From a virus, in the IMG/VR virus record IMGVR_UViG_3300042923_000319, positions 1 through 64,000 of that record: a DNA stretch of 64,000 nucleotides; one strand, 5' to 3'. Below, one piece after another: positions 1-64,000 of this stretch. Made by a program: the position numbers and the translations under genes. Within the stretch, counting starts at the first letter, position 1, and the number at the start of each line of letters is the position of its first letter. The notes beneath the pieces are model-generated. The model worked only from the letters and a program-made list of their open reading frames with translations. It had not been told where the DNA came from and ran no database searches.

Positions 1-2
1 AT

Positions 3-2771
3 TATTCACTCACATATTGGCAAGAAGTACGGGTTCCAGGGGTTGGTTATAGGTCTATAGTTACTGAAGATATAGTCTACGCTTTAAACCAAGCACCTAA
101 TAAAGTAAATCCGAGACAACATGGAATTATCGCAACCACTTTAAACAATGTAAAAATTAATGAAATTCCATATACTATAATTAACCACAATACCACCCAT
201 ACAGTAACACAAGTTGTTACCACAGTCACTCAACAGGGTCTTCCTGGTTGTTCCGTAGAAACTCACAACGGTTCTCCTTGGCAAGCACCACCGTCAAACT
301 ATAATACTGTTGGTGGCTATAAAAACTGTGCATGGCTCAGAGCTACACTAAAGTCATCTGATAAACTCCAAGGATCAGATCCAACAATTACAGCGGTAAT
401 CCAAGGAATGAAAGTGTACGATACACGCACAGGAGCCAAAGCTTATTCTGAGAACCCAGCAATGTGTCTCCGTGATTACATCCTTAGTAAACGCTATGGG
501 CTTGGTCGTTGGGTTACTTCTGATATGCTCGATGAGGACTCCTTTAAAGAATGTGCTGACCAGTGCGATGGCGAAGTCCACTTCTACACACCGACAACAC
601 TAGCAACCTACGATGCTGTACAGAATAAAATCACAGACCTCCAACGGCAACTAACGTTAAACCCAGGATGGTCATCGAAAACCGTCGATGCAGTTAATGA
701 TGAAATCACAGCTCTCCAGAAATCCCTTATCACAATCCAAAGTCAACCAGTGAGTCAAACCATAGCTATTACTCCGCGATACTCCTGTAATTTAATACTC
801 GCTGACAAAACAAACCACATTGATAACCTTGAGACAATCATGGCTACCTTTGGTGGTTTTTTAGTTTACAATGGCAAGAAAATTAGTCTTCGCATGGAGA
901 AGCAAGAAGTAGTATCTTATGCATTCAATGATAGTAACATATGTTCTGCCGATGGTAAACCAGATATAGTATGGGAAACAACGTCACTCGCTGAGACTCC
1001 TAATAGATATATCATTACTTTCTACGATCCAAACAATAATTGGACAGGGGTTAAATGTCAGGTAAACGATGTAGCAGACCAGAAGTTCCGTGGAAGAATC
1101 ATTGAAAAAGAAGTGTCATTAGATGGCGTAACAAACCAAAGTCAGGCATTGAGACTCGGTAGAATATTCATGGCTAAAAACAGGCTTAACACGAGGATAT
1201 GCACATTCAAAACTGGAACACATGCTATGCATCTACAACCTGGAGATGTCATCAGTTTTACTCATGAAGAAGTCAGTAATATGCCACTTAGAATTCTACA
1301 GATGTCTGAAGAGCAAGGTAAGTTTACCATTAAAGCTCAAGAGTATAACATCAGCATTTATGATGATCGCTTAGGTTCTCAAATAACAACCAAGAATTAC
1401 TGTACGATACCTAACGCATTTACCGATACAATACCAGAAGTTACAGCGATTGCACTCGATCAAGACTATTATATTCAGAAGGATGGCACAGCAATATCAA
1501 CGATTACGGGTGTATGTACTCTTCCGAACTACCCATTTACTAGGATTATCCATATATATTCATCGACTAACAACGGCACCACATGGAACTATTGCTCGTC
1601 AACGACTACTGGTGAATTTACACTGCATAGTATCCTTGTAAATCAAACGTATTACATTAAAGCAATCGTTGAGAACACCGCAGGTCGCAAATCCAATGGT
1701 TTCATAAGTAACCCATTGTTCATCACTGGTAAGGACAAGAATCCATCGGATGTCCCCGATTTTGTTGTGGCTCAATTTGGACACCAGTTTGTGCTCCAAG
1801 GCAAGATTCCATCGGATGTAGACTTTAATCATATCGAAGTTAGAGTCGACGGTACATCATGGGAAACATCAAAATATCTTGCTACGGATATCACTAGTTT
1901 TCCAACGTATATATCCAATAGTGGAATCATTGATGGAACTCATGTATTCCGTGCGAAGGCAGTGGATAATGGTGGTAATTACTCAACGAATGACATTGAG
2001 TATATATTAAATGTCACTGATATTAACACGTACAAGAACATTATACTCACCAGGGATGACGTGTTGCTCGGTGGTGGAACACTTACAGGGTTAACAGTGC
2101 TTCCCAATGGTCAGTTTGTATCATCTAATTCAATCACTTATGGCGACTTTGAAACCTATGCCGACTACCCAGAAACTTATGGGGCTGACCAAACAAGCAT
2201 TGGATATCTATCGCCAGTCATTGATACATTCAAAGTTGGAAAAACTAATGTAAACTTTTGTTTTGACTTCGATTTCTATGTGGACAATCCAACATACGGC
2301 ACGTTAGGCGATAGGACTTATGGCGATTATCCAAATGACACTTATGGACATATCACAGAACCAGTGGATATTACTATTGAAATACGATTGTCAGACGATG
2401 GAAACACATGGAGTGTTTGGCAAACCTATGTATCGGCACAGTACAACTTTAGATATATCCAATATAGAATCACAGCTAATTACGAAGATACAGCCACAAG
2501 AGCAACAATAAAATCCCTACTGCAATACTATGATGTCCCAGATGCCACCTATAGTCAAACATTAAGCATTCCAGCGACAGGAATTAATGTTGATTACGGT
2601 GGTATTTTCTATGAGACACCAACACAAATAACCCCTACAGTTATCAATGGATCAGGCAATGTTTATCCTGATATAACCAATTCAACTGCGAGTGGGCTTC
2701 ATATTGATTGTTATGACCGTACAGGTACAAAGGTTGCTGGTACGGTTCTTTTAGTTTGCAAAGGATATTGA
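3..2771 (+). CDS. tail tip attachment protein, lambda J-like (5' partial)
   Basis: The frame is open from the window edge, so the true start lies upstream; 922 residues are visible. The segment around nt 430-560 (SENPAMCLRDYIL, KRYGLG, then SFKECAD) is the region conserved in lambda J-type tip proteins, where it precedes the insertion domain. The middle and C-terminal parts look like repeated beta-sandwich (fibronectin III-like) domains. Known role of the family: sits at the end of a siphovirus tail and contacts the host receptor. J-like tips are typical of phages of outer-membrane-bearing hosts. A fibre gene and lysis genes follow. Tail-tip call firm, exact domain borders not. Confidence 0.8.
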   Translation, partial: YSLTYWQEVRVPGVGYRSIVTEDIVYALNQAPNKVNPRQHGIIATTLNNVKINEIPYTIINHNTTHTVTQVVTTVTQQGLPGCSVETHNGSPWQAPPSNYNTVGGYKNCAWLRATLKSSDKLQGSDPTITAVIQGMKVYDTRTGAKAYSENPAMCLRDYILSKRYGLGRWVTSDMLDEDSFKECADQCDGEVHFYTPTTLATYDAVQNKITDLQRQLTLNPGWSSKTVDAVNDEITALQKSLITIQSQPVSQTIAITPRYSCNLILADKTNHIDNLETIMATFGGFLVYNGKKISLRMEKQEVVSYAFNDSNICSADGKPDIVWETTSLAETPNRYIITFYDPNNNWTGVKCQVNDVADQKFRGRIIEKEVSLDGVTNQSQALRLGRIFMAKNRLNTRICTFKTGTHAMHLQPGDVISFTHEEVSNMPLRILQMSEEQGKFTIKAQEYNISIYDDRLGSQITTKNYCTIPNAFTDTIPEVTAIALDQDYYIQKDGTAISTITGVCTLPNYPFTRIIHIYSSTNNGTTWNYCSSTTTGEFTLHSILVNQTYYIKAIVENTAGRKSNGFISNPLFITGKDKNPSDVPDFVVAQFGHQFVLQGKIPSDVDFNHIEVRVDGTSWETSKYLATDITSFPTYISNSGIIDGTHVFRAKAVDNGGNYSTNDIEYILNVTDINTYKNIILTRDDVLLGGGTLTGLTVLPNGQFVSSNSITYGDFETYADYPETYGADQTSIGYLSPVIDTFKVGKTNVNFCFDFDFYVDNPTYGTLGDRTYGDYPNDTYGHITEPVDITIEIRLSDDGNTWSVWQTYVSAQYNFRYIQYRITANYEDTATRATIKSLLQYYDVPDATYSQTLSIPATGINVDYGGIFYETPTQITPTVINGSGNVYPDITNSTASGLHIDCYDRTGTKVAGTVLLVCKGY

Positions 2772-2794
2772 CCATTGTGTAAGCGATGGTTTTA
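2771..2794 (+). terminator. hairpin terminator after tail tip gene
   Basis: ACCATTG and CGATGGT pair over 7 bp with a 6-nt loop and are followed by TTTT. It overlaps the last base of the tip gene stop and precedes the SD of the next gene, so it is probably leaky. Confidence 0.5.
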
Positions 2795-2814
2795 CGAAGT
2801 AAAGGAGGAATATA

Positions 2815-4194
2815 ATGTCACAAATATTTACTAGTGCAATACCAACTACTGAAACCAATGTCAAAGACGATAATATTAATAGTAGAGTCAACGAGAACAC
2901 ACTGCGGTCTAGCTTCAGTGGCACATCGTTTCCAGATAATCCAGTTCTAGGACAACCATGTTATCGCGAGGATATGAATGGTAGATTATATAAATGGAAT
3001 GGGACAACATGGGTTGATGCTGATACTAACTCAGCTACACAAAAGGATGTAGCATTATCCGCAGGAAATCTAACGACACTCAAAGATAGGCTTGCAGTAT
3101 CAATGAATGATGATGGTACACTCAAAGCAAGTCCAACGGCTGTAATCGATGAATTCAAAGACAATGCTTTAGCTATCACTTACGTGTCCACTAATTCATT
3201 TACGACACCTAATGATCTCACTAGTACATTCACACAGTATCGCAAGGTAAAGTGTGTACTTAGTGCATCGTATGTAGTCACTAGCGTTACTGCAAGCACC
3301 TATGACAGTGGCACTAATAAAACCACAGTTACTCTTAAAGATTCTGTGATTGATGCTACGATTACTGAGGTTAAATATGGAGTTATACAAGATGGGTTAC
3401 CAGAGAATGTACTAACGTCTGGTACTAATTCAACCATTGGGACAGCCAATATAACGACGTTAAATATGTCTGGTGCAATTAACCAAGCTCTTACAACGAT
3501 GGCTAGTGCATCTACAATGAGCATTGGTGCTGCTCCTGCAAATTATATTATCGTCACAGGTACAACTACAATAACAGCATTTGACTCAATTACCGCAGGT
3601 GCAGTAAGAACGCTTAGATTTAGCGATACTGTAACAGTGACCTATAATGCAACTACAATGTTATTACCAGGGGCTACAAATATTGTTGCATATGCTGGTG
3701 ATGTATTAACCTTCGTTAGCGGTGGTAGTGGAATCTGGCGCTGTACTGATATTCAAAGATATAAAACGTTCAGAGGAGTAAAAGTTTATAACAATAGCGG
3801 TGGTACTCAAAGTATAGCGACTACAGCAACGACGAAAATAATATTTAATATTACTGAATTTGATACTGATTCATTTTGGAACCCATCTACAACAAGGATC
3901 GAAATCCCAGCAGGGGTATCTTATGTAAAATTAGTTGGTATAGTATCGTGGATTGACGCCTATACAACGGAAGGTACGAGGCGTGGAGGATGGCTATATA
4001 AAAATGGGTCTTTGTTAGTACCTTCTTCTTGTGCCGCTGGATCACCAAACTGCCATAATAACGTAAGTAGTGGCGCTGTTCCTGTTACCTCGGGAGACTA
4101 TTTTGAACTTTACGCGGTTAATGGTGATACTATAGCAAAGAATATATCTCAAAGCCCAGTTAACACATCGTTAACAATGGAGGTAATCGCATAA
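2815..4194 (+). CDS. tail fibre / receptor-binding protein
   Basis: 459 aa, Ser/Thr-rich, low charge. The N-terminus contains a segment with CYREDMNGRLYKWNGTTWVD, of the type seen in fibres and phage structural proteins that carry a WNGTTW-like motif. The middle is low-complexity beta-structure, and the last ~130 residues (from FRGVKVYNNSGG) resemble a C1q/TNF-like trimeric head. SD AAAGGAGG lies 6 nt before the ATG. Its place right after the J-like tip supports a fibre role; the receptor is unknown. Confidence 0.65.
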   Translation: MSQIFTSAIPTTETNVKDDNINSRVNENTLRSSFSGTSFPDNPVLGQPCYREDMNGRLYKWNGTTWVDADTNSATQKDVALSAGNLTTLKDRLAVSMNDDGTLKASPTAVIDEFKDNALAITYVSTNSFTTPNDLTSTFTQYRKVKCVLSASYVVTSVTASTYDSGTNKTTVTLKDSVIDATITEVKYGVIQDGLPENVLTSGTNSTIGTANITTLNMSGAINQALTTMASASTMSIGAAPANYIIVTGTTTITAFDSITAGAVRTLRFSDTVTVTYNATTMLLPGATNIVAYAGDVLTFVSGGSGIWRCTDIQRYKTFRGVKVYNNSGGTQSIATTATTKIIFNITEFDTDSFWNPSTTRIEIPAGVSYVKLVGIVSWIDAYTTEGTRRGGWLYKNGSLLVPSSCAAGSPNCHNNVSSGAVPVTSGDYFELYAVNGDTIAKNISQSPVNTSLTMEVIA

Positions 4195-4547
4195 TGACAA
4201 CATTAACTTTCACAGGAACTAAATACCAATATCTCCACGATATCCTAGTAAAAGCAGGATACCCGCCAACATCAGTGTTCGTTAATGGTACAACCTATAC
4301 GGTGAACTTTGAAACTCAAGCTATCGCTGATGCAGCAATGATTATCGCAGATGCTCAATGTACAGCAATGGATAAACACGTGAGAAAAGCTGCGGTAGAT
4401 GAGAAATACAACGCTATCTATATTAACCTTGATCGTTCATTTGCAGCAGCGAATAGACTTGGAAATCCAACGACTCATCTAGTGGAAAAGAGCGCTGAAT
4501 TACTGGCAGCACATAAAGCAGAAAAGGTGGCGATTGACAATGAATAA
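4194..4547 (+). CDS. hypothetical phage protein, tail-fibre-associated by position
   Basis: 117 aa; the ATG overlaps the stop of the fibre gene by one base. The C-terminal half is helical and Ala-rich. No family recognised. Position between fibre and lysis genes suggests a fibre assembly or accessory role, which is inference only. Confidence 0.5.
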   Translation: MTTLTFTGTKYQYLHDILVKAGYPPTSVFVNGTTYTVNFETQAIADAAMIIADAQCTAMDKHVRKAAVDEKYNAIYINLDRSFAAANRLGNPTTHLVEKSAELLAAHKAEKVAIDNE

Positions 4548-4665
4548 CTTTGATTTTGCATGTGAATACTGTGGAGCACTGATTGACCAAACGACAGGAT
4601 TATGTACAAACCCTAATTGCCCAGGAAGTATCAAGTCTCAAAACACTAACACAACCGAGGGGTAA
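4540..4665 (+). CDS. 41-aa zinc-ribbon peptide
   Basis: Begins inside the end of the previous gene (ATGAATAA overlap). Has CEYCG followed by CTNPNC, a compact Cys4 zinc knuckle, then a polar tail. Function unknown. Confidence 0.55.
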   Translation: MNNFDFACEYCGALIDQTTGLCTNPNCPGSIKSQNTNTTEG

Positions 4666-4667
4666 CT

Positions 4668-4805
4668 ATGGAATATTCCTTAGCTTTTTTCACCATAGGA
4701 TTAGCTCTTGGATATCTATTGAAATCATATCAAGAACAAAGGAAAGCTGAGGTGGAGCAAAGAAAGAAAACTATAGGATTTAGGGGAGATGTAGATGAGC
4801 GATGA
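4668..4805 (+). CDS. 45-aa membrane peptide
   Basis: ATG two bases after the previous stop. One N-terminal membrane segment (SLAFFTIGLALGYLL) followed by a charged helix (QEQRKAEVEQRKK). Overlaps the next gene by 11 nt. Lies in the lysis cassette, so a holin or accessory lysis role is possible. Confidence 0.5.
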   Translation: MEYSLAFFTIGLALGYLLKSYQEQRKAEVEQRKKTIGFRGDVDER

Positions 4806-5043
4806 TGTAACAAATGTATTACTCAAGAAAGTCGATGAGCTTCAAGAGATATCAATGAAAACAGCAGTGGAAGTTGCAGTGATATCAGCGAAACTCGAAG
4901 AACGCGAGAAGCAAGACCATGAAAAACGCATAAGTCAACTAGAGCAAGAACGTAATCAAATCGTAGGTGGCAAGGAAGTAATCTTAGGAGCCGTAGGGTT
5001 AATCTCTACGGTTCTTTCTATTTTAGCCTACTTTAGACATTGA
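4795..5043 (+). CDS. haemolysin XhlA-like lysis-associated protein
   Basis: 82 aa: about 55 residues of charged coiled coil (KLEEREKQDHEKRISQLEQ), then a single C-terminal membrane segment (EVILGAVGLISTVLSILAYF). This is the architecture of XhlA/phage holin-associated proteins, which sit in the inner membrane and assist lysis. Neighbouring holin and amidase genes fit. Confidence 0.6.
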   Translation: MSDDVTNVLLKKVDELQEISMKTAVEVAVISAKLEEREKQDHEKRISQLEQERNQIVGGKEVILGAVGLISTVLSILAYFRH

Positions 5044-5051
5044 GGTGAATA

Positions 5052-5270
5052 ATGAAGACTAAGAATTATATCATATTTTTCATCACTGCAATATTTTTGT
5101 CACTCTATGGTGGCATCATGTACAACTATGGATACACTGCTAAACATACGCCCAACTATATCTATACTAATGATCACCGCAGTATTCTTAAGGCAATGCG
5201 TAATAACAATATTGAATTCACTACAGAACAATCCGATGGCATGTTTAGGGATTTGGGAGGTAAGCGATGA
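5052..5270 (+). CDS. small membrane-anchored protein of lysis cassette
   Basis: 72 aa with an N-terminal hydrophobic segment (IIFFITAIFLSLYGGIMY) and a polar domain outside it. Could be a spanin-like or holin-regulator component in a diderm host; no family motif is recognised. Confidence 0.45.
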   Translation: MKTKNYIIFFITAIFLSLYGGIMYNYGYTAKHTPNYIYTNDHRSILKAMRNNNIEFTTEQSDGMFRDLGGKR

Positions 5271-5437
5271 TGTTTGAAAAAATCAATATCACAGAATTAG
5301 CAGTCATTATCTCGCTCGGTGTAGCGTTGGTAATGGCTATTTTTTATAACATGGAAAACCTAGCAGGTATTATCGTTGGTGGACTTGCAGGTTACATTGG
5401 TGGACGAGTGATACACAAAGGAGGTAATGAAGTTTGA
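5267..5437 (+). CDS. putative holin, two membrane segments
   Basis: 56 aa. Two hydrophobic helices (LAVIISLGVALVMAIFY and LAGIIVGGLAGYIGG) joined by a short acidic turn, ending in a charged tail: class II holin topology. ATG overlaps the upstream stop, and its TGA overlaps the TTG start of the endolysin (TTGA), so the two are translationally coupled. Confidence 0.6.
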   Translation: MMFEKINITELAVIISLGVALVMAIFYNMENLAGIIVGGLAGYIGGRVIHKGGNEV

Positions 5438-5973
5438 GAAAAATAACATTAGATGAGCTGAGAGAACTTGCAGTAGCATCCAAAGATTACCTGTGGAATA
5501 ACGCTAATTCAGTCGGTAGAGATGTAATACTTTACCTACACTGGTCAGCAGGTCGCTATGGTCAATTCTATGAGGACTATCACATCAATATTGATGCAGA
5601 TGGTTCTCTTTTTATTTCCAATGATAATCTAGCAGTCACACTATCGCATACATGGCACCGCAATACTGGAGCTATAGGAATATCCTTAGCTGCTTGCTAT
5701 GGTGCTACTACGGATAACCTAGGCGACTATGCACCAACAAAAGATCAAGTAGAAGCTATGGCACAAGTTATTGCTATGCTATGTGAATCTCTTGATCTTA
5801 CCATCGATAGAGCACATGTAATGACTCATGCAGAAGCAGCAGAAGACGATGAATATGGCTATAGTACGACTTGTGAACGCTGGGATTTGCTTATGCTTGC
5901 TACCGGTGATGAACCTTGGTCTGGTGGAGAAACATTGAGAGGTAAAGGAGAGTGGTATAGATGCCAGAAGTGA
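5434..5973 (+). CDS. N-acetylmuramoyl-L-alanine amidase endolysin (Amidase_2 type)
   Basis: 179 aa, TTG start coupled to the putative holin. YLHWSAGRYGQFYEDYHINID has the first zinc-ligand His and downstream His of amidase_2/PGRP-like enzymes; HVMTHAEAAEDDEYG plus a later CERWD segment supply the other expected ligand region. Single catalytic domain with no wall-binding repeat, as often seen for diderm hosts. Cuts the amide bond between MurNAc and the stem peptide at lysis. Coupled to a second peptidoglycan-type enzyme gene by a 13-nt overlap. Confidence 0.75.
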   Translation: MRKITLDELRELAVASKDYLWNNANSVGRDVILYLHWSAGRYGQFYEDYHINIDADGSLFISNDNLAVTLSHTWHRNTGAIGISLAACYGATTDNLGDYAPTKDQVEAMAQVIAMLCESLDLTIDRAHVMTHAEAAEDDEYGYSTTCERWDLLMLATGDEPWSGGETLRGKGEWYRCQK

Positions 5974-6449
5974 CTGTAGGATTTGCTGGAGGTGACACCA
6001 GTGTTGACAAAGTAATCGAGTGGTTCTCACATGGTGAAGACGTAGATATATCCCATGCTTTTATTATGCTCTTCGATAGCACCTATGAGTCCACTGGTAA
6101 GAAAGAGGAATCCGATCCATACCCTGGAGTATGGCTTCACAATCCACAGAAATTCATCGATGATTCCCACGCAAAATTTGTGACTATCGATGTTCCAGAC
6201 ATTGAAGCTGGCAAGGAACTAGCAAGGCAACTATTGGGAACTCCATATGGCTACACTGATTGTCTACGGACAGGCATTGAAGAAATTATTGGCAAATCAG
6301 TGCCAGACAACGACTATACGATGCATTGCAGTGAAACCGTGACGCGTATCTTACGCGCTATGGGAGTCAATGTATGTCCTGAGTTAGAACCTGGGGATAT
6401 TTCTCCAGTTAGACTATATAAATCAATAATTGAAATGAGGAATGTATAA
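5961..6449 (+). CDS. permuted papain-fold (YiiX/NlpC-P60-like) peptidase or amidase
   Basis: 162 aa. His comes first (ISHAFIML, residue ~33) and Cys later (MHCSETVTRIL, residue ~120), the reversed order of the permuted NlpC/P60 (YiiX/YaeF) clan. TPYGY and GDISPVRLY match the substrate-loop and closing elements of that clan. Likely cuts a wall peptide or an amide/ester during lysis; an internal function is also possible. Directly follows the amidase. Confidence 0.6.
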   Translation: MPEVTVGFAGGDTSVDKVIEWFSHGEDVDISHAFIMLFDSTYESTGKKEESDPYPGVWLHNPQKFIDDSHAKFVTIDVPDIEAGKELARQLLGTPYGYTDCLRTGIEEIIGKSVPDNDYTMHCSETVTRILRAMGVNVCPELEPGDISPVRLYKSIIEMRNV

Positions 6450-6667
6450 TGAGTAACGAAGCAACAACAATGGTAACTGGCATGGTATCATCTTGGGCAG
6501 AAATGACAATTGCACAGAAAAAGGCATCAGTGGAAGCTGGATTAAATGCAGAGATTATATCCACAACTAGCACATGGGTTAAATGTAGAGATCAAATATA
6601 TCTAATGATGTTAAGTTATGCTAATGAATATCTATTGAATACAATCAATAAAGCATTGACTAAATAG
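6449..6667 (+). CDS. hypothetical 72-aa protein, last gene of late operon
   Basis: Single-base stop/start overlap with the preceding lysis gene. Mostly helical, no motif recognised. A strong terminator follows 19 nt downstream, so this closes the late transcript. Confidence 0.5.
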   Translation: MSNEATTMVTGMVSSWAEMTIAQKKASVEAGLNAEIISTTSTWVKCRDQIYLMMLSYANEYLLNTINKALTK

Positions 6668-6685
6668 TGAGCTAAGGCGAACGTT

Positions 6686-6730
6686 GGGGCGATGGCATGG
6701 GAATTATCCTGTGTTGTCGCCCCGTTTTTG
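6686..6730 (+). terminator. intrinsic terminator of the late operon
   Basis: GGGGCGA pairs with TCGCCCC (7 bp, with a smaller inner hairpin in the loop), followed by GTTTTTG. It separates late genes from the early promoter at 6854. Confidence 0.75.
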
Positions 6731-6853
6731 TCGTTTATACAGTAGAATAGCTGGAGATAGCTCTGTGAGCGTACCTTAGTAATTACATAGACAATCGTAA
6801 GCGATGCATAATAAAAACTCCTCATAACTCACTGTATTTATAAAAATAAAGTG

Positions 6854-6883
6854 TTGACAATGGTATACATATGAGTGTACAAT
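6854..6883 (+). promoter_or_regulatory. early rightward promoter (sigma70-type)
   Basis: TTGACA at 6854-6859, 18-bp spacer, TACAAT at 6878-6883. Built exactly like the promoters at 15516, 26159 and (leftward) 46564. An 18-bp operator-like site covers the spacer and the first bases of the -10. Confidence 0.8.
6863..6880 (+). promoter_or_regulatory. operator-like site 1 (GTATAC ATATGA GTGTAC)
   Basis: First of 16 copies of an 18-bp site GTNNAC-N6-GTNNAC. It overlaps the -10 of the early promoter, so a bound protein would block RNA polymerase. Inferred target of the double-HTH repressor at 12505-13089. Confidence 0.65.
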
Positions 6884-6909
6884 AAAGACACAAGAGAGGA
6901 GGCGAGGGG

Positions 6910-7080
6910 ATGGAAATTAAAGCAACACAGTGGGTAGCCAAAAGTTTTAACTTGGGTAATAGCTTCGGTGATGAAGTATTTGAAGCCATCAATAAATTCC
7001 AAAAGTCTGGCTATGAAGTAGAGATTCAATATCAACAGTCAAACAATGTTGTATCAGCGTTTATCATAGGAAGGGGTTAA
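6910..7080 (+). CDS. 56-aa hypothetical protein (possibly Cse60-like)
   Basis: First gene after the early promoter; SD GAGGCGAGGGG. The pattern of an amphipathic helix (DEVFEAINKFQKSGYEVEI) followed by a beta-strand (VVSAFIIG) resembles small Cse60-type proteins common in Bacillota phages. No function known. Confidence 0.5.
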   Translation: MEIKATQWVAKSFNLGNSFGDEVFEAINKFQKSGYEVEIQYQQSNNVVSAFIIGRG

Positions 7081-7093
7081 GTGTATCTATTAC

Positions 7094-7111
7094 GTCTACA
7101 CATTAGTATAC
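7094..7111 (+). promoter_or_regulatory. operator-like site 2 (GTCTAC ACATTA GTATAC)
   Basis: Intergenic copy directly before the SD (ACGAAAGGAGG) of the chemoreceptor-like gene. No promoter is visible here, so it is a stoperator-type candidate. Confidence 0.6.
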
Positions 7112-7129
7112 ACGAAAGGAGGAACCACG

Positions 7130-7342
7130 ATGAACACACAACAACTCCACAGTATAGCAAAGAAACTCGAAGGAGTTGCTTCCCATGCTAATATTCTGAG
7201 TATCAATGCTGCAATCGAAGCTGCACACCTAGGAAGTAGTGGTAGAGCATCCCATGTAATAGCCGATGAAATCCATAAGCTAGCAGAGATAGCTATGGAA
7301 GCATCAAGGGAAATCGAAAGAGAATTGGAGGGAGAACGATGA
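7130..7342 (+). CDS. mini-protein resembling the MCP chemoreceptor signalling hairpin tip
   Basis: 70 aa. Residues ~20-52 (NILSINAAIEAAHLGSSGR, then VIADEIHKLAE) closely match the most conserved piece of methyl-accepting chemotaxis proteins, normally NLLALNAAIEAARAGE...GRGFAVVADEVRKLAE. That hairpin tip contacts CheA and CheW. There is no membrane segment, HAMP or sensor domain; the rest is a short coiled coil. Known family role: receptor-kinase contact. Inference: a soluble decoy or modulator of host chemotaxis signalling, expressed early. Could instead be a degraded fragment kept for another purpose, but the strong SD and intact frame argue for expression. Confidence 0.7.
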   Translation: MNTQQLHSIAKKLEGVASHANILSINAAIEAAHLGSSGRASHVIADEIHKLAEIAMEASREIERELEGER

Positions 7343-7515
7343 GTCTAACTAAGAAATACATTGAGAAAAAGTATGGAGCACAACTCAGTAAAACCACAGG
7401 GTTTGATGATAATCGTCAATATTGGGAATGTTGGTTAGGCGATGAGTATGTTGATGGTTGGACATTGGCAGAAATAGTGGAAAAACTAGAATGTATTAAG
7501 GAGGAACAAAGCTAA
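7339..7515 (+). CDS. 58-aa hypothetical protein
   Basis: ATGA overlap with the chemoreceptor-like gene, so the pair is co-translated. Charged, Trp-rich centre (YWECWLGDEYVDGW). No family recognised. Confidence 0.5.
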   Translation: MSLTKKYIEKKYGAQLSKTTGFDDNRQYWECWLGDEYVDGWTLAEIVEKLECIKEEQS

Positions 7516-7742
7516 TGGAAAGTATTATTTTATCAATTCTCCAATGTCTAGCGGTGACATACATCGCACAGTCAAGGAATCGCAAACGGATCTGGGCTTG
7601 GACAATCTTTGGATTATTCATACCGATCATACCGTTAATCGCTGTGTTATGTGTGGACAAACTCAAGGTGTGCCCAAACTGTGCAGAGTCGATTAAAGAT
7701 GAAGCTAAGGTGTGTAAGCATTGTGGTAGGGAGGTAGAATGA
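7515..7742 (+). CDS. membrane protein with C-terminal zinc ribbon
   Basis: 75 aa. Two hydrophobic stretches (IILSILQCLAVTYIA and WAWTIFGLFIPIIPLIAVLCV) then a zinc ribbon CPNCAESI...VCKHCG. Small proteins of this layout occur in bacteria and phages; role unknown. Starts on the last base of the previous stop. Confidence 0.55.
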   Translation: MESIILSILQCLAVTYIAQSRNRKRIWAWTIFGLFIPIIPLIAVLCVDKLKVCPNCAESIKDEAKVCKHCGREVE

Positions 7743-8068
7743 TGAAACCAGTGAGTGAAGCTATAACATGTCTAAAGGCGCAATTGAATCATGAGGTATT
7801 TTGTGTTTACTATGCTAAAGCAAACAATGATCAGTCTAGTGAAATACAACACAGCATATTAATGAATTCTTATAGAACAGCATTGATTGCACTAGAGAAG
7901 CAAATACCAGCAAAACCAAGAGAAAACATGAATTGGGATGACGTTTGTAACGATGAAGATTTTGTAGATGAACATTGGTTATGCCATGGGTGCGAAAATT
8001 ATCTTGATGAATCTGAAGAATATTGTCGCTTATGTGGGCAAAGAATTGACTGGAGTATGAACCAATGA
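7739..8068 (+). CDS. 109-aa protein with C-terminal zinc ribbon
   Basis: Helical N-terminal part, then an acidic linker and CHGCENYLDESEEYCRLCG, a Cys4 zinc ribbon. Overlaps its neighbour upstream by 4 nt; the ATG of the next gene overlaps its end. Function unknown. Confidence 0.5.
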   Translation: MMKPVSEAITCLKAQLNHEVFCVYYAKANNDQSSEIQHSILMNSYRTALIALEKQIPAKPRENMNWDDVCNDEDFVDEHWLCHGCENYLDESEEYCRLCGQRIDWSMNQ

Positions 8069-8235
8069 TTGACCAAGCACTCCTCAGCAACTTCAAAGCT
8101 CAAGCCGATGCGCTATCATTGAAATACCATAAGCCAACTATCGTAACATTCAATGAACACGCGGGAATGCAGGCGTGGATCGATAGAGAAATACCGAAAG
8201 ACTATGAAATACTATATGAGAGTGAGGGGAAATAA
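8065..8235 (+). CDS. 56-aa hypothetical protein
   Basis: ATGA-type overlaps on both sides, so part of a tightly packed early cluster. No motif recognised. Confidence 0.45.
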   Translation: MIDQALLSNFKAQADALSLKYHKPTIVTFNEHAGMQAWIDREIPKDYEILYESEGK

Positions 8236-8399
8236 TGATGTTACGTAAGTGCTGTTGTAATTGTGAATACTATGATTGTGACACTGGAGAAGACTGTGAT
8301 GGTGAAGATGATGTTGAACTAAACTATTGTGATGAATACGTTGAAACGCATTTTACATCATCAAATCTTCGTATATACGATAAGGAGGACACCGAATGA
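8235..8399 (+). CDS. 54-aa Cys-rich acidic peptide
   Basis: Begins KCCCNCEYYDC followed by an Asp/Glu-rich stretch. The Cys spacing suggests a metal site. Starts on the last base of the previous stop and overlaps the next ATG. Confidence 0.45.
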   Translation: MMLRKCCCNCEYYDCDTGEDCDGEDDVELNYCDEYVETHFTSSNLRIYDKEDTE

Positions 8400-8728
8400 A
8401 CACTAATGTATTCCACCATACTCTCCACCGTTCCCTATGGCAGTGGCTTGCGGATAACCCAAGTAAATCAAAGGAAGGCTGGACGAGATGGGAGAGTAAT
8501 GGTGGAGACGTAGAGGTCATATGGAGTCATTGTTTTGCATGTAAATATGCTAAAGAGTGTGGTACTTGTTATTATTGTCCTCTAGTGTGGGGTGGTAAAT
8601 ATGATAGATGCTTTGTTAATAATGGCTTGTTTGGCCAGTGGCAAAACTCCACAGATCCCCACGAGCGCACAGACCTCGCATTGAAAATCAAAGATTTACC
8701 TGTGAAGGACGGTGTGGTGTGTGACTAG
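8396..8728 (+). CDS. 110-aa Cys-rich hypothetical protein
   Basis: Contains CFACKYAKECGTCYYCPLVW, a dense Cys cluster likely to bind zinc or an Fe-S centre, followed by Trp/Gly-rich sequence. Similar Cys-rich proteins of unknown role are frequent in Bacillota phages. SD AAGGAGG. Confidence 0.5.
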   Translation: MNTNVFHHTLHRSLWQWLADNPSKSKEGWTRWESNGGDVEVIWSHCFACKYAKECGTCYYCPLVWGGKYDRCFVNNGLFGQWQNSTDPHERTDLALKIKDLPVKDGVVCD

Positions 8729-8903
8729 ACGTAAGAGGTGGGCGTGGTTTAGAATACGGAACACCAATAAGTATAATCTAAAGAAAAACGATGTACTTCA
8801 CTTGGATCATGGAATATACACTGGTGATTATTATATTGATGACATTAAATATTCAGAGGACAACTCTGATTTTGCAATGCATTTAACGGAGGTTGAACCA
8901 TGA
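8721..8903 (+). CDS. 60-aa basic hypothetical protein
   Basis: GTG start chosen at 8721 because it lies 9 nt after AAGGA; a GTG at 8712 is also in frame. N-terminus is Arg/Trp-rich (TRRKRWAWFRIR), C-terminal half acidic. Overlaps the previous gene by 8 nt. Confidence 0.4.
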   Translation: MTRRKRWAWFRIRNTNKYNLKKNDVLHLDHGIYTGDYYIDDIKYSEDNSDFAMHLTEVEP

Positions 8904-9076
8904 CCTATCAATACTTTATATCATATGTACAACAAGGTGGACTTTTTGGTAATTGTGATATAAGTTCGACAACAAGAGCAGAGGAAAATATTAGCGGATT
9001 CATTAAAGAAACAACGAAAGCTCTTGAGTCAAAAGGATTCAGTAATGTTGTCGTATTGTTCTACAAGAGGATATAG
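8900..9076 (+). CDS. 58-aa hypothetical protein
   Basis: ATGA overlap with its upstream neighbour and SD CGGAGG. Short alpha/beta pattern; no family recognised. Last small gene before the polymerase. Confidence 0.45.
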   Translation: MTYQYFISYVQQGGLFGNCDISSTTRAEENISGFIKETTKALESKGFSNVVVLFYKRI

Positions 9077-9089
9077 CTGTGTCTATAGT

Positions 9090-9107
9090 GTCCACTGATG
9101 TGTGGAC
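9090..9107 (-). promoter_or_regulatory. operator-like site 3 (reverse orientation)
   Basis: GTCCAC TGATGT GTGGAC; the minus strand reads GTCCAC ACATCA GTGGAC. Lies just before the SD of the polymerase gene, with no promoter visible. Confidence 0.6.
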
Positions 9108-9127
9108 AAGGAGAATAGGAGGAGACA

Positions 9128-12100
9128 ATGGAAATTATAGATGAGGCAGTAAATGTCCATACGCATACACAGTATTCATTAATGGACTCAACAAACAAAC
9201 CAAAGGAACTCGTAGCTAAAGTGAAAGCTATGGGGCAAGCATCAATATGTATTACGGACCACGGTGAAACTAGTGGATTAATCGAAGTGTATAACGAATG
9301 TAAAAAACAAGGAATTCACATGGTATTCGGTTGTGAGCACTACCTAGTACCCGATGTTTTAATCAAAGAAGGTGGCTATAAGCACATCATATTTTGGGCT
9401 AAGAATAACATTGGATACAATAATTTACTCAAGCTGACCACAGAAGCACATCAGAATTTCTATCGTAAACCACGTGTTGACATTGATATGATTCGTAAGT
9501 ATTCAGAAGGACTTGCGATGTCAACAGCGTGTATCGGTGGATGGCTTAGAATCAAAGATGAGTATGGGAATAACACAGTTGACATAGATTTACTTGAGCA
9601 ATTTATTGAAATATTCCCTAATGATCTATGGATAGAACTCCACACTTACTCTATTAATGAGCAGAAGTGGTGGAATAGGATTCTTATTGATATAGCAGAG
9701 AAATATAATCTACCACTCATAACAGCCTGTGATGCCCATTATACAAACAAAGAAGATGCCTATGCTCATAAAATGTGGATCACACAAGGGAAAGAGCGTG
9801 AAGATGGCTACTATCAACATCCAGAGTTTTTTCTTCATAGTGGTCAAGAAATACGTGAAGCATTATCATATCTACCTAGTGACATTGTTGAAGAAGCTAT
9901 AGCTAATACTAAGGTTCTCGCTGATAGTTGCCAAGTAGAAATAAAGTTTGGTGAACAGCATTATCCAAAGGTTGAATCAGAGAATTCAAAGGAATCAGTA
10001 AGACAGATAATGTTGAAAAATTGGAGATCAAAGGTTCCAAGGAGTGAATGGAAAGATCATGAAGCACGAGTGAATCATGAGATGCCAATCTTAGAGAAAG
10101 CAGATTATTTCCCTTATTTTCTTATTATGCATGACTTTATGGAGCACTGTCAGTCACATGGAATTCCTGTATACCCAGATTCCCGTGGTAGTGCTGGTGG
10201 CTGTGACGTAGCTTATATTATGGATATCCATAAGACTAATCCAATAAAGTATGATTTGATGTTTGCTAGGTTTCTGCATGAGGCTAGGATCACCCCATGT
10301 GACATAGATATTGATGTCTCACAGAAAAAACGTGGAGAAGCAATAGAATACATTAAAAATAAATATGGTCACGACAGAGTGTTCCAAGCAAGAACCTATG
10401 GGTACATGAGTGCTAAGGGAGCATTAAAGAGAGCTGGGAGAAGCCTTGGGTATGACCCACAGTATATTAACGATTTATCAAAAGGTATCTCAAAGTTTGG
10501 CGATGATGAATTCAAGGGTGAAGCGAAGGATAGACATCTGCTTGACCAATTGGACGCACCTAAAGACCTTATTGAGTTAGCTAAGTCTTTCGTTGGGATA
10601 CTTCAAAGTTATTCTGTACATGCCAGTGGGGTCATCGTTTTCCCAGACGATCCAAACAATTATTGTGCCATTGAAAAATCTGGTGACAATTATGTAACAG
10701 CCTATGAGTTTCATACATTGGAAAAATTAGGCATCTTAAAACTGGACATTCTTGGAATAAAAACAATAGATGTTATCTACGATACCTTAAAACTCATAGA
10801 TAATCCACCAGATATCATTAACTTACCTCCAGCAGACACGAAGACATTCGATATGTTATGCAAAGGTAAAACAGCAGGAGTATTCCAGATTGAAGGCAGA
10901 GGATTTACGCAGTTGGTTCAAGCAATTCAACCGAGAACCTTTGAAGACCTTGCTCCACTTATGGCAGTTTACAGACCAGCTATTATATCAGCAGGATTAC
11001 TTCAAACGTATATCGATAGGAGAACTGGGAAAGAGCAGGTAGAGTACCTACATCCAGACCTTGAACCTTTACTTGGACAAGTCTATGGTCTAATGATTTA
11101 TCAAGAAAATATCATTGAGGTAGCAAAGACTATCTGTGGTTATTCCGCAGGTGAAGCTGATATGATCCGTAGAGCTTGCGGTAGAAAACTCCCAGAAGAA
11201 ATGGCAAAAATTAAGCCAGACTTCATACAGCACGGGATCAGCAAAGGTTACGATATAACATTCATTGAAAGATTATGGGAATTAATTGAATTCTTTGCAG
11301 AATATGGTTTTGGGAAAGCCCACACTTACGGGTATGGGACAAGGGCGTACATTACTGCATATCTCAAAGCTAATCACACAAAAGAATTTATGGTTTCTCT
11401 TATCAATTCAGAGGATAACCAAGAAGATACAATACCATACATTGAAGAGTGTAAATCATTAGGTATTCCAATACTTCCACCAGATTTATCCGTCTGTAAT
11501 ACTCAATGGATAATCGAAGGTGATTCCATTCGTATTGGCTTACATTACCTCAAAGGTGTTGGAAATAATCTCTGTACTGATTACACAGAAACACTCAATG
11601 ATATCATAGCGCATAACCATAAGAATACTATTGAATCACTCATCAAATCTGGAGCCTTGGATTACCTCGGCCACACCCGTGCATATATGCTGACCAACCT
11701 TAGCTCACTCCAAGATACAATGAAGCGTGTTAAGCAATGCCAGCAGAAAATACGGGATAACCAAGAGTTACTGCAATCGTCCACGCTCGACAAGGACAAG
11801 CGTAAATATGAACGACAGATAAACTCATGGACACAGAAGTTAAACGAAGCACAGGCTCACACAGAGCTTACAGAAGAGTCCTATGATGAAGTCAAGGGTG
11901 AATGTGAGGTACTTGGGTTCAGCTTCAAAGAAATTCCAAAGGTTAAACTAGGGAAACTCACAAACATATTCAAGAAGAATGATAAGAACTCACACGAGAT
12001 GGCTTGGCTCACAATGGATTCAGATTATGGAGAATACCGATGTACAGTCTTTGCAAGCGGATGGAAACTCATAGCTGACAAAGTTATCGTTGGTGAATCA

Positions 12101-12196
12101 TATAAGTTCATTGTTGGTGACACGAATATATTGGAAGAACTCAAGGTTAACGGTGAAGTCATTAAGTTAAACGAAAGGAAGTTTTGGAAACGATGA
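9128..12196 (+). CDS. dnaE: DNA polymerase III alpha subunit, DnaE-like (C family)
   Basis: 1022 aa. The N-terminal PHP domain starts with VHTHTQYSLMDS and continues to about residue 210. The polymerase core has SRGSAGGCDVAY near residue 355 (equivalent of RGSAAGS) and the catalytic PCDIDID near 395. YGFGKAHTYGYGTRAY and the helix-hairpin region near 780-810 are also typical. An OB-like domain occupies about 935-1000. It is shorter than host DnaE (about 1,150), lacking most of the C-terminal tail. Acts as the replicative polymerase for phage DNA with the phage helicase, primase and SSB. SD AGGAGG before ATG. Confidence 0.9.
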   Translation: MEIIDEAVNVHTHTQYSLMDSTNKPKELVAKVKAMGQASICITDHGETSGLIEVYNECKKQGIHMVFGCEHYLVPDVLIKEGGYKHIIFWAKNNIGYNNLLKLTTEAHQNFYRKPRVDIDMIRKYSEGLAMSTACIGGWLRIKDEYGNNTVDIDLLEQFIEIFPNDLWIELHTYSINEQKWWNRILIDIAEKYNLPLITACDAHYTNKEDAYAHKMWITQGKEREDGYYQHPEFFLHSGQEIREALSYLPSDIVEEAIANTKVLADSCQVEIKFGEQHYPKVESENSKESVRQIMLKNWRSKVPRSEWKDHEARVNHEMPILEKADYFPYFLIMHDFMEHCQSHGIPVYPDSRGSAGGCDVAYIMDIHKTNPIKYDLMFARFLHEARITPCDIDIDVSQKKRGEAIEYIKNKYGHDRVFQARTYGYMSAKGALKRAGRSLGYDPQYINDLSKGISKFGDDEFKGEAKDRHLLDQLDAPKDLIELAKSFVGILQSYSVHASGVIVFPDDPNNYCAIEKSGDNYVTAYEFHTLEKLGILKLDILGIKTIDVIYDTLKLIDNPPDIINLPPADTKTFDMLCKGKTAGVFQIEGRGFTQLVQAIQPRTFEDLAPLMAVYRPAIISAGLLQTYIDRRTGKEQVEYLHPDLEPLLGQVYGLMIYQENIIEVAKTICGYSAGEADMIRRACGRKLPEEMAKIKPDFIQHGISKGYDITFIERLWELIEFFAEYGFGKAHTYGYGTRAYITAYLKANHTKEFMVSLINSEDNQEDTIPYIEECKSLGIPILPPDLSVCNTQWIIEGDSIRIGLHYLKGVGNNLCTDYTETLNDIIAHNHKNTIESLIKSGALDYLGHTRAYMLTNLSSLQDTMKRVKQCQQKIRDNQELLQSSTLDKDKRKYERQINSWTQKLNEAQAHTELTEESYDEVKGECEVLGFSFKEIPKVKLGKLTNIFKKNDKNSHEMAWLTMDSDYGEYRCTVFASGWKLIADKVIVGESYKFIVGDTNILEELKVNGEVIKLNERKFWKR

Positions 12197-12489
12197 AAGT
12201 TTATGTACTAGAATATTACGATGATGAACACAGTGGCATCCATAATATTTACCTCAGTAAAGCCAAAGCGGAGCAGGACAAACTAGAGCTTGAACAAAAG
12301 GAAATCGAAAGAAGTTTCAAAGACTTGCTGAGTTATTATAATGATTTTACACCAGAGGAAAGAACCCTTGTTGAACAAGAGGAAGGCTATGGTTTCTTCT
12401 CAGTTGAGCATGTTCAATCGATAGAGAAAGACGCGAAATCATATGTAGAATATTGGTATATCATTGATGAACATGAGGCGATCGAGTAA
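12193..12489 (+). CDS. 98-aa hypothetical protein (DUF7336-like N-terminus)
   Basis: ATG overlaps the polymerase TGA. Starts MKVYVLEYYDDEHSG, the pattern of small proteins with a beta-strand then a Lys/Glu helix, ending in an acidic tail. Last gene of this rightward operon, meeting the leftward repressor at a shared hairpin. No function assigned. Confidence 0.5.
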   Translation: MKVYVLEYYDDEHSGIHNIYLSKAKAEQDKLELEQKEIERSFKDLLSYYNDFTPEERTLVEQEEGYGFFSVEHVQSIEKDAKSYVEYWYIIDEHEAIE

Positions 12490-12495
12490 AGAAAA

Positions 12496-12516
12496 AGCAG
12501 AGGATTAACCTCTGCT
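12496..12516 (-). terminator. terminator of the repressor gene
   Basis: AGCAGAGG and CCTCTGCT form a perfect 8-bp stem with a 5-nt loop holding the repressor stop codon. On the minus strand a T-rich run (TTTTTCTTT) follows, so it ends leftward transcription; it may also slow the convergent operon. Confidence 0.75.
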
Positions 12517-13089
12517 CAACTCATATAACTTTATTAATTTATCCGCTGTATCTCCCTTGAGTAGCCACTGATACACCTCAGTCGGTAGTTTTTCGCGTAA
12601 CTCAATGAAACTATAGAATTCAGTGCGATCATCTTGGGATACATTGGCAAATTTATCAATAGTCTCTGCTGTTTTATTGGTATCTGTGAGAACCTCTAAT
12701 GTTGTTCCCAATGCAGCAGCGAATCTCTTTGCTTCACTAGCTCTTATCGGATTCTTGCGAGATTCTTTTATGTGAATCCCTTGTCTACCTTTGAAGCCCA
12801 ATGTTTTAGCAAGTTCATCCGTTGGTATCTCTTTAGCTATTCTATATTTCTTCTCATTGTCCCAAAATGGCATCGGTGTAATGAAGTAATCCCAAAGTTC
12901 TTCTATAGTCTTATCAAGGAGTATCGATGCTTTGCTTTGGAGTTCCTGTGACACTTCTTTGGTTGAATTATTTTCGATTTCAGAGTAGTTATTAGGGTTG
13001 ATACCTAAAGCTTCAGCTATGACATCTATAGTAATATGCTTGGTCATCCTGTAGGTTTTAACGTTGTTCCAAAAGATTCTTGAATCCAT
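12505..13089 (-). CDS. double helix-turn-helix repressor, candidate immunity repressor
   Basis: 194 aa from the ATG at 13089, chosen because GGAG lies 9 nt upstream. Two XRE-type HTH units: FWNNVKTYRMTKHITIDVIA and later FWDNEKKYRIAKEIPTDELA, about 80 residues apart, then a helical C-terminal region. Its own promoter carries a GTATAC-N6-GTATAC site (13122), suggesting autorepression. Divergent from the excisionase. A protein with two unlike HTHs would suit the asymmetric 18-bp sites found 16 times in the window. The link between protein and sites is inference. Confidence 0.7.
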   Translation of the reverse strand: MDSRIFWNNVKTYRMTKHITIDVIAEALGINPNNYSEIENNSTKEVSQELQSKASILLDKTIEELWDYFITPMPFWDNEKKYRIAKEIPTDELAKTLGFKGRQGIHIKESRKNPIRASEAKRFAAALGTTLEVLTDTNKTAETIDKFANVSQDDRTEFYSFIELREKLPTEVYQWLLKGDTADKLIKLYELSRG

Positions 13090-13121
13090 TATCGTCATCT
13101 CCATTTCTTTGTGTATCTATA

Positions 13122-13139
13122 GTATACCATAAAGTATAC
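13122..13139 (-). promoter_or_regulatory. operator-like site 4 in the repressor promoter
   Basis: GTATAC CATAAA GTATAC. On the minus strand the second half overlaps TATACT, which with TTTACT 16 bp upstream forms the repressor promoter. Implies autoregulation. Confidence 0.65.
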
Positions 13140-13182
13140 GGTAGTAAACACAAAATATCAAAAATATTTAGGAGGCACTATT

Positions 13183-13362
13183 ATGAATAAACCAGAGTTT
13201 TATACCGTTGATGAGGTTAAGGAAATCTTACGAGCAAAAAAGAGAGACACTGTGTACAATATGTGTCGTGCTGGAGAAATACCAGCGATACAGTTTAATA
13301 GGGGTGGAACGTGGTTAATACCCAAGGATAAATTCCATAGAATGATTGAGCATATGATGTAA
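13183..13362 (+). CDS. xis: excisionase-type HTH protein
   Basis: 59 aa. FYTVDEVKEILRAKKRDTVYN followed by GEIPAIQF and WLIPKDKF is the winged-HTH pattern of excisionases (HTH_17). SD AGGAGG 7 nt before ATG. Divergent from the repressor, with attP and integrase just beyond. Likely directs integrase toward excision; could alternatively be a transcription regulator. Confidence 0.7.
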   Translation: MNKPEFYTVDEVKEILRAKKRDTVYNMCRAGEIPAIQFNRGGTWLIPKDKFHRMIEHMM

Positions 13363-13389
13363 TCTACGGTGTAATCAGGGAATAAAAAA

Positions 13390-13413
13390 GAGTCCGTGAA
13401 AACCCACGGACTC
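13390..13413. terminator. bidirectional terminator between xis and attP
   Basis: GAGTCCGTG and CACGGACTC form a perfect 9-bp stem with loop AAAACC. The minus strand has TTTTTTATT after it, so it can end integrase transcripts that have crossed attP; the plus side stops xis. Confidence 0.75.
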
Positions 13414-13425
13414 GCTGTTTCACTA

Positions 13426-13473
13426 TGGAGCTGATAATAGGATTTGAACCTACGACCTACTCATTACGAATGA
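13426..13473 (-). other. attP: attP core: 3' half of a tRNA-Thr(CGU) gene
   Basis: Read on the minus strand, these 48 nt run from the anticodon loop TTCGTAA through the T arm (GGTTCAAATCC) to an acceptor end with CCA. The 5' half of a tRNA is missing and bases upstream of the loop no longer pair with the anticodon stem, as expected for an attachment core restoring a host tRNA-Thr after integration. The flanking GTTGAC-AATC-GTCAAC palindrome (13490-13505) and GTGTAATC repeats may be arm sites. Only one core copy is present. Confidence 0.8.
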
Positions 13474-13585
13474 TAAGATATTGCAATGTGTTGACAATCG
13501 TCAACTAGCATTATCAATGGCTCAAAACTCTGGTTTCTCATTTGTGTTGACGACATGTCCACTAATTTACACAACAAAAATAAGG

Positions 13586-14785
13586 CTATGGTGTAATCGA
13601 TGGTGTAATGAAATCACTCTCAAATAAATCTGCTGACTTCTGCTCTGCGAAACTAATGTAATGAGCATAGGTATCTAAGGTTATCTGCACACTAGCATGT
13701 CCAAGCCTTAATGACACTGTTTTGATATTAATATTGTTCCCAATGAGCTTCGTTGCATGTGTATGTCTAATACTATGGAATGTTATTTTTCGTTCTATTT
13801 TGGCACTACCGCATGCAACTTGGAAAGCTCTTAGAATATTCCTTGGTTGTATACAATTGCCAGTAACGGTGTGAAATACATATTTAGACTTTGGTGACTC
13901 ACGTTTCTTATAGATTTCCTTTAGCTCAAGCAACAGGATCGTCATCGAGTGAGGTATCAGAATATTACGGATTGACTGTTGTGTTTTCGGAAGTCCTTCT
14001 TTTAGTCCATCCCCAGGTACATATGATATATTATTATTGATAAATATTCGATTTTCCTCTGGGAAGAACTGTGACCACCTAAGTCCAGCCATTTCACCCT
14101 CACGAATGCCTGTACAGTATGCAAGCATATAGATTACATAGGTTAGCCAGCCAGTTTTCTGTTTAGATTCTTTGTATTGATCAAATACTCCCTTGGTGTA
14201 CTTTAGTATCGCCTTATGCTCATCACTAGAAATAACAGTGATATTGCCAATAGTACCTCTTTTGCTCTTAAAGCTCTTACAGGCAGTCACAGGGTTGTCT
14301 ATGACGGTTCCCTTGGTTACAGCCAGTGTAAACATATTATTCATTATGGTTCTATATTTGGTAACAGTGGATTGGCTAAGATTCCCTTTAATAACCAAAT
14401 TTGACAAGTAGAATTCTATTGATTCAGTGTCTATCTTGCGAATATCATCGAAGTCAAAGTGCTTCCCTATATACTTTGATATTTCCTTGTAGTCAAAGGC
14501 TGTCTTAGGTTTCATGTGTATAGCAGCTACTTTGTTATCAAGGGAATCCTCCCAGAGTTCACGTAAACTCTTGAATGTTATTTTCTTGCGAGAACTTATG
14601 GTGGGCAATTTGTTTTTCTCTTTAAGGTTCTGTAGTAACCTCAGTTCTCTCTCAGCTTCAGTTTTACCATTGCGAGTTTTAGTGATTTTTCTACGCTTAC
14701 CATTTTGTGGTGATAGTTCTACAACAGCTTGCCATCGTCCATCTGGTAGTTGTCTAAGAAACCCAAGTCCTTTAGTGCCACTCAT
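13586..14785 (-). CDS. int: tyrosine recombinase integrase
   Basis: 399 aa. N-terminal AP2-like arm-binding region (FLRQLPDGRWQAVVEL), SAM-like core-binding domain, then catalytic residues: Arg in GIREGEMAGLRW, His and Arg in HSIRHTHATKL, LGHASVQIT, and the Tyr in DTYAHY. The coding end lies 113 nt from the attP core, the usual arrangement. Catalyses integration into the host tRNA-Thr gene and, with Xis, excision. SD TAGGAGGG before ATG. Confidence 0.9.
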   Translation of the reverse strand: MSGTKGLGFLRQLPDGRWQAVVELSPQNGKRRKITKTRNGKTEAERELRLLQNLKEKNKLPTISSRKKITFKSLRELWEDSLDNKVAAIHMKPKTAFDYKEISKYIGKHFDFDDIRKIDTESIEFYLSNLVIKGNLSQSTVTKYRTIMNNMFTLAVTKGTVIDNPVTACKSFKSKRGTIGNITVISSDEHKAILKYTKGVFDQYKESKQKTGWLTYVIYMLAYCTGIREGEMAGLRWSQFFPEENRIFINNNISYVPGDGLKEGLPKTQQSIRNILIPHSMTILLLELKEIYKKRESPKSKYVFHTVTGNCIQPRNILRAFQVACGSAKIERKITFHSIRHTHATKLIGNNINIKTVSLRLGHASVQITLDTYAHYISFAEQKSADLFESDFITPSITP

Positions 14786-14892
14786 TGTATCCCTCCTATT
14801 TACAGATTACCCATGATTTACTTGTATATTATCAATATTTGTTATGGTAAAATTGACCTATGGTTTATTAAATATACTAGGAGATGGAGCAG

Positions 14893-15045
14893 ATGAAAGA
14901 GTATATAGAAAGTATCAATATTAATATCATCAAAGATAACGGAATATTCAGATGGTGCTGGTATCATGGAGAATATTGGGTAACAGAGTCTTATGAAGAT
15001 GAACTCATTGAGAAACTTTCCGCGAAGCTAGAGGTTTCAGCATAG
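14893..15045 (+). CDS. 50-aa hypothetical protein
   Basis: SD TAGGAGATGG before ATG. Trp/Tyr-rich centre (RWCWYHGEYWV). Its 3' end overlaps the end of the convergent XRE gene by 41 nt. No family recognised. Confidence 0.4.
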   Translation: MKEYIESININIIKDNGIFRWCWYHGEYWVTESYEDELIEKLSAKLEVSA

Positions 15046-15343
15046 CTCTAACATCAGATATCGTTAAATTAGCATCTTTAACTTCAGGTATCATCGCATA
15101 TACAATGTCTTCATTAGTAGATATATGTTCAATAGACGCATTGTCCTCATCGAAATATCGAGGTGGCAATCCAGCGATCCGAATAAGGGTCGCTTCTTTT
15201 TGTCTGCTAAGTCTTTTGGTATTTGTTGGGCTTTCAAGTGTTGAGATGTATTTCTGTGTTACTCCAATAGCCTCTCCTAGTTGAAGCTGTGTCATTCCAA
15301 GGGATTCCCTGGCATTTCTCATTTTCTCATTATAGGTTAACAA
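15005..15343 (-). CDS. XRE-family transcriptional regulator
   Basis: 112 aa with TTG start 7 nt after AGGAGAGG. The HTH is MTQLQLGEAIGVTQKYISTLE near residues 17-37; the C-terminal half is acidic and helical. Has an extended -10 promoter (TGGTATAAT near 15433 on the minus strand). Lies between integrase and an operator-controlled promoter, so part of the lysogeny switch. Operator unknown. Confidence 0.7.
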   Translation of the reverse strand: MLTYNEKMRNARESLGMTQLQLGEAIGVTQKYISTLESPTNTKRLSRQKEATLIRIAGLPPRYFDEDNASIEHISTNEDIVYAMIPEVKDANLTISDVRAMLKPLASRKVSQ

Positions 15344-15515
15344 AATTGAACCTCTCCTTTACAAAATAAAATAATACCCTCAGAAAGTTCTTGACTTACA
15401 GAACCATGAGTAGTATTATGTGTTTATAGGGTAATTATACCACAAAATTACATAAAATACAGAAGAAAAATATGACAATTTCGTTAGCATTCATTACACT
15501 CATAAAAATAAAGTG

Positions 15516-15545
15516 TTGACATGCGTATACAGATGAGTGTACAAT
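15516..15545 (+). promoter_or_regulatory. rightward promoter with operator
   Basis: TTGACA at 15516, 18-bp spacer, TACAAT at 15540. Near-identical in layout and flanks (AAAAATAAAGTGTTGACA) to the 6854 promoter, so the two were probably duplicated. Confidence 0.8.
15525..15542 (+). promoter_or_regulatory. operator-like site 5 (GTATAC AGATGA GTGTAC)
   Basis: Covers the spacer and start of the -10 of the 15516 promoter, as in sites 1, 7 and 14. Confidence 0.65.
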
Positions 15546-15571
15546 ATGGATACAGGAAAGGAGGACAGCAC

Positions 15572-15670
15572 ATGAACAAATATGAACGAAGGCGATTCTT
15601 TGAGTGCTTAAGGATCACAATGATGGTCACAGTAATTCTAGCATCACTAAAATTTATAATGATAGGGTAA
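15572..15670 (+). CDS. 32-aa membrane peptide
   Basis: SD GAAAGGAGG before ATG. A basic start (NKYERRR) then one hydrophobic helix (MMVTVILASLKFIMIG). First product of the 15516 promoter. Function unknown. Confidence 0.5.
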   Translation: MNKYERRRFFECLRITMMVTVILASLKFIMIG

Positions 15671-15683
15671 GGAGAGAACAGAA

Positions 15684-15935
15684 ATGGATAACGAAAGCAA
15701 CATGAAATACATCTTAGAAAGCACCATGAGAAATGCATCAGAAAATCATGAAGCATACCAACAGTTTCAATTGGAATATCATATGCATCTCAGTAAACGC
15801 ACAGTGAAGAACATTAGCATCTTAGATTACATCGATGAGTACTTAGGAATGATCCCAGAGCTGTACAAAATTACCTGCGAGTTGCATAAGAATAAAGCTA
15901 AGGAATTTACTAAAGGGATTCATGGGGTAGCATAA
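15684..15935 (+). CDS. 83-aa hypothetical protein
   Basis: SD AAGGAGAG 10 nt before ATG. Helical, His-rich in the middle. Co-transcribed with the preceding peptide and the following 74-aa gene (ATG on the last base of its stop). No motif recognised. Confidence 0.5.
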   Translation: MDNESNMKYILESTMRNASENHEAYQQFQLEYHMHLSKRTVKNISILDYIDEYLGMIPELYKITCELHKNKAKEFTKGIHGVA

Positions 15936-16159
15936 TGAGATTTGTTGATGGAACTAAAGAACCAACGGTAAAAGTGAACGGTGAAATTGATGAAGATGGT
16001 AATTTTGTAATATTGGTCGACAATATCCCAATAGCGTATTTAGATCACATAAATGGTAGACTAATGTTAATACGAATTAGCTCATATAATTCAAAAGAAT
16101 ACTTAGAAAAACTTGGAATAGATTTTTCTACTGACTATATATCGATCAGCGTTCTGTAG
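15935..16159 (+). CDS. 74-aa hypothetical protein
   Basis: Beta-rich pattern (PTVKVNGEIDEDGNFVILVD). Small early protein between two regulators; no family recognised. Confidence 0.5.
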   Translation: MRFVDGTKEPTVKVNGEIDEDGNFVILVDNIPIAYLDHINGRLMLIRISSYNSKEYLEKLGIDFSTDYISISVL

Positions 16160-16213
16160 TTAGTTTTAAGCACTACGTAAAAATATTCGCTTATGATTGT
16201 CTACGAAACACAT

Positions 16214-16249
16214 TAAAAACGCTTAGAGGGAGCGTGAGATACCTTAGAA
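16214..16249. repeat. 36-nt repeated element, copy A
   Basis: First of three ungapped 36-nt copies (also 17547 and 19119). Plus strand: TAAAAACGCTTAGA, then GCGTGAGATACCTTAGAA; CTTAGA occurs twice 21 nt apart. Minus strand: ACGCT-7 nt-AGCGT followed by TTTTTA, an intrinsic-terminator shape. This copy lies just past the end of the leftward XRE gene at 16255 and probably terminates it. Confidence 0.65.
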
Positions 16250-16254
16250 ATGGT

Positions 16255-16449
16255 TCAGTGGTTTTTACGCCCCACAAGGTAGTCTATGGAGACATCAAAG
16301 TAGTCAGCGAGAGCTATTAAGGAAGATAGTGGGATATCAACGGTTCCTGCTTCGTATCTTCGATATTGTCTTTCGGACAAACTAAGCGCATCCGACAATT
16401 CTTTTTGAGTTAAACCTTTATTATTTCGAAGTATTTTAAAATTATTCAT
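16255..16449 (-). CDS. CI/Cro-like XRE repressor
   Basis: 64 aa, a bare HTH: LTQKELSDALSLSERQYRRYE, then IDYLVGRK, the usual end of short Xre regulators. SD GAGGTG before ATG. Divergent from the antirepressor operon; two 17-bp inverted repeats (16473 and 16506) lie in the shared control region and are its likely operators. Confidence 0.75.
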   Translation of the reverse strand: MNNFKILRNNKGLTQKELSDALSLSERQYRRYEAGTVDIPLSSLIALADYFDVSIDYLVGRKNH

Positions 16450-16467
16450 AATTCACCTCAAAAAGTG

Positions 16468-16496
16468 TTGACAGGACATAAAACGTCCTATATAAT
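16468..16496 (+). promoter_or_regulatory. consensus rightward promoter of the antirepressor operon
   Basis: TTGACA at 16468, 17-bp spacer, TATAAT at 16491: a perfect sigma70 consensus. An inverted repeat fills the spacer and a second lies 10 nt past the -10. Confidence 0.85.
16473..16489. promoter_or_regulatory. operator OR1-like inverted repeat
   Basis: AGGACATAAAACGTCCT, inside the promoter spacer. Paired with an almost identical copy 33 bp away centre to centre; likely bound by the 64-aa XRE protein. Confidence 0.7.
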
Positions 16497-16505
16497 AAAC
16501 ATATG

Positions 16506-16522
16506 AGGACATAAGAAGTCCT
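16506..16522. promoter_or_regulatory. operator OR2-like inverted repeat
   Basis: AGGACATAAGAAGTCCT, just downstream of the -10. Same half-sites (AGGACxT / AxGTCCT) as the copy at 16473. Different from the dispersed GTNNAC sites, so a second regulator is at work. Confidence 0.7.
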
Positions 16523-16553
16523 CCAATAAAAAACAAAGGAGACTAAAACAAAC

Positions 16554-17315
16554 ATGGAGACTAACTTAGTAAAAATTGAAAATGGACAACCAGTAACATC
16601 CAGTAGAAAAGTAGCACAGGATTTCGAAAGACTTCATAAGAATGTATTGGTAAACGTAGAAGAAATTATTGGGGTGGCTGAGAAGTCAGCTGACCTATTC
16701 TTCAAAACAACCTACACTCATCCGCAAAACAAACAACAATATCCTGAGTACCTAATGAACCGCGACGGATTCACACTGTTAGCAATGAGCTTTAAGGGAG
16801 CTAAAGCTATCAAATGGAAAATGAAGTACATCGCAGCTTTCAATGAGATGGAACAACAGCTTGCAACCTTGGATCAACCATCGTATCAAATCGAGGATAA
16901 AATCAAGAGAGCTGAGAAGTGGATCGTGGAAGCTAGAGAACTCATGGATACACAATTGCAACTCCATGAAACTAAACAACAGCTTACTGAAGCCAAACCT
17001 AAAGCCGACTTTGTAGATAAATATGTTGACAAAGGAATTACCTATAGTATTCGTCAAACAGCGAAGATTCTCAATATCCCTGAAAGACAATTCGTTGATA
17101 TTCTAATGACATCTAAAATTGTCTTTCGCCAATCTGGTTGCATTATGCCATATGCTAATAAACAAAGCGAAGGATATTTTGAAGTAAAAGTTGGTTATAA
17201 CTACGGATGGCAGTATGACCAAACACGGTTTACTACAAAAGGTATCTACTGGATTGCTAAAAGACTTAAAGACATCGCTGATCCTAATTGGGAATCAAAG
17301 TTACGCATAGCATGA
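16554..17315 (+). CDS. Rha/KilAC-type phage antirepressor
   Basis: 253 aa. N-terminal pRha domain (residues ~1-95: VTSSRKVAQDFERLHKNVL, FFKTTYTHPQN, YLMNRDGFTLLAMSFKG), coiled-coil linker, then an ANT/KilAC domain (from ~145: YSIRQTAKILNIPERQFVDIL, WQYDQTRFTTKGIYWIA). Such proteins counter CI-type repressors and favour lytic growth. First gene behind a consensus promoter controlled by the adjacent XRE repressor. Confidence 0.85.
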   Translation: METNLVKIENGQPVTSSRKVAQDFERLHKNVLVNVEEIIGVAEKSADLFFKTTYTHPQNKQQYPEYLMNRDGFTLLAMSFKGAKAIKWKMKYIAAFNEMEQQLATLDQPSYQIEDKIKRAEKWIVEARELMDTQLQLHETKQQLTEAKPKADFVDKYVDKGITYSIRQTAKILNIPERQFVDILMTSKIVFRQSGCIMPYANKQSEGYFEVKVGYNYGWQYDQTRFTTKGIYWIAKRLKDIADPNWESKLRIA

Positions 17316-17482
17316 ATTTGTTCTGGCACATCTTGGGATTCTGTATATTCGTTTACGGAATCATAGTTTGCTACGGTAACTATCTAATGTACAAACTTTG
17401 GAGTTCATATTGTACATTGTCTGTATTCTGTGGTGTTATGAGTTCGATCATCGGACTAGCAATGATGCTCGGAATAAAATGA
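17312..17482 (+). CDS. 56-aa two-helix membrane protein
   Basis: Start chosen at the ATGA overlap with the antirepressor stop. Two hydrophobic helices (FWHILGFCIFVYGIIVCY and TLSVFCGVMSSIIGLAMML). Function unknown. Confidence 0.5.
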   Translation: MNLFWHILGFCIFVYGIIVCYGNYLMYKLWSSYCTLSVFCGVMSSIIGLAMMLGIK

Positions 17483-17546
17483 CGCTCTACAATCGTTTCT
17501 CAGCGGTTTAATCTATGTGTCACTTACGATTGCACTCGTAATACAC

Positions 17547-17582
17547 TAAAAACGCTTAGAACTAACGTGGGACACCTTAAAA
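17547..17582. repeat. 36-nt repeated element, copy B
   Basis: Aligns without gaps to copies A and C; similarity to A extends about 25 nt upstream (TTACGATTG versus TTATGATTG). The stem is weaker (one G-U pair). The 243-nt gap it lies in also holds AAGGAGG followed by a 24-codon GTG reading frame (17615-17689), which is a doubtful gene. Confidence 0.6.
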
Positions 17583-17725
17583 ACGATTCAGTCCATTTAA
17601 GGAGGTGAACATCGGTGCTACAACACCAACGAGGTCATCCACTGATATTATTATATCATAAAACCATTAGAAATATTCATGTAAATTAAAAAATATTTTC
17701 AAAGAAAATAGACGGAGGGTTAACC

Positions 17726-17950
17726 ATGATAGCAATACGTTGGACTTACACAGAAGGGTTTGGGATAAAACCAGAGCAAAAATATGACACAGTAATGGTA
17801 GAAACACAAGATGAACTAGAGGACGCACTACAAATTATCAATGATGATTACAATAGAACAATCAGTGAAGAGGACTATGAAGTTAAAGTAGATTCTATTG
17901 AGTATTTCCAATGTACAGCAGTGGACAACCCTAAAGAATTCTTAAAATAA
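17726..17950 (+). CDS. 74-aa acidic hypothetical protein
   Basis: SD GGAGGG before ATG. Acidic, with a beta-helix-beta pattern (RWTYTEGFGIKPEQKYDTVM). Directly precedes the ssDNA-binding protein, so a replication accessory role is possible but unproven. Confidence 0.5.
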   Translation: MIAIRWTYTEGFGIKPEQKYDTVMVETQDELEDALQIINDDYNRTISEEDYEVKVDSIEYFQCTAVDNPKEFLK

Positions 17951-17976
17951 TTAACGAAAAGGAATGTGATGTATAA

Positions 17977-18597
17977 ATGGCAACTAACAAAACAATTAAG
18001 AGAGTCCCAGAAAAAACACCTGAAGGATTGGCAATGTGGGCTAAAGTTAATACGGTAGTAGATGAGTTTAAAGGCGGTAGAAAATACAATATCAAGCTTG
18101 AGTTACCAGAAAAAGACGAAAAAGAATTCATTGCAAAAATCGAAAAAACATACAAAGACTTTCAGGCACTACCAGAAAACAAAGGTAAACTATGGAGACC
18201 AGACGACAGAAAACGCTTAAGTTTCAAGCCAGATAAAAAATCAGGTAAAATTCAGTTTACATTCAGTACCAATGCTTTCTACAAAGACAAAGATAACAAG
18301 GAACAAAAGAAAGTTATCTCTGTTAGAAATCGCTATGGGCAACACATTGAAGACCAAGCTATCGGTAATGGTTCATTAGTTAAAATTGGATATCTTATGA
18401 AACCATACTGGGAAAATGAAGATCAAAACGGTATCAAGCTGTACCTCAATGAGATCATCGTTAAAAAATTAGTTGAATTTGGTAATTCTTCATTATTTGA
18501 TGATGAATTTGAAGAATTTGATGGAGAAACACCAACCACAGGCAATGATGACTTCCCAGATGATGACGATGATTTTCCAGACAAAATCAATATCTAA
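17977..18597 (+). CDS. single-stranded DNA-binding protein (gp2.5/DUF2815-like)
   Basis: 206 aa: an OB-fold-like body rich in Lys and aromatics, followed by a strongly acidic tail (DDFPDDDDDFPDKINI), the hallmark of phage and bacterial SSBs that recruit partners through the tail. WRPDDRKRLSFKP and the segment around NRYGQ are seen in DUF2815-type proteins. Would coat phage ssDNA and interact with the phage polymerase and helicase. Two short hairpins without a T run (18599-18633) follow. Confidence 0.7.
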   Translation: MATNKTIKRVPEKTPEGLAMWAKVNTVVDEFKGGRKYNIKLELPEKDEKEFIAKIEKTYKDFQALPENKGKLWRPDDRKRLSFKPDKKSGKIQFTFSTNAFYKDKDNKEQKKVISVRNRYGQHIEDQAIGNGSLVKIGYLMKPYWENEDQNGIKLYLNEIIVKKLVEFGNSSLFDDEFEEFDGETPTTGNDDFPDDDDDFPDKINI

Positions 18598-18655
18598 GGG
18601 CTAACCACAGCCCTTCCCTTTGAGGGAGCATTAAAATACGAAGGAGACAATAATT

Positions 18656-18805
18656 ATGAACAAAGAAGAAATCAAAGCACAAATCATCGACATCTTAAAT
18701 GATGCTAAAATCACTACTGCAGAATGCAAAGAAATTCTTAAAGATTTAAACAAGACAATCGATGGTGCGCTAGGCAAAATCCCATTTAATATCAAAGGAG
18801 AGTAA
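18656..18805 (+). CDS. 49-aa helical hypothetical protein
   Basis: SD GAAGGAGAC before ATG. Almost wholly helical and charged. Lies two nucleotides before the next ATG, so co-translated with the coiled-coil protein downstream. Confidence 0.45.
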   Translation: MNKEEIKAQIIDILNDAKITTAECKEILKDLNKTIDGALGKIPFNIKGE

Positions 18806-18807
18806 TT

Positions 18808-19062
18808 ATGACGCCACAAGAATTCAAAGAACAACTAGATGAGTTTATGGATAAAATTAAAGAGCTTAGAGGAGTGCTTAGCTTAATTGATAAAGGCTTA
18901 AATTTACTTGATGATAAACTGAATGATAACTATTCGCTTTCTGATAATTTTGCGATGATGCATTGTCATACTCGCCGAGATATGCTTAGAGAGCGCAATA
19001 GTATCCGTAGTAGTCTCAAGGAATACGAAAAAATTATCCAACGGTTAAAATCGACTCTCTGA
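18808..19062 (+). CDS. 84-aa coiled-coil protein
   Basis: Long charged helices (FKEQLDEFMDKIKELRGVL and later SLKEYEKIIQRLKSTL). No family recognised. Located right behind the SSB. Confidence 0.5.
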   Translation: MTPQEFKEQLDEFMDKIKELRGVLSLIDKGLNLLDDKLNDNYSLSDNFAMMHCHTRRDMLRERNSIRSSLKEYEKIIQRLKSTL

Positions 19063-19118
19063 GTTAACCTGTGGTGATACTTTATAACATCACTAGATAA
19101 CTTGTAAGTATAACACAA

Positions 19119-19154
19119 TAAAAACGCTTAGAACGAGCGTGAGACATCTTAGAA
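19119..19154. repeat. 36-nt repeated element, copy C
   Basis: Third ungapped copy; nearest to A. Sits in the 111-nt gap before the 224-aa gene. A diverged fourth version may lie at 47550-47580 (GTAGAGGTAGCGTGAGAGTA). Confidence 0.6.
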
Positions 19155-19173
19155 TTGAAACGGAGGAATATCG

Positions 19174-19848
19174 ATGGAATTATTCAAGGTAAAAATAAAA
19201 GGTGTACGCGAATTACGCAAAAGTAAAGACTATACGGAAGAATTAGATGAGTATGCTGGTGAAACATCGGAAGTCATTAGAAAGTACACAGGTAACACTA
19301 GAAGAGAATTCTATAAATTAACAGTAGATGATGGTTACTGGGCTTGGGGTATGGATATGGTGGATTTAATAGAACCATCGCACTCCATCACAATCACCTC
19401 AGATAGACACAGAAAAACAACCGCGACCTACAATGGTAAATCCGCAGTAGCTAAATGTAATCCAAGCGACACATTCGATATCTTCAAGGGTACAAAGTTA
19501 GCATTGGAACGCTTAGAAGCAGCGGAGAACTTTAAGCCACATTTGGAATGCCAAGGAAAATCTTATGGTGTCTTAGGAACACCTACAAAAATCAAGGATG
19601 AACTAGGAATACCATTAAAAATTGGTGATATTACTACAGTGTACGATAAATATCATCAATCAAACTGTGGTGATGGTGTAATTATCAATGATGGTAGTGG
19701 TGATTATGTCAGTGGAATACGCTACGCATGTAACAAAGACGGAACAATTTATTCTGAGTGGTTAATCATTAAAAAGCAATCACATAACGAAGTAACCGAA
19801 GATGAGGTTGATGAGTATCGCTACATCAGAACCCCTCGCTTATCGTAA
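19174..19848 (+). CDS. 224-aa hypothetical protein
   Basis: SD ACGGAGG before ATG. Beta-rich N-terminal half, then a region around GKSYGVLGTPTKIKDELGIP. No motif recognised. Its 3' end overlaps the next gene by about 38 nt. Confidence 0.5.
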   Translation: MELFKVKIKGVRELRKSKDYTEELDEYAGETSEVIRKYTGNTRREFYKLTVDDGYWAWGMDMVDLIEPSHSITITSDRHRKTTATYNGKSAVAKCNPSDTFDIFKGTKLALERLEAAENFKPHLECQGKSYGVLGTPTKIKDELGIPLKIGDITTVYDKYHQSNCGDGVIINDGSGDYVSGIRYACNKDGTIYSEWLIIKKQSHNEVTEDEVDEYRYIRTPRLS

Positions 19849-20161
19849 GTTAACGCCACCCAAGCAACTCCACGCACTCACCATAGCATTCTTTGATAAA
19901 GCAACGGATGAACCTATGGTAGTCAATAAGAAACTATCGTCTGGCTTCTGGAAGGTCAAAGCTTTCTTTAAGAAACAAACATTAGAACAACAACATTTAC
20001 TCTATGATTATCTGTGGAGTATCGAAGAGAAAACACCACATACAATGACGGAGTTGTTTCAGAAAGCTGATGAATATAACCAAGGATTGAAATTTAAGGA
20101 TACAACAGTTGTTACAGAGAAATATGAAGATTTTATGGAGGTGCTCCAGAAATGGAACTAG
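19811..20161 (+). CDS. 116-aa hypothetical protein
   Basis: Start uncertain: ATGs at 19802 and 19811, or an AUC at 19817 that is better spaced from GAGG. Contains FFDKATDEPMVV and a helical C-terminus. No family recognised. Overlaps neighbours on both sides. Confidence 0.45.
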   Translation: MSIATSEPLAYRKLTPPKQLHALTIAFFDKATDEPMVVNKKLSSGFWKVKAFFKKQTLEQQHLLYDYLWSIEEKTPHTMTELFQKADEYNQGLKFKDTTVVTEKYEDFMEVLQKWN

Positions 20162-20619
20162 AAGAACTCGAAAGAAAATATAGAGAACTCGGTGAAGAAA
20201 TCGAGAGAATCAAAAGTAAGCCAGAGGAGCTATGGATAGTAGATTGGTCAGGCTTAGATGGAAACATCGCTTATCATGCTCATCACATTGTTCGTACTAA
20301 TGATTGCGACAGTAAGGCTTGTGTCCGTCAATCCAATGCTTTCTCCACGGAACTCGAAGCAGCACGCATGGCTGAACGGTTCAACCTTGAGTTAGAAATC
20401 AGTAAATTCATCAAGGATAATCATGGGGAGGTCGATTGGAAGAACAACAAAGGATTCTATATTGACTATTATAAAAACAATGATTCCTTAGGAGCCTATT
20501 GGAGCGCAGATTATCACAATGGTGCATTTGAGTTTTCCACTAAGACTCTCGCACAACGCGCCATCGATATCTACGGTTCACGCCTAAAATTTGCATGGGG
20601 TATCACTGATGAGAGATGA
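20152..20619 (+). CDS. 155-aa hypothetical phage protein
   Basis: N-terminal coiled coil (ELEELERKYRELGEEIERI), followed by two repeats of an aromatic beta unit (ELWIVDWSGLDGN and KGFYIDYYKNNDS). Similar coiled-coil-plus-beta proteins are common in Bacillota phages without assigned role. SD GGAGG. Confidence 0.5.
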   Translation: MELEELERKYRELGEEIERIKSKPEELWIVDWSGLDGNIAYHAHHIVRTNDCDSKACVRQSNAFSTELEAARMAERFNLELEISKFIKDNHGEVDWKNNKGFYIDYYKNNDSLGAYWSADYHNGAFEFSTKTLAQRAIDIYGSRLKFAWGITDER

Positions 20620-20761
20620 CATTAGACAACTCCTGGAAATATCCACAACAGCACCATGGATGCCTACAGATAAACTACTGGACATTGCAGAACGCAATGG
20701 ATTTCGAGTGATGAGCGATGGAAGTATAATGGATATCTATGATAGATTCGAGGAGTGTTGA
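20609..20761 (+). CDS. 50-aa hypothetical protein
   Basis: Overlaps the upstream gene by 11 nt; its TGA abuts the next ATG. Helical N-terminus. No motif recognised. Confidence 0.4.
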   Translation: MRDDIRQLLEISTTAPWMPTDKLLDIAERNGFRVMSDGSIMDIYDRFEEC

Positions 20762-21007
20762 ATGAATAAGACAATAATTAAAACACTAGAATATTTAGGA
20801 TTTACTGTTGATCGAAATGAAAAATTTCAAGTATCTGCTAAAAGAGAAGAAGGTGCAATATCGTTTTCTGTGTGGATAAAAATAAGCTACAAAGGATATT
20901 TTTTAGAATTAGATGAATTTATTGGCAATAACTTTGGTAAGATTAGTCGATATAACTCAACAAAACAAAAAGATATCGCTGAATATTTAAAACACAATGT
21001 AAGATGA
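20762..21007 (+). CDS. 81-aa hypothetical protein
   Basis: ATG immediately after the preceding TGA; SD GAGGAG inside that gene. Basic, beta-rich. No family recognised. Confidence 0.45.
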   Translation: MNKTIIKTLEYLGFTVDRNEKFQVSAKREEGAISFSVWIKISYKGYFLELDEFIGNNFGKISRYNSTKQKDIAEYLKHNVR

Positions 21008-21294
21008 CACAATCTACCGCAGGTCGCATTAAGCAACTCCGCAGAGGATTAATGGTCAACAGATGTTTATACTATGTGTTCGATGCAACCTGTCTCATCA
21101 CTGATGAAGACTATGATCGCTATAATAGAGAACTCAATGATCTCGAACGTGATTACCCAGAGATTGCATCCAAGGTTGAATTCGCGGATATTTCGCCAAA
21201 TAGGGTTGTTGGATCATCGGATGTCAGTGATTATCCACTAGACATCGTGAGAACCGCAGAGTATTTAATGAATAGAGCAAAGGAGAAACGATGA
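21004..21294 (+). CDS. 96-aa hypothetical protein
   Basis: ATGA overlap upstream. Helical, charged, with a YDRYNRELNDLERDYPE motif typical of coiled coils. No assigned function. Confidence 0.45.
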   Translation: MTQSTAGRIKQLRRGLMVNRCLYYVFDATCLITDEDYDRYNRELNDLERDYPEIASKVEFADISPNRVVGSSDVSDYPLDIVRTAEYLMNRAKEKR

Positions 21295-21377
21295 AAATTA
21301 TTATAGGTTTCCTATCATTACCACTATTACTATTAGATATCTATTATTATATTAAGGAAAGCGAAGTGACACTATAG
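21291..21377 (+). CDS. 28-aa membrane peptide
   Basis: ATG overlaps the preceding TGA; SD AAGGAG. A single hydrophobic helix (IIIGFLSLPLLLLDIYYYI). Its TAG overlaps an ATA that may start the next gene. Confidence 0.4.
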   Translation: MKIIIGFLSLPLLLLDIYYYIKESEVTL

Positions 21378-21745
21378 AATTCACATTTACACTACTTTTG
21401 TGCCTCCTTAGTCCACACATCAGTGGACATTGGACACTACAGGACAACTCAGAAATTATGCAGGTCAAGCAAGAATATCGCGAGGTGTACGCTGAAACCA
21501 CAGGATATACATTGGGTGACGGTAATACACCAAGTACAATCATGGCAAACGGGGAGAAACCCCATAGCGGAGCAGTGGCTTACAATAGAGTACCACTGGG
21601 AACACGGTTGGAAATACAAGGAAAAATCTATGTAGTCAGTGATAGAGCAATGAATGATGACATTGTTGATATTTATATGGATAGCATTGAAGAATGCATG
21701 ATGTACGGTAGGAGAATACAGAAGATAAAAATATTGGAGGATTGA
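21374..21745 (+). CDS. 3D-domain protein (RlpA/Barwin-like fold)
   Basis: Ends with YVVSDRAMNDDIVDIYMDS, the three-Asp motif of 3D domains found in wall-active lytic enzymes and resuscitation factors. There is no ATG in the frame. A TTG at 21398 would cut a hydrophobic leader (FTFTLLLCLLS) that is kept if translation begins at the ATA at 21374, which overlaps the upstream TAG. Start therefore uncertain. Probably exported and acting on peptidoglycan. An 18-bp operator-like site lies inside the coding start (21411). Confidence 0.6.
   Translation: MEFTFTLLLCLLSPHISGHWTLQDNSEIMQVKQEYREVYAETTGYTLGDGNTPSTIMANGEKPHSGAVAYNRVPLGTRLEIQGKIYVVSDRAMNDDIVDIYMDSIEECMMYGRRIQKIKILED
21411..21428 (+). promoter_or_regulatory. 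operator-like site 6 (GTCCAC ACATCA GTGGAC)
   Basis: Copy located within the 5' coding part of the 3D-domain gene. Almost a perfect palindrome in its outer arms. No promoter visible. Confidence 0.55.
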
Positions 21746-21747
21746 CA

Positions 21748-22746
21748 ATGGAAATACTCAGAAACATCAAAGTACCAACAGGCAATATTTTAATTGTCAG
21801 TGGTGACAGGGGTAAACTCGAATGTGTTTCGTTGGGTGACTATGGAAAAGAGAATAATCTCAAAGCTGATTTTTTAGGATTAACTAAGGAAATCACCAAA
21901 GTTAAATCACAAAAAATAATGCCACTCACAGATAAATGGGTGATAACCGTTAGCACTCAATATGGTTGCTCAATGGGGTGTAAATTTTGTGATGTTCCAA
22001 AAGTTGGCGCAGGTATTAACGCAACATGCGATGATTTAAAACAACAGATTATCACAGGGTTATCAACGCATTCCAATATCAAATCAACGAAACGCTTAAA
22101 CGTTCATTATGCTCGTATGGGAGAACCAACGTGGAACTATAGTGTCATTGATTTTACATTATGGATGAAAGAAGAGCTTAAGCCATACATTGGTGACTCA
22201 TTAATTCATCCAGTAATATCAACAATGTTACCAAAGAACAATGCACTTCTTGAGCAGTATCTAAGAGATTGGATGGTAATAAAAAATGATACATTCAATG
22301 GTGATGCAGGACTACAGTTTTCAATCAATAGCACATCTGACGATGAGCGTGATGAAATGTTTAATGGTAACTCATGCAGTCTTGATGAGATTTCACGCAT
22401 CGGTAAAGCATTGAGATTCCCTAAAGGTCGTAAGATTACATTGAATTTTGCTATTGCTGGCTATGAAATCGACGCTGAAAAACTTCGCAAACTCTTTGAC
22501 CCTAAGAAATTCGTAGTAAAATTAACGCCTATGCATAAAACATCTTCAGCATTGCAGAACGACATCAAGACTGATGGTGACTACACAACATTTTACCCAT
22601 ACAGACACATTGAAGAACAATTGAAAACCGTTGGGTTTGATGTACTGGTATTCATTGCTTCTGACGATGAAGACCTGGGAAGAATCACATGTGGTAATGC
22701 AATATTGTCTGGTAGTGAACCATTGTGTGAATACGAGGAGGATTGA
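21748..22746 (+). CDS. radical SAM protein of the RlmN/Cfr type
   Basis: 332 aa, ATG 21748 with SD TTGGAGG. GCSMGCKFCDV (Cys at ~74, 78, 81) is the 4Fe-4S-SAM motif in RlmN/Cfr spacing. NVHYARMGEPTWNY corresponds to the MGMGEPLLNY motif, FSINSTSDDERD to the SLHAPND region, and ITCGNA near residue 314 holds the Cys that is methylated in RlmN/Cfr. Those enzymes methylate A2503 of 23S rRNA or A37 of some tRNAs. The N-terminal RNA-binding region is shorter than in RlmN, so the substrate may differ. Placed among small early genes. Confidence 0.75.
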   Translation: MEILRNIKVPTGNILIVSGDRGKLECVSLGDYGKENNLKADFLGLTKEITKVKSQKIMPLTDKWVITVSTQYGCSMGCKFCDVPKVGAGINATCDDLKQQIITGLSTHSNIKSTKRLNVHYARMGEPTWNYSVIDFTLWMKEELKPYIGDSLIHPVISTMLPKNNALLEQYLRDWMVIKNDTFNGDAGLQFSINSTSDDERDEMFNGNSCSLDEISRIGKALRFPKGRKITLNFAIAGYEIDAEKLRKLFDPKKFVVKLTPMHKTSSALQNDIKTDGDYTTFYPYRHIEEQLKTVGFDVLVFIASDDEDLGRITCGNAILSGSEPLCEYEED

Positions 22747-22748
22747 CA

Positions 22749-22868
22749 GTGGAAGAAACATGGCAAGACCCTAAGTTCTGGACATTTATATTACAACTCA
22801 TTAGCATCCCATTAGGAACACTAGTCGCTTGTTGTATTTTGAAGTATTTAATAGGTGATGCCCAATGA
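22749..22868 (+). CDS. 39-aa membrane peptide
   Basis: GTG start after GAGGATTGACA. Polar start (EETWQDPKF) and one hydrophobic helix. Overlaps the next ATG by four bases. Confidence 0.4.
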   Translation: MEETWQDPKFWTFILQLISIPLGTLVACCILKYLIGDAQ

Positions 22869-23086
22869 TCGACAATAGTAAATTCGTGATGTCAAAGTTT
22901 ATCACCAAAGAAGAACTATTGGAAGCCAAATGTGAAGCGTACAAAGCAGAGCTAAAGAAAACGGAGGAACTATTGAGAGAAACACAACCGTATGTAGTAT
23001 CAGACATCTCTAATGAAAACATAATTCTCTCAATGATAGCTAAGGGATTGTATGACAAAATCAATAATTATTTTAAGGAGGACTAA
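22865..23086 (+). CDS. 73-aa coiled-coil hypothetical protein
   Basis: Central charged helix (KEELLEAKCEAYKAELKKTE). ATGA start; its final base is shared with the next ATG. No family recognised. Confidence 0.45.
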   Translation: MIDNSKFVMSKFITKEELLEAKCEAYKAELKKTEELLRETQPYVVSDISNENIILSMIAKGLYDKINNYFKED

Positions 23087-23232
23087 TGAATAACCGTAGT
23101 CGCTCAAAGAAGCGAGCAGGAATGTGGTTCACTAGATTAATCAAAAGAGATTACAATAGCATGATTCATGATATGGCTATGTATCAAATGAATGTATTAT
23201 GGAATGGAGGAACAATAAATGAAAATGCTTAA
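23086..23232 (+). CDS. 48-aa basic hypothetical protein
   Basis: SD AAGGAGG before ATG. Basic start (NNRSRSKKRAG), Met-rich centre. Overlaps the next gene by 14 nt in another frame. Confidence 0.4.
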   Translation: MNNRSRSKKRAGMWFTRLIKRDYNSMIHDMAMYQMNVLWNGGTINENA

Positions 23233-23392
23233 AGTATCGGCTGAGATCAGATACACCGTAGCCAACAAATTAAATCACCCTGACACGCCAATATTCACAA
23301 GAGAATTTATAAAAGAAATGATAGGGTACGGTATAGAAGATGTTGAAACGGTTGATGTCTGGAATGTGACAGTAGAAGAAGTGGAGGACTAA
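23219..23392 (+). CDS. 57-aa hypothetical protein
   Basis: SD TGGAGG before ATG. Short alpha/beta pattern, acidic end. No motif recognised. Confidence 0.4.
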   Translation: MKMLKVSAEIRYTVANKLNHPDTPIFTREFIKEMIGYGIEDVETVDVWNVTVEEVED

Positions 23393-23395
23393 GCA

Positions 23396-23599
23396 ATGAT
23401 TAAAGTATCCATCGAACCACCAAAGGAACGCATTGTAACAATACAGATGACCGAGGGTGAAGCGAGAACACTTAGCACTTTATCGGCAAACATTAGCTAT
23501 ACTGTGATTCAAGACTTTGGTGGATGTCATAAAATTGCCGTTGATGGTTCAAAGTTATTCAAAAATATCAGAAAAGTGCTTAGGGAGGGAAACCTATGA
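23396..23599 (+). CDS. 67-aa hypothetical protein
   Basis: SD GGAGG before ATG. KERIVTIQMTEGEARTLSTL resembles other small phage proteins with a strand followed by a helix. Function unknown; overlaps the next ATG. Confidence 0.45.
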   Translation: MIKVSIEPPKERIVTIQMTEGEARTLSTLSANISYTVIQDFGGCHKIAVDGSKLFKNIRKVLREGNL

Positions 23600-23739
23600 A
23601 AACCATCGATTTAACCTTATACAACAACACAGAATTACTAACACTCAGTCGCAAGGTTGACATTGAAGTAGCTAAGAGACTCACAGATATGACCAAGGAG
23701 CGCGATGCGTTGGCGAGTAAGGTATCGAAGAATGATTAG
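23596..23739 (+). CDS. 47-aa hypothetical protein
   Basis: SD AGGGAGG before ATG. Helical and charged. Overlaps the next membrane gene by 8 nt. Confidence 0.4.
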   Translation: MKTIDLTLYNNTELLTLSRKVDIEVAKRLTDMTKERDALASKVSKND

Positions 23740-23881
23740 AGCTGCTAGTGGCATAATGTGGTTAATGTCAATTATAGTAGGCAGTCTTGCAGCGTCAAGA
23801 GGTGACATTGCTTTTACTATTGTTTTTACAGGAATGTCAATAATGTATTGTATGATTTTTCTATGGTTACGCAATGACTAA
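23732..23881 (+). CDS. 49-aa two-helix membrane peptide
   Basis: Two hydrophobic segments (IMWLMSIIVGSLAA and IVFTGMSIMYCMIFLWL). Overlaps both neighbours. Holin-like in topology but located in the replication operon, so another role is likelier. Confidence 0.4.
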   Translation: MIRAASGIMWLMSIIVGSLAASRGDIAFTIVFTGMSIMYCMIFLWLRND

Positions 23882-24074
23882 GCTCAATACCACAGAATCC
23901 ATCGGTATCGGCTCGGTTATCTTAGGTATCGCCTATGTCATCGGTGCAATCGCTAGATACCTGTGGAGCAACCCAGAAGTAATATTGAATATCATAGTGT
24001 GGACACTAGCAGCTTATGTAATCGGTAGAGTACTTGGGGATTGGGTGGGAAATACAAAGGAAGAAAAGCGGTGA
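23874..24074 (+). CDS. 66-aa two-helix membrane protein
   Basis: Hydrophobic helices GIGSVILGIAYVIGAIARYL and VILNIIVWTLAAYVIGRVL, basic tail. Directly precedes the primase. No family recognised. Confidence 0.45.
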   Translation: MTKLNTTESIGIGSVILGIAYVIGAIARYLWSNPEVILNIIVWTLAAYVIGRVLGDWVGNTKEEKR

Positions 24075-24081
24075 TACAGAA

Positions 24082-24957
24082 TTGAGTGTCGTAGATATAC
24101 TCCGATCAAAAAACATGGTTGAATACATTCCAGAACTAGAGCGACAATCCGATGGTTCATGGCGTTGCACGTGCCCCATGCATACCAATGCTACTAATCC
24201 AACGTCATTCGCTGTATTCGGTGGTAATCGAGGATACTGCTTTAGTTGTGGCTGGAGTGGTGACTTAATTCAATACAAAATGGACAAAGATGGGCTTGAG
24301 TTTAACCCAGCGGTGCGAGCGTTATGCGATGATTTTGGCATCGATATCGACAAGGATGAAACCTATGTTAAACAACAGTCAATCGCAGATAGAAATGAGC
24401 AATACGTCAGGTCATGGGAGAAGAAAGTCGATGTCTGTTATGATTATCTAACGAAGAAGCGTGGGTTGACCGATGAAACCATAAAACACTATCGGATCGG
24501 CTGGAGCGAGAAAGGTTCATGTATTACAATTCCAATGACTAATCAATATAATCAAACCGTTGGATTTCTATATCGTTTCTTTGATAAGCAACCAAAGTAT
24601 AAGAACAGTAAAGCTAATGAGTTATTTCATAAAGGTTCATTTTTGTTCAATATCAATAATGTACCGAAATTACTAAGAAAAACGAAGAGACTTTGGGTAT
24701 GCGAAGGCGGATTCGATAGTATGTCAGCATATCAGCAAGGAGAAGCCAGCGTTTCCTATTGTGGAATAACGTTCTCTAAGGATCATGTCATGTTAATCAA
24801 AGACCTCACAAAGAGAATTGATGGATGTCAGATAATACTCGTACCCGATGCGGACGGTAAAGCATGCAAGTTTGTATCGAGAGGTCGAGAGTTATTCGAG
24901 CAGAATTTCCCAGACGCCAATGTTAAAGTTGCAGTAATCGGTGGTGATGAACATTAA
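24082..24957 (+). CDS. DnaG-like DNA primase
   Basis: 291 aa from a TTG 8 nt after GGTG (start uncertain). Zinc-binding domain with CPMH and CFSC ligands (residues ~30-55), then a Toprim domain: WVCEGGFDSM supplies the catalytic Glu and VPDADGKA the acidic pair. No helicase-interaction domain at the C-terminus, so shorter than bacterial DnaG (about 600 aa). Makes primers for the phage polymerase; the helicase gene overlaps its end. Confidence 0.85.
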   Translation: MSVVDILRSKNMVEYIPELERQSDGSWRCTCPMHTNATNPTSFAVFGGNRGYCFSCGWSGDLIQYKMDKDGLEFNPAVRALCDDFGIDIDKDETYVKQQSIADRNEQYVRSWEKKVDVCYDYLTKKRGLTDETIKHYRIGWSEKGSCITIPMTNQYNQTVGFLYRFFDKQPKYKNSKANELFHKGSFLFNINNVPKLLRKTKRLWVCEGGFDSMSAYQQGEASVSYCGITFSKDHVMLIKDLTKRIDGCQIILVPDADGKACKFVSRGRELFEQNFPDANVKVAVIGGDEH

Positions 24958-26131
24958 AGACCTCAACGATTTGCTCGTAGCAGGGCTAGAAATATCCTCG
25001 CTACCCTTAGTCCCCATCGACATCTATGTGGCACAACAGTTACTAAAGCAGTACCCAGAGGACACACAGGCTCAACAGAAGGCAATTGAGAAATTCTCGA
25101 AGACAATCCGCAATCCACTTGTGAAGAGTGATTTGGCTAATCTATTGGTGAAAACATGGGGTAAAGAATTAGGAGATATCAAAGAGTTTCTGTCAATGGC
25201 TAATGTCGAAACATCAGACGAAATACTTGATGAATTCAAAGATCCCCTCACGTGCATCAGAGAGATGGAAGAAAGTATATTGAACTTCGAAGGATTAACC
25301 ATCGGATATCCATCGTTTGATAAGGCAACAAGAGGACTTAGTTTAAGCGATGTGTTCTTTATTGCTGCAAGACCAAGCGTTGGTAAAACATTTGTTGCAA
25401 TGGAAATAGCTCTTCATATGGCGATAAGGCTAAAGTTAAATATAGTGTTTTTCTCTTTAGAAATGTCTGCTGCTAAACTATATAAACGCCTCGTTGCTAA
25501 TGTTTATAAGATTACCGTTGAAGAATTAGAACAACAAGTAAAAGAAAAACGTATTGATTATCAAAAAATACTTTCGCAAATCCAAGAATTTATATATGTG
25601 AACGATAATCCATCATTAACAATCGACGATATGGAAAAAAGAATAGTCGCTTTAAATTCTAAAGGTAAATTCAAGCATAACAATGGTAAAGCACAGGTTA
25701 TTTTAATAGATTATGTACAAATGATGCCAAAGATGAGTGACTTTAATTACTTTGAAGAGAAAGTTATGTCATTCAAGCCAGTGGCAAGACGTTTAAATAT
25801 TATATTAATTGCATTGTCTCAATTAACAAGAACAGTTAAATCGTGGGAGGAACCAGATATTTCTAACATGAAGGGAGGAGGAGCTATAGAAGCTGTTGGT
25901 GATCTTGCATGGCTTCTATGGAAAGAATCAGAAGACCCCAAGATATCACAAATAGACCGCGAAGCAATGGAAAAATCTGGTGAGGATAACATTATAAAAT
26001 CAAAGATAGGCAAAGCTAGAAATGGGATTGAGAGTGGTTGTTCAAAGTATTGTAAATTGATATCCAACAAGAAAACCACGAGTGTTCGAGAGTATACTCT
26101 AGAAAAACCAAAGGAAGATGTAGATAAGTAA
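24947..26131 (+). CDS. replicative DNA helicase, DnaB type
   Basis: 394 aa; ATG 24947 chosen, GTGs at 24941 and 24944 possible. RecA-like core with Walker A ARPSVGKTF (residue ~140), Walker B VILIDYVQMM, LSQLTR sensor region and GGGAIEAVGDLAWLL with the arginine-finger area near KIGKARNG. The N-terminal domain (about 110 residues) is reduced. Unwinds the fork for the phage DnaE. Gene order primase-helicase is standard. Confidence 0.85.
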   Translation: MNIKDLNDLLVAGLEISSLPLVPIDIYVAQQLLKQYPEDTQAQQKAIEKFSKTIRNPLVKSDLANLLVKTWGKELGDIKEFLSMANVETSDEILDEFKDPLTCIREMEESILNFEGLTIGYPSFDKATRGLSLSDVFFIAARPSVGKTFVAMEIALHMAIRLKLNIVFFSLEMSAAKLYKRLVANVYKITVEELEQQVKEKRIDYQKILSQIQEFIYVNDNPSLTIDDMEKRIVALNSKGKFKHNNGKAQVILIDYVQMMPKMSDFNYFEEKVMSFKPVARRLNIILIALSQLTRTVKSWEEPDISNMKGGGAIEAVGDLAWLLWKESEDPKISQIDREAMEKSGEDNIIKSKIGKARNGIESGCSKYCKLISNKKTTSVREYTLEKPKEDVDK

Positions 26132-26158
26132 CATCTCGGTTATCTGAGAAATAAAACG

Positions 26159-26188
26159 TTGACAAGCGTATACGCATCGGTATACAAT
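26159..26188 (+). promoter_or_regulatory. rightward promoter of the nucleotide-metabolism operon
   Basis: TTGACA at 26159, 18-bp spacer, TACAAT at 26183. Same architecture as at 6854 and 15516. Drives the long gene run to the terminator at 40762. Confidence 0.8.
26168..26185 (+). promoter_or_regulatory. operator-like site 7 (GTATAC GCATCG GTATAC)
   Basis: Lies over the spacer and -10 of the 26159 promoter. Confidence 0.65.
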
Positions 26189-26209
26189 AAGAACACAGGA
26201 GGAGATACA

Positions 26210-26836
26210 ATGAATAATTTAGAGAGATTCCGTAGAGGAGAAATAGTATTACACACGCCAACACAAGAGTTGTACGATAGGTTGATGCAGTGGTGTGATG
26301 AGGAAGGATTACGGTGGGGTTATAGTAATAACCAAGCAACACATGGTAGTTATTATAGTACATTTAATGAATCAACCTATGTTACTCTTAAATACCAAGG
26401 ATTAATGTATAGTTCGATACTATATAACGGCACTGACACCATCGTCACCCTAACAAACAAAGATTTCGAGGAGGAACATCAAATGACCAAAGAAGATTTA
26501 AAGGTAGGACAAGTGGTAGAAACCAAAGATAACGCTAAACATGTCTTAGTTAAAAACAATGATATCGAAGTTTTATATCAGCTAAACAATGATGATTTTA
26601 TGCAACTTGATGATTTTAGTGATGATTTAACCAATGATTACGACGATGATTTTAACATCACCAAAGTATACACCACGTCCGACCTAGTGTCAGTCCTAAG
26701 TGGTAACTATGATTCCCTAGAACTCATCTGGACACGTGAGAATCCCGAAGTTACAGCAATGAAAGCCAATGTTGCGAAGATGGAAGCTGAACTAGAGAAT
26801 ATGAAGGAAAACCTTAGAAAAATGGAGGAGGTGTGA
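26210..26836 (+). CDS. two-part hypothetical protein with internal start
   Basis: 208 aa from the ATG after GGAGGAG. The first ~90 residues form one unit (FRRGEIVLHTPTQELYDRLM); the second begins MTKEDLKVGQVVETKDNA and ends in a coiled coil. An in-frame ATG at 26483 has GAGGAGG 8 nt upstream, so a 117-aa C-terminal product is likely too. The second unit is related to the C-terminal unit of the protein at 30696 (DLKxG, then IWxRE and a terminal coiled coil). Function unknown. Confidence 0.6.
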   Translation: MNNLERFRRGEIVLHTPTQELYDRLMQWCDEEGLRWGYSNNQATHGSYYSTFNESTYVTLKYQGLMYSSILYNGTDTIVTLTNKDFEEEHQMTKEDLKVGQVVETKDNAKHVLVKNNDIEVLYQLNNDDFMQLDDFSDDLTNDYDDDFNITKVYTTSDLVSVLSGNYDSLELIWTRENPEVTAMKANVAKMEAELENMKENLRKMEEV

Positions 26837-27084
26837 TGAACAACACAACTGAATCTTATATAATCCTTAAGCCTATCTCTGAAAGATTCAATAGAATAGC
26901 CAAGGAAATTACTGATGATGAAATTAAGTATTTAATCAAAGATACTATCAAAGAACAGCTTATAAAAACAGTGAGTCTATGGAAAGCACAAGATGTAATT
27001 GATGAATTTATTTATGACCATGAGGATGAAATCAAAGAATTAACAATGGCATCGATCAAAGATAAGCTGAAAGGAGTTCGTTAA
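26836..27084 (+). CDS. 82-aa helical hypothetical protein
   Basis: ATG on the last base of the preceding stop, with SD GGAGG. Charged and helical throughout. No family recognised. Confidence 0.45.
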   Translation: MNNTTESYIILKPISERFNRIAKEITDDEIKYLIKDTIKEQLIKTVSLWKAQDVIDEFIYDHEDEIKELTMASIKDKLKGVR

Positions 27085-27323
27085 TGACTAAACAAAAGAA
27101 ACAACCCAAAGCACAAAAACCCACCAACCCCATCGTATCAACCTTAGAAGCCATCGTATCCAATAGGCAAGTCACAACTCCCGAAGGTAAGTTCATAATT
27201 GATCGGTTGTATCGCAGAGGATATATCATGAAAGACGTTGTGAGCTGTGAGTATTCATTGAATGACCATGGAGAATCATTGTTGAGACAGATGACGAAGG
27301 AGGAAACAAATGAGCTTTTATAA
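27084..27323 (+). CDS. 79-aa hypothetical protein, possible winged helix
   Basis: Basic N-terminal tail (KQKKQPKAQKP), then a pattern like a small winged helix (FIIDRLYRRGYIMKDVVSC). Overlaps the next gene by 14 nt. Tentative. Confidence 0.4.
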   Translation: MTKQKKQPKAQKPTNPIVSTLEAIVSNRQVTTPEGKFIIDRLYRRGYIMKDVVSCEYSLNDHGESLLRQMTKEETNELL

Positions 27324-27600
27324 CATGTTTTTCGGAATGAACCAAAATACAGAATTGATATTAGCACTGATTAAACTAAAAAAATGTGATATCGAACGTT
27401 TTAGAGATTGTGATATTGATTACAGCAGTAGAGAAATTAGTATATACACACGTACTGGCGGAGGAAATCGAGAAGATTATCCTAATGAATTACTCCTAGA
27501 TAATTCATATTACAAATACGACGAAGATGATGAATATGACTCGACATATGCTACATTTTATTTTGAATTTCCTAAAGAAATAGCGGGTGATATCTTGTAG
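27310..27600 (+). CDS. conserved phage protein; ends at a UAG in a hairpin loop
   Basis: 96 aa. FGMNQNTELILALIKL, IYTRTGGGNREDYP and YATFYFEFPKEI are the signature of a widespread Bacillota phage family of unknown role. Its UAG lies in the 6-nt loop of an ATATCTTG/CAAGATAT stem and the same frame stays open for another 151 codons, into the next gene. Either a normal end or a readthrough point. Confidence 0.6.
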   Translation: MSFYNMFFGMNQNTELILALIKLKKCDIERFRDCDIDYSSREISIYTRTGGGNREDYPNELLLDNSYYKYDEDDEYDSTYATFYFEFPKEIAGDIL

Positions 27601-27693
27601 TTTCAAGATATTAAAACTAATGGTATTCCAGCAAGTATTATTCAATGGGTAATAGAGGTATCCAATAGACCAAAGACTGATAATGAAAAATAT

Positions 27694-28053
27694 ATGGAAC
27701 ATTATGACAAACAAAAGAAAACTATAGAAAATCTTCAGAGAAGTTTTATGCTATCAGAAGCGTTTAACGGACATACAATAGTCCCTCTTTGTGATAATGG
27801 AATGGAAGCAATGTTAAAAGTCGTTGAAGAGAATAATGGAGAATCAATTGTTTATTGGTTAACCCCATATAAGCTTAAAGTAATCCAAAATGCTCCAAAG
27901 TATTCATTCGACAAAGATTCCATCACTAGGATTGGTATTGATATTGAATGGAAAGTTGATATAGAAACATGGGAAAGATACAAGAAAAAATTCAGTAAAA
28001 AATATCCAAAATCAATTGCTAAACTAAAAGAAAAATTAGAGGAGTGTGAGTAA
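27694..28053 (+). CDS. 119-aa hypothetical protein, start uncertain
   Basis: No SD before the ATG at 27694. The frame is open back to the UAG at 27598-27600, so it may be reached by readthrough from the preceding gene or from a start codon not recognised here. Lys/Glu-rich C-terminal helix. No family recognised. Confidence 0.4.
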   Translation: MEHYDKQKKTIENLQRSFMLSEAFNGHTIVPLCDNGMEAMLKVVEENNGESIVYWLTPYKLKVIQNAPKYSFDKDSITRIGIDIEWKVDIETWERYKKKFSKKYPKSIAKLKEKLEECE

Positions 28054-28935
28054 TTGCCAGCAAAATACTTCCTATGTTCCGATGGTCAAACCTGTGAAAT
28101 AGAACAATGTAAAAAACAATGTAGGCTCAATGAGCGTTGTATGGCTCTCCCTGCGATACTTGCTGTGGGAAGGCAAAGGGGATGGAAAGGTAAACCATCG
28201 GTTACACAGCTAATCAAACCAACACGACCAGCGTATCTTGAGATCGTCAATGATTTTACCATTGATCCACTCAAACAAATCGCTAGTATGATTGGGACAA
28301 ACAGCCACAGTCTGATGGAAGGCAATGTTCCTAACGGTTGGTTATCAGAGGTAAGACTAGAGGATGACATCACGAGTGGCGCATTTGATGCCTATGATTG
28401 CGCAACACAAACATTGTGGGATTATAAATTCTTCGGATCTTTCCGTGTAGCTAAGGCTCTAGGTCATCGCTCACGTTGGGTTAACAAAGGTGTATATGCC
28501 AGAGGCTCCAAGAAAGGTGAACAAAAGTGGGAGCAAGTGTTCGAACCTGGTGGAGTCAGAGATATTATGGAAATCGCAATACAGCTATCGTATTACAAGA
28601 TTTTACTTGAGAAACACAATATGAAAGTCAAAGATATTAACGTGCAGATGTTCCTCAGAGGTGGCTTAGATAAGGTAGCGAAATCCTATGGATTAACTAA
28701 GCAAGCCTATATTGTACCGATACATCCGTTGAGTGAACATTGGGTCAACCTGTTTATGAGAGCAAAGCACAAAGCATTGATGACAGCATTAGAAACCAAT
28801 ACACTACCAAAGGTTTGCTCAAAGAAAGAGCGGTGGGACAGCTCAAAAAGTTACCCAGATCGCAAATGTAGAGACTGGTGCTCGGTCAATATATTCTGCC
28901 CATATTGGCAAGAGCATTACGGAGGTAAACAATGA
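28054..28935 (+). CDS. RecB/Cas4-like PD-(D/E)XK nuclease with Cys cluster
   Basis: 293 aa, TTG start after GAGGAG. Core motif GAFDAYDCATQTLWDYKF (Asp...Asp-x-Lys) near residues 107-125 is the nuclease site. CKKQCRLNERC at the N-terminus and CRDWCSVNIFCPYW at the C-terminus provide Cys ligands as in the 4Fe-4S clamp of Cas4/AddB-type exonucleases. Probably a recombination or DNA-processing exonuclease working with the SSB. No adjacent annealing protein identified. Confidence 0.75.
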   Translation: MPAKYFLCSDGQTCEIEQCKKQCRLNERCMALPAILAVGRQRGWKGKPSVTQLIKPTRPAYLEIVNDFTIDPLKQIASMIGTNSHSLMEGNVPNGWLSEVRLEDDITSGAFDAYDCATQTLWDYKFFGSFRVAKALGHRSRWVNKGVYARGSKKGEQKWEQVFEPGGVRDIMEIAIQLSYYKILLEKHNMKVKDINVQMFLRGGLDKVAKSYGLTKQAYIVPIHPLSEHWVNLFMRAKHKALMTALETNTLPKVCSKKERWDSSKSYPDRKCRDWCSVNIFCPYWQEHYGGKQ

Positions 28936-29105
28936 AAGAACTACTAAAAACAATAGTGTTCACAATGTTAGGATCAATAGTTATAGCTGCATATATTTAT
29001 TTGTTTATCATTAGTTTTAGCCTTGGATATATAGTATCAGTATTGCTTGTACTTGGATATCTGTTTCAGTTAGCCGTAAGAGCGTATATTGACTATAAAA
29101 GTTAA
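28932..29105 (+). CDS. 57-aa two-helix membrane protein
   Basis: ATGA overlap after the nuclease. Hydrophobic helices around VFTMLGSIVIAAYIYLFI and VSVLLVLGYLFQLAV. Function unknown. Confidence 0.45.
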   Translation: MKELLKTIVFTMLGSIVIAAYIYLFIISFSLGYIVSVLLVLGYLFQLAVRAYIDYKS

Positions 29106-29110
29106 CCACC

Positions 29111-29128
29111 GTCCACACATCGGTATAC
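29111..29128 (+). promoter_or_regulatory. operator-like site 8 (GTCCAC ACATCG GTATAC)
   Basis: Followed after 5 nt by another GTATAC (29134-29139), giving three half-sites in a row just before AGAAAGGAG. No promoter visible. Confidence 0.6.
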
Positions 29129-29161
29129 ACCAAGTATACCATAGAAAGGAGCAATCAATAC

Positions 29162-29281
29162 ATGAAACTTTACAAAAACGTGAAGATTTCCATAGATTCT
29201 AAAAGAAAATCCAATGATACCACAAAGAAATTAATCATGGAATTTGTGAGAAGATATCGGATTGACGAGGTGAGAGCGTGA
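29162..29281 (+). CDS. 39-aa basic peptide
   Basis: SD GAAAGGAG before ATG, directly behind operator-like site 8. Lys/Arg-rich. Overlaps the next GTG (GTGA). Confidence 0.4.
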   Translation: MKLYKNVKISIDSKRKSNDTTKKLIMEFVRRYRIDEVRA

Positions 29282-29442
29282 GTATTTTAGCCCCAAACCT
29301 TGCGTTCATCGTTGTGGACAGGCAAGGTAAGTACATTAAATCCTATGACAAACTACGGTACGCCAAGAGTTTCCGCACGAGAAACGGTGGACTCTATGAT
29401 ATTTACCGCACAGTAACTGTGGAGAAAGTTGAGGTGGAGTAA
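29278..29442 (+). CDS. 54-aa basic hypothetical protein
   Basis: GTG start overlapping the preceding TGA; last base shared with the dNMP kinase ATG. Beta-rich with aromatic residues. No family recognised. Confidence 0.4.
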   Translation: MSILAPNLAFIVVDRQGKYIKSYDKLRYAKSFRTRNGGLYDIYRTVTVEKVEVE

Positions 29443-29957
29443 TGAAAGTCATTGCACTCGCAGGAAAAATGAGGTCAGGCAAAGATACCACAGCAGACAT
29501 CATCGCTTCCTCTCCAGATTTTGCCTATCGTACAGCCTTTGCAGACCATCTAAAAAACATCGCATTAATCCTTGGTTGGAACGGTGTTAAAGACAAAAGA
29601 GGTCGTAAGTTTCTTCAGCAATTAGGCGATGTAATCCGAGCGTACAACCCAGACTATTTCATTAATAAAACCATTATAGATATCAAAAGTAGAGCACCAT
29701 ATTTACCCAATGAACTGGTTTGCATAACCGATGTACGCTACCAGAATGAGCTACAGGCGATCATTGATTCATTTCCTAATGTAACTACGATACGCATTGA
29801 ACGCAACGCCACCAGCGACCTCACAGACGCTCAGAGAGCACACCAAAGTGAAACCGAGTTAGACTCATATCTCAACTTTGATTACATCGTACACAACAAC
29901 GGTACGCTCGATGATCTCGAAAGAGAAATAAAGTTCATACTGGAGGAGATAAACTAA
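29442..29957 (+). CDS. deoxynucleoside monophosphate kinase
   Basis: 171 aa. P-loop GKMRSGKDTTAD at residues 7-18; the later ITDVRYQNELQAI and RIERN segments match phage dNMP kinases (T4 gp1-like family). Phosphorylates dNMPs to dNDPs, feeding the dNTP pool together with NrdJ, ThyX and dUTPase downstream. Confidence 0.8.
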   Translation: MKVIALAGKMRSGKDTTADIIASSPDFAYRTAFADHLKNIALILGWNGVKDKRGRKFLQQLGDVIRAYNPDYFINKTIIDIKSRAPYLPNELVCITDVRYQNELQAIIDSFPNVTTIRIERNATSDLTDAQRAHQSETELDSYLNFDYIVHNNGTLDDLEREIKFILEEIN

Positions 29958-30187
29958 TGATATCAGTAGCCATAGAAAATGAAGAAGTAAACATTAAAAT
30001 GTCCATTAATGAAGCAAAGAAAACCGCAGCCCTTATCGGTGCAACAACACTCGAAGATGTTGAAAGATTAATTGCGGAAGACCCCGAAAATTTATATGCA
30101 AATCAATATTCACTAGAAGATATTGATAGTACAGCTTACGACTTATTTGAAGCATTAGCTAATGAATTAGGAGCTGGGCAACAATAG
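29957..30187 (+). CDS. 76-aa acidic hypothetical protein
   Basis: ATG shares a base with the kinase stop. Acidic, helical. Its TAG overlaps an ATA that likely starts the next gene. No motif recognised. Confidence 0.45.
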   Translation: MISVAIENEEVNIKMSINEAKKTAALIGATTLEDVERLIAEDPENLYANQYSLEDIDSTAYDLFEALANELGAGQQ

Positions 30188-30696
30188 CCTCCAAGCGTAG
30201 AAGTCTCAAAACACTCTACAATGGTATCCTATATGACTCCAGAATGGAAGCACAGTACGCGGAGCATCTAGACAAGCTCATGAAAGCTGGAGAAATACTA
30301 GAGATTAAACGTCAGATACATTGTCAGATCATCCCTAAGTTCGAGAAGTACGGCAAGAAATTCCGTGGCTCCCAATATACTCCAGATTTCTGGGTGAGGT
30401 ACAAAGATGGCTCGACCGCGTACATCGAAGTCAAAGGTATGTCTGATACAGCAGCAGATTTGAGAAGAAAAGCCTTTGACTCACAGTATCCCGATACACT
30501 ACTTTGGGTTACTGGTGTTGACTCAGTGAATAAACGATGGACACGGTGGCTTCCCTATGATGATGTAGTGAAGATGCGTAAGGCGAAACGGAAAGAAAAG
30601 GCATCTAATAGTGCCAAAGTTGAGACGTCGGATACCTTTGTTTACCATGTAGACCCTAAGATAAGCAAAAGAAAAAAGAATGTGAGGAAAAGCTAA
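30184..30696 (+). CDS. DUF1064-type PD-(D/E)XK nuclease, probable AUA start
   Basis: Family homology begins before the first ATG: LYNGILYDSRMEAQYAEHL corresponds to the usual family start YDGxxFDSxxEAxxYxxL, so the ATG at 30244 is internal. The frame is closed by TGA at 30163, leaving only ATT (30166) or ATA (30184, overlapping the upstream TAG, 10 nt after AGGAG). The active site is near TPDFWVRYKDGSTAYIEVKG (Asp...Glu-x-Lys). Basic tail. Probably cuts branched DNA. Confidence 0.7.
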   Translation: MASKRRSLKTLYNGILYDSRMEAQYAEHLDKLMKAGEILEIKRQIHCQIIPKFEKYGKKFRGSQYTPDFWVRYKDGSTAYIEVKGMSDTAADLRRKAFDSQYPDTLLWVTGVDSVNKRWTRWLPYDDVVKMRKAKRKEKASNSAKVETSDTFVYHVDPKISKRKKNVRKS

Positions 30697-31271
30697 TGAA
30701 AATTAAAGCTAAACTTAAAGACAATTCAAATAAGTATTTCTCCGATGTATTAAGTTATAAATTCTTAAATTGCGACGATGGTGTTTTAGAAATCCATATG
30801 AATAATCCACTTAATAATTGTTATGTTGTTAATGTTAAATCAGTAGAACAGATCAAGGAGGAAACAATGAATACATTTAAGAAATCCGATCTAAAAACTG
30901 GGATGATGGTGCAGATGAGTAATGGACAATGGTCTCTTGTGTTGACTAGTAATGAACCATACGAAAGTGAAGATTTAATATTAGTACAATTTGGTGGAGA
31001 TGAGTTCATGACTGGTCGATATTATGATGATAATTTAGATTATACTGGATCTTACCCAGGAATTTTTATGATTACTAAAATTGCCTCTTGTAGTGGATTC
31101 CAAATAGGTACTATGAAATCATTCGTCAACCACAGCGACCCCACAGCTATCCCAGAATTCCACATCATCTGGTCGCGGGAATCCGATGAGAAAGCCAAGG
31201 TTATCAGTGTTATCGAAGGATTACAAAAGGAACTCAATGATGCCAAAAGAAAACTGGAGGAATTGGGATGA
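30696..31271 (+). CDS. two-part hypothetical protein with internal start (paralogue of 26210)
   Basis: 191 aa. The first ~57 residues (SYKFLNCDDGVLEIHM) form a separate unit. The second starts MNTFKKSDLKTGMMV at an in-frame ATG (30867) with AAGGAGG just upstream, and ends FHIIWSRESDEKAK plus a coiled coil, matching the second unit of the 26210 protein. A 134-aa internal product is likely. Function unknown. Confidence 0.6.
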   Translation: MKIKAKLKDNSNKYFSDVLSYKFLNCDDGVLEIHMNNPLNNCYVVNVKSVEQIKEETMNTFKKSDLKTGMMVQMSNGQWSLVLTSNEPYESEDLILVQFGGDEFMTGRYYDDNLDYTGSYPGIFMITKIASCSGFQIGTMKSFVNHSDPTAIPEFHIIWSRESDEKAKVISVIEGLQKELNDAKRKLEELG

Positions 31272-31612
31272 GTAAGAATTGTGGCACTTGTTTATACCAA
31301 GGAACACCAACTTATAAGCACCCATGCGACACATGTTGGCTACAGAAAAACTGGGAACCACAGGAAGAAGAACCAGTAAAACTAGCAGTGGATTACTATT
31401 GTTTCCCATCACCTCCTTGTGCTCCCACCACCTCTAAAGAAATCCACGATCAACTCCATGTACTCTACAGTCAATACAATGATCTCGGTGAGGCACTATC
31501 ACGAATAGACGATGTGGACAACTCATACACCTATGAGTTAATCCAAGCGAGATACAATGCACTGGCACAGGAAATTGAAAGTATATCTAAGAAGGAGTGG
31601 AGAGAAGCGTGA
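31268..31612 (+). CDS. 114-aa Cys-rich hypothetical protein
   Basis: ATGA start. N-terminal CGTCLYQGTPTYKHPCDTCW is a zinc- or Fe-S-type cluster seen in small phage proteins; the second half is helical. TGA overlaps the following GTG. Confidence 0.5.
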   Translation: MSKNCGTCLYQGTPTYKHPCDTCWLQKNWEPQEEEPVKLAVDYYCFPSPPCAPTTSKEIHDQLHVLYSQYNDLGEALSRIDDVDNSYTYELIQARYNALAQEIESISKKEWREA

Positions 31613-31947
31613 AAGATATCATTAAAGCATTTTTAGGATTTCTAATGTTTATTATAGTATTCCTTGGTGTCGCATGGTTTATCCAAGGTAGTAACTTCTT
31701 TATGTACAAAGTATTTGCACCGCAATACGAGCAAGTTCGTAGAGAAACCTTTGAAGAATCCAAAGCTTATAACCAAGGTGTAGCACAGGATATATCAAAC
31801 TTTGAACAACAGTATGCACAGGCAAGCGATAGTCAAAAGGACGCATTGGCTTCTGTAATTATCCATCGATATGCTGATTATGATTTAGGTAAATTACAAC
31901 CAAGCCAAAGACAATTCATTGAAAAATTAAGAAGAGGTGATAGATAA
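31609..31947 (+). CDS. single-pass membrane protein with extracytoplasmic coiled coil
   Basis: 112 aa from GTG 31609 (GTGA overlap, AAGGAG upstream). One membrane helix (FLGFLMFIIVFLGVAWFI) then a long charged helix region. Forms a pair with the lipoprotein gene downstream; both point to the cell envelope. Confidence 0.5.
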   Translation: MKDIIKAFLGFLMFIIVFLGVAWFIQGSNFFMYKVFAPQYEQVRRETFEESKAYNQGVAQDISNFEQQYAQASDSQKDALASVIIHRYADYDLGKLQPSQRQFIEKLRRGDR

Positions 31948-31948
31948 C

Positions 31949-32416
31949 ATGAAGAAAATTATTGGAGCATGTTTGATTGGAGTTATGGCGTTGTCATTGG
32001 TTGGATGTTCAAAATCTAGTGGAATGAAGGAATATCAATCGCAAGAAAAACTTCAACAAGAATCCATTGCTCAAGCAGGGTTGCCAGCAATACAGCAATT
32101 TAGAGAGAAGAAATTACTCAAAGATATCTATGAACTCCGTGACCAAGATGGTTTAGTGACCTACACGTATATCGTAGCAGAAAACACTGGTAAACTTGTG
32201 TTGCTCGGTGAATCTATCGGCTATGGCATTCCAGCAGCTACACAATATAACAACCCAATGAAATCATCAGGTGTACCACAAGCTGAACCTAATGGATTAT
32301 ATTCACCGCAATCAGCAGAAGGTACATGGGTAATGCTTAAAGACCCTAATGGTAAAACAGTGAAACCAGTGTATGTCGAAGCTAGAGTCATTGTAAGTCC
32401 ATATAAATTACAGTAA
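31949..32416 (+). CDS. phage-encoded lipoprotein
   Basis: 155 aa. Signal peptide MKKIIGACLIGVMALSLVGC with lipobox LVGC, so Cys20 would be lipidated. The mature part is a compact beta-rich domain (LVTYTYIVAENTGKLVLLG) with no recognised family. Phage lipoproteins expressed from lysogeny or early regions often block superinfection; that is a possible role here. Confidence 0.7.
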   Translation: MKKIIGACLIGVMALSLVGCSKSSGMKEYQSQEKLQQESIAQAGLPAIQQFREKKLLKDIYELRDQDGLVTYTYIVAENTGKLVLLGESIGYGIPAATQYNNPMKSSGVPQAEPNGLYSPQSAEGTWVMLKDPNGKTVKPVYVEARVIVSPYKLQ

Positions 32417-32430
32417 TAAGGAGGAATCAT

Positions 32431-34641
32431 ATGTCATCAAATACAAACCTAAATGGTAACTGGTATGAACGCGAAGTTGGTTCACAGGTTCTACAAAAGA
32501 AATATCTACATGAAAACGAAGACTTTAACGGTATGATTGAGCGTGTCACCGCTACCGCTGGAGTTCCTGCAATGAAGGACTACCTTAGAAACGCTGATTT
32601 CTTCTTGGCTGGTCGCAGTCTCTACGGAGCAGGACTCAAGGATGTTAAAAAGGTCACAACATCGAACTGTTTTGTACTCAAGACACCAGAAGACACCCTT
32701 GATTCAATCTATGATACATGCAAAGATGCAGCCATCATTGGTTCTCTTGGTGGTGGCGTTGGTGTAGCAGTGGATAACATTAGACCCAAAGGTTCAATTA
32801 TTAACAATTCAGCGAAGGAATCCAGTGGCGTAGAGTTCGTAATGAATCTCTTAAATGAAACAGGGCAGAACATTGGTCAACAAGGAAGACACATGGCTAT
32901 CATGGTTATGCTTGATTGTAACCATCCAGATATCATTGAGTTTCTAGGGATAAAACAGCGGAATAACCGATTGGACTCAATGAATATCTCAATAAAATTC
33001 ACAGATAAATTCATGGAAGCTGTAAGAGACAATAAAGAATATACACTACAATTCGATGTGAAATCCACAGGTGAACACATTGAACGTACAATAAACGCCA
33101 AGGATTTCTTCATGAAGTTCTGTGAGTGCCAATATGACTGGGGTGATCCAGGAGGATGTTTTATTGACCGTGTGAAAGATTATCAGTTACTCAGTGGATA
33201 CGATGATTATACGATAGATGCTTCAAATCCATGTGCAGAATTCTTTGGAAACGCTGGCAATGCATGTAACTTAGCTAGTATCAATTTGTATAATATAGTC
33301 GATGATCCATTCACTGATAATGCAACGATTAATTATAATAAACTCAGAAATCTCGTTCAAAATGGTGTGGTAGCTCTCAATAACATTCTAAATTATGGGT
33401 ATGATATGCAACCATTAGACCAAAATCGTAAGTGTATCGATGATTGGCGTTCAATTGGGTTGGGTATCTTTGGTTTAGCAGATATGTTGATAGCATTGGG
33501 ATTGCGATACGGCAGTGAAGAGGCTAATAAGAAAATTGATTATGTAATGGATTATATTTTATATAATGCACTAGTAACATCGAACGACTTAGCAGAGGCA
33601 GAGGGGTCATTTGGTAAGTTTAATTGGAAATCAACAAAGAAATCTAAGATAATTGACAGTATTAAAGATACAGATCTCTACGACAACATTAAACAATATG
33701 GACTTCGCAATGGCACACTGCTCTCCATCGCTCCAGCAGGGACAATCAGTACAATGTGTGGCATCTCTAACGGATGTGAACCACTATTCATGATTTCCTA
33801 CGAGCGCACAACGCACTCCTTAGAAAAACAAGGGAAATACTTTAAAGTCTACGCTAAATCCGTTGAAGACCTACTGAAACACCACGGTATCGACCCAGAA
33901 TCAATCACAGTGGACGAAATAAAGAAACGCTTCCCATTTGTTGTGGACTCCCATGATATCACTCCAGAAGAACGTGTGAGAACCCAAGCAGTCATGCAGA
34001 AATACGTTGATAATGCCATCAGCTCTACAGTAAATCTCAAGGAATCAGCAACAGTACAGGATATCTTTGATACCTATATGTTAGCATGGGAGCAAGGGTT
34101 GAAGGGGATTACAGTGTTTAGAGATGGATGTAAACGTGGATCAATCTTAGGTGGTTCTGGTGCAAATCCCGAACCAAAGAAATTCAACAGTATCTCACCA
34201 GTTAAACGCAACAATATCCGCAAGATGGACGGTAGCACATTCGTTGGTCATACAGCGTGTGTCAAGAATCTGTACACTACAGTCAATAAAATGGGGGATG
34301 ATGTGTTTGAAGTGTTTACTAATGCGTCTACAGGATGCCGTAGCAATATCAATACAATTACTCGGTTAGTATCATTAGCACTCCGTAGTAGAATCAAAGT
34401 TAGCGAAGTTGTTCATGAGTTAAAAGCAAACTCTTGTCCAGCGTGTACTGTACTAAAGGGTCAAGGGAAGAACATTAGTAACTCTTGCGGCACTTCTATT
34501 GCAGAGGCTATCGAAGAAGCTTATGGAGCCACGGAAGCCGATGAAACACTCGCGATTTGTCCAGAGTGTGGCAAAAGAGGATTAGTGCCTACTGGAAAGT
34601 GCGTTTCGTGCAATCAATGTGGCTATTCAAAATGTGATTAA
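32431..34641 (+). CDS. nrdJ: class II (adenosylcobalamin-dependent) ribonucleotide reductase
   Basis: 736 aa. NPCAEFFGNAGNACNLASINL combines the active-site NPC-E and radical-cysteine region; LKTPEDTLDSIYDT and GGGVGVAVDNIRPKG are typical of NrdJ. The C-terminus has CPECGKRG and CVSCNQCG, redox/zinc-type cysteines. Converts ribonucleotides to deoxyribonucleotides using vitamin B12, independent of oxygen, which suits an anaerobic host. Single-gene enzyme, no NrdF/NrdB needed. SD AAGGAGG. Confidence 0.9.
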   Translation: MSSNTNLNGNWYEREVGSQVLQKKYLHENEDFNGMIERVTATAGVPAMKDYLRNADFFLAGRSLYGAGLKDVKKVTTSNCFVLKTPEDTLDSIYDTCKDAAIIGSLGGGVGVAVDNIRPKGSIINNSAKESSGVEFVMNLLNETGQNIGQQGRHMAIMVMLDCNHPDIIEFLGIKQRNNRLDSMNISIKFTDKFMEAVRDNKEYTLQFDVKSTGEHIERTINAKDFFMKFCECQYDWGDPGGCFIDRVKDYQLLSGYDDYTIDASNPCAEFFGNAGNACNLASINLYNIVDDPFTDNATINYNKLRNLVQNGVVALNNILNYGYDMQPLDQNRKCIDDWRSIGLGIFGLADMLIALGLRYGSEEANKKIDYVMDYILYNALVTSNDLAEAEGSFGKFNWKSTKKSKIIDSIKDTDLYDNIKQYGLRNGTLLSIAPAGTISTMCGISNGCEPLFMISYERTTHSLEKQGKYFKVYAKSVEDLLKHHGIDPESITVDEIKKRFPFVVDSHDITPEERVRTQAVMQKYVDNAISSTVNLKESATVQDIFDTYMLAWEQGLKGITVFRDGCKRGSILGGSGANPEPKKFNSISPVKRNNIRKMDGSTFVGHTACVKNLYTTVNKMGDDVFEVFTNASTGCRSNINTITRLVSLALRSRIKVSEVVHELKANSCPACTVLKGQGKNISNSCGTSIAEAIEEAYGATEADETLAICPECGKRGLVPTGKCVSCNQCGYSKCD

Positions 34642-34642
34642 C

Positions 34643-34660
34643 GTCTACACATCGGTATAC
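34643..34660 (+). promoter_or_regulatory. operator-like site 9 (GTCTAC ACATCG GTATAC)
   Basis: One base after the nrdJ stop and just before AAAAGGAG of the next gene. No promoter visible. Confidence 0.6.
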
Positions 34661-34675
34661 AGAAAAGGAGAACCT

Positions 34676-34945
34676 ATGAACCCAGATTATTTCATGTCAA
34701 CCTTTGGATATCAAAGAGTAAGCGAGGAGAAACCAATGAATATGGCAACTATAAGTATAATCACAGAGGAACAATCCAAAGCTCTTCAAATGGTTCGCAA
34801 GGAAATTCCTATATTATGGAAAGAAATAACTATGAATAGTTGCTGTGAAATCTATTGTCCTAAAGAGCCAGTCTGTGAAATCTGTTGGAATAATGCAGCA
34901 GATAAACAACGAGGAGGAACCAATGAAAATTATTGTTCACACTGA
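34676..34945 (+). CDS. 89-aa hypothetical protein with Cys pairs
   Basis: ATG after AAAGGAG. C-terminal CCEIYCPKEPVCEICW suggests a metal site. Overlaps the following gene by 23 nt. No family recognised. Confidence 0.4.
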   Translation: MNPDYFMSTFGYQRVSEEKPMNMATISIITEEQSKALQMVRKEIPILWKEITMNSCCEIYCPKEPVCEICWNNAADKQRGGTNENYCSH

Positions 34946-35135
34946 TGAACTAATCAATGATTTATCCCGTATCGCTGACCTAAAATTATCAAAGACGACT
35001 CGATTAGTTCTACACACCAACCAAGAAATAATCCCTGGCTCCACCTATGTCTTAATCGATGGTGAAGAAGTGTATCCCAGTGCTTTATCAATGTTTACCG
35101 AGATATATTCGCAGGGAAGAAAGGTGGAGATTTAG
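34923..35135 (+). CDS. 70-aa hypothetical protein
   Basis: ATG chosen after GAGGAGG; an upstream in-frame ATG lies inside the preceding gene and lacks an SD. Alpha/beta pattern (KIIVHTDELINDLSRIADL). No function known. Confidence 0.45.
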   Translation: MKIIVHTDELINDLSRIADLKLSKTTRLVLHTNQEIIPGSTYVLIDGEEVYPSALSMFTEIYSQGRKVEI

Positions 35136-35138
35136 CCA

Positions 35139-35363
35139 ATGGTCAAATATGTGATTCATCCTGGGTGGGTATGGAGTAAAACTGATGGGGATGACCACTA
35201 TATAACTTATGGAAAACTCATCAGTTTATACAAAGTTAGCTCACATGAGTGTGTTAGGTATGATAACCATGGTTTTTCTATAGATAGAATTTGTGATAAT
35301 TATATTCATTTATTCCCTAGATATGATGGCGACTACCAAATAACAAAGGAGGACACCAAATGA
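35139..35363 (+). CDS. 74-aa hypothetical protein
   Basis: SD AAAGGTGG before ATG. Aromatic and His-rich beta pattern. Overlaps the next ATG by four bases. Confidence 0.4.
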   Translation: MVKYVIHPGWVWSKTDGDDHYITYGKLISLYKVSSHECVRYDNHGFSIDRICDNYIHLFPRYDGDYQITKEDTK

Positions 35364-35575
35364 AAGCAATCGCAGAATACATCGTTAAAATCAAGGTAAT
35401 CGAAGATTGCACCGATGAACTAGCTAATAATATATTAAGCTTACCAAAAGAAGATATTGATAGCATCAGAGGAGTAATCGAGGCTGACATTAAGGATGCA
35501 GTTGTAGATCATATGAAAGCTAATGCTGAGGTGTCCGTCAACACAATACGCTTTGAATTTCTGGAGGAAATGTGA
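35360..35575 (+). CDS. 71-aa hypothetical protein
   Basis: SD AAAGGAGG before ATG. KAIAEYIVKIKVIEDCTDELA is a strand-then-helix start found in many small phage proteins. Last base shared with the next ATG. Confidence 0.4.
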   Translation: MKAIAEYIVKIKVIEDCTDELANNILSLPKEDIDSIRGVIEADIKDAVVDHMKANAEVSVNTIRFEFLEEM

Positions 35576-35814
35576 TGCAAGCTACAAAAGAAACAAAGTT
35601 CAACATCGGTGATACCGTAAAACCAATTACGCTTTACAACAGTAATATAGCCATCGATATACTAAGGATTGAACCAGAAATCACCATCGTTGATTGCAAG
35701 GTGACACAAGTATCTTATCTTTGTGAATATCCCAATGGTGAACGAAAGTATATACAAGAAAATATGTTGTGTACTACCGAAGGTGCTGACGAATTAGTTA
35801 AGGGGTATCTATAA
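35575..35814 (+). CDS. 79-aa hypothetical protein (SH3/KOW-like start)
   Basis: ATG 35575 is 7 nt after GGAGG. KFNIGDTVKPITL resembles the first strand of a KOW/SH3-type barrel. No function known. Confidence 0.4.
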   Translation: MQATKETKFNIGDTVKPITLYNSNIAIDILRIEPEITIVDCKVTQVSYLCEYPNGERKYIQENMLCTTEGADELVKGYL

Positions 35815-35816
35815 AA

Positions 35817-35990
35817 ATGCAAACCACTCTAACCTCAAAGCACAACATCGGTGATACCGCGATCCTACGAGCCATACACTGGCGTGAACCAGTGACTATC
35901 CAAGATGTAATCTTTGACGACCATGAAAGAAAATTTAGATACCTCACAGACACTTATGACTGTTACATTGATGAAACGGAGTTGGATTGA
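35817..35990 (+). CDS. 57-aa hypothetical protein
   Basis: Starts two bases after the previous stop; SKHNIGDTAILRAI echoes the KFNIGDTVKP start of the preceding protein, so the two may be diverged duplicates. Weak SD. Confidence 0.4.
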   Translation: MQTTLTSKHNIGDTAILRAIHWREPVTIQDVIFDDHERKFRYLTDTYDCYIDETELD

Positions 35991-36319
35991 TGAAGATACC
36001 ATTTGATACCGATGGAAACATGCAATCTTATGAATATTACGGTACAGAACTTAAAGATATTGAAGAACTCACCACTGAGCTGACATTAGTCAACTTTGAG
36101 CGTGGCAGAAGCGCAATGAATTTTATCTATAAGGATGTCTACAATCACACTTATTCAATGTTCCTTGGTGAATTTAAAAAGTTAACAAAGATGTTTAATG
36201 AAGGCAAACTTAGTAACCTTGGTAAAATCTACGGTAAATGGACATTCAGAAAGCAAGGAGCTAATTATAGTATAACACTGATTGAAACAATGGAACACGA
36301 AGATTATGGCTTTAGATAA
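35990..36319 (+). CDS. 109-aa hypothetical protein
   Basis: ATG shares a base with the upstream stop. Mixed alpha/beta; no motif recognised. Directly before thyX. Confidence 0.45.
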   Translation: MKIPFDTDGNMQSYEYYGTELKDIEELTTELTLVNFERGRSAMNFIYKDVYNHTYSMFLGEFKKLTKMFNEGKLSNLGKIYGKWTFRKQGANYSITLIETMEHEDYGFR

Positions 36320-36331
36320 GGAGAGTGAACA

Positions 36332-36964
36332 ATGAAAGTTCTTAATGCAGGCTCAATAGAGCTACTAGATCACATGGGTACTGATGATTCAATCGTGAAA
36401 GCTGCTAGACAATGCTATGGAAGTTCTGGGAATGAACTAGCGGATGAACGATTGTTAGAATCAGTGGTTAAACATCGGCATACATCGTGTCTTGAGCATA
36501 CAGCATTGACGTTCAAGGTTAAAGCACCGATATTCGTGGCTAGACAATGGATGCGCCACAGAGTCGGATGTAGTTATAATGAGAAATCACTGAGATATAC
36601 TGAAGCAACACCAGAGTTTTATATGCCATCCGATGAGCAATTTGAGAATTCTCCCTTATCATACAAACACAAGCCATTGAAAGAATGGTGGCTTAGAACC
36701 ATAGAAGAACAATATGATGAATACCTAATGTGGATAGACTATCTTCCCAAAGAGCAAGCTCGTGCAGTGCTTCCCCTTGGTATCTACACTGAATTTATCT
36801 TTAGTTGTAACATGGCAAGTCTATTGCATTTCTTAGAGTTACGTCTAGCAAAGTCAGCCCAAGTGGAAATCAGAGTCTACGCACAGGCAATACTTGAGCT
36901 GATTCAAGAAGTATTTCCTAAGACAACAAATATTATACGAAAGGAATTTGGAGGTAATCAATGA
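36332..36964 (+). CDS. thyX: FAD-dependent thymidylate synthase
   Basis: 210 aa. RHRVGCSYNEKSLRY is the ThyX signature, with one residue more between RHR and NE than the usual RHRxxSxNExSxRY spelling. CLEHTALTFKV and the LLHFLELRLAKSAQVEIR segment support it. Makes dTMP from dUMP using methylene-THF, FAD and NADPH. Works with dUTPase and NrdJ. SD AAGGAGAG. Confidence 0.9.
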   Translation: MKVLNAGSIELLDHMGTDDSIVKAARQCYGSSGNELADERLLESVVKHRHTSCLEHTALTFKVKAPIFVARQWMRHRVGCSYNEKSLRYTEATPEFYMPSDEQFENSPLSYKHKPLKEWWLRTIEEQYDEYLMWIDYLPKEQARAVLPLGIYTEFIFSCNMASLLHFLELRLAKSAQVEIRVYAQAILELIQEVFPKTTNIIRKEFGGNQ

Positions 36965-37128
36965 AACACACAATAAATGAATGGGAGAAAATCGTCGGTA
37001 TTACCATAGTTGACCCAGACGGATTCGATAGAAGCAATCCAAATTTATACAATGAATTATTTACAAAGGAAGAATTCGATGATGCTCTAATGAGATGCAC
37101 AGTGATTGTGAGGTTAACCAATGCTTAA
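36961..37128 (+). CDS. 55-aa hypothetical protein
   Basis: ATG overlaps the thyX stop; SD GGAGG. GITIVDPDGFDRSNPNLYNE resembles small phage proteins with a D-P-D-G-F motif that often accompany nucleotide genes. Function unknown. Confidence 0.45.
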   Translation: MKHTINEWEKIVGITIVDPDGFDRSNPNLYNELFTKEEFDDALMRCTVIVRLTNA

Positions 37129-37378
37129 AATCAAAGACAACTATGATCTACAACAGCTTACCAAATATGGCTTTGTAAAGCTTGCCTATGGTAACATGTG
37201 GGAATATACAATGTTTGGTGAAAACGACCAAGAGCTGTGTTTGATTGTCAATGCTTACAATGAACAGAATCGTGAAATCAAAGTAAATTATCTTGGTGAT
37301 GGTGATGCGGACATTCTTGGTGATCTAACGGTACTCTATCAGATGATCATGGATGGAATCGTGGAGGTGGTTGAGTGA
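37121..37378 (+). CDS. 85-aa hypothetical protein
   Basis: ATG after AGGTTAACCA, overlapping the upstream gene by 8 nt. Acidic; no family recognised. Its TGA overlaps the GTG of the dUTPase. Confidence 0.4.
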   Translation: MLKIKDNYDLQQLTKYGFVKLAYGNMWEYTMFGENDQELCLIVNAYNEQNREIKVNYLGDGDADILGDLTVLYQMIMDGIVEVVE

Positions 37379-38136
37379 AGGTTGGAGATAGAGTAAGAGT
37401 TGTAAATATAATCAATGGTGCTCCAAAAGAAACACTAGGACAAGAAGGTATTCTCAAAGATATCACCGATTTTGATGACTATATAAGTTGTAGAGTTGAT
37501 TTTGGTGATGACTGGTGGCAATATGCAGGTCAAGAACTTGAGCTAATCCCCACTGGTGGAATCATAGATGAAAGCTGTGGAATTATCCCAGATACCGATG
37601 GATTAATCCTACCATATGACAGCAAATGTCTTGCTGATTGTCAAACATGGTATCCTGGAGGTAAATTGTTTGCATCTCATGGCGCTCGACCTCGTAAAAC
37701 CCGTGGATTCGAAGCAGTCACAGGTTACTCCCCAGTCCTACCAAAGCGTTCCACAGCTAAATCCGCTGGCTATGACATAAGTGTCATCGGTGAAGCCATC
37801 GTACAGCCTGGACAAACCGTAGTATTCAACACAGGACTCAAAGCTTACATGCAGGACGATGAAGTTCTACAGATTCACATTAGATCATCCGTGGGAATTA
37901 AGCGTAACCTAGTGTTATCCAATGGTACAGGCATAATTGACGCAGATTTCTACAATAATCCAGATAATGAAGGGCACATTAGAATTGCTGTGACGAACAT
38001 CGGTAATGAACCACAGTTAGTCAATGGTGGTAAGCCTATAGCACAGGGAATTTTCGTGAAGTATCTTACGACTGACGATGATTGTGCCGATAGAGAAAGA
38101 CTAGGTGGCATAGGTTCGACGGATGAAATTAATTAA
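37375..38136 (+). CDS. dut: dUTPase with N-terminal KOW-like domain
   Basis: 253 aa, GTG start. Residues 1-65 (MKVGDRVRVVNI...DFGDDWWQYAGQELELI) look like a KOW/SH3 barrel. The trimeric dUTPase domain follows: AKSAGYDIS (motif 1), HIRSSVGIK (2), NGTGIIDADF (3), GIFVKYLTTDDD (4) and RLGGIGSTD (5). Removes dUTP and supplies dUMP to ThyX. The extra N-terminal domain is unusual; its role is unknown. Confidence 0.85.
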   Translation: MKVGDRVRVVNIINGAPKETLGQEGILKDITDFDDYISCRVDFGDDWWQYAGQELELIPTGGIIDESCGIIPDTDGLILPYDSKCLADCQTWYPGGKLFASHGARPRKTRGFEAVTGYSPVLPKRSTAKSAGYDISVIGEAIVQPGQTVVFNTGLKAYMQDDEVLQIHIRSSVGIKRNLVLSNGTGIIDADFYNNPDNEGHIRIAVTNIGNEPQLVNGGKPIAQGIFVKYLTTDDDCADRERLGGIGSTDEIN

Positions 38137-38139
38137 TGT

Positions 38140-38157
38140 GTCCACTGATGTGTATAC
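38140..38157 (-). promoter_or_regulatory. operator-like site 10 (reverse orientation)
   Basis: GTCCAC TGATGT GTATAC, before the GATAGGAG of the cytosine-methyltransferase-like gene. No promoter visible. Confidence 0.6.
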
Positions 38158-38182
38158 AACAATAAAACGATAGGAGAATTGG

Positions 38183-38821
38183 ATGAAAATTTTAGTAGCC
38201 TGTGAGGAAAGCCAAGCTGTAACCATCGAACTACGCAAGTTAGGTCATGAAGCATACTCATGTGATATCGAAGAATGCTCTGGAGGACATCCAGAGTGGC
38301 ATCTACAGCAAGACGTTACAACTTTATTACATGGTAGGTGCAGTTTTAAAACTATTGATGACAAATATCATGCAATATGTAGAAGATGGGATATGATCAT
38401 TGCATTTCCACCGTGTACGTACCTGAGTAACGCTGGAGCAAGGCATTTATATCCTAACCATGTATTAAACGAAGAAAGATATCAAAAAGGCTTAGGGGCT
38501 AAAGAGTTTTTCATGATGTTCTACAATACTGATTGCGATAAAATTGCCATTGAAAATCCATTACCAAGTGGCATCTATGGACTGCCAAAACATTCACAAG
38601 TTATTCAACCATACCAATTTGGACATCCATTCAAGAAAAGAACGCAGTTATGGCTTAAAGGATTACCTTTGCTAGAACCAACGGATATTGTAAGTATCTC
38701 CCAGAGTACAAAGATTCCTGGCAATTGGTTCAACAAAGGTGGTAAAGAGAGACAAAAGAATAGATCAAAGACATTCCCTGGAATCGCAAAAGCAATCGCG
38801 ACACAATGGACACAACTATGA
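38183..38821 (+). CDS. DNA cytosine methyltransferase-like protein
   Basis: 212 aa. ILVACEESQAVTIELRKLGH (SAM-binding start), IIAFPPCTYLSNAG (PPC catalytic motif) and IAIENPLPSG (ENP-like) follow the C5-methyltransferase order, but the protein is short and lacks an obvious target-recognition region. Such phage proteins may modify viral DNA against restriction or act on nucleotides. SD TAGGAG. Confidence 0.7.
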   Translation: MKILVACEESQAVTIELRKLGHEAYSCDIEECSGGHPEWHLQQDVTTLLHGRCSFKTIDDKYHAICRRWDMIIAFPPCTYLSNAGARHLYPNHVLNEERYQKGLGAKEFFMMFYNTDCDKIAIENPLPSGIYGLPKHSQVIQPYQFGHPFKKRTQLWLKGLPLLEPTDIVSISQSTKIPGNWFNKGGKERQKNRSKTFPGIAKAIATQWTQL

Positions 38822-38828
38822 CCACGCC

Positions 38829-38846
38829 GTCTACACATCAGTACAC
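38829..38846 (+). promoter_or_regulatory. operator-like site 11 (GTCTAC ACATCA GTACAC)
   Basis: Lies 7 nt after the methyltransferase stop and directly before GAAGGAG of the next gene. Confidence 0.6.
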
Positions 38847-38861
38847 GAAGGAGCTGACTCA

Positions 38862-39155
38862 ATGATTCACCACGTACTCATCGATATTGACAAAGACTAT
38901 TACATGACAGCCATAGAAACATCAGCATCCAAAAGCGAAATCCTAGACTACTTCGAACAACACAGTCCAGACGTTAGATACCTCAGAGCAACCCATGAGC
39001 GTTCAAAGCATGATATAGGGACACGACAATGCCCCCTTGGTACCATCATTAAATGCTCATATTTTGACAATAAAATTATGGCGTATAAAACCAAGAGTAA
39101 ATATAAGTTGGATACATTGAATAATGCAGAGATTGATCGGAGGCATAAATGTTAG
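38862..39155 (+). CDS. 97-aa hypothetical protein
   Basis: ATG chosen after GAAGGAG; an upstream in-frame start lies within the methyltransferase gene and has no SD. Alpha/beta, basic C-terminus. Overlaps the next gene by 7 nt. Confidence 0.45.
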   Translation: MIHHVLIDIDKDYYMTAIETSASKSEILDYFEQHSPDVRYLRATHERSKHDIGTRQCPLGTIIKCSYFDNKIMAYKTKSKYKLDTLNNAEIDRRHKC

Positions 39156-39922
39156 AAATCAATAGAATTTACAATGAAGATTGCTTGGAAGGTATGAAGA
39201 AAATCGATGATGGTAGCGTGGATATGATACTATGTGATTTGCCGTATGGGACAACGCAAAACAAATGGGATTCAGTGATACCTTTGGATAAACTTTGGGA
39301 GCAATATAATCGCATCATTAAACCTAGTGGAGCTGTAGTGTTAACAGCGAGCGGAAGATTTACTGCAGAGTTGATGATGTCTAATATTAAATATTGGAAA
39401 TACAACCTTGTTTGGCAGAAAACAACTCCAACTGGATTCTTGAATGCAAAGAAAATGCCTCTAAGAATTCATGAAGATATTTGCGTGTTCTATAAAAAAC
39501 TGCCTATATATAATCCGCAGAAAACAAAAGGAAATCCTAGAAAAGTCAGCAAAGCAACTCATAAAATAAACTGTAAAGAAACCACAAATTATGGCAAGCA
39601 TAACCTCAGCACCTACGATAGTACTGAAAGATATCCTACAAGTATATTTAAATTTCCGACAGATAAGCAAAAGAGTTCTTTACATCCTACACAAAAACCA
39701 GTGGCACTCTTTGAATATCTCATTAAGACCTACACCAACAAAGGCGACCTTGTGCTTGACAATTGTATTGGCTCTGGTACAACTGCAGTAGCAGCCATAG
39801 ACACTAACAGAAACTTCATTGGTTTTGAGTTAGACAAGGATTACTTTGATATTGCCAATGAACGTATCAACGCTACACCTATGACTACACCGTCCACGCA
39901 TCAGTATACAAAGGAGGCATAA
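39149..39922 (+). CDS. DNA methyltransferase, beta-class (N6-adenine or N4-cytosine)
   Basis: 257 aa. MILCDLPYGTTQNKWD is motif IV in DLPYG form (usually DPPY), near residue 28. HPTQKP and DNCIGSGTTAVAA (SAM-binding motif I) follow near the C-terminus, the order of beta-class enzymes. FIGFELDKDYFDIANERI closes the domain. Probably protects phage DNA from host restriction. No partner endonuclease gene nearby. Confidence 0.8.
   Translation: MLEINRIYNEDCLEGMKKIDDGSVDMILCDLPYGTTQNKWDSVIPLDKLWEQYNRIIKPSGAVVLTASGRFTAELMMSNIKYWKYNLVWQKTTPTGFLNAKKMPLRIHEDICVFYKKLPIYNPQKTKGNPRKVSKATHKINCKETTNYGKHNLSTYDSTERYPTSIFKFPTDKQKSSLHPTQKPVALFEYLIKTYTNKGDLVLDNCIGSGTTAVAAIDTNRNFIGFELDKDYFDIANERINATPMTTPSTHQYTKEA
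39892..39909 (+). promoter_or_regulatory. operator-like site 12 (GTCCAC GCATCA GTATAC)
   Basis: Inside the last codons of the methyltransferase gene and just before the AAAGGAGG that serves the sigma-like gene. Confidence 0.6.
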
Positions 39923-39925
39923 ACC

Positions 39926-40573
39926 ATCGACATACTAGAACAATACCTACAAGACTACAACGACGGCATCCTATCGATCTCTACACTTACCGCAAGACTA
40001 TCCTGTCATGAGCTGGCAGAGATATATAAACAGACACGCAAGACCAGTCGTGTAGTGTCCAAGCTATCCGATTATATCTCACCGAAACTGCTGAACCCAC
40101 AAGACATTGTGTGTGAGCGCGAGAGATTACAGGAGATATCAGGAGTTGTCCAGAGAATACTCACAACTCTACCCGATAAGCAATATCAGATATTTCAGTT
40201 GGTTGTGATCGATGGTAGAACGCAGGAAGATGTAGGAGATACCCTTGGAATAGCACATCAAAATGTTAGTAAACATCTAAAGAAAGCTATCGAATTCATC
40301 AAAGAAAACTTTGAACTATCCTGTTTACGTCCTATGTTACTCCCAACGTCATCTACGAAGGAAATCGGTGGAGCACAGTACAAAGTAAGGTATCCCAGTG
40401 ATTGGCTCTCTGAACGAAGCACAGGTGGTCACATGGGTAAACGTAAATGGATCGTGGATATACATTGTGATGTCGATAGTTATCTCGATGATGCGTTTGG
40501 GGATAAACTGACAGTATGCGAAAAATGCGAACACTGTATCAACAAAGTAATGCGAAAGAGGGTTGAGGGGTAA
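39926..40573 (+). CDS. sigma-70-like transcription factor, probable AUC start
   Basis: 215 aa if begun at the ATC at 39926, exactly 8 nt after AAAGGAGG. The frame is closed by the upstream gene's TAA at 39920. The first GTG (40055) has no SD and would remove 43 residues of helical sequence (MDILEQYLQDYNDGILSIS). The central LPDKQYQIFQLVVIDGRTQ and VGDTLGIAHQNVSKHLKKA form a sigma region-4-type HTH. C-terminal Cys pair (CEKCEHC). As the last large early gene it may switch on late transcription. Confidence 0.7.
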   Translation: MDILEQYLQDYNDGILSISTLTARLSCHELAEIYKQTRKTSRVVSKLSDYISPKLLNPQDIVCERERLQEISGVVQRILTTLPDKQYQIFQLVVIDGRTQEDVGDTLGIAHQNVSKHLKKAIEFIKENFELSCLRPMLLPTSSTKEIGGAQYKVRYPSDWLSERSTGGHMGKRKWIVDIHCDVDSYLDDAFGDKLTVCEKCEHCINKVMRKRVEG

Positions 40574-40575
40574 CA

Positions 40576-40671
40576 ATGGAAAATCTAAATACACTTCTTA
40601 ACTGGATATTCCAAGACTTCTGGCATTTCATTGGAACATTATATTTACTCGCTGTAATATTTAGGAGGTAA
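40576..40671 (+). CDS. 31-aa membrane peptide
   Basis: ATG two bases after the preceding TAA, with GAGGGG as SD. One hydrophobic, Trp-rich helix. Ends FRR just inside the SD of the next peptide. Confidence 0.4.
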   Translation: MENLNTLLNWIFQDFWHFIGTLYLLAVIFRR

Positions 40672-40673
40672 TA

Positions 40674-40763
40674 ATGAATAAAGTTATCATCACACTTAAC
40701 TGTACTATTATATTCTTTATTATATTTTACTGGAATTCAATTATTTCATGGTTATATTCTTAG
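40674..40763 (+). CDS. 29-aa membrane peptide
   Basis: SD TAGGAGG before ATG. Nearly all hydrophobic (TIIFFIIFYWNSIISWLY). Its TAG forms the base of the operon terminator. Confidence 0.4.
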   Translation: MNKVIITLNCTIIFFIIFYWNSIISWLYS

Positions 40764-40790
40764 ACACCCAATGTGGTGTCTTATTTTTTT
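40762..40790 (+). terminator. strong terminator of the long rightward operon
   Basis: AGACACC and GGTGTCT form a 7-bp stem with loop CAATGT, followed by TATTTTTTT. Ends transcription from 26159. Confidence 0.85.
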
Positions 40791-40792
40791 TA

Positions 40793-40821
40793 CTGACAAT
40801 AAACTGTGGATATACTATAAT
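40793..40821 (+). promoter_or_regulatory. promoter of the HicB-like gene
   Basis: CTGACA, 17-bp spacer, TATAAT at 40816. No GTNNAC site overlaps it, so expression should continue in a lysogen. Confidence 0.7.
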
Positions 40822-40852
40822 TTAACTTACAATTAATATTGGAGGTAATATT

Positions 40853-41251
40853 ATGCCCAAAGACAATTACATTTTTCCTGCTATTTTAGATTATGCAGAT
40901 GATGGAATTACTATTGAGTTCCCCGATTTGCCGGGTTGTGTATCTTGTGCTGATACCGATGAAGAAGCTCTTTATATGGCCAAAGATGCTCTGCGAGGTT
41001 GGTTGATGGTAGCAGAAGATAACGAAATGGAAATTTCAGAGCCGACTCCTTTAAAGAAAGTTGTATTAGAAGAAAATCAACGTGTGGTCTTAGTAGAAGT
41101 TTGTTTGGCTTTTTATCGTGAAGCATATCGTAATAGATCAGTAAAGAAAACACTAACTATACCAGCATGGCTAAACGATTTGGCGGAAAAAGAAAACGTA
41201 AATTTTTCTTTTGCGCTACAAAATGCATTAAAGCAGCAACTTAAACCCTAG
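40853..41251 (+). CDS. HicB-family antitoxin-like protein (no HicA partner seen)
   Basis: 132 aa. FPAILDYADDGITIEFPDLPGCVSCADTDEEAL is the partial-RNase-H fold of HicB; the C-terminus (KKTLTIPAWLNDLAEKENVNFSFALQNAL) is a ribbon-helix-helix DNA-binding domain. HicB normally neutralises the HicA mRNA interferase; no HicA-size gene with its dsRBD-like fold is found beside it. With its own promoter and flanking terminators it looks like a moron gene expressed in the lysogen, perhaps to neutralise host or phage HicA toxins. Confidence 0.75.
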   Translation: MPKDNYIFPAILDYADDGITIEFPDLPGCVSCADTDEEALYMAKDALRGWLMVAEDNEMEISEPTPLKKVVLEENQRVVLVEVCLAFYREAYRNRSVKKTLTIPAWLNDLAEKENVNFSFALQNALKQQLKP

Positions 41252-41332
41252 AATACCTCTGGCGCTTCCTGTGTGCCTTACTGTGAAGTTTTTATGTATA
41301 TACCTACGTAACTGTATTAGTGGACATAAAAA

Positions 41333-41361
41333 GAACGCCCAGAGATTAATCTGAGGCGTTC
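41333..41361. terminator. bidirectional terminator
   Basis: GAACGCC-CAGA and TCTG-A-GGCGTTC form an 11-bp stem with one bulge and loop GATTAA. The minus strand continues TTTTTATG, so it closes the leftward module; it also caps the HicB-like transcript. Confidence 0.75.
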
Positions 41362-41378
41362 ATTGGGTTGTCAATAAT

Positions 41379-41576
41379 TTATTCTCTATATTCATCATAG
41401 ATTTCAATCTCTGCTTTCTTTCTAAAGAATATTATAAGGTCTTCTTCTATTATTTCTTGAAACTGTAACAACTCTTCCAAAGTTTTTATCTCTATATACC
41501 AATACTTTCCCTTTTGATACGCTTGTTCGCATGGCTTACTGGTATCGTCACAAGTTCTACCTATTTTAAATTCCAT
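41379..41576 (-). CDS. 65-aa hypothetical protein
   Basis: SD AAGGAGG before ATG. Acidic helical C-terminus (LLQFQEIIEEDLIIFF). Last gene of the leftward module. No family recognised. Confidence 0.45.
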   Translation of the reverse strand: MEFKIGRTCDDTSKPCEQAYQKGKYWYIEIKTLEELLQFQEIIEEDLIIFFRKKAEIEIYDEYRE

Positions 41577-41599
41577 TATTATTCCTCCTTGTCTAAAGT

Positions 41600-41878
41600 T
41601 TACAACTTTACATGTTCCTTGTAATTACTAGGTATTTCATTGTATATATTTATTTCCATGACACGAATATCGCTTGAATGATAGTCTTGAGTTTCAATAT
41701 ATTCCCTTGCTAATTCTTCTGTTGAGAAAATCAAGTCATCCATAATTTTCCCATTATAACTTGACAAGTAATAGATTAAGTATGCTTTTGTTATAACTTT
41801 ATTAGCTTTTAATTGCTCATTTTCTATACGATATTTTTCCTTAAGTTCAAACATTGCTTTGATAGTTGAATTATCCAT
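41600..41878 (-). CDS. 92-aa hypothetical protein
   Basis: SD AGGAGG before ATG. Helical N-terminus (AMFELKEKYRIENEQLKA) followed by a Tyr-rich alpha/beta part. Function unknown. Confidence 0.45.
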   Translation of the reverse strand: MDNSTIKAMFELKEKYRIENEQLKANKVITKAYLIYYLSSYNGKIMDDLIFSTEELAREYIETQDYHSSDIRVMEINIYNEIPSNYKEHVKL

Positions 41879-41892
41879 TGTTCTTCCTCCTA

Positions 41893-42675
41893 TTATCCAA
41901 ATACTCTACCTATGGCATTCTTTACCTGTTTACCGCTGATATTCAAGTACATCTGCGTACTCGCCATTGATTTATGCCCCATAGCAGCCTGTATGACTGA
42001 TATTGGCACATTATTATCATTCAATGTATTAGCAAAAAGTCTCCTAAAGCTATGCATATGATATTCACCGCATCCACAGTCTCTATAGACTTCCTTGAGT
42101 GTATCTTGGATTTGCTTTATGGATAACCTACCGCGATTCGATGTGAACAATGCGTCACACGTGTTCTGACGAACACTCAGATATTTCTGTAGTGCTTCCT
42201 TGACATTTGTTGTCATTGGCTTTGCTATATCTGTGTGATTCTTTGTATCCCTAACGATAATATCGTCTTGCTTGATATCCTCCAAGTCAATCCCTGTCAT
42301 CTCAGACACACGCAAGCCCATCTCTGATGCCATCAAGAAAGCAAGACGATACTTTGGGTCGCTAACGCTTCCCAATATTTTCTGATATTCTTCCTGAGTA
42401 GGGCAGGGTTGGAGCTTGCGGTTGACCTTGAAATTCTTGATTATGTCCAGGGATTTTGGAGAGTCCTTCCTTGAGTATTTCAAGAATTGACCAAGGATAA
42501 CAAGGCGATTCTTTATAGTTACATCGGATTGACTGCGTTGGCTTTCGATGTAGCGTAGGATATCCTGTGGTTCAAACGTGCGATAGCCAGAGAATGTCTT
42601 GAGTGCTTCCATGTAGGTTTTATAAGTGTTCTCTGTGCGTGTTATGCGGATTTCATTGAGGAATTGTTGGAACAT
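41893..42675 (-). CDS. second tyrosine recombinase, XerC/D-like
   Basis: 260 aa, the compact size of small Xer-like recombinases. N-terminal SAM-like domain, then catalytic Arg in GLRVSEMTGI, His/Arg in HSFRRLFANTL, GHKSMASTQ, and nucleophile Tyr in MYLNISG. Unlike the 399-aa integrase it has no arm-binding domain and no obvious att core beside it. Could resolve multimers of a circular phage genome or act in phase variation. Confidence 0.8.
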   Translation of the reverse strand: MFQQFLNEIRITRTENTYKTYMEALKTFSGYRTFEPQDILRYIESQRSQSDVTIKNRLVILGQFLKYSRKDSPKSLDIIKNFKVNRKLQPCPTQEEYQKILGSVSDPKYRLAFLMASEMGLRVSEMTGIDLEDIKQDDIIVRDTKNHTDIAKPMTTNVKEALQKYLSVRQNTCDALFTSNRGRLSIKQIQDTLKEVYRDCGCGEYHMHSFRRLFANTLNDNNVPISVIQAAMGHKSMASTQMYLNISGKQVKNAIGRVFG

Positions 42676-42689
42676 TTATTGCCACCACC

Positions 42690-43130
42690 TTAATAGTACA
42701 ATTGTTCTTTCAATGCTTTTACTTCTGCTTCCTTTGTCTTTAATTCATTGAGCTTATCCTCGATTTCACTAGGTATTACATAGATTCTCCTTTGTTCATC
42801 CCATTCAACCTTGATAAGCATAGTGTCACAAAATTGAGAAGCCCTAGGAGTATCAAGATGATACACTAAATGTTCTGAATTATACACCTTGTCTTTTTCG
42901 ATGCTCACAACCCTAAATTGTTTACCGCAATATTCCTCGTCTTTTCTAATAAATAACAGTCCACTTGTCTTTGTGCAGTCTGTGCGTATTCTTTTGTTAT
43001 GCTCATAGTATCCATATTGCTCTACCATTTGATCCCAACCTTTGATTATAACCATGTCGCCAACTTGAGGTAGAGTAGAGGATTTCTCTGGTTTACTATA
43101 GAGCCAATTGTGTATAAATGTAAACATCAT
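42690..43130 (-). CDS. 146-aa hypothetical protein
   Basis: SD GGAGGG before ATG. LPQVGDMVIIKGWDQMVEQ suggests a KOW/SH3-like barrel, with a C-terminal helix (LNELKTKEAEVKALKEQL). No function known. Confidence 0.45.
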   Translation of the reverse strand: MMFTFIHNWLYSKPEKSSTLPQVGDMVIIKGWDQMVEQYGYYEHNKRIRTDCTKTSGLLFIRKDEEYCGKQFRVVSIEKDKVYNSEHLVYHLDTPRASQFCDTMLIKVEWDEQRRIYVIPSEIEDKLNELKTKEAEVKALKEQLYY

Positions 43131-43213
43131 TATCCCTCCATTCGCTTTCGCTTATATTTTCGATGGTGCTACACAGAATACCAATAGTATCACGATTGCA
43201 GAGAGTACCATTG

Positions 43214-43843
43214 TTAGTCACCAGCTTTCATATGTTGTTCAAGGAATGGTTTAAAGTATTTTTCTTCAGCTTCCTTACGTGCTTTTATAGCATCGTTTTT
43301 ATTTGTAAAGCTTCCTATCCATATTTTTCTTTTTTGGAATCCAATATAAACACGCCATCTTTCATGTTTGCTATCGTAATAAACACCCCTATGCCCACTT
43401 GTATTATTTCTGGGAATTGTTTCGTTTTGTATTCTGCCCACATTGGTATTATCAACAACATTTATTTTTATTAAATCTGTAATATTGCCTACTCGTATAC
43501 ACCCACATGAATTTATTTTACCTTTCCTCATACAATGTCCATCAATAATTTTCTCAGTACCACAGTCGCATCTACATAGCCATTTTGAGCCATGCTCAGT
43601 TGTCTCAATAAATGATAAAACGGTTAGCTTACCGAATCTATTACCAGTAATATCCTTATACGTTCCTTTTGCGCTCGGTGGGATACGTTTGATCTGTTCT
43701 GGTCTTTTTATATCTTCTTTATTGATAACCCATATCCTTCCTGATTTTACTCCTTTTAATTTCCCATGAATTAACCATTCTCTTACTGTCTCTCTAGTAA
43801 CATTCATCAATACAGCTACTTGCTCTACAGTATATTTCATCAT
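43214..43843 (-). CDS. HTH - zinc - AP2 domain DNA-binding protein
   Basis: 209 aa; ATG pair after AAGGAG. Residues ~1-45 are an excisionase-like HTH (YTVEQVAVLMNVTRETVREWL). A Cys cluster (CRCDCGTEK...INSCGC) is of the kind found next to AP2 domains. Residues ~145-200 (SGHRGVYYDSKHERWRVYI) are an AP2 domain. AP2 domains with zinc modules are usual in phage homing HNH enzymes, but the HNH part is absent, so this may be a regulator or a remnant. Confidence 0.65.
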   Translation of the reverse strand: MMKYTVEQVAVLMNVTRETVREWLIHGKLKGVKSGRIWVINKEDIKRPEQIKRIPPSAKGTYKDITGNRFGKLTVLSFIETTEHGSKWLCRCDCGTEKIIDGHCMRKGKINSCGCIRVGNITDLIKINVVDNTNVGRIQNETIPRNNTSGHRGVYYDSKHERWRVYIGFQKRKIWIGSFTNKNDAIKARKEAEEKYFKPFLEQHMKAGD

Positions 43844-43964
43844 TAACACTCCTTAGTTCTTTGAACTGTCATAATTTCTTTTACAGTTAATACCTTCGCC
43901 ATACCCTATGAAACGCTACCGCTGAGCACACCCAAGACTATCATAGGGTATAACCAGGATATCA

Positions 43965-44282
43965 TTATGCGACTCTTTGTAGATTGCTGTGTTTAGTTGT
44001 ACGGTTGTATTCATTGGCTACCTGTGTAAATGCTTGGTTGTACTTATATGTATCCGCTAAGGCTAACGTAGGCAGTGTAGATGCGATGTTTGCCACTGAT
44101 ACACGAAAGAGTTTTTCCTTAAATACCTGTGGATACATTGATGTTAGCTTTAGGAATTCTATAGAGATTTCATTGGTGATATCATCAAGATAGCTACTTG
44201 AAATGTTCGATAGTTTAGCGTTGATGTCCTCCTGTAGGTCTTGTAGCATTTCCTCTAGTAAGTCGATGGTTTTCATAGTCAT
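43965..44282 (-). CDS. 105-aa helical hypothetical protein
   Basis: ATG after AAAGGAG. Helical throughout (DLLEEMLQDLQEDINAKLS). No family recognised. Confidence 0.45.
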   Translation of the reverse strand: MTMKTIDLLEEMLQDLQEDINAKLSNISSSYLDDITNEISIEFLKLTSMYPQVFKEKLFRVSVANIASTLPTLALADTYKYNQAFTQVANEYNRTTKHSNLQRVA

Positions 44283-44303
44283 GATCGTTATTCTCCTTTA
44301 GTT

Positions 44304-44543
44304 TTATTTTAGATTTAGAATTGGTAATCCAATGAATTCATTAAACATCGTGTGTATCAGTATAGGTTGACCGTTGTATTCCTTTATTTTATCAATAAAC
44401 CATTCTACAGAAATACTGTTATCAACCATTTCCATTATGTTGAAGCATTCTATGGCTATTTCATTTGCTATATCTGAATCATAACCTTTGGCTATAATCA
44501 TTTTGGTAGCTTTACGCATATTATTGTAAGTTCTTATTTTCAC
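44304..44543 (-). CDS. 79-aa hypothetical protein
   Basis: GTG start overlapping the upstream TGA and lying exactly 8 nt after AAAGGAG. Helical. No motif recognised. Confidence 0.45.
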   Translation of the reverse strand: MKIRTYNNMRKATKMIIAKGYDSDIANEIAIECFNIMEMVDNSISVEWFIDKIKEYNGQPILIHTMFNEFIGLPILNLK

Positions 44544-44656
44544 CCTAAACACTCCTTTGCAACTTCATAGATTTTATAGACACCACACCAGAATACAATA
44601 GCTATCAATATGCAGGCTATGAGTGCACTAACCTTACGCCAGTCGATGTTGCTCAT
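44540..44656 (-). CDS. 38-aa membrane peptide
   Basis: ATGA overlap upstream and GTGA overlap downstream. One hydrophobic helix (VSALIACILIAIVFWCGVY). Function unknown. Confidence 0.4.
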   Translation of the reverse strand: MSNIDWRKVSALIACILIAIVFWCGVYKIYEVAKECLG

Positions 44657-44748
44657 GGTTTCACCTGTGCTTTCTGCTGTGATACCGCTAACAATAACCG
44701 TTTGAAGTCTTTGTTTTTACCTTTAAATGACATTGATGCACGTTTCAT
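44653..44748 (-). CDS. 31-aa basic peptide
   Basis: SD AAGGAGG before ATG. Lys/Arg-rich (KRASMSFKGKNKDFKR). Coupled to both neighbours by overlaps. Confidence 0.4.
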   Translation of the reverse strand: MKRASMSFKGKNKDFKRLLLAVSQQKAQVKP

Positions 44749-44984
44749 TTCTGTGAGCCTCCTTGAAGTGGTGTTAAATCGTTAGGTTTTACCAAGGTGA
44801 CAAGGACTCTATGCCCTATATTAATTTCTATTTTTGACCACCCAAGTTTCATAAGTTGTTCATAGCCATAAGTCCATGAGTTTGCACTTTCACATTCATA
44901 AAGATATATTGCATTCCGATATTTTTCTAAATTATTTAAAGATAATACATTTTGTTCATCTTCTGTTAATTCATAGCTTTTCAT
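44745..44984 (-). CDS. 79-aa hypothetical protein
   Basis: ATGA overlap with the upstream 27-aa gene. Alpha/beta with a WSKIEINIGHRVLVTLV strand pair. No family recognised. Confidence 0.45.
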   Translation of the reverse strand: MKSYELTEDEQNVLSLNNLEKYRNAIYLYECESANSWTYGYEQLMKLGWSKIEINIGHRVLVTLVKPNDLTPLQGGSQK

Positions 44985-45064
44985 TTATTCGCACCATCCT
45001 TTGATTTATCAATGTAGTTCACCATGAGGATCAATAGTAATTCACGTTTGATTGTGGTTTTCAT
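44981..45064 (-). CDS. 27-aa peptide
   Basis: ATG overlaps the stop of the preceding gene. Short amphipathic helix (TTIKRELLLILMVNYIDKS). Included because its overlaps on both sides fit the operon; otherwise weakly supported. Confidence 0.3.
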   Translation of the reverse strand: MKTTIKRELLLILMVNYIDKSKDGANK

Positions 45065-45276
45065 AACGCTGCGCTTGCCTCCTGTAGTTCTGTTTTGAAG
45101 AAATATAATATTTCATTACCGACTTTATCAAAATAACCTTTGTATGATTTTATATATTCATCATGTTTAACCCCATATCTAAACCATTGGTTACTCTCTG
45201 TGCCATAAGCACCCTCTAAGTCAACTATAGTTCCATTACCATATTTTGTGATTACTCTTTGTCCGACTTTCATCAT
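45061..45276 (-). CDS. 71-aa KOW-like hypothetical protein
   Basis: ATG pair after AAAGGAATGAG. KVGQRVITKYGNGTIVDLEG is a KOW/SH3-barrel start similar to the N-terminus of the phage dUTPase. Function unknown. Confidence 0.45.
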   Translation of the reverse strand: MMKVGQRVITKYGNGTIVDLEGAYGTESNQWFRYGVKHDEYIKSYKGYFDKVGNEILYFFKTELQEASAAL

Positions 45277-45289
45277 TAACTCATTCCTT

Positions 45290-45511
45290 TCAATAAAATG
45301 TATAGTTTCCTTGGTTGACACCACATTCAATAATAGAGTCTAATTCTTCCTCTAGTTCTCTTTGTGTATTGTGCGCTGATACTACAGTATTTGTGTTATC
45401 AAAGCAGATAAACCAGCTTTTACCATAGTATCTATCATCGTAGTTAATAGGATTATCAGTAACATACATTGATTTTAGTTTATTGACTTTCTCTGCAATT
45501 CTTTTAATCAT
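45290..45511 (-). CDS. 73-aa hypothetical protein
   Basis: Charged helix, then aromatic strands (YYGKSWFICFDNTNTVVSA). No family recognised. A divergent extended -10 (TGTTATAAT near 45539) for the next rightward gene lies just upstream. Confidence 0.45.
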   Translation of the reverse strand: MIKRIAEKVNKLKSMYVTDNPINYDDRYYGKSWFICFDNTNTVVSAHNTQRELEEELDSIIECGVNQGNYTFY

Positions 45512-45573
45512 TTGTAATCACTCACTTTCTATGTTATAATTTAGGGAAATATTGATAAGATAGGGGTAGTATT

Positions 45574-45834
45574 ATGGAAATTGATAAAATGAAAAATTTA
45601 GCTATGGCAGTTTGTAATCGCACTATGAGGTTTAGAGATAATCATAGTATCCAGAAGTTTGTCTATGAGCTTACAGAGAATCGAATGAGCAGTGACACCA
45701 TTAACATTAAACTTCTACAGTTGTTTTCTAGTGCTTCTATGCCAGTCCCAATGTTTGACACAGAAGAGGAACTAAGGAAATTTAGGTTGGTTGTTTGTTG
45801 GTGTGCTACACAACATTTTAAGAAGAAAGCTTAG
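45574..45834 (+). CDS. 86-aa hypothetical protein, opposite to its module
   Basis: Only rightward gene within the leftward module, with its own extended -10 (TGTTATAAT, 45532-45540). Cys/Met-rich helical protein. Its 3' end overlaps the convergent 53-aa gene by 17 nt. Could be an independently expressed lysogen gene. Confidence 0.45.
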   Translation: MEIDKMKNLAMAVCNRTMRFRDNHSIQKFVYELTENRMSSDTINIKLLQLFSSASMPVPMFDTEEELRKFRLVVCWCATQHFKKKA

Positions 45835-45979
45835 TTAATTTTAAATATTTATCAAAGATTGTCTTTGGATTTACGTTGTATTCACATTCGCCATACCATA
45901 GAATTCTAAAGGTGTTCGATAGCTCGAATTGTGAGCCGTAGAGTTCTAAGGTGTAGCCGTGGAAGCGGTAGCGTTTCAT
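45818..45979 (-). CDS. 53-aa hypothetical protein
   Basis: ATGA overlap with the upstream 58-aa gene. Aromatic beta-rich start (KRYRFHGYTLELYG). No motif recognised. Confidence 0.4.
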   Translation of the reverse strand: MKRYRFHGYTLELYGSQFELSNTFRILWYGECEYNVNPKTIFDKYLKLTKLSS

Positions 45980-46152
45980 AGTGGTGCTCTCACTTTCTTG
46001 ATTTTTATCCCAGTTAATCCACTAGCATTTTCACGATAACATTTGAGCTGTGTCTTAGCTTCTTTATATGTTTCTTCCGTGAGTTCAACTTCCCAACCAT
46101 AGCCATAATTAGTGATAAGCTGATATTCGTCTTTGGTTTTGCGTATATACAT
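45976..46152 (-). CDS. 58-aa hypothetical protein
   Basis: ATG 46152 follows ACGGAGGG; a longer frame upstream crosses operator-like site 13 and is unlikely. Alpha/beta (YIRKTKDEYQLITNYGYGWE). Function unknown. Confidence 0.45.
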   Translation of the reverse strand: MYIRKTKDEYQLITNYGYGWEVELTEETYKEAKTQLKCYRENASGLTGIKIKKVRAPL

Positions 46153-46189
46153 TTTGTATTCCCTCCGTTTATTTATTAGTTTATCATTG

Positions 46190-46207
46190 GTATACCGATG
46201 CGTATAC
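46190..46207 (-). promoter_or_regulatory. operator-like site 13 (leftward sense)
   Basis: Plus strand GTATAC CGATGC GTATAC; minus strand GTATAC GCATCG GTATAC, identical to site 7 and in the sense of local transcription. No clear -35 here. Confidence 0.65.
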
Positions 46208-46231
46208 GGTGGGTATCGGTTTGTAACGTTG

Positions 46232-46495
46232 TTACATTTCAACGATTCTTAGTGCTATTTTGTTACCGTCTTGTATTGCTCCGTCCCATACATAAGTATC
46301 ATTAAATAGTGCGTGGTGGATACCATCGATTTTTACATAGCCTGTTCTATGATACCCTACTTGTTCCAAGAATTTAGTCAAGAAGTCGAGTAAGTTGTCT
46401 ATGTTACGATCTACCTGTAGTTCCCAAACTTTAGCTTTTACTGGTCGTCCGTGGTTAACACTAAGGTTGCTTATAAACTCTTCATATGCTGTCAT
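46232..46495 (-). CDS. 87-aa hypothetical protein
   Basis: First gene behind the leftward operator-controlled promoter at 46564. Alpha/beta; FLTKFLEQVGYHRTGYVKIDG. No family recognised. Confidence 0.45.
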   Translation of the reverse strand: MTAYEEFISNLSVNHGRPVKAKVWELQVDRNIDNLLDFLTKFLEQVGYHRTGYVKIDGIHHALFNDTYVWDGAIQDGNKIALRIVEM

Positions 46496-46534
46496 TGTTT
46501 ATCATAGTTTGCCTTTGTTATCTTCTGTATCTCT

Positions 46535-46564
46535 ATTGTATACCAATGTGTATACGTTTGTCAA
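46535..46564 (-). promoter_or_regulatory. leftward promoter with operator
   Basis: On the minus strand TTGACA (46564-46559), 18-bp spacer, TACAAT (46540-46535): the same design as the three rightward operator promoters. Drives the leftward accessory module. Confidence 0.8.
46538..46555 (-). promoter_or_regulatory. operator-like site 14 (leftward sense)
   Basis: Minus strand GTATAC ACATTG GTATAC, covering spacer and -10 of the leftward promoter. Confidence 0.65.
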
Positions 46565-46568
46565 CGTT

Positions 46569-46814
46569 TTATTTGTGTAATTCTCTGTATTTCTTTCTAC
46601 CAATCTCAGTATAATAAGTGTCTACCTTAATATCTAAATCTTTCATTATCTCATATATAGCGTTTGCTTTATCTGCTAGTTTTTCTATAGTACTTGCTAA
46701 GCTTATTCTATCAGTTTCATTATGCGTATGTTCAAGTTCTTCTAGGTAAAATCCATATGATATAATATATTCTGCATAATGCTCAATAATTATTTGACGT
46801 TCATTTTTAGTCAT
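46569..46814 (-). CDS. 81-aa helical hypothetical protein
   Basis: SD AAAGGAGAATC before ATG. Entirely helical and charged. Its end lies 5 nt from the -35 of the next promoter. Function unknown. Confidence 0.45.
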   Translation of the reverse strand: MTKNERQIIIEHYAEYIISYGFYLEELEHTHNETDRISLASTIEKLADKANAIYEIMKDLDIKVDTYYTEIGRKKYRELHK

Positions 46815-46815
46815 T

Positions 46816-46926
46816 TCAATGATTCTCCTTTATCTTAATTTGTGATGGTTCGATATCATAACCGATGCAGTAATCAAAGGCATCTGAGAAGGTTGGAAAG
46901 GTGTGAGAGAGGACTGTGTAGGTCAT
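46816..46926 (-). CDS. 36-aa hypothetical peptide
   Basis: ATGA overlap with the zinc-ribbon gene upstream. No motif recognised. Confidence 0.35.
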   Translation of the reverse strand: MTYTVLSHTFPTFSDAFDYCIGYDIEPSQIKIKENH

Positions 46927-47117
46927 AGGTTGTCACTCCTTTGAGAAACAGCAGTTGACTGAAGTGTATGACCACAACAAGGACATTTAAAACTTTTAAC
47001 AATTACTGTCTTGTCATCATTATTAATAAATGATTTTCTTGCAACTCTTAGAAGAGTTATGTTAGTGCCTCTAAGTCTTTTACAGCTAGTACAGTAATTT
47101 TGATTATGTAATTTCAT
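46923..47117 (-). CDS. 64-aa zinc-ribbon protein
   Basis: CTSCKRLRGTN and CPCCGHTLQ form a Cys4 ribbon separated by a basic linker. First gene behind a consensus leftward promoter. Possible regulator; unproven. Confidence 0.5.
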   Translation of the reverse strand: MKLHNQNYCTSCKRLRGTNITLLRVARKSFINNDDKTVIVKSFKCPCCGHTLQSTAVSQRSDNL

Positions 47118-47169
47118 TGTTATTCACTCGCTTTCTTTGTTGTCTTTAGTATCTCTTTTCTATGTCTTT

Positions 47170-47198
47170 ATTATACTATGGTTGAGCATTGTTGTCAA
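47170..47198 (-). promoter_or_regulatory. consensus leftward promoter without operator
   Basis: Minus strand TTGACA (47198-47193), 17-bp spacer, TATAAT (47175-47170). Perfect consensus and no GTNNAC site, so it should be active in a lysogen. Confidence 0.8.
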
Positions 47199-47297
47199 TA
47201 GTTTTTCTTACAAATCAATAAAATATTATTACGAATTATACATTTGCATTACTCATATGATATAATGATTAATCAATAGATAAGTGGAGGAGATAGC

Positions 47298-47489
47298 ATG
47301 AGCATATCAAATGAGATAAAAGGCTACATCATCACAGCAGGGCAGAGTATACAAGGCGTGGCGGGGCTACTGGGCATCACAAGGCAATCATTGTATACTA
47401 AGCTTAACAATGAGTCTATAAGGTATAAGGACGCACAAGAGATTGCTCGTTTGCTTGGCTATGAGATACAATGGGTTAAGCGTGAGTAA
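47298..47489 (+). CDS. small HTH protein
   Basis: 63 aa. GVAGLLGITRQSLYTKLNNES is an HTH with recognition helix near residues 24-40, as in short DUF739/XRE-type regulators. Upstream an extended -10 (TGATATAAT) and SD GGAGGAG. Divergent from the leftward zinc-ribbon gene; may control that region. Confidence 0.6.
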   Translation: MSISNEIKGYIITAGQSIQGVAGLLGITRQSLYTKLNNESIRYKDAQEIARLLGYEIQWVKRE

Positions 47490-48743
47490 GCCTGAATGGC
47501 TCTATGAGCGTTGTTTGTTGGTTGTACTTATGATTGGCTATGTATGAGCGCTAAGTATGCGTAGAGGTAGCGTGAGAGTATATTGTCTAAATAGTAGTAT
47601 TCTTATTTAGGTCATAGTAAGCATAGCGATGTACTATGTATTACATTGATTATCATTGGTGTAGTATTGATAAAGCATAGTATGACAGTATGTGTTATAC
47701 GAGATAGCGTTAGTGCGACAAGGTGTAGTACTTGACAGGTGCATTGGATAGCATTGGTAGTTCATTGCTTTACTGTGGTAAAACATAGTAGTCATATATG
47801 ACATCATTGGTAAACTGTGGATAGGCATTAGTGTATCATTGTTGCGCTAGTGTATTAAATAGTAATATTCTTATGTAGTAACATTAGTAATACGACAAAG
47901 CGCAATTCATACCTTGATTTTAGTTAGATGTCTAACTATTATTATGTTAAAACTTGGTAAAACTGCTGTATACTGCACTACTATGCACCATAGTTATACA
48001 TTGGACTACATTGTATGCACATTGGCTATCATCATTCGCTCTATCAGTACTTAACCGCGTATAATTATAGTTATGCGAGGTAACAAACGTTGAAGTACCG
48101 CCATTGCTGCATTTGTGAGTGTTCAATGTATGTCTATGGAGGACACTTTGATAGGCGGTGGGGTGACTTTTGTGATTCCAAAGAGGGTACTTTGTTGTGC
48201 TGAGGGTACGGTATTACCCTACGCTACTCCACAGCTATATTCACTAAAATTTACCATGGAGTACCATCGAACTACATCGAATTTACCACAGATATACATG
48301 TGTTACCTATGGTATACCTATGTATGCATAGAAGGTACACTGGAGCCTTATTGTATCTACATTGGTAAGTCATTGAACTTCATTGGTATACATTGGGTGA
48401 TATTGGAGTATTGTAAACTATCACTGGGTTTACCATAAAACACTTACATAAGTGTATCATCAGAAAAACAAATGACAAAACACTGATATCAATCAGAAAA
48501 ACAAATAGCAAGTATATGGTAAATTACATAGCTCTACACCATTGATTTCATTGGGTTCATAGGTATCATAAGTTTTAACTATGGCTATCATAAAAATTTA
48601 GTATGGTAAAAACATCAAAAATAGGGTGCAAAGGTTCCTAAATCTGACCATTACTATGTAGGGGTTAAACAAGTGGTACTAGGGTATATCAATGAAGAGC
48701 TTAAGGGATACTTAGGATAACCTAAAATATAATCATAATAAAT

Positions 48744-48814
48744 CGTAACGAGTGAAACGAGGTTACGGAGATATACGTAAACGTATATCTCAACTCATCG
48801 CTTACGCTTGAGTT
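48744..48814. repeat. three adjacent hairpins
   Basis: CGTAAC/GTTACG (48744-48767); a perfect 11-bp arm palindrome GAGATATACGT-AA-ACGTATATCTC (48768-48791); and AACTCA/TGAGTT (48792-48814). They are contiguous, with no spare bases between them. Confidence 0.75.
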
Positions 48815-49030
48815 ATTCTTAATCAAATAAATATTGACCAGACTTAGAACAGAGCCTAAGATATACTTTGGTAAGCTTTAGTCCAATATAGTTATTCTTA
48901 TGAAATCCGCTTCGCAGTGAACATAAGTTAATCTATAGTATATTAAAGTGATTCAAAGTAACTACTTAGGTATATAACCACATCAGCTTATATTTATTGA
49001 TAATGCGTTCTAGACGAAGCGTAGCGAAGT

Positions 49031-49048
49031 GATTGTCATCAGACAATC
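49031..49048. repeat. perfect short hairpin
   Basis: GATTGTC-ATCA-GACAATC, 7-bp arms. Lies in the non-coding region about 110 nt before the first endonuclease gene. Confidence 0.6.
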
Positions 49049-49096
49049 TAACCCACTTTAGCTATATATTGAATACAACCAAATAAACATTTTTTA

Positions 49097-49130
49097 AATA
49101 CACCTTTGATAATTCATTGGTGTATTTTTT
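49097..49130 (+). terminator. terminator before the endonuclease gene
   Basis: AATACACC and GGTGTATT, 8-bp stem, then TTTTTT. The following TATGTTCAAAA and SD are shared with the paralogous endonuclease at 62003. Confidence 0.75.
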
Positions 49131-49156
49131 ATGTTCAAAAACAGGAGGTTATAACA

Positions 49157-50020
49157 ATAATAGATTTAGAACAGCTTGTTCAAACAACATGGTGCTCTGC
49201 AAATAAAGATTTGTATGTGAGCAAAGGATATGTTTACACAAAGATGTTTGATAAATTTTATGTCCATGCTAAAGACTTACCATTAAAATATGCTGTCAAA
49301 GTAAAATATACTTGCAATGCTTGTAGAGAAGAATTTGAAATTAATTACTATAGTTTTAATATTAGTAATAGTTGTTTATGTAACCATTGTGCCACTAAAA
49401 CTATCGTAGCGCAAAAGCTAAAAAAGCCATTTAGTGATGTCAGAGCAGCGTTTTTAGCTCGTGGGTATATATTAATATCACCTAAAGGCGATTACAGGAA
49501 TAGCACAAGTAAATTAGTATGCACATGTAAAGTACATGGGGAATTCACCACAACGTATCAATCTATTTCTATGGGTCAAGGTTGTCCGCAATGCGCCATA
49601 GATAACCATAAAGGCTTAGGCAATCCAAACTACAAAGGTGGCATTACCGAAATCGCAAAATATCTCCGCAACCAATTATCGCCTTGGATTCAACAGCAGT
49701 TACAACGAGCTGGTTGCAAATGCGAAATAACTGGAAAAACAGGAATTTTAAATGTGCATCATATGTATTCTTTTAAAAACATTCTCGATAAAACTATGGA
49801 AGAACTTAATATTGATATTCGTCCAAACATAGGAAACTATAGCGGAGATGAACTTCAACTAATTACAGTAAATTTCCTCAAGAACAACATTCTTCTAGCC
49901 AAACCCATAGTAATGCTAGAATCAATTCATAGAGATTTCCACAAGTTTTGCGGAGGAACAGCTAAAGAAACCACCTATGCACAACTAAGAGAATTCAAGA
50001 AACAACTCTTATCAGCATAA
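49157..50020 (+). CDS. HNH homing endonuclease with zinc modules, probable AUA start
   Basis: 287 aa if started at ATA 49157, exactly 8 nt after GGAGG. The paralogue at 62003 has GTG at the aligned codon (ATA-ATA-GAT versus GTG-ATA-GAT) and is 288 aa, so the AUA start is well supported. Cys pairs near residues 54-80 and 120-145 form zinc modules; GNPNYKGG is NUMOD3-like; the HNH core is CEITGKTG...LNVHHMYSF...HRDFHKFCGG. Likely a mobile, free-standing endonuclease inserted before the terminase genes. Confidence 0.75.
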   Translation: MIDLEQLVQTTWCSANKDLYVSKGYVYTKMFDKFYVHAKDLPLKYAVKVKYTCNACREEFEINYYSFNISNSCLCNHCATKTIVAQKLKKPFSDVRAAFLARGYILISPKGDYRNSTSKLVCTCKVHGEFTTTYQSISMGQGCPQCAIDNHKGLGNPNYKGGITEIAKYLRNQLSPWIQQQLQRAGCKCEITGKTGILNVHHMYSFKNILDKTMEELNIDIRPNIGNYSGDELQLITVNFLKNNILLAKPIVMLESIHRDFHKFCGGTAKETTYAQLREFKKQLLSA

Positions 50021-50021
50021 T

Positions 50022-50039
50022 GTCTACACATCAGTATAC
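50022..50039 (+). promoter_or_regulatory. operator-like site 15 (GTCTAC ACATCA GTATAC)
   Basis: One base after the endonuclease stop and immediately before GAAAGGAG of the terminase small subunit candidate. Would block late transcription if bound. Confidence 0.6.
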
Positions 50040-50056
50040 AATGAAAGGAGATACCA

Positions 50057-50695
50057 ATGTCAGAACCAAAGAAAAGACCAGGTAGTAAAGCCAGACCTCC
50101 ATTGAATACATCAGCGAAATCACCATTAGCTGGACTCGCAGTTAACCGTGTTGACCTATATGGGCTACAAGAGGTTGTCCGAAGATGTAGAGAAGAATAT
50201 CATTGGGGTTCGATGAAGATCAAAAAATACATCGAAGATAACAACTTGCTTCCAGAAGGCAAAGATATAGCGAATATGAGTATCTATCGTTGGTACAAAA
50301 AGAACGTTGACCAACAAGAGGATGACACTACTACAGATTTTGCTGTTGACACTGCTGCTCAAGAGAGGTCAATGCTCAGGGCAATTAACGACAGTATTGA
50401 TACGATAACTGAATGCCTTGATAACATTAGTGATACAAACAATGTAAAGGACATTAAAGACTTGGTGCTTGCTCAAGAAAAGTTAATAGCTCGTAAGCAA
50501 TGTCTCAATGCCACTATAGGCACAACACAAGAAAAAATATACACATACGATAGATTTGCTGAGATCGTCAACACAATGCTTGACGTATCGAAATCATTCG
50601 GAATTGATTTATATGCAGCTATCAAAGCTAGAATCGAAGCTGACCCAATGTTAGCTGAGGGGTTCCGTAGAATTGAGTCCAGTAAGCAAAAATAG
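50057..50695 (+). CDS. putative terminase small subunit
   Basis: 212 aa. After a basic N-terminal tail, WGSMKIKKYIEDNNLLPEG and the following segment look like an HTH DNA-binding domain; the middle is acidic and coiled coil, as in TerS ring proteins. Position at the start of the packaging genes supports the call. The large subunit lies 4.7 kb away. Confidence 0.55.
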   Translation: MSEPKKRPGSKARPPLNTSAKSPLAGLAVNRVDLYGLQEVVRRCREEYHWGSMKIKKYIEDNNLLPEGKDIANMSIYRWYKKNVDQQEDDTTTDFAVDTAAQERSMLRAINDSIDTITECLDNISDTNNVKDIKDLVLAQEKLIARKQCLNATIGTTQEKIYTYDRFAEIVNTMLDVSKSFGIDLYAAIKARIEADPMLAEGFRRIESSKQK

Positions 50696-50767
50696 CCAAC
50701 CCATACAACTACATTGGAAAACTACAAAACACGCTCAAAAGGTCACACAGAGAGCACAGGAGGAATA

Positions 50768-51142
50768 ATGGAACACATTGAGAATGTTATAGCGTTCATG
50801 GATACACCTTATGATTTGCGTGACGAACAAATAAAGGATCGATGTATTGTCTATAGAGCTGACATGGTGCGTAGCGACACAATATCGATGAGAGTCATGG
50901 GTATTGGCAGTAAAATCTGTGGTATCTCATTTAAAGGGCAAAGACCAAGCAGAGTATTAATCAAGGAACCAACTATAAACACTCAGACAGAACTCAAGCA
51001 GTACATTAATTGGCTATCAAAAGAAGTATTGACATGCGCTAGTAATGACTGTGAATTCACCTATGGAACCAACTATACATCAACGAAATTCACCGGGCGT
51101 AAAGAGTTCAGTGAATGGCTATCTAGGGTGCGCCAATGCTAG
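50768..51142 (+). CDS. terminase-ATPase-like fragment
   Basis: 124 aa. DTISMRVMGIGSKICGISFKG followed by QRPSRVLIKEP and a helix (LKQYINWLSKEV) aligns with the large terminase segment VTITCKGTGSKIRGMAKRG, RRPGIFIMDEL, KLRSWLTKAV. Walker A is absent and the Walker B acidic pair is replaced (IKEP for MDEL). It may be a paralogous fragment with a regulatory role or a decaying copy. Confidence 0.5.
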   Translation: MEHIENVIAFMDTPYDLRDEQIKDRCIVYRADMVRSDTISMRVMGIGSKICGISFKGQRPSRVLIKEPTINTQTELKQYINWLSKEVLTCASNDCEFTYGTNYTSTKFTGRKEFSEWLSRVRQC

Positions 51143-51447
51143 TCTTATTAATCACCGACTCAAACTCTCATTTCTTCGACGATGCCAACGTTATACCAAC
51201 AGATATTTTAATGCTTCGACGCTCTACCGATGACCTATCCAATGTATCCGACACTGACGGCAATGTTCCAGACAAAGTTATTATTGATGCTGAAGCAAAT
51301 GTTGATTTCCAAAGATACGTTGATTTAGCAAAGACACTCAAAGATGACGCAGAAATAATCTATAGAATTTCTGGTGTAAATCGAATAGCAACAAGGAATT
51401 TGTTCATAGAAATGTTAGAAATAATTTTAGGGAAAAGAGGAATGTAA
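51136..51447 (+). CDS. 103-aa hypothetical protein
   Basis: Overlaps its neighbour by 7 nt. Starts LVLLITDSNSHFF, then an acidic helical part. Might be related to the same ancestral terminase-like unit, but no motif is visible. Confidence 0.4.
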   Translation: MLVLLITDSNSHFFDDANVIPTDILMLRRSTDDLSNVSDTDGNVPDKVIIDAEANVDFQRYVDLAKTLKDDAEIIYRISGVNRIATRNLFIEMLEIILGKRGM

Positions 51448-51450
51448 ATA

Positions 51451-51738
51451 ATGGCAGCGATATCAACAGCAACACCAATACAGATTAACGGGAGCATTAC
51501 GGCTTCAACTGACACAGAAGCAACGATAACAGCAACAGAAATGCTCGTGGGTAGTGTTTACTATACATTCGTTATACCAAAGACATTCACAGTAGCAACC
51601 ACAGACTACTCAACGACAGCACTAAGTCCATCCGAAGAAGCAGTCGCAGTAAAGCTAGCAACTGGCACAACGCTACAATCGAATTTAACACAGATTGAAA
51701 AATTGGCATCAACGAGTTTAGCACAGAAATTAGCATGA
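51451..51738 (+). CDS. 95-aa Thr/Ala-rich protein
   Basis: Low-charge, Thr/Ser/Ala-rich beta pattern reminiscent of phage virion decoration or fibre pieces. No family recognised. Overlaps the next gene by four bases. Confidence 0.4.
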   Translation: MAAISTATPIQINGSITASTDTEATITATEMLVGSVYYTFVIPKTFTVATTDYSTTALSPSEEAVAVKLATGTTLQSNLTQIEKLASTSLAQKLA

Positions 51739-51914
51739 TGGAAGACCAATACAGACCACCGAATGTAACGTTAGAATCTTATGATTGCGGTAGATTCAAG
51801 GTATTTATCGATGGTAAACATATGGAAACTGTACAGAAATTCAACATATCTGGTGGTATTGGTGAATGTTCATTAGTTAAACTTGAGTTTCTAGCGGATG
51901 TAAATATTAAATAA
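51735..51914 (+). CDS. 59-aa hypothetical protein
   Basis: ATGA overlap. Beta-rich (YDCGRFKVFIDGKHMETVQK). No motif recognised. Confidence 0.4.
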   Translation: MMEDQYRPPNVTLESYDCGRFKVFIDGKHMETVQKFNISGGIGECSLVKLEFLADVNIK

Positions 51915-51929
51915 ATCGTTGGAGGTACA

Positions 51930-52184
51930 ATGATACCAAAAGGTACAATCATAAAATGTCCAGAGTGTGGCACTAAACTTTATAAGTACACCGCAGATAT
52001 AACTGGTGATATGAATATGGTTATTGTACACATGCAATCAATGTTTTATTATGGTAAACAACCAAAGTTAGACATGAGTAGTTTAACAAGACAACATTGT
52101 TATAAGTGTGGTCATTCATTTGATATGCGTGATTTAGAAAGAGATGTTTACATGAAATTCAAGTACAACACGGAGGTACAATGA
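51930..52184 (+). CDS. 84-aa zinc-ribbon protein
   Basis: SD TTGGAGG before ATG. CPECGTKLYKY and CYKCGHSFDM supply two Cys pairs about 45 residues apart. Function unknown. Confidence 0.5.
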   Translation: MIPKGTIIKCPECGTKLYKYTADITGDMNMVIVHMQSMFYYGKQPKLDMSSLTRQHCYKCGHSFDMRDLERDVYMKFKYNTEVQ

Positions 52185-52543
52185 ATAATCCAATTACAAA
52201 CCTAAGACTAGCTGCTGAAAAGTTCAAATTGGACTATGATAAACAATCATTTTGCGAAGTCGAGCTTGAATGTTACAAAAAGGGCATCGAAATAGAAGAT
52301 GACATAATCCCTACTATCGATTATATAAAAGAAATATGTAAGAAAACTGGGTATGAGCTATGGATTAAAAAGGGTGGACTTAAATTCTACAAAGCTATAT
52401 CGAGACAGACCTTTGATTTACCATTTATGTTACTCGAAGAAGGCGATATTATAACCTTTGGTACTAGTACTGGTATTTCCTATAAGTATACTGTGTTTGC
52501 TACTAATTATGTTGATGGCAGACTTAAGGTGACTGTTGAATGA
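52181..52543 (+). CDS. 120-aa hypothetical protein
   Basis: SD CGGAGG, ATGA overlap upstream. Mixed alpha/beta; the end (GDIITFGTSTGISYKYTVFA) is a beta-barrel-like segment. No family recognised. Confidence 0.4.
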   Translation: MNNPITNLRLAAEKFKLDYDKQSFCEVELECYKKGIEIEDDIIPTIDYIKEICKKTGYELWIKKGGLKFYKAISRQTFDLPFMLLEEGDIITFGTSTGISYKYTVFATNYVDGRLKVTVE

Positions 52544-52665
52544 GCAAGGAAGAACAAGATCGTCACAAGCGGAAAACCATAAAGAAACCACGGAATATCA
52601 AGAAATACATCAAAGAAAAGCTCAATAAACTTGAGTACATGGAGGAAATCTATGGAAAACGATGA
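52540..52665 (+). CDS. 41-aa basic peptide
   Basis: ATGA overlap upstream. Lys-rich helix (DRHKRKTIKKPRNIKKYIKE). Contains the SD for the next gene, which overlaps it by 14 nt. Confidence 0.4.
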   Translation: MSKEEQDRHKRKTIKKPRNIKKYIKEKLNKLEYMEEIYGKR

Positions 52666-52816
52666 ATTAATCGAGGTTATCGATGATCTACGTGAAGAAA
52701 ATGAATACTTAAGAGATACATTGATTGTAGCATTGGTTAAACTGTCGAAATATCAGCAGGAAGAGATCGATGGCTATGATAAATACTTCGCTGGATTCGG
52801 CAATAGGTCTAACTAA
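52652..52816 (+). CDS. 54-aa acidic coiled-coil protein
   Basis: ATG after TGGAGG. ENDELIEVIDDLREENEYL is a strong coiled coil. Last gene before the tRNA region. Confidence 0.45.
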   Translation: MENDELIEVIDDLREENEYLRDTLIVALVKLSKYQQEEIDGYDKYFAGFGNRSN

Positions 52817-52819
52817 GGT

Positions 52820-52837
52820 GTCTACTGATGTGTAGAC
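52820..52837 (-). promoter_or_regulatory. operator-like site 16 (reverse orientation)
   Basis: GTCTAC TGATGT GTAGAC, three bases after a gene stop. Unlike the others it is not followed by an SD but by structured non-coding DNA and tRNAs. Confidence 0.55.
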
Positions 52838-53110
52838 AATGTAACTGGAGTAGCTACCAGTGAGGGCGTGGCGGTAGTCACAAATACTGTGATAGCGTGG
52901 ATGGGGCAATTGCAGACTTTATTACAGACGCTGCATCGACACGGTGGCAGCGATGGTGTGCGGCGATTCGGGTTGGGGCTGTGCATATTCTAGTCTTAAC
53001 CTTCATTGGTTGACATTGCCTGGGGTTACACCTGGGTTACATAGCGGGGTGGAAATCTGCGGATGACACTTTGGATACTCGGATGCGTCTGAGTATCCTT
53101 ACGCTGATAT
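52838..53110. other. structured, GC-richer non-coding stretch before the tRNAs
   Basis: Base use differs from its neighbours (GC-rich runs around 52930-52980). Holds CGCTGC/GCAGCG, a GGGGTTAC/GGGTTAC direct repeat, and a perfect GGATACTC/GAGTATCC stem just before the first tRNA. A 41-codon GTG frame (52868-52993) exists but has little support. Confidence 0.4.
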
Positions 53111-53185
53111 GATTCGATAGTTCAATGGTAGAACAGCGGTCTCCAAAACCGTTAGATCAAGGTTCAAATCCTTGTCGGATCGCCA
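53111..53185 (+). tRNA. tRNA-Trp (anticodon CCA)
   Basis: 7-bp acceptor stem GATTCGA/TCGGATC (one G-U), T arm with GGTTCAAATCC, anticodon loop TCTCCAAAA giving CCA, and an encoded 3' CCA. May compensate for Trp codon demand or host tRNA cleavage. Confidence 0.85.
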
Positions 53186-53187
53186 AT

Positions 53188-53261
53188 GCTTCCTTAGTTT
53201 AACGGTAGAACGAGGATTTTGTAAATCTTTAGCGATAGTTCAACTCTATCAGGAAGCTCCA
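53188..53261 (+). tRNA. tRNA-Thr (anticodon UGU)
   Basis: Acceptor GCTTCCT/AGGAAGC perfect, anticodon stem AGGAT/ATCTT with loop TTTGTAA (UGU), encoded CCA. Two bases after the tRNA-Trp, so co-transcribed. A different isoacceptor from the CGU tRNA whose 3' half forms attP. Confidence 0.85.
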
Positions 53262-53295
53262 AAATAAAACTAAATATTAACTAAGATATAAACCG

Positions 53296-53330
53296 AGAGC
53301 ACCAGTGAGAAATCGCTGGTGCTCTTATTA
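53296..53330 (+). terminator. terminator after tRNAs, GAAA tetraloop
   Basis: AGAGCACCAG and CTGGTGCTCT pair over 10 bp and extend inward to close a GAAA tetraloop; TTATT follows. Confidence 0.75.
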
Positions 53331-53346
53331 ATCTAAGGAGGAAACA

Positions 53347-53604
53347 ATGTTAAAGATTGAAAAACTTCAAGAAGCTTTAGAGGCAACAAGAGGTAGAGGT
53401 AATACGACACATTTGCTAAAGTCGGTTCAAGGAACCAATGTTGACTTGTTGGTTGATACTGAATGCACTAGAGAGATTTTAGGACATACAAATGTAGTCT
53501 CGTTTAAATCGTACAGTCCCGACAGAGCATTTGTGCTAGATAACAACGTTATACAAGATGCAATTAATGAAGCATTAGAACTAATCGCTAGATTAAGAAA
53601 ATAG
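53347..53604 (+). CDS. 85-aa hypothetical protein
   Basis: SD TAAGGAGG before ATG. Helix-strand pattern with KLQEALEATRGRGNTTHLLK resembling a P-loop-type start without a full Walker motif. Flanked by terminators on both sides, so probably a separately mobile gene. Confidence 0.45.
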   Translation: MLKIEKLQEALEATRGRGNTTHLLKSVQGTNVDLLVDTECTREILGHTNVVSFKSYSPDRAFVLDNNVIQDAINEALELIARLRK

Positions 53605-53624
53605 CTTGAGTATATACTCCGAGG

Positions 53625-53652
53625 GACTCATGAGAAATCATGGGTCTTTTTT
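53625..53652 (+). terminator. terminator, GAAA tetraloop
   Basis: GACTCATGA-GAAA-TCATGGGTC followed by TTTTTT: 9 bp with one G-U pair. Confidence 0.8.
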
Positions 53653-53694
53653 GTATGCACTCAAGTGCAGAGCGTTGGGTTGATCCCCTGATGC

Positions 53695-53728
53695 TAGGGT
53701 GTTTGGTACGTCTCCGCTGAACACCCTA
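53695..53728 (+). promoter_or_regulatory. leader hairpin before the BRO-HNH gene
   Basis: TAGGGTGTT and AACACCCTA form a perfect 9-bp stem. Its loop holds GTCTCC, which can alternatively pair with GGAGAC at 53741-53746, so two exclusive structures are possible. TGCACT-CA-AGTGCA lies just upstream. Confidence 0.45.
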
Positions 53729-53775
53729 AAACAATTTTATGGAGACACAGAATAAAACGAATGGGGCGATGTTAA

Positions 53776-54759
53776 ATGACAAAAGAATTACAAGTGTTTA
53801 AACAGCAGGAAGTTTTAGGAAAAATGTTCACAATTTATGGTGATGCAGAAAATCCATTATTCTTAGCTAAAGAGGTTGCTGAGTGGATTGATTATAACAA
53901 AGACAAAATCGGGCAAATGCTTAAGACTATTGACGAGGAAGAAAAAGAAACCTCACCGATATTTTATAGCGGTCAGGTTAGAGATATGTGGTTTATCAGT
54001 GAAGATGGTCTTTATGAAGTACTTATGCAATCACATAAACCAATCGCTAAACAATTTAAGAAACAAGTCAAATTTATCCTTAAGACCATCCGCAAAACTG
54101 GTCACTACGAAACACCAGAATACAAAATTATGATAGAAACCCAAAATGAACTTAAAGAAATGAAAACAATGTTAATTGAAAGTGGTGTCATAGGAGCTTA
54201 TGTGAATCCAACCCACTTATTTTATAGACTCAATGTATCATACAAAATAACTACTAATGATAATAGTCACAGGGGTATCCACGAAGCCATCGGTAATTAC
54301 TTTGGAGTTAACGTTCCATATAGTGATCAAATCCCAGTTACATTAAGAGACTACTTGATCGACAAAGTTGGTATCGAAGAAATTCGTAAGTTTATCGTAG
54401 GAATCCAATCGGGTAGAATTGTTAAATCTAAACGTGGTAACTATGTAAACCTCAATGGGTTCGGTAGTAATAACTATGAGTGGTCAAAAGTAGTTGATGA
54501 GTTTGATCACAAATGTGCTTACTGCGGAATATCTGAAGATAAAACTAAAATGATTCCAGAGCATATCGTTGCTCAATCAATAATGTCTGAGGAACATCCA
54601 GAATTATGCGACCTTGTTGGTTCTATCGTTCCAGCCTGTGGATGTTGCAATGGCTCCAAGAATACTTCTGATATGGAAACATGGTTCCGCAAGCAATCAT
54701 TCTTCTCAGAGTATAGACTCCAGAAAATCCAAAGACACATCAAAAAATATGAACTTTAG
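53776..54759 (+). CDS. BRO-N domain fused to HNH endonuclease
   Basis: 327 aa. Residues ~1-105 are a BRO-N/antirepressor domain (FTIYGDAENPLFLAKEVAEWI, MWFISEDGLYEVLMQSHKP). The middle resembles an antirepressor C-terminal region. The last ~85 residues are an HNH domain: CAYCG, PEHIVAQS, CGCCNGSKN. BRO-N normally gives DNA-binding specificity; here it is joined to a nuclease. Located between tRNAs and terminase, a typical HNH niche, where HNH proteins can aid packaging or act as homing enzymes. Confidence 0.75.
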   Translation: MTKELQVFKQQEVLGKMFTIYGDAENPLFLAKEVAEWIDYNKDKIGQMLKTIDEEEKETSPIFYSGQVRDMWFISEDGLYEVLMQSHKPIAKQFKKQVKFILKTIRKTGHYETPEYKIMIETQNELKEMKTMLIESGVIGAYVNPTHLFYRLNVSYKITTNDNSHRGIHEAIGNYFGVNVPYSDQIPVTLRDYLIDKVGIEEIRKFIVGIQSGRIVKSKRGNYVNLNGFGSNNYEWSKVVDEFDHKCAYCGISEDKTKMIPEHIVAQSIMSEEHPELCDLVGSIVPACGCCNGSKNTSDMETWFRKQSFFSEYRLQKIQRHIKKYEL

Positions 54760-54762
54760 AAG

Positions 54763-54792
54763 CCACCGAACAAACGGTGGTTATTTTTTATT
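54763..54792 (+). terminator. terminator after BRO-HN­H gene
   Basis: CCACCG and CGGTGG, 6-bp stem, followed by TTATTTTTTATTT. Confidence 0.75.
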
Positions 54793-54806
54793 TATAGGAG
54801 GATTCA

Positions 54807-55346
54807 ATGACTTGTATCGTTGGCTTTATTGATAAAGGTAATGTTTATATCGGCGGAGATTCAGCGTCATCCAACCAATCAATCATAAGGACTCGCAAAG
54901 CACCAAAGGTATTTACTAATGGCGAATTTCTAATTGGCACAAGTGGTTCATTTCGTATGAGTGGCCTTATTAGATATTCATTCAATCCACCTAAATATAT
55001 TGAAGCTGCACATGGAGATATCTGTAGATATATGTGTACAGCTTTTGTTGATTCGTTACGTAACTGCTTGACAAGCGGTGGATTCGCGAAGGTTTCATGC
55101 AATGAAGAGACTGGCGGATTTTTCTTAGTTGGATTCAAGGGAAAGTTGTTCACAGTCGAGGCTGATTACCAAGTTGAAGAATGTGTTGATCAATACACTT
55201 CTATTGGTTCTGGAGAATCATACGCCCTCGGTTCGCTCTTTAGCTCAACCAAAGAAACACCAAAAGAAAAGATAGAAGATGCATTAAAATGTGCTGAATA
55301 CTTTAATCCATTCGTTAGAAGTCCATTCACAATACTGAAGATATAG
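54807..55346 (+). CDS. Ntn-hydrolase, proteasome-beta/HslV-like
   Basis: 179 aa. Begins MTCIVGFIDKGNVYIGGDSASS, matching the start of HslV/beta subunits (T-T/C-I-V...G.V.I.GD); removal of Met would expose the Thr nucleophile. RTRKAPKVF holds the conserved Lys, FLIGTSGSFR and SIGSGESYALGSLF the later glycine motifs. No HslU/ATPase gene beside it. Lies directly before the large terminase, so it may mature virion or packaging proteins; other self-processing hydrolase roles remain open. Confidence 0.75.
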   Translation: MTCIVGFIDKGNVYIGGDSASSNQSIIRTRKAPKVFTNGEFLIGTSGSFRMSGLIRYSFNPPKYIEAAHGDICRYMCTAFVDSLRNCLTSGGFAKVSCNEETGGFFLVGFKGKLFTVEADYQVEECVDQYTSIGSGESYALGSLFSSTKETPKEKIEDALKCAEYFNPFVRSPFTILKI

Positions 55347-55359
55347 GAGGTGAGAACCA

Positions 55360-56970
55360 ATGGATGACATAGTACTACATGACTTATTCCTCGGTTCAGA
55401 CGAAACAAGACCAGATGAAGATCAGCCACTCAAAGAACAATGTAGATATTCACTAAAACTATTCTGTGAAACCTATCTCAAACATTGGTTCTACGCTCCA
55501 TGGTGTGGTTTTCACTTAGAAATTATCCAGATGCTCGAAGATTTAACCTTTGCTAAAACACGAAGAAAACAATACACAGCAGTGGCAAGTCCTAGAAAGC
55601 ATGCCAAGACAACCATAGTGTCCAAGGCTTATTCATTATGGCTTATATGTTACAAACATGAGCCAAACATCGTACTTATCGCTGATACCATCGGTCAATC
55701 GTGTGAGTACTTAGATGACGTTAAGAATGAGATTGAATCCAATGATTTACTCATAGCTGACTTCGGTAATCTCATGGGTAAACTGTGGAGAAACAATCAG
55801 ATCACAACGGCAAACGAAGTCACTATAACATGCAAAGGTACTGGCAGTAAAATTCGTGGGATGGCTAAGAGAGGTCGTCGTCCAGGTATTTTCATAATGG
55901 ATGAATTGGAAAATGATGAGTTCGTAGAAAACGCCAATATCCGTAAGAAACTTCGCTCATGGCTCACTAAGGCTGTCATTCCATCATCCTGTGAAACTGG
56001 TAAGTTCTTCATTATCGGAACCATCATGCATGAAGATAGTCTTTTGAATAATCTTCTGAACAGCAAAGAGTTCTCTTATTGGAAGCGATATTTTTACCAA
56101 GCAGTCCAAGAGTTCAGCGAAAGTCCTCTGTGGGATGAATGGGTAGCCATCATGGAAAACGAGGAATCCAATGATTCCGAGGAACAAGCCTACCAGTTCT
56201 ATAAGGATCACAGAGATGAGATGCTGAAGGGTGTTAAGGCTCTCTGGATGGACAACTATGATGATTACTACTATGACATGATGGTAATGAAGTGGTCTGA
56301 CCCAGATGCATTCTCAAGTGAAGAAATGAATGTCGCGATATCACCAGAAAATCAAACGTTTACCGCAGAGTTGCTTGATAGTGTTACATTCGATGATATT
56401 CCATGCAAGATAACCGAGATAAAAATTGGTGTAGACCCTAGCCTTGGCAAGAGTAAGAAAAGCGATCTATCGTCAATCTGTGCTGTAGCCAGAGGTGAAA
56501 ACGGCAAACTCTACGTTATTGACGTTGACGCCAAGCGCAGGAAGGTTGATATTCTCGTCGAGGATGTCTTTAGTATGGCTATGAAATACAATGATAAATT
56601 ATCGAAAATCAATATTGAAGCCAACGGATTGCAACATTTGTTCTTAGAACAATTTGTGATGGCTAGTGAGAAAACTGGCGTTTACTTTGCATACGAAGGT
56701 ATCAAAACAGATAGCAATAAGGAAATCAAGATTCAAGCATTGGCTCCTAAGATGAAGCAAGGCTCACTTAAGATACACCGTAGACTCAAGACATTACGCA
56801 ATGAATTACTGGCGTTTCCAAAAGGCAAGACTGATGACATCATGGATTCTGTTTGTTTGGCTATTGATGGTGCGTTCACATCTTCTGGATTCTGCTTCAC
56901 ATCATTGCCAGGATCAAGAGAGTCTCATCGACACGTAGGTATCAATAATTTTCTTAATAGGAGGAGGTGA
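55360..56970 (+). CDS. terL: terminase large subunit
   Basis: 536 aa. The ATPase P-loop region is ASPRKHAKTTIVSKA (residues ~75-90), with GIFIMDELEND as Walker B. The nuclease domain contains KIGVDPSLGKSKKSDLSSICA and KTDDIMDSVCLAIDGA, supplying the acidic residues. ATP-driven motor and nuclease that packages the genome. SD TAGGAGG. The TGA overlaps the start region of the portal gene. Confidence 0.9.
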   Translation: MDDIVLHDLFLGSDETRPDEDQPLKEQCRYSLKLFCETYLKHWFYAPWCGFHLEIIQMLEDLTFAKTRRKQYTAVASPRKHAKTTIVSKAYSLWLICYKHEPNIVLIADTIGQSCEYLDDVKNEIESNDLLIADFGNLMGKLWRNNQITTANEVTITCKGTGSKIRGMAKRGRRPGIFIMDELENDEFVENANIRKKLRSWLTKAVIPSSCETGKFFIIGTIMHEDSLLNNLLNSKEFSYWKRYFYQAVQEFSESPLWDEWVAIMENEESNDSEEQAYQFYKDHRDEMLKGVKALWMDNYDDYYYDMMVMKWSDPDAFSSEEMNVAISPENQTFTAELLDSVTFDDIPCKITEIKIGVDPSLGKSKKSDLSSICAVARGENGKLYVIDVDAKRRKVDILVEDVFSMAMKYNDKLSKINIEANGLQHLFLEQFVMASEKTGVYFAYEGIKTDSNKEIKIQALAPKMKQGSLKIHRRLKTLRNELLAFPKGKTDDIMDSVCLAIDGAFTSSGFCFTSLPGSRESHRHVGINNFLNRRR

Positions 56971-56975
56971 TAAAA

Positions 56976-58286
56976 CTGAAATGGTATCAAAAATTATTCT
57001 CAGCAAGACCTAGATCAATCCCTGCTCCAACAGCAGAAACATCCGAAGCAGACTCATGGGGACTTAATAAGTTGCTCCCACGCAGATATCGAACCTATGG
57101 GTTAAACAAGAATAAGCAAAGGCAATTACGACAGTTATCTCGTAGCGGTATCATAAGGCGTGGTATTGAGCGAATTAAGCGTGGCGTAAAGAACCTCGAT
57201 TATGAGCTTGAAATCCAAGGTAAGATGAGTAACAAACAACAGGAACAATTAAGAGCAGCCATTGATACAGTTCTGCAATCACCAAATATAATCCATGATT
57301 ATGATGCGTTTATCGACATGATACTTGAGGATTTGATAGTGCTTGATGCAGGAGTATTTAATGTAGTTAAGGGTGGCAATCCAATGCGACCTCTCTTTTT
57401 ATACCCTGTTGACTCTATGACAATTGAGATACTACAACCGTATGACTTTACTAACCCCAATGGTGATCGATATGTACAACGAGCATCATGGGCTATCGAC
57501 GAGAAAACGTTTAGTACAACCGATATGGCATATCTACAGATCAACCACTTTACTGATACACCGTATGGCTTAAGTCCAATTGAGAAACTATGGCGATATC
57601 TTAACTACTTTATGGATGCTCTTGATAATGCTTCTGATATCGCATCTGCTGATACACCAAAATTCATAGTCGGTCTTAAGAATGCCGAAGATGGAAAACT
57701 CAAGAAATTCCAAGAATACATGCTTAATGAAATCGAAGGAACTGGACACATACCGATAGTTGGCGGTGAGGTTGATAGTAAGCAAATAGGAGCTATCAAT
57801 AGTGATTCATTATTCCTTGAATGGCAAAAGTTCTTACTGACACTCGTCGCTAAATGCTTTGACTTACCAGAGTCATTCTTTATTACTGCTGATGTTAATG
57901 ACCGCAATAACTTATCTGAGGTTGAACAGCAGGTACTCATGGAAGCTGTTAAACCTTATGCAAAGGTTATTCAAAGGGCTATTAATGTAAACGTCATACA
58001 GGCTATGGGAATTTACAATGTTAAATTCAAGTTTAAATATGACGAAACAGAAACAGAGAAGAAAACCAAGGAAGACAGAATCAGTAACAAATATTTACGT
58101 GGTGTTATTACTCAGAATCAAGCATTGGTTGAACTTGGTTATCAATTGAGCACATCGAAATACGCTGATTTAACCATAACTGAAGCCAAGGCTAAAATCA
58201 ATAAAGACTTTGCTGTAAACACTGGCGGATTTAACGGTCAAGGTTCAGCAAAAGACAATAGTAATCCAGAAACTAAGACGGGTTAA
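56976..58286 (+). CDS. portal protein, probable CUG start
   Basis: 436 aa. RRYRTYGLNKNKQRQLRQLS, GIERIKRGV and HFTDTPYGLSPIEKLWRYLN match HK97-type portals. Start: CTG at 56976 lies exactly 8 nt after the second AGGAGG. The GTG at 56967 overlaps that SD and is only 2 nt from the first AGGAGG; an ATA at 56970 is also possible. Forms the dodecameric DNA gate at the capsid vertex. Confidence 0.8.
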   Translation: MKWYQKLFSARPRSIPAPTAETSEADSWGLNKLLPRRYRTYGLNKNKQRQLRQLSRSGIIRRGIERIKRGVKNLDYELEIQGKMSNKQQEQLRAAIDTVLQSPNIIHDYDAFIDMILEDLIVLDAGVFNVVKGGNPMRPLFLYPVDSMTIEILQPYDFTNPNGDRYVQRASWAIDEKTFSTTDMAYLQINHFTDTPYGLSPIEKLWRYLNYFMDALDNASDIASADTPKFIVGLKNAEDGKLKKFQEYMLNEIEGTGHIPIVGGEVDSKQIGAINSDSLFLEWQKFLLTLVAKCFDLPESFFITADVNDRNNLSEVEQQVLMEAVKPYAKVIQRAINVNVIQAMGIYNVKFKFKYDETETEKKTKEDRISNKYLRGVITQNQALVELGYQLSTSKYADLTITEAKAKINKDFAVNTGGFNGQGSAKDNSNPETKTG

Positions 58287-58299
58287 GGAGGTGATAACG

Positions 58300-59265
58300 A
58301 TAGATAAACTACAGTTACAAATACAAGATTTAAGTTTTACAACAGACCAAAAGCATTGTAATGTTATGACTTGGACAGGCGCAGTAACAAAGGTTGGTGT
58401 TCCTAGCGATTACACGCCAGGTGGCGCAGAGACACCTGTGGTATGGGAAAGAGAAGCTGTAGAAGCTGCCAAGGATACAATGTTAGAAATGCCATTGAAC
58501 TGCGAATATCCAGATGATGAATGGTTCAGTAATCCAGCACTGGCTTTTACACAGCATAACACCAGATTTGTCATTGGCTCTGTGCGAAAGACATGGATTG
58601 ATGGTGAAAACTTTATGTGCTCAGGGATTATCTGGAAGGATAACTTTGCAGATGTCGCATGGATGATTCAAAATGCTAAAGATGCACTAGGATTTTCCGT
58701 AGAGCTTTATCCATTAGAGCACGAGGCACAAGCTGATGGTTATGACCATATTACCAAACTTGAATTTACAGGTTTGACTATATGTTGGAAAAACGTAGCT
58801 GCATTTTCCGATACATTCTTAACTCAATTAGCAGCATCAAGAAAAATCAAAAACGAAAAGGTGGATGATACAATGACTCCAGAAGAAATGAAAGCAATGT
58901 TAGAAGGTTTTACCCAAAGCATGACAGCAGAAATTGCTAAAGTACAATCCAGTGTTGAATCTAAGGTAGACGCATTGGAATCCAAAATTAAAGTACAGGA
59001 AGAAGCAGAGAAAGTCGAAGCTTCTAAAAAGGTCGAAGCCGATGCATTAGCTAAGGTAGAAGCTGAAAAAGAAGCATTGAAAGCGGAATTAGCTAAAGTT
59101 CAAGCATCAGTAATTCCAGCTCCAGCAGCAGTGCAAACAGCAGCATCTAAAGATAATACAGTGGATTATACTGGCGAGTTCGCTAAAATTAACCAAATGA
59201 ATTGCAGTGTTTCAGAAAAAGTAAAACTTAGAGCTTCATTGGCACTTAAAGCAACAGCAATCTAA
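58300..59265 (+). CDS. capsid protease-scaffold fusion, probable AUA start
   Basis: 321 aa from ATA 58300, 8 nt after AAGGAGG; the in-frame GTG at 58291 overlaps the SD itself. Residues ~1-185 resemble a prohead protease (NVMTWTGAVTKVGVPSDYT, DALGFSVELYP). From ~190 a Lys/Glu/Ala coiled coil looks like a scaffold. An internal ATG at 58873 has its own AAAAGGTGG 8 nt upstream, so a free 130-aa scaffold is likely, as with lambda C/Nu3. Confidence 0.75.
   Translation: MDKLQLQIQDLSFTTDQKHCNVMTWTGAVTKVGVPSDYTPGGAETPVVWEREAVEAAKDTMLEMPLNCEYPDDEWFSNPALAFTQHNTRFVIGSVRKTWIDGENFMCSGIIWKDNFADVAWMIQNAKDALGFSVELYPLEHEAQADGYDHITKLEFTGLTICWKNVAAFSDTFLTQLAASRKIKNEKVDDTMTPEEMKAMLEGFTQSMTAEIAKVQSSVESKVDALESKIKVQEEAEKVEASKKVEADALAKVEAEKEALKAELAKVQASVIPAPAAVQTAASKDNTVDYTGEFAKINQMNCSVSEKVKLRASLALKATAI
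58873..59265 (+). CDS. nested scaffold protein from internal start
   Basis: In-frame ATG with AAAAGGTGG exactly 8 nt upstream, at the junction between the protease-like and coiled-coil parts. Product 130 aa, rich in Lys, Glu and Ala (SKVDALESKIKVQEEAEKVE). Would supply excess scaffold during head assembly. Inference by analogy with lambda Nu3. Confidence 0.55.
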   Translation: MTPEEMKAMLEGFTQSMTAEIAKVQSSVESKVDALESKIKVQEEAEKVEASKKVEADALAKVEAEKEALKAELAKVQASVIPAPAAVQTAASKDNTVDYTGEFAKINQMNCSVSEKVKLRASLALKATAI

Positions 59266-59283
59266 TATCAATAATTTCTTATG

Positions 59284-59308
59284 GATCACCAATGGGTGGT
59301 CTTTTTTA
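59284..59308 (+). terminator. terminator before the capsid gene
   Basis: GATCACC-AATG-GGTGGTC and then TTTTTT. 7 bp with one G-U pair. Confidence 0.75.
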
Positions 59309-59338
59309 TTTACCCAAAAATGAGAGGATGATGAATTA

Positions 59339-60406
59339 ATGAATAACAGTTTTTTATTTAATCAATACGCAGGGGAAACTTATAACAAGTATGTTAATGC
59401 AGTACAACAAAGAGCTACGGCTAGAAAAATGGCAGCAGCAGGTATCACGACTCCGACATTAAACGAAGGTCATAACATTCACTTAGCATTGTTTGAAGAT
59501 ACGATTTATGACTACTTAAACCGTGATCTTTCAATCTACAACTTGATCCCTTCTTATGAAGCTACTGGGCAACCTACATTGTGGTTTGAACAAACGAAAC
59601 GTCCAGAAAATGAACAGTTTAGTTCTCCTACGAGCTTAACATATAAAGCTATCGATGCAGACTATGGTCGTGTTCCAAAATCAGCGATGATCAAATGTAT
59701 TACCTCTAAATTTAATGTTCCATTCTTCAATACCTTGGTGGCTCGTCAACAAAACGCATTGCCAGACTTTGTTGCTAAGGATATTGAAGATTGGGCTTAC
59801 AGCTTAAAACGCTTTATAAACACTAAATTATACTATGGCTCTGACACTGACTTGGCTACGCCAACTACTACAGAATACATGGGTATTATGAAGCAAATAA
59901 CTAACATTGCTACAAAAGCTTATACTGATACCGCTACTCATATCACAGACATTCTTGAAACTGAAATTGCAGCTATGGATTCTGACATTGTTAACAACAC
60001 TGGTTCTGGTAATGATTTAATCATTATGATGAATGGTATGACGATGGACAAATGGGTTAAACAGGAACGTGCGTTAAATTCTAACTTCCGTCCTGAAACT
60101 GCTGAAGTTCGTCCTGGTTTCAATATTCCAGCAATCAGAACAGCTAAAGGATTAATCCCAGTTATTACCGATAATTTCATCAATACCACTGCTGAAACTG
60201 GTTATACAAATCACCCAATTGTCGTATTGAACCGTCGCATGGTTGAACGTCGTTACATCGGTTCTCCAGACCCAATGGTATTTGATTGGAATATGGGGAA
60301 TGACCAATTAACCACTGATAAACTTGCGGTATTATTCGACAACGTAATTGTTCGTGGTGGTTCATTTGCTCATGCGTTAGTTAATTATCAAGTAGCAACA
60401 GCATAA
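59339..60406 (+). CDS. major capsid protein
   Basis: 355 aa, between scaffold and connector genes. IYDYLNRDLSIYNLIPSYEATGQ and FDNVIVRGGSFAHALVNYQVA suit an HK97-fold capsid protein; GFNIPAIRTAKGLIPVITDNF is typical of the A-domain region. Followed by a strong terminator, so it can be the most abundant late product. SD GAGAGGATG weak to medium. Confidence 0.8.
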   Translation: MNNSFLFNQYAGETYNKYVNAVQQRATARKMAAAGITTPTLNEGHNIHLALFEDTIYDYLNRDLSIYNLIPSYEATGQPTLWFEQTKRPENEQFSSPTSLTYKAIDADYGRVPKSAMIKCITSKFNVPFFNTLVARQQNALPDFVAKDIEDWAYSLKRFINTKLYYGSDTDLATPTTTEYMGIMKQITNIATKAYTDTATHITDILETEIAAMDSDIVNNTGSGNDLIIMMNGMTMDKWVKQERALNSNFRPETAEVRPGFNIPAIRTAKGLIPVITDNFINTTAETGYTNHPIVVLNRRMVERRYIGSPDPMVFDWNMGNDQLTTDKLAVLFDNVIVRGGSFAHALVNYQVATA

Positions 60407-60411
60407 TCTAT

Positions 60412-60437
60412 GGGAGCTTAACGGCTCCCTTTTTTAT
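60412..60437 (+). terminator. terminator after the capsid gene
   Basis: GGGAGC and GCTCCC, 6-bp stem, followed by TTTTTTATTTT. Confidence 0.8.
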
Positions 60438-60457
60438 TTTCAAGAAAGGGTGAGTAA

Positions 60458-60667
60458 ATGGCTGGTAAAACTATGGCAATCAAAAAAGATACCAAAGAAA
60501 AAATAGAATCAGTAAAAGTAAAGTTAAACAAAAAGAAAATCGAAGCAAAACTTGGACATGCCCCAGCTTCTATATATGTCAATGGTAATAGACTAGTTGT
60601 ACATGAGGATGAACGTAATGTTTCTGCTGAATTTGCAGAGTTATTAAAGAGTGAAGGATTGATCTAA
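60458..60667 (+). CDS. 69-aa basic head protein candidate
   Basis: Lys-rich N-terminal half, then GHAPASIYVNGNRLVVHEDERN, a beta-hairpin pattern seen in small head/neck proteins. Last base shared with the next ATG. Role inferred from position only. Confidence 0.5.
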   Translation: MAGKTMAIKKDTKEKIESVKVKLNKKKIEAKLGHAPASIYVNGNRLVVHEDERNVSAEFAELLKSEGLI

Positions 60668-61221
60668 TGCCTAAATATCTACAGCTTTCAGAAGTTCCAA
60701 CCTATTGTGAATACTTCGACGATATCACAGAAACAACAATAGACCATGCTGAGTCGCTTGTGGATTCCTACTTAGGTCAAGACCTTATGGAAGCTACGGA
60801 TACTTGGGAAGGTAAACTCACAAGAAAAAACACAGGGAAGCTTGGACATACCAATGTTACTACAATATTGAGCGTTAAAGCTGTGTATAAGACACCTGTT
60901 GGATTCCAAGAATCACCAATTGATGTATCAAGTGTCTACTGTGACCATAATGGGTATTTTGAGTACACCCCGTTCATATCTGCGATGTCAATTAATGCTT
61001 TCTTAGGATATCCACTGTATCGTATGAAGATTGACTATAAGCATGGTTATTTAACAGCTCCTACTAATTTAAAACGTGCGGTTGCTATGATTGCTCAGAA
61101 TATGAGTGAGAAGAAAACATTTGGTAATATCAAAAGCTATTCTAACCTTGAAGGACAAATGGCACTCTTTGATGAGTCGGTATTCACTAAAGATATTAGA
61201 ATGTTGTTGGATTCATTATGA
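60667..61221 (+). CDS. head-tail connector protein (gp6-like)
   Basis: 184 aa. A helical N-terminus (TIDHAESLVDSYLGQDL), then LTRKNTGKLGHTNVTTILSVKAV and KRAVAMIAQNMSEKK, as in DUF3199/gp6-type adaptors that bind the portal. Gene order capsid - connector - closure fits. Confidence 0.65.
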   Translation: MPKYLQLSEVPTYCEYFDDITETTIDHAESLVDSYLGQDLMEATDTWEGKLTRKNTGKLGHTNVTTILSVKAVYKTPVGFQESPIDVSSVYCDHNGYFEYTPFISAMSINAFLGYPLYRMKIDYKHGYLTAPTNLKRAVAMIAQNMSEKKTFGNIKSYSNLEGQMALFDESVFTKDIRMLLDSL

Positions 61222-61757
61222 TAGAACCATTAAATATGTTTAGGTCACAATGGCAGACTGCAAAAATCAAAGGTAAGGCTGATGAGCACATTGTGATCAC
61301 AAGGTCTGAAAAAAGTAATTCTCAAACTAACTATAATTATATCCGTAAAGGTACTGTGAAACGAAAAACAGCTATTGTAAACGGTGATTTTATTACAGTT
61401 GATAATGATGATTACTTTGTAACTGGATCAATGCCCACACAGGTTAAATTGATAAAAACCAACTGTACTGTTGATATCTACAAAGTAACTGGTAGTAACG
61501 CTAGTGGATTTACAAAAGCATTGTTATCCACTAGCAACCCAAGCTTTCAAAGGACTGTTAGTGATAATATGAGGCTTTACGACGCTGGTTTACTACCACT
61601 GACAGTAAAGAAATTCATATTACCTGCGTTAGACATTACACTTACCAATAGGATTGTATTTAATGGTATCAATTATTCAATTAATGCAATTGACAATAGT
61701 AAATACGAGAATCTATTGGAAGTCCAAGTTGAACCAGATAAGAGAAACGCTAAATAG
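61218..61757 (+). CDS. head closure / connector protein candidate
   Basis: 179 aa, ATGA overlap with the adaptor. Beta-rich (TVKRKTAIVNGDFITVDNDDYF). Position suggests a stopper; family not recognised. Confidence 0.5.
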   Translation: MIEPLNMFRSQWQTAKIKGKADEHIVITRSEKSNSQTNYNYIRKGTVKRKTAIVNGDFITVDNDDYFVTGSMPTQVKLIKTNCTVDIYKVTGSNASGFTKALLSTSNPSFQRTVSDNMRLYDAGLLPLTVKKFILPALDITLTNRIVFNGINYSINAIDNSKYENLLEVQVEPDKRNAK

Positions 61758-61768
61758 GAGTGATTTAG

Positions 61769-61945
61769 ATTAAACCAAATAACTTCATCAATGAGTATCC
61801 TTGTACTTTCGTCGAAGAGCATAAGTTTCTTCAACAGAATGGATTTAAATATAACTTTGTCAAAGTAGTTGATGGAGTTACTACTTGGAAATATCCGAAG
61901 TCACGAGAAATATATCAAAAGTTACAAGAATTTTATTACAAATAA
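61769..61945 (+). CDS. 58-aa protein with AUU start
   Basis: ATT at 61769 is 8 nt after AGGAG. The codon before it is TAG, and the whole 58-codon frame has no ATG, GTG, TTG or CTG. NNFINEYPCTFVEEHKFLQ and VDGVTTWKYPKS look like coherent protein, including a DGVTTWKY strand found in small phage proteins. Position in the connector cluster. Function unknown. Confidence 0.55.
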   Translation: MKPNNFINEYPCTFVEEHKFLQQNGFKYNFVKVVDGVTTWKYPKSREIYQKLQEFYYK

Positions 61946-61978
61946 CCACTTGAGAGAAATCTTGGGTGGTTATTTTTA
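61941..61978 (+). terminator. terminator before the second endonuclease gene
   Basis: AATAACCAC and GTGGTTATT flank an inner stem with GAGAAATC; TTTTTATG follows. Overlaps the preceding stop codon. Confidence 0.75.
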
Positions 61979-62002
61979 TGTTCAAAATAGGAGGGTTATA
62001 GA

Positions 62003-62869
62003 GTGATAGATATGGAGCAAATAGTTGAAACAAAATGGTCTTCTGGTAATAGATGGTTGTATGAAGAAAAAGGATACGTATTTACTAAAAAGAACGATAC
62101 TTTATATGTTAAAGTAAAAGATTTATCATTAAATTCTCATATAAAGGTAAAATATACTTGTGATATGTGTGGTAAAGATTTACAAGGTTCTTATCAAATG
62201 TTTAATAGAAGTAAAGATAGTTTATGCTGTGCTTGCGCCACTAAAACAAAATCAGCAGATAAACGCAAGAAATCATTTGAAAAAGTAAAAGAAACTATAG
62301 AATCAAGAGGTTATCAGTTATTATCCACGGAAAATGATTATAAAAGAAATACGAGCAAATTATTATGCGTGTGTAAAGAACATGGTAATTTTATATCGAC
62401 GTATAAATTAATATTCAAAGGGTGTGGATGTCAAACTTGCGGAGTAAAAAGAAGAAGTGGTGAGAATCATCCATTCTGGAATGGTGGAACAACTGCAATA
62501 GGACATTATCTCCGAGATATTATTGTTCCATGGACTCACCAACAACTACAACGTACTGGTTGTAAATGTGAATTGACTGGCAAATATGGCACTCTTAATG
62601 TTCATCACATGTATTCTTTTAGCAATATTATTAAAGATACTATGGAAGAATTACAACTTGATATTAGACCAAATATAAGCGACTACAGTGAAGACGAGCT
62701 TCAACTGATAGTCGTTAATTTTTTGAAAAATAACGAACTAAAAGCTAAACCAATTGTGATGCTTGAGTCAGTTCATAGGGACTTTCACAAGTTTTGTGGT
62801 GGCACATCTAAAGATACTTCATTCAAACAACTAGAAGAATTTAAGAAGATGTTTAAGGAGGTGGTTTAA
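62003..62869 (+). CDS. HNH homing endonuclease with zinc modules (paralogue of 49157)
   Basis: 288 aa, GTG start 8 nt after AGGAGG. Cys pairs CDMCGKDL, CCACATK, CKEHGN and CGCQTCG; NUMOD3-like GENHPFWNGG; HNH core CELTGKYGTLNVHHMYSF...HRDFHKFCGG. Same length and upstream context as the copy before the terminase. Inserted between connector genes; its 3' end supplies the SD for the next gene. Confidence 0.8.
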   Translation: MIDMEQIVETKWSSGNRWLYEEKGYVFTKKNDTLYVKVKDLSLNSHIKVKYTCDMCGKDLQGSYQMFNRSKDSLCCACATKTKSADKRKKSFEKVKETIESRGYQLLSTENDYKRNTSKLLCVCKEHGNFISTYKLIFKGCGCQTCGVKRRSGENHPFWNGGTTAIGHYLRDIIVPWTHQQLQRTGCKCELTGKYGTLNVHHMYSFSNIIKDTMEELQLDIRPNISDYSEDELQLIVVNFLKNNELKAKPIVMLESVHRDFHKFCGGTSKDTSFKQLEEFKKMFKEVV

Positions 62870-63403
62870 ATTTTTGAACCACAGATAGCTTTAATTCTCC
62901 ATTCATGGAGCCGAGGAGTTGCAGCAACATTAGAAGCAAAATGGGGGAATTTGAGTGGCATCGACGGTACAGGTAAAGTTCTCGAAGATTCACCATTTGT
63001 TCAAAGCGGTAACATTGTTGAGTATATACGATGCGTTGGTGCTCGTGCGTGGATTGGAGAATATGGAGGTGGTTCGGAAGCTGATTTATTGAATCCTTAT
63101 TTGGACGAATACGTTAATAATCCTAACTTCAACCATTACCGTAGTAAATCAGACATGACGGTTCGCGGTCGTGACGCTGGCGAGTATCTTGACCTTAACG
63201 GAGAAGCCCACGAATCTACAGGCAGAGCTGCTGGTAAGGACTTGGAATTAAAGCCAGTATATCAAGGAATGTCGATGCCACCGATGCACATTATCGAAGA
63301 AAATATCCAAGCATCACTCCCAGATTTGTATGCTAGGCTCAGCGTCGTAATCCCACAGCTCATAGCACAACAACTTGCCATCGATTTCACAGTAACCATA
63401 TAG
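62870..63403 (+). CDS. tail completion protein (HK97 gp10-like), AUU start
   Basis: 177 aa from ATT 62870, 8 nt after AAGGAGG and directly after the in-frame TAA of the endonuclease. The first canonical codon is a TTG 81 nt downstream without SD. FEPQIALILHSWSRGVAATLEAKWG forms a plausible helical start. The C-terminal part (SMPPMHIIEENIQASLPDLYARL) resembles the gp10-type family joining head and tail. Confidence 0.65.
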   Translation: MFEPQIALILHSWSRGVAATLEAKWGNLSGIDGTGKVLEDSPFVQSGNIVEYIRCVGARAWIGEYGGGSEADLLNPYLDEYVNNPNFNHYRSKSDMTVRGRDAGEYLDLNGEAHESTGRAAGKDLELKPVYQGMSMPPMHIIEENIQASLPDLYARLSVVIPQLIAQQLAIDFTVTI

Positions 63404-63413
63404 GAGGTGAGTT

Positions 63414-63836
63414 ATGGATAACGCCTTCAGAGCACAAGAGAAAATGTTCCAATGTTTCCTCTCAGATGAACCACTATGTACACTGTTTGGTATCACAGAT
63501 ATCACTGATATGACATTGGTTGATGCGAAGGTACGACGTGTAGCAGCGGACACGACCGTGCTAGACCCTTCAAATACCGATGTGTTCCCATTTTTTGATT
63601 TTACGTTTCTGCCTATGTATGGAGCTACGAACAACTACCTAACTTATCGAAGTACTCTTGAGTTTAATATCTATGTGTCAGAGCTAGGACAAGCCCAAGA
63701 TATCTATGAAACAATCAAGAGGATACTTGATGATAATTATGATGAAAGTGCAGTGATATACCAAGGTCAAGGCAGTAGTGGAATAAAAGATGTGTACAAA
63801 TATACTTTCAGAATACACCTCTTGATTAGATCGTAA
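63414..63836 (+). CDS. tail terminator-like protein
   Basis: 140 aa, SD TAGGAGG. LTYRSTLEFNIYVSELGQAQD and the final YTFRIHLLIRS fit the alternating strands of tail terminator/neck proteins. Placed between tail completion and tail tube, the normal order. Confidence 0.6.
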   Translation: MDNAFRAQEKMFQCFLSDEPLCTLFGITDITDMTLVDAKVRRVAADTTVLDPSNTDVFPFFDFTFLPMYGATNNYLTYRSTLEFNIYVSELGQAQDIYETIKRILDDNYDESAVIYQGQGSSGIKDVYKYTFRIHLLIRS

Positions 63837-63837
63837 G

Positions 63838-63861
63838 GACACCATCGAGTGTCTATTTTTT
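63838..63861 (+). terminator. terminator before the tail tube gene
   Basis: GACAC and GTGTC, short 5-bp stem with loop CATCGA, followed by TATTTTTTAT. Confidence 0.6.
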
Positions 63862-63890
63862 ATACCCAAAAACGAAAGGATGATGCATAA

Positions 63891-64000
63891 ATGGCTTTTG
63901 ATTTAAACAAAGAATTAGTGCTCCACAAAATTGGTAAAGGATACCTTAAAACAAAATCTGGTAATTTCAATGAAGTAACCTATGGACAAAAAATGACTTT
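63891..64000 (+). CDS. putative major tail tube protein (3' partial)
   Basis: Only 36 codons are visible (AFDLNKELVLHKIGKGYLKT). SD GAAAGGATG before ATG. Assigned from position after tail terminator; the rest lies beyond the window. Confidence 0.45.
   Translation, partial: MAFDLNKELVLHKIGKGYLKTKSGNFNEVTYGQKMT

Follow-up and report, generated by a model that had tools for sequence, protein, structure and literature searches.

The stretch of DNA analysed here, called the window, represents 64 kb out of the 72.7 kb of a virus record, and the phage that carries the gene P0001 is described as a gut phage. Among the proteins encoded in the window are a phage integrase, the alpha subunit of DNA polymerase III, a DnaG-like primase, DnaB, a ribonucleotide reductase and a terminase; with this set of integrase, replication genes and terminase, the phage looks temperate. 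Tandem tRNA-Trp(CCA) and tRNA-Thr(TGT) genes are found at positions 53111-53261. The P0001 gene lies in the phage replication region, a short distance before the genes for primase and helicase. Read directly from the sequence, its open reading frame runs from an ATG at 21748 to a TGA stop codon at 22744-22746, as the preliminary description had placed it. The features of the locus are the following:

21736..21740, + strand: GGAGG, a Shine-Dalgarno-like site 7 nt before the ATG (read directly from the sequence)
21748..22746, + strand: radical SAM protein P0001, 332 aa, of the phrog_24834 family, RlmN/Cfr-related and in a separate clade
21748..21933, + strand: N-terminal segment, residues 1-62, with beta strands and the family signature GDYGK-N-KADFLGL (AF2 secondary structure, alignment)
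21946..21948, + strand: Thr67, at the position of RlmN Cys118 (resolving cysteine/general base), an invariant Thr in the family (alignment)
21967..21990, + strand: CxxxCxxC (C74, C78, C81), the [4Fe-4S]/SAM motif (sequence, alignment)
22114..22128, + strand: R123 and MGEP (124-127), the SAM-binding GEP motif (alignment)
22327..22329, + strand: Asn194, a His in RlmN and the other phage families (SLH to SIN; alignment)
22534..22536, + strand: His263, at the position of RlmN Asn312, invariant in the family (alignment)
22690..22698, + strand: C315-G-N, at the methyl-carrier Cys355 (CGQL) of RlmN (alignment)

Judged by profile similarity, P0001 is a member of the large phage and prophage family phrog_24834, which is annotated as being of unknown function (E value of 4.9e-133 over residues 1-331 of 332). 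Our scans recovered 80 loci of this family in viral contigs and 30 in bacterial genomes; carriage on plasmids was also looked for and gave no match. The only close relative in a named phage is that of Bacteroides phage Versailles (58%). One Oscillospiraceae contig, L095, harbours two copies about 7 kb apart (L095:1000-2100 and L095:8001-8957). In total, 84 distinct sequences were aligned, the others being 43-73% identical to P0001. The three cluster cysteines, the MGEP segment and C315-G-N are invariant throughout, and so, unexpectedly, is Thr67. Thus, the CxxxCxxC, MGEP and C-terminal CGN motifs that had been pointed out in P0001 are indeed present and are not there by chance. Arg123, which stands in place of a Gly of RlmN, is nearly invariant, and His263 occupies a column that we take to be Asn312 in the E. 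coli numbering of RlmN. The N-terminus had also been correctly described as short, since neither the alignment nor the AF2 secondary structure contains an RlmN-type N-terminal RNA-binding domain.

RlmN is the C2-methylase of A2503 in 23S rRNA and of A37 in tRNA, Cfr is the C8-methylase of A2503 in 23S rRNA, and both are textbook enzymes with two cysteines proven essential. The proposed kinship of P0001 with these enzymes was borne out by sequence, fold and tree. First, the RlmN model TIGR00048 matches 84/84 members of the family, and when solved structures were searched with the family profile, RlmN and Cfr structures ranked first. Second, the AF2 model of P0001 (pLDDT 93) has RlmN as its top Foldseek match (6fz6, 5.4e-10, TM about 0.62); other radical SAM folds reach 7e-5 at best. 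With RlmN (TIGR00048; PDB 3rf9, 5hr6 and 6fz6), P0001 has in common the radical SAM core, the CxxxCxxC and GEP motifs, the C-terminal carrier cysteine loop and the fold; with Cfr (TIGR04432; PDB 9p0p), it has in common the class A architecture and the carrier cysteine (C338 in Cfr). However, its scores of 35.7 bits against RlmN and 28.5 bits against Cfr lie far below the curated cut-offs of 290 and 550, and it differs from RlmN by the SLH to SIN and N312 to H263 changes, by Thr67 in place of the resolving cysteine, by the missing RNA-binding domain and by its acidic character. The median pI is 5.5 in the family against 8.5 in RlmN, although these are raw values, not corrected for phage composition, and as such weak evidence. 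On its sequence, P0001 is neither RlmN nor Cfr and should carry neither annotation.

Two other phage families help to place it. In trees that contained no reference Cfr sequence, P0001's family, phage families i and ii and cellular RlmN each form a group of their own, with P0001's family and family ii on one side and family i and RlmN on the other (support 100/91); a second tree was built without an outgroup, because the outgroup rows of the first were long-branched. The trees support the kinship with RlmN and give P0001's family, from which the second cysteine is absent, a clade of its own. Family i (Vibrio phage 496E54-1, Aeromonas phage Ahp1, Salmonella phage Arash, Stenotrophomonas phage ANB28) consists, like P0001's, of short RlmN relatives but, unlike it, keeps both catalytic cysteines and the CGQL motif and groups with RlmN. 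Family ii (Kehishuvirus tikkala, Moorella phage MTATph1, Yersinia phage P778, Pectobacterium phage Arno18) is the sister clade of P0001's family, with which it shares the Arg before MGEP and the loss of the C118 equivalent. Indeed, the C118 column holds Thr in 27/27 sequences of P0001's family, Gly in 18/18 of family ii, and Cys in 9/9 of family i and 12/12 RlmN sequences. This assignment is secure, as there are no gaps in the alignment around [VI]S-x-[QM]-x-G-C, and no second conserved cysteine replacing C118 was found in the 84-sequence alignment.

In contrast to P0001, family ii carries its carrier-cysteine tail on a separate small gene. At the roughly 50 loci considered, the core enzyme with the radical SAM fold ends before the carrier loop, and an ORF on the same strand, typically some 40 aa long but reaching about 100 aa, holds the motif IK.QLE..GYDYAVAIAT..EIE.GAACGQL.II. 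It usually lies 60-80 bases downstream in varying frames, at some loci beyond 1 kb or after the next gene. The only loci without it are L177 and L190/L250, the last two being the same contig. A pN/pS of 0.18 was obtained for it, against values above 1 in the other two frames; the detached tail is therefore under purifying selection, which argues that the carrier cysteine is catalytic. Where this GAACGQL gene is annotated, it is as hypothetical only (L116:3833-4755, L084:5833-6792, L281:3001-4345, L083:5824-7282, L151-L195). In Vibrio phage D479 (L115:4620-4901), the cysteine unit occurs twice in tandem within the carrier-cysteine gene. In the phage contigs L170, L176, L177 and L197, distinct radical SAM genes, two or three per contig and some of them QueE-like, lie within a few kilobases.

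What the loss of C118 entails can be gauged from the characterised enzymes. In RlmN, C355 carries the methyl group and C118 resolves the crosslink; C118 and its Cfr counterpart C105 are reported to be indispensable for this step, mutants fail to resolve the crosslink, and C118A RlmN remains covalently bound to the RNA (PMC9692996). By mechanism, class A radical SAM methylases are defined by two conserved non-cluster cysteines (PMC9692996), of which P0001's family has one. RNA methyl transfer through a methylated cysteine had been thought plausible for P0001. While the carrier cysteine C315 is indeed kept, the C118/C105 equivalent is replaced by Thr, so that this chemistry is not simply transferable to P0001, and the loss may point to a different one.

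Our favoured interpretation, which we hold with slightly better than even confidence, is that P0001 represents a subfamily, specific to phages, of the class A radical SAM methylases typified by RlmN and Cfr, with an altered resolution step and a nucleotide-type target. The genes found beside the family bear on what this target might be. All three phage RlmN-like families sometimes adjoin NAD-salvage genes (NAMPT, nicotinamidase, NadE). In several lineages of P0001's family, NAMPT/NAPRT, a nicotinamidase-like isochorismatase, NadE and an NrtR-like Nudix regulator adjoin the gene; at other loci, MetK, FMN reductase, RlaP, the CCA-adding enzyme or an ADP-ribosylglycohydrolase is nearby. A co-directional NAMPT gene lies within 5 kb at 16/112 loci of P0001's family, 12/45 of family ii and 1/10 of family i, and at a family-i Vibrio phage locus both a PRPP synthase and a NAMPT gene adjoin the RlmN-like gene. 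The gene order NMNAT, NAMPT, radical SAM core, mini-gene recurs in several family-ii lineages (L173:2471-5910, L176, L184, L191 and L194), NMNAT being assigned here from a sequence motif and not by profile search. In the reverse direction, 9 of 76 NAMPT loci proved to contain an RlmN-like gene, compared with 2 extra copies in the 2.05 Mb of other phage flank. The 76 loci are not independent, and three of them belong to contigs that the forward searches had already covered. This co-occurrence in both search directions is suggestive. Within the papers covered by our literature search, none deals with phage-encoded RlmN-like enzymes or with radical SAM genes beside NAMPT. The tRNA genes that were considered as partners of the family are scattered and inconsistent.

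These neighbours raise the possibility, unlikely in our view, that P0001 is an enzyme of the NAD pathway whose substrate is NAD+ or a precursor, modified at the adenine or at the pyridinium ring, altering the phage NAD pool or the defence signals derived from it. NAMPT neighbours in all three families and the outcome of the reverse search speak for it. However, within P0001's own family the NAMPT link is limited to 4/34 clusters (75% identity), and no NAD partner was found for the window's own clade: a similarity search of the 64 kb with NAMPT, NMNAT, nicotinamidase, NadE and NrtR queries detected none, and the search for a conserved partner gene of this clade returned only the replication helicase. 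The NAD-salvage neighbours could also form a general counter-defence island.

Two readings appear more doubtful still. It had been suggested that P0001 modifies host ribosomes or tRNA, although none of our results singles out either as the target, and it could in principle be an ordinary phage RlmN or Cfr that methylates A2503 of 23S rRNA or A37 of tRNA, with Thr or water replacing C118. RlmN and Cfr are its nearest characterised relatives, but the low model scores, the lost cysteine, the missing RNA-binding domain and the acidic family all argue against this, as does the presence of a normal RlmN in 12/12 host genomes tested; for this last reason, we also reject the idea that P0001 substitutes for a missing host enzyme. 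The further proposal of a tie to unusual start-codon use is unsupported; the P0001 gene itself opens with an ATG preceded by a ribosome-binding site. Similarly, the C-terminal cysteine may serve as a hydrogen-atom donor or substrate-binding residue in a non-methylating radical reaction, as in spore photoproduct lyase. This would be in keeping with the loss of C118, with the altered active-site columns nearby and with the fact that this lyase is a weak fold neighbour of P0001. Nonetheless, the CG tail of P0001 aligns with the carrier loop of RlmN, which is the best fold match by five orders of magnitude in E value. Finally, modification of a phage or host protein or peptide would fit a protein of acidic composition with no RNA-binding domain, but it is highly improbable, as no conserved peptide gene adjoins the family and peptide maturases resemble it only weakly.

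Altogether, P0001 most likely works, as far as homology can tell, by an RlmN-related transfer of a C1 unit from the carrier cysteine with an altered resolution, and phages with such genes probably carry out an altered version of the RlmN reaction. By analogy with RlmN, one SAM would methylate C315, and a second would provide the 5'-deoxyadenosyl radical that generates a C315-S-CH2 radical, which would then add to an electron-poor sp2 carbon of a base. The product would be released by another group, for which the invariant His263, the nearly invariant Arg123, Thr67 or a bound water are candidates; alternatively, the adduct would persist. The substrate is probably of a nucleotide type: host RNA is a quite conceivable target, a nucleotide of the NAD pathway or another free nucleotide a possible one, and anything else a rather doubtful one. 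A bolder proposal, to which we give little weight, is that of a phage clade of carrier-cysteine enzymes deprived of the resolving cysteine, one branch having its carrier cysteine on a separate, swappable "methyl-carrier protein"; the enzymes of this clade would act in NAD metabolism or leave on their target a lasting covalent adduct in place of a simple methyl group.

A large family found in nature in which one of the two cysteines is kept and the other is always absent, together with a sister family in which the remaining cysteine is moved to a protein of about 40 aa, would test how this chemistry is resolved. For the phages themselves, a role of P0001 in host takeover or counter-defence is likely. 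That such genes repeatedly adjoin NAD-salvage genes of phages suggests that they serve some purpose other than modifying ribosomes, possibly counter-defence.

Follow-up and report, generated by a model that had tools for sequence, protein, structure and literature searches.

Ribosomes normally reject AUA, AUU, AUC and CUG as start codons, and in the bacterial genes infC (AUU or AUA start) and pcnB (AUU) an AUH start limits expression. The phage sites described here resemble infC in placing a weak start behind a strong Shine–Dalgarno sequence (SD); infC and pcnB are host housekeeping genes, however, with infC under IF3 feedback, whereas here the genes belong to a phage and include those for portal and protease. 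In S. aureus, expression from AUU or AUA behind an extended SD is about 10% of that from AUG, rising to 30% in a single case and medium (PMC13009471). As in the phage, the S. aureus genes cvfC1 (AUU), ccpN and infC (AUA) combine a near-cognate codon with an SD extended toward the start, conserved across relatives (PMC13009471). The output of that class was measured, at about 10–30% of AUG, whereas the phage starts are known from sequence and CTG and ACG also occur in the phage family. Non-canonical starts are likewise fixed in core genes of another member of the Firmicutes, Listeria, where infC begins with ATT and rnhC with ATC and reporter expression follows the order ATG>ATA>ATT (PMC13068326). 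The frequency differs, at 6 of 2265 core genes in Listeria (PMC13068326) against six or seven of about 100 genes in the phage. For tailed phages, the Phage Annotation Guide lists CTG, ATT and ATC as starts (PMC8785237); the portion that carries this list includes neither ATA nor ACG and draws no link between weak starts and portal or protease.

A sequence-only reading of this DNA had stated that it knew of no phage for which such starts were described. Given the guide's list of CTG, ATT and ATC and the established AUU and AUA starts of S. aureus, this is too strong. Our literature search found no paper describing a weak-start pattern in portal or protease genes. The kind of start is known from infC and from S. 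aureus cvfC1 and ccpN; its occurrence in phage head genes appears to be new. We propose that these codons are probably real but weak translation starts, anchored by their SDs and low in output, with a dosage that would suit portal and protease.

The window analyzed, a 64-kb stretch of DNA, is part of a 72,676-base IMG/VR virus record. Judged by gene content, which includes integrases, anti-repressors, a DnaE-type polymerase, terminase, portal and capsid, the source is a temperate tailed phage; no close relative emerged when named phages were searched by nucleotide and by protein sequence. Two integrase-like genes lie in this single record, at 13586–14785 (−) and 41893–42675 (−). The 334-aa product of the gene at 21742–22746 (+) shares 58% identity with a radical SAM protein from Bacteroides phage Versailles, although the remaining phage genes look Gram-positive. 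A second IMG/VR contig spans five of the six weak-start sites with 100% identity across 17,025 bp; it may be this very phage, sequenced from a sister sample. Because of this identity, sequencing or assembly error is unlikely at those five sites, and we discarded it there as the source of the weak codons.

Six probable weak starts and their SDs

All six non-canonical codons named in the sequence-only reading are present with their SDs; each differs from AUG by one base, and at SD distance no canonical codon is available. The proposed arrangement of a perfect SD followed by exactly 8 nt holds for five sites, which have AGGAGG-N8, and not for 61769, which has AGGAG only, with a spacing of 8 nt from AGGAG or 7 in the AGGAGG register. 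The poverty of alternative starts was likewise borne out at 39926, 61769 and 62870, and the GTG at 58291 lies inside the SD of the gene that it would begin.

The first site belongs to a sigma-like gene (region 4, PF04545; 39911..40573, +), in which the SD AAAGGAGG precedes ATC at 39926 by 8 nt and opens a frame of 215 aa. An in-frame stop lies 3 nt upstream, and the next ATG, GTG or TTG is codon 43, which has no SD. A scan for relatives of this protein found none, and its alignment with phrog_36 begins at residue 4. An HNH-type endonuclease gene (49143..50020, +) has AGGAGG, 8 nt and ATA at 49157 (287 aa). In the portal gene (56959..58286, +), AGGAGGAGGTGAT overlaps the terminase stop, offers 10 contiguous pairs and is followed after 8 nt by CTG at 56976 (436 aa). 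The next gene (58285..59265, +), of protease/scaffold type as judged by its position, has 11 contiguous pairs in AAGGAGGTGAT, then 8 nt and ATA at 58300 (321 aa).

The remaining two sites flank a paralogue of the HNH endonuclease (61989..62869, +), which itself starts with GTG at 62003 behind AGGAGG-N8. Before it lies a 58-aa ORF (61756..61945, +) with AGGAG and then ATT at 61769; it contains no ATG, GTG or TTG anywhere, its SD is short and a homologue search found none. This is the weakest of the six cases, its sole argument being the lack of alternatives. Behind the paralogue, the gene at 62854..63403 (+), whose position suggests a head-tail or tail-completion role, has its SD, AAGGAGGTG, inside the paralogue's 3′ end, then 8 nt and ATT at 62870 (177 aa); a stop immediately precedes this codon, and no canonical start follows until codon 27.

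Two further cases had been called probable. The one at 30184 gains support: in a DUF1064 endonuclease-like gene (30169..30696, +), ATA follows AGGAG at a spacing of 9 and overlaps an upstream TAG, the next canonical start is codon 20 without an SD, and the DUF1064 alignment runs from residue 3, so that ATA is the probable start. The one at 21374 gains none, with a weak SD, no N-terminal homology and an overlapping TAG at which none of the listed ORFs of 60 aa or more ends.

We scanned the whole 72.7-kb record for SD sites that pair with the 16S tail over 7 or more contiguous positions; a site without a canonical start was counted if the frame behind it stays open for 60 codons or more and a stop lies close upstream. 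Of these strong sites, 32 have a canonical start and 7 others an open frame of this kind, and five of these 7 have ATA, ATA, ATT, ATC or CTG in frame at spacing 8. Against a background frequency of about 0.086, which counts ACG along with the near-cognates ATA, ATT, ATC and CTG, this is an excess (binomial p = 8e-5). In a bacterium harboring a related prophage, the same scan of 400 kb returned 85 canonical sites, 29 others and none that was near-cognate (Fisher p = 0.002 against the phage record). SDs are also longer at weak starts, with 7–11 pairs, than at canonical starts, with 6–9 (p = 0.001, 5 vs 63); none of the canonical starts in the record has an SD of more than 9 pairs. Five of the six weak starts show a longer SD than usual, the exception again being 61769. 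Among the longest SDs of the record is also AAGGAGGTGA (10 pairs; 17600–17690, +), which leads only into a 24-codon GTG ORF, possibly a leader peptide, upstream of a 74-aa gene at 17726.

An altered genetic code or initiator tRNA was considered and rejected, as TAA, TAG and TGA all end genes and the apparent starts comprise ATA, ATT, ATC and CTG alike. ARAGORN detected no phage-encoded initiator tRNA, returning only tRNA-Trp and tRNA-Thr.

Aligned starts in relatives and paralogues

Relatives were gathered through terminase, protease and portal alignments; protease relatives occur in only five genomes of the two bacterial orders searched. The sequence-only reading had suggested asking whether conservation begins at the proposed codon, and comparison with homologues supports the proposed codon for the protease, the portal, 62870 and the endonuclease at 49157. 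Its central claim, that the non-canonical codons are true starts, is supported to differing degrees: by an orthologue or paralogue in these four, by domain alignment at 39926 and the additional 30184, and by absent alternatives at 61769.

In L011 (60% identical), L073 and L046, too, the residue aligned with the protease ATA at 58300 is encoded by ATA. Elsewhere the aligned start is ATG (L015, L181), GTG (L175), TTG (L171, L250) or apparently ACG (L014, L186, L174, L184). Across the first 22 codons, the phage and L011 differ at 5, 4 and 13 sites in codon positions one, two and three, mostly the third, and this bias from the ATA onward would be the mark of a coding sequence that starts there. 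At the portal CTG (56976), L011 also has CTG, while G259 and most homologues have TTG and two, L178 among them, have ACG. For the other two genes the counterpart is canonical. The G259 orthologue of 62870 has ATG exactly at the aligned codon, and the endonuclease at 49157 aligns without gaps from residue 1 with its paralogue at 62003 (57% identical), placing ATA opposite GTG, both behind AGGAGG-N8. The weak start itself is kept in the portal of L011 and in the proteases of L011, L073 and L046. G259 (portal 64% identical) had been expected to share these starts, yet no near-cognate start at a strong SD was found there and both portal and protease begin with TTG, which limits the claim of systematic use. 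Because G259 has no such start, the high density of weak starts in this phage is not a lineage rule.

The relatives also bear on the possibility that portal and protease start at an in-frame GTG within the SD (56967 and 58291), which would leave only the other cases near-cognate. These GTGs are canonical and in frame in this phage, and a gene finder would call the starts there; indeed, the mechanical ORF list begins both genes at them. However, neither has a usable SD upstream, and the combination of AGGAGGTG with spacing 8 places a GTG three codons ahead of the true start and in its frame, so that the GTG would be a by-product of the SD. In the proteases of L011 and L073, moreover, an in-frame TGA 6 nt upstream of the aligned ATA takes the place of the GTG, which is therefore unusable there, and ATA still stands at the aligned start; sister loci use ATG or TTG at the downstream site. 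For the portal and protease of this phage in particular, it is only SD geometry and these relatives that would exclude the GTG. We regard initiation at the GTGs as improbable and favor the downstream CTG and ATA.

Portal and protease starts across the family

If weak initiation sets the dosage of these two proteins, the capsid gene offers a contrast. In this phage the major capsid protein gene (59339..60406, +) starts with ATG. Start codons in the wider family were tallied over non-redundant loci scored by hand and eye, with the related loci not independent of one another. Portal starts are TTG (13), ATG (5), GTG (3), CTG (2) and ACG (2); protease starts are ATG (9), ACG (5), TTG (5), ATA (4) and GTG (3), with two ambiguous. 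The capsid gene has ATG in 19/22 loci and p60667 in 20/22, and neither has a near-cognate start. Over these related, hand-curated loci, portal and protease together use ATG in 16/53 cases vs 39/44 for capsid and p60667 (p = 4e-9), and near-cognate codons in 13/53 vs 0/44 (p = 2e-4). The proposal that portal and scaffold are kept low is consistent with this family-wide pattern of weak portal and protease starts set against a capsid ATG. From this pattern and the contrast with G259, we conclude that the phage is an outlier in the number of its weak starts within a family where weak portal and protease starts are common.

A comparable start appears in the Mu-like head protease (PF10123) of the Paenibacillus prophage loci L118, L122 (13978) and L151 (14057), which has CTG at spacing 8. 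It shares with the phage gene its role as a head protease and the aligned CTG at spacing 8, with an extended SD in 2/3 loci; it differs in belonging to an unrelated protease family, and its CTG starts apparently arose independently. Among other candidates, a 544-codon gene at the terminase position of G008 (L221–L224; 40185, +) has an apparent ACG start behind AGGAGGTGAT, and a 1482-codon prophage gene in G007 (L217–L220; 13546, −) has an apparent ATT start behind AAAGGAG at spacing 8. An ATA in the terminase of L010 was discarded as evidence, as two codons further upstream there is an ATG that has an SD.

Weak initiation and a proposed role in protein dosage

At 39926, 56976, 58300, 61769 and 62870, and also at 30184, a stop upstream is no more than about 15 nt from the start. 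Local reinitiation after the upstream gene might then tolerate weak codons, and the codon would be a by-product of neutral drift or insertion rather than a means of dosage control. Such a reading suits the scattered, unrelated genes at 39926, 49157 and 30184. It also suits 62870, where the adjoining endonuclease gene (61989–62869) is absent from this junction in L011 and G259; the ATT directly behind it may be an insertion scar. The endonuclease is likely a homing insertion, and together with the 58-aa ORF it separates two head-tail genes found side by side in L011 and G259. Against reinitiation as the general explanation, 49157 has neither a close upstream stop nor a closely adjacent listed upstream gene, portal and protease keep weak starts family-wide while equally packed neighbors keep ATG, and the longer SDs of weak starts hint at selection for retained output. 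We consider neutral reinitiation unlikely, if still deserving of some weight; coupling to the upstream gene may nonetheless help at the five starts that closely follow a stop.

Under the preferred reading of SD-anchored weak initiation, a long SD of up to 10–11 contiguous pairs, reaching into GGUGAU, would hold the 30S subunit so that the near-cognate codon 8 nt downstream falls in the P site, where the initiator tRNA would read it as formyl-Met. The position of the codon, its SD, and its conservation or interchange are seen directly in the sequence and its comparison with relatives; formyl-Met at residue 1, low output and a benefit in dosage are what we infer from them. Output would be low and determined by the codon and the SD together. 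In portal and protease, a weak start would be the usual state, drifting among TTG, GTG, CTG, ATA and ACG, and such drift would fit dosage control of low-copy proteins.

It is also conceivable that the starts sense IF3, with low IF3 raising expression and tying assembly to the translation state of the host. The weak starts are of the same codon class as that of infC, and in two bacteria with related prophages (L202, L203) infC begins with AUU behind AGGAGGTG, for which reason AUU discrimination is probably present in those bacteria, which may not be the host of this phage. However, no phage infC was found in the record, nothing ties IF3 level to the phage cycle, and relatives carry ACG, TTG and GTG at the same sites, codons that do not appear to be known as one IF3-response class. 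An IF3 sensor thus seems a long shot, and weak initiation fixed by codon and SD remains our preferred account.

Far fewer copies of portal and protease than of capsid protein must be made, and in tailed phages it is often unexplained how such ratios arise from one transcript. Weak starts with compensating SDs would, if true, give a simple and testable answer for portal and protease dosage. Such starts would have been overlooked because an ORF list picks the GTGs within the SDs; many annotated phage proteins may then carry three false N-terminal residues or lack their true start, and the start-codon tables of gene finders would conceal a layer of control. In bacteria, ACG starts would be noteworthy if they were confirmed. 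We hold it to be about an even chance that, throughout this family of temperate Firmicutes phages, portal and protease levels are set by fluid weak starts with extended SDs, a dial hidden from view by a decoy GTG.
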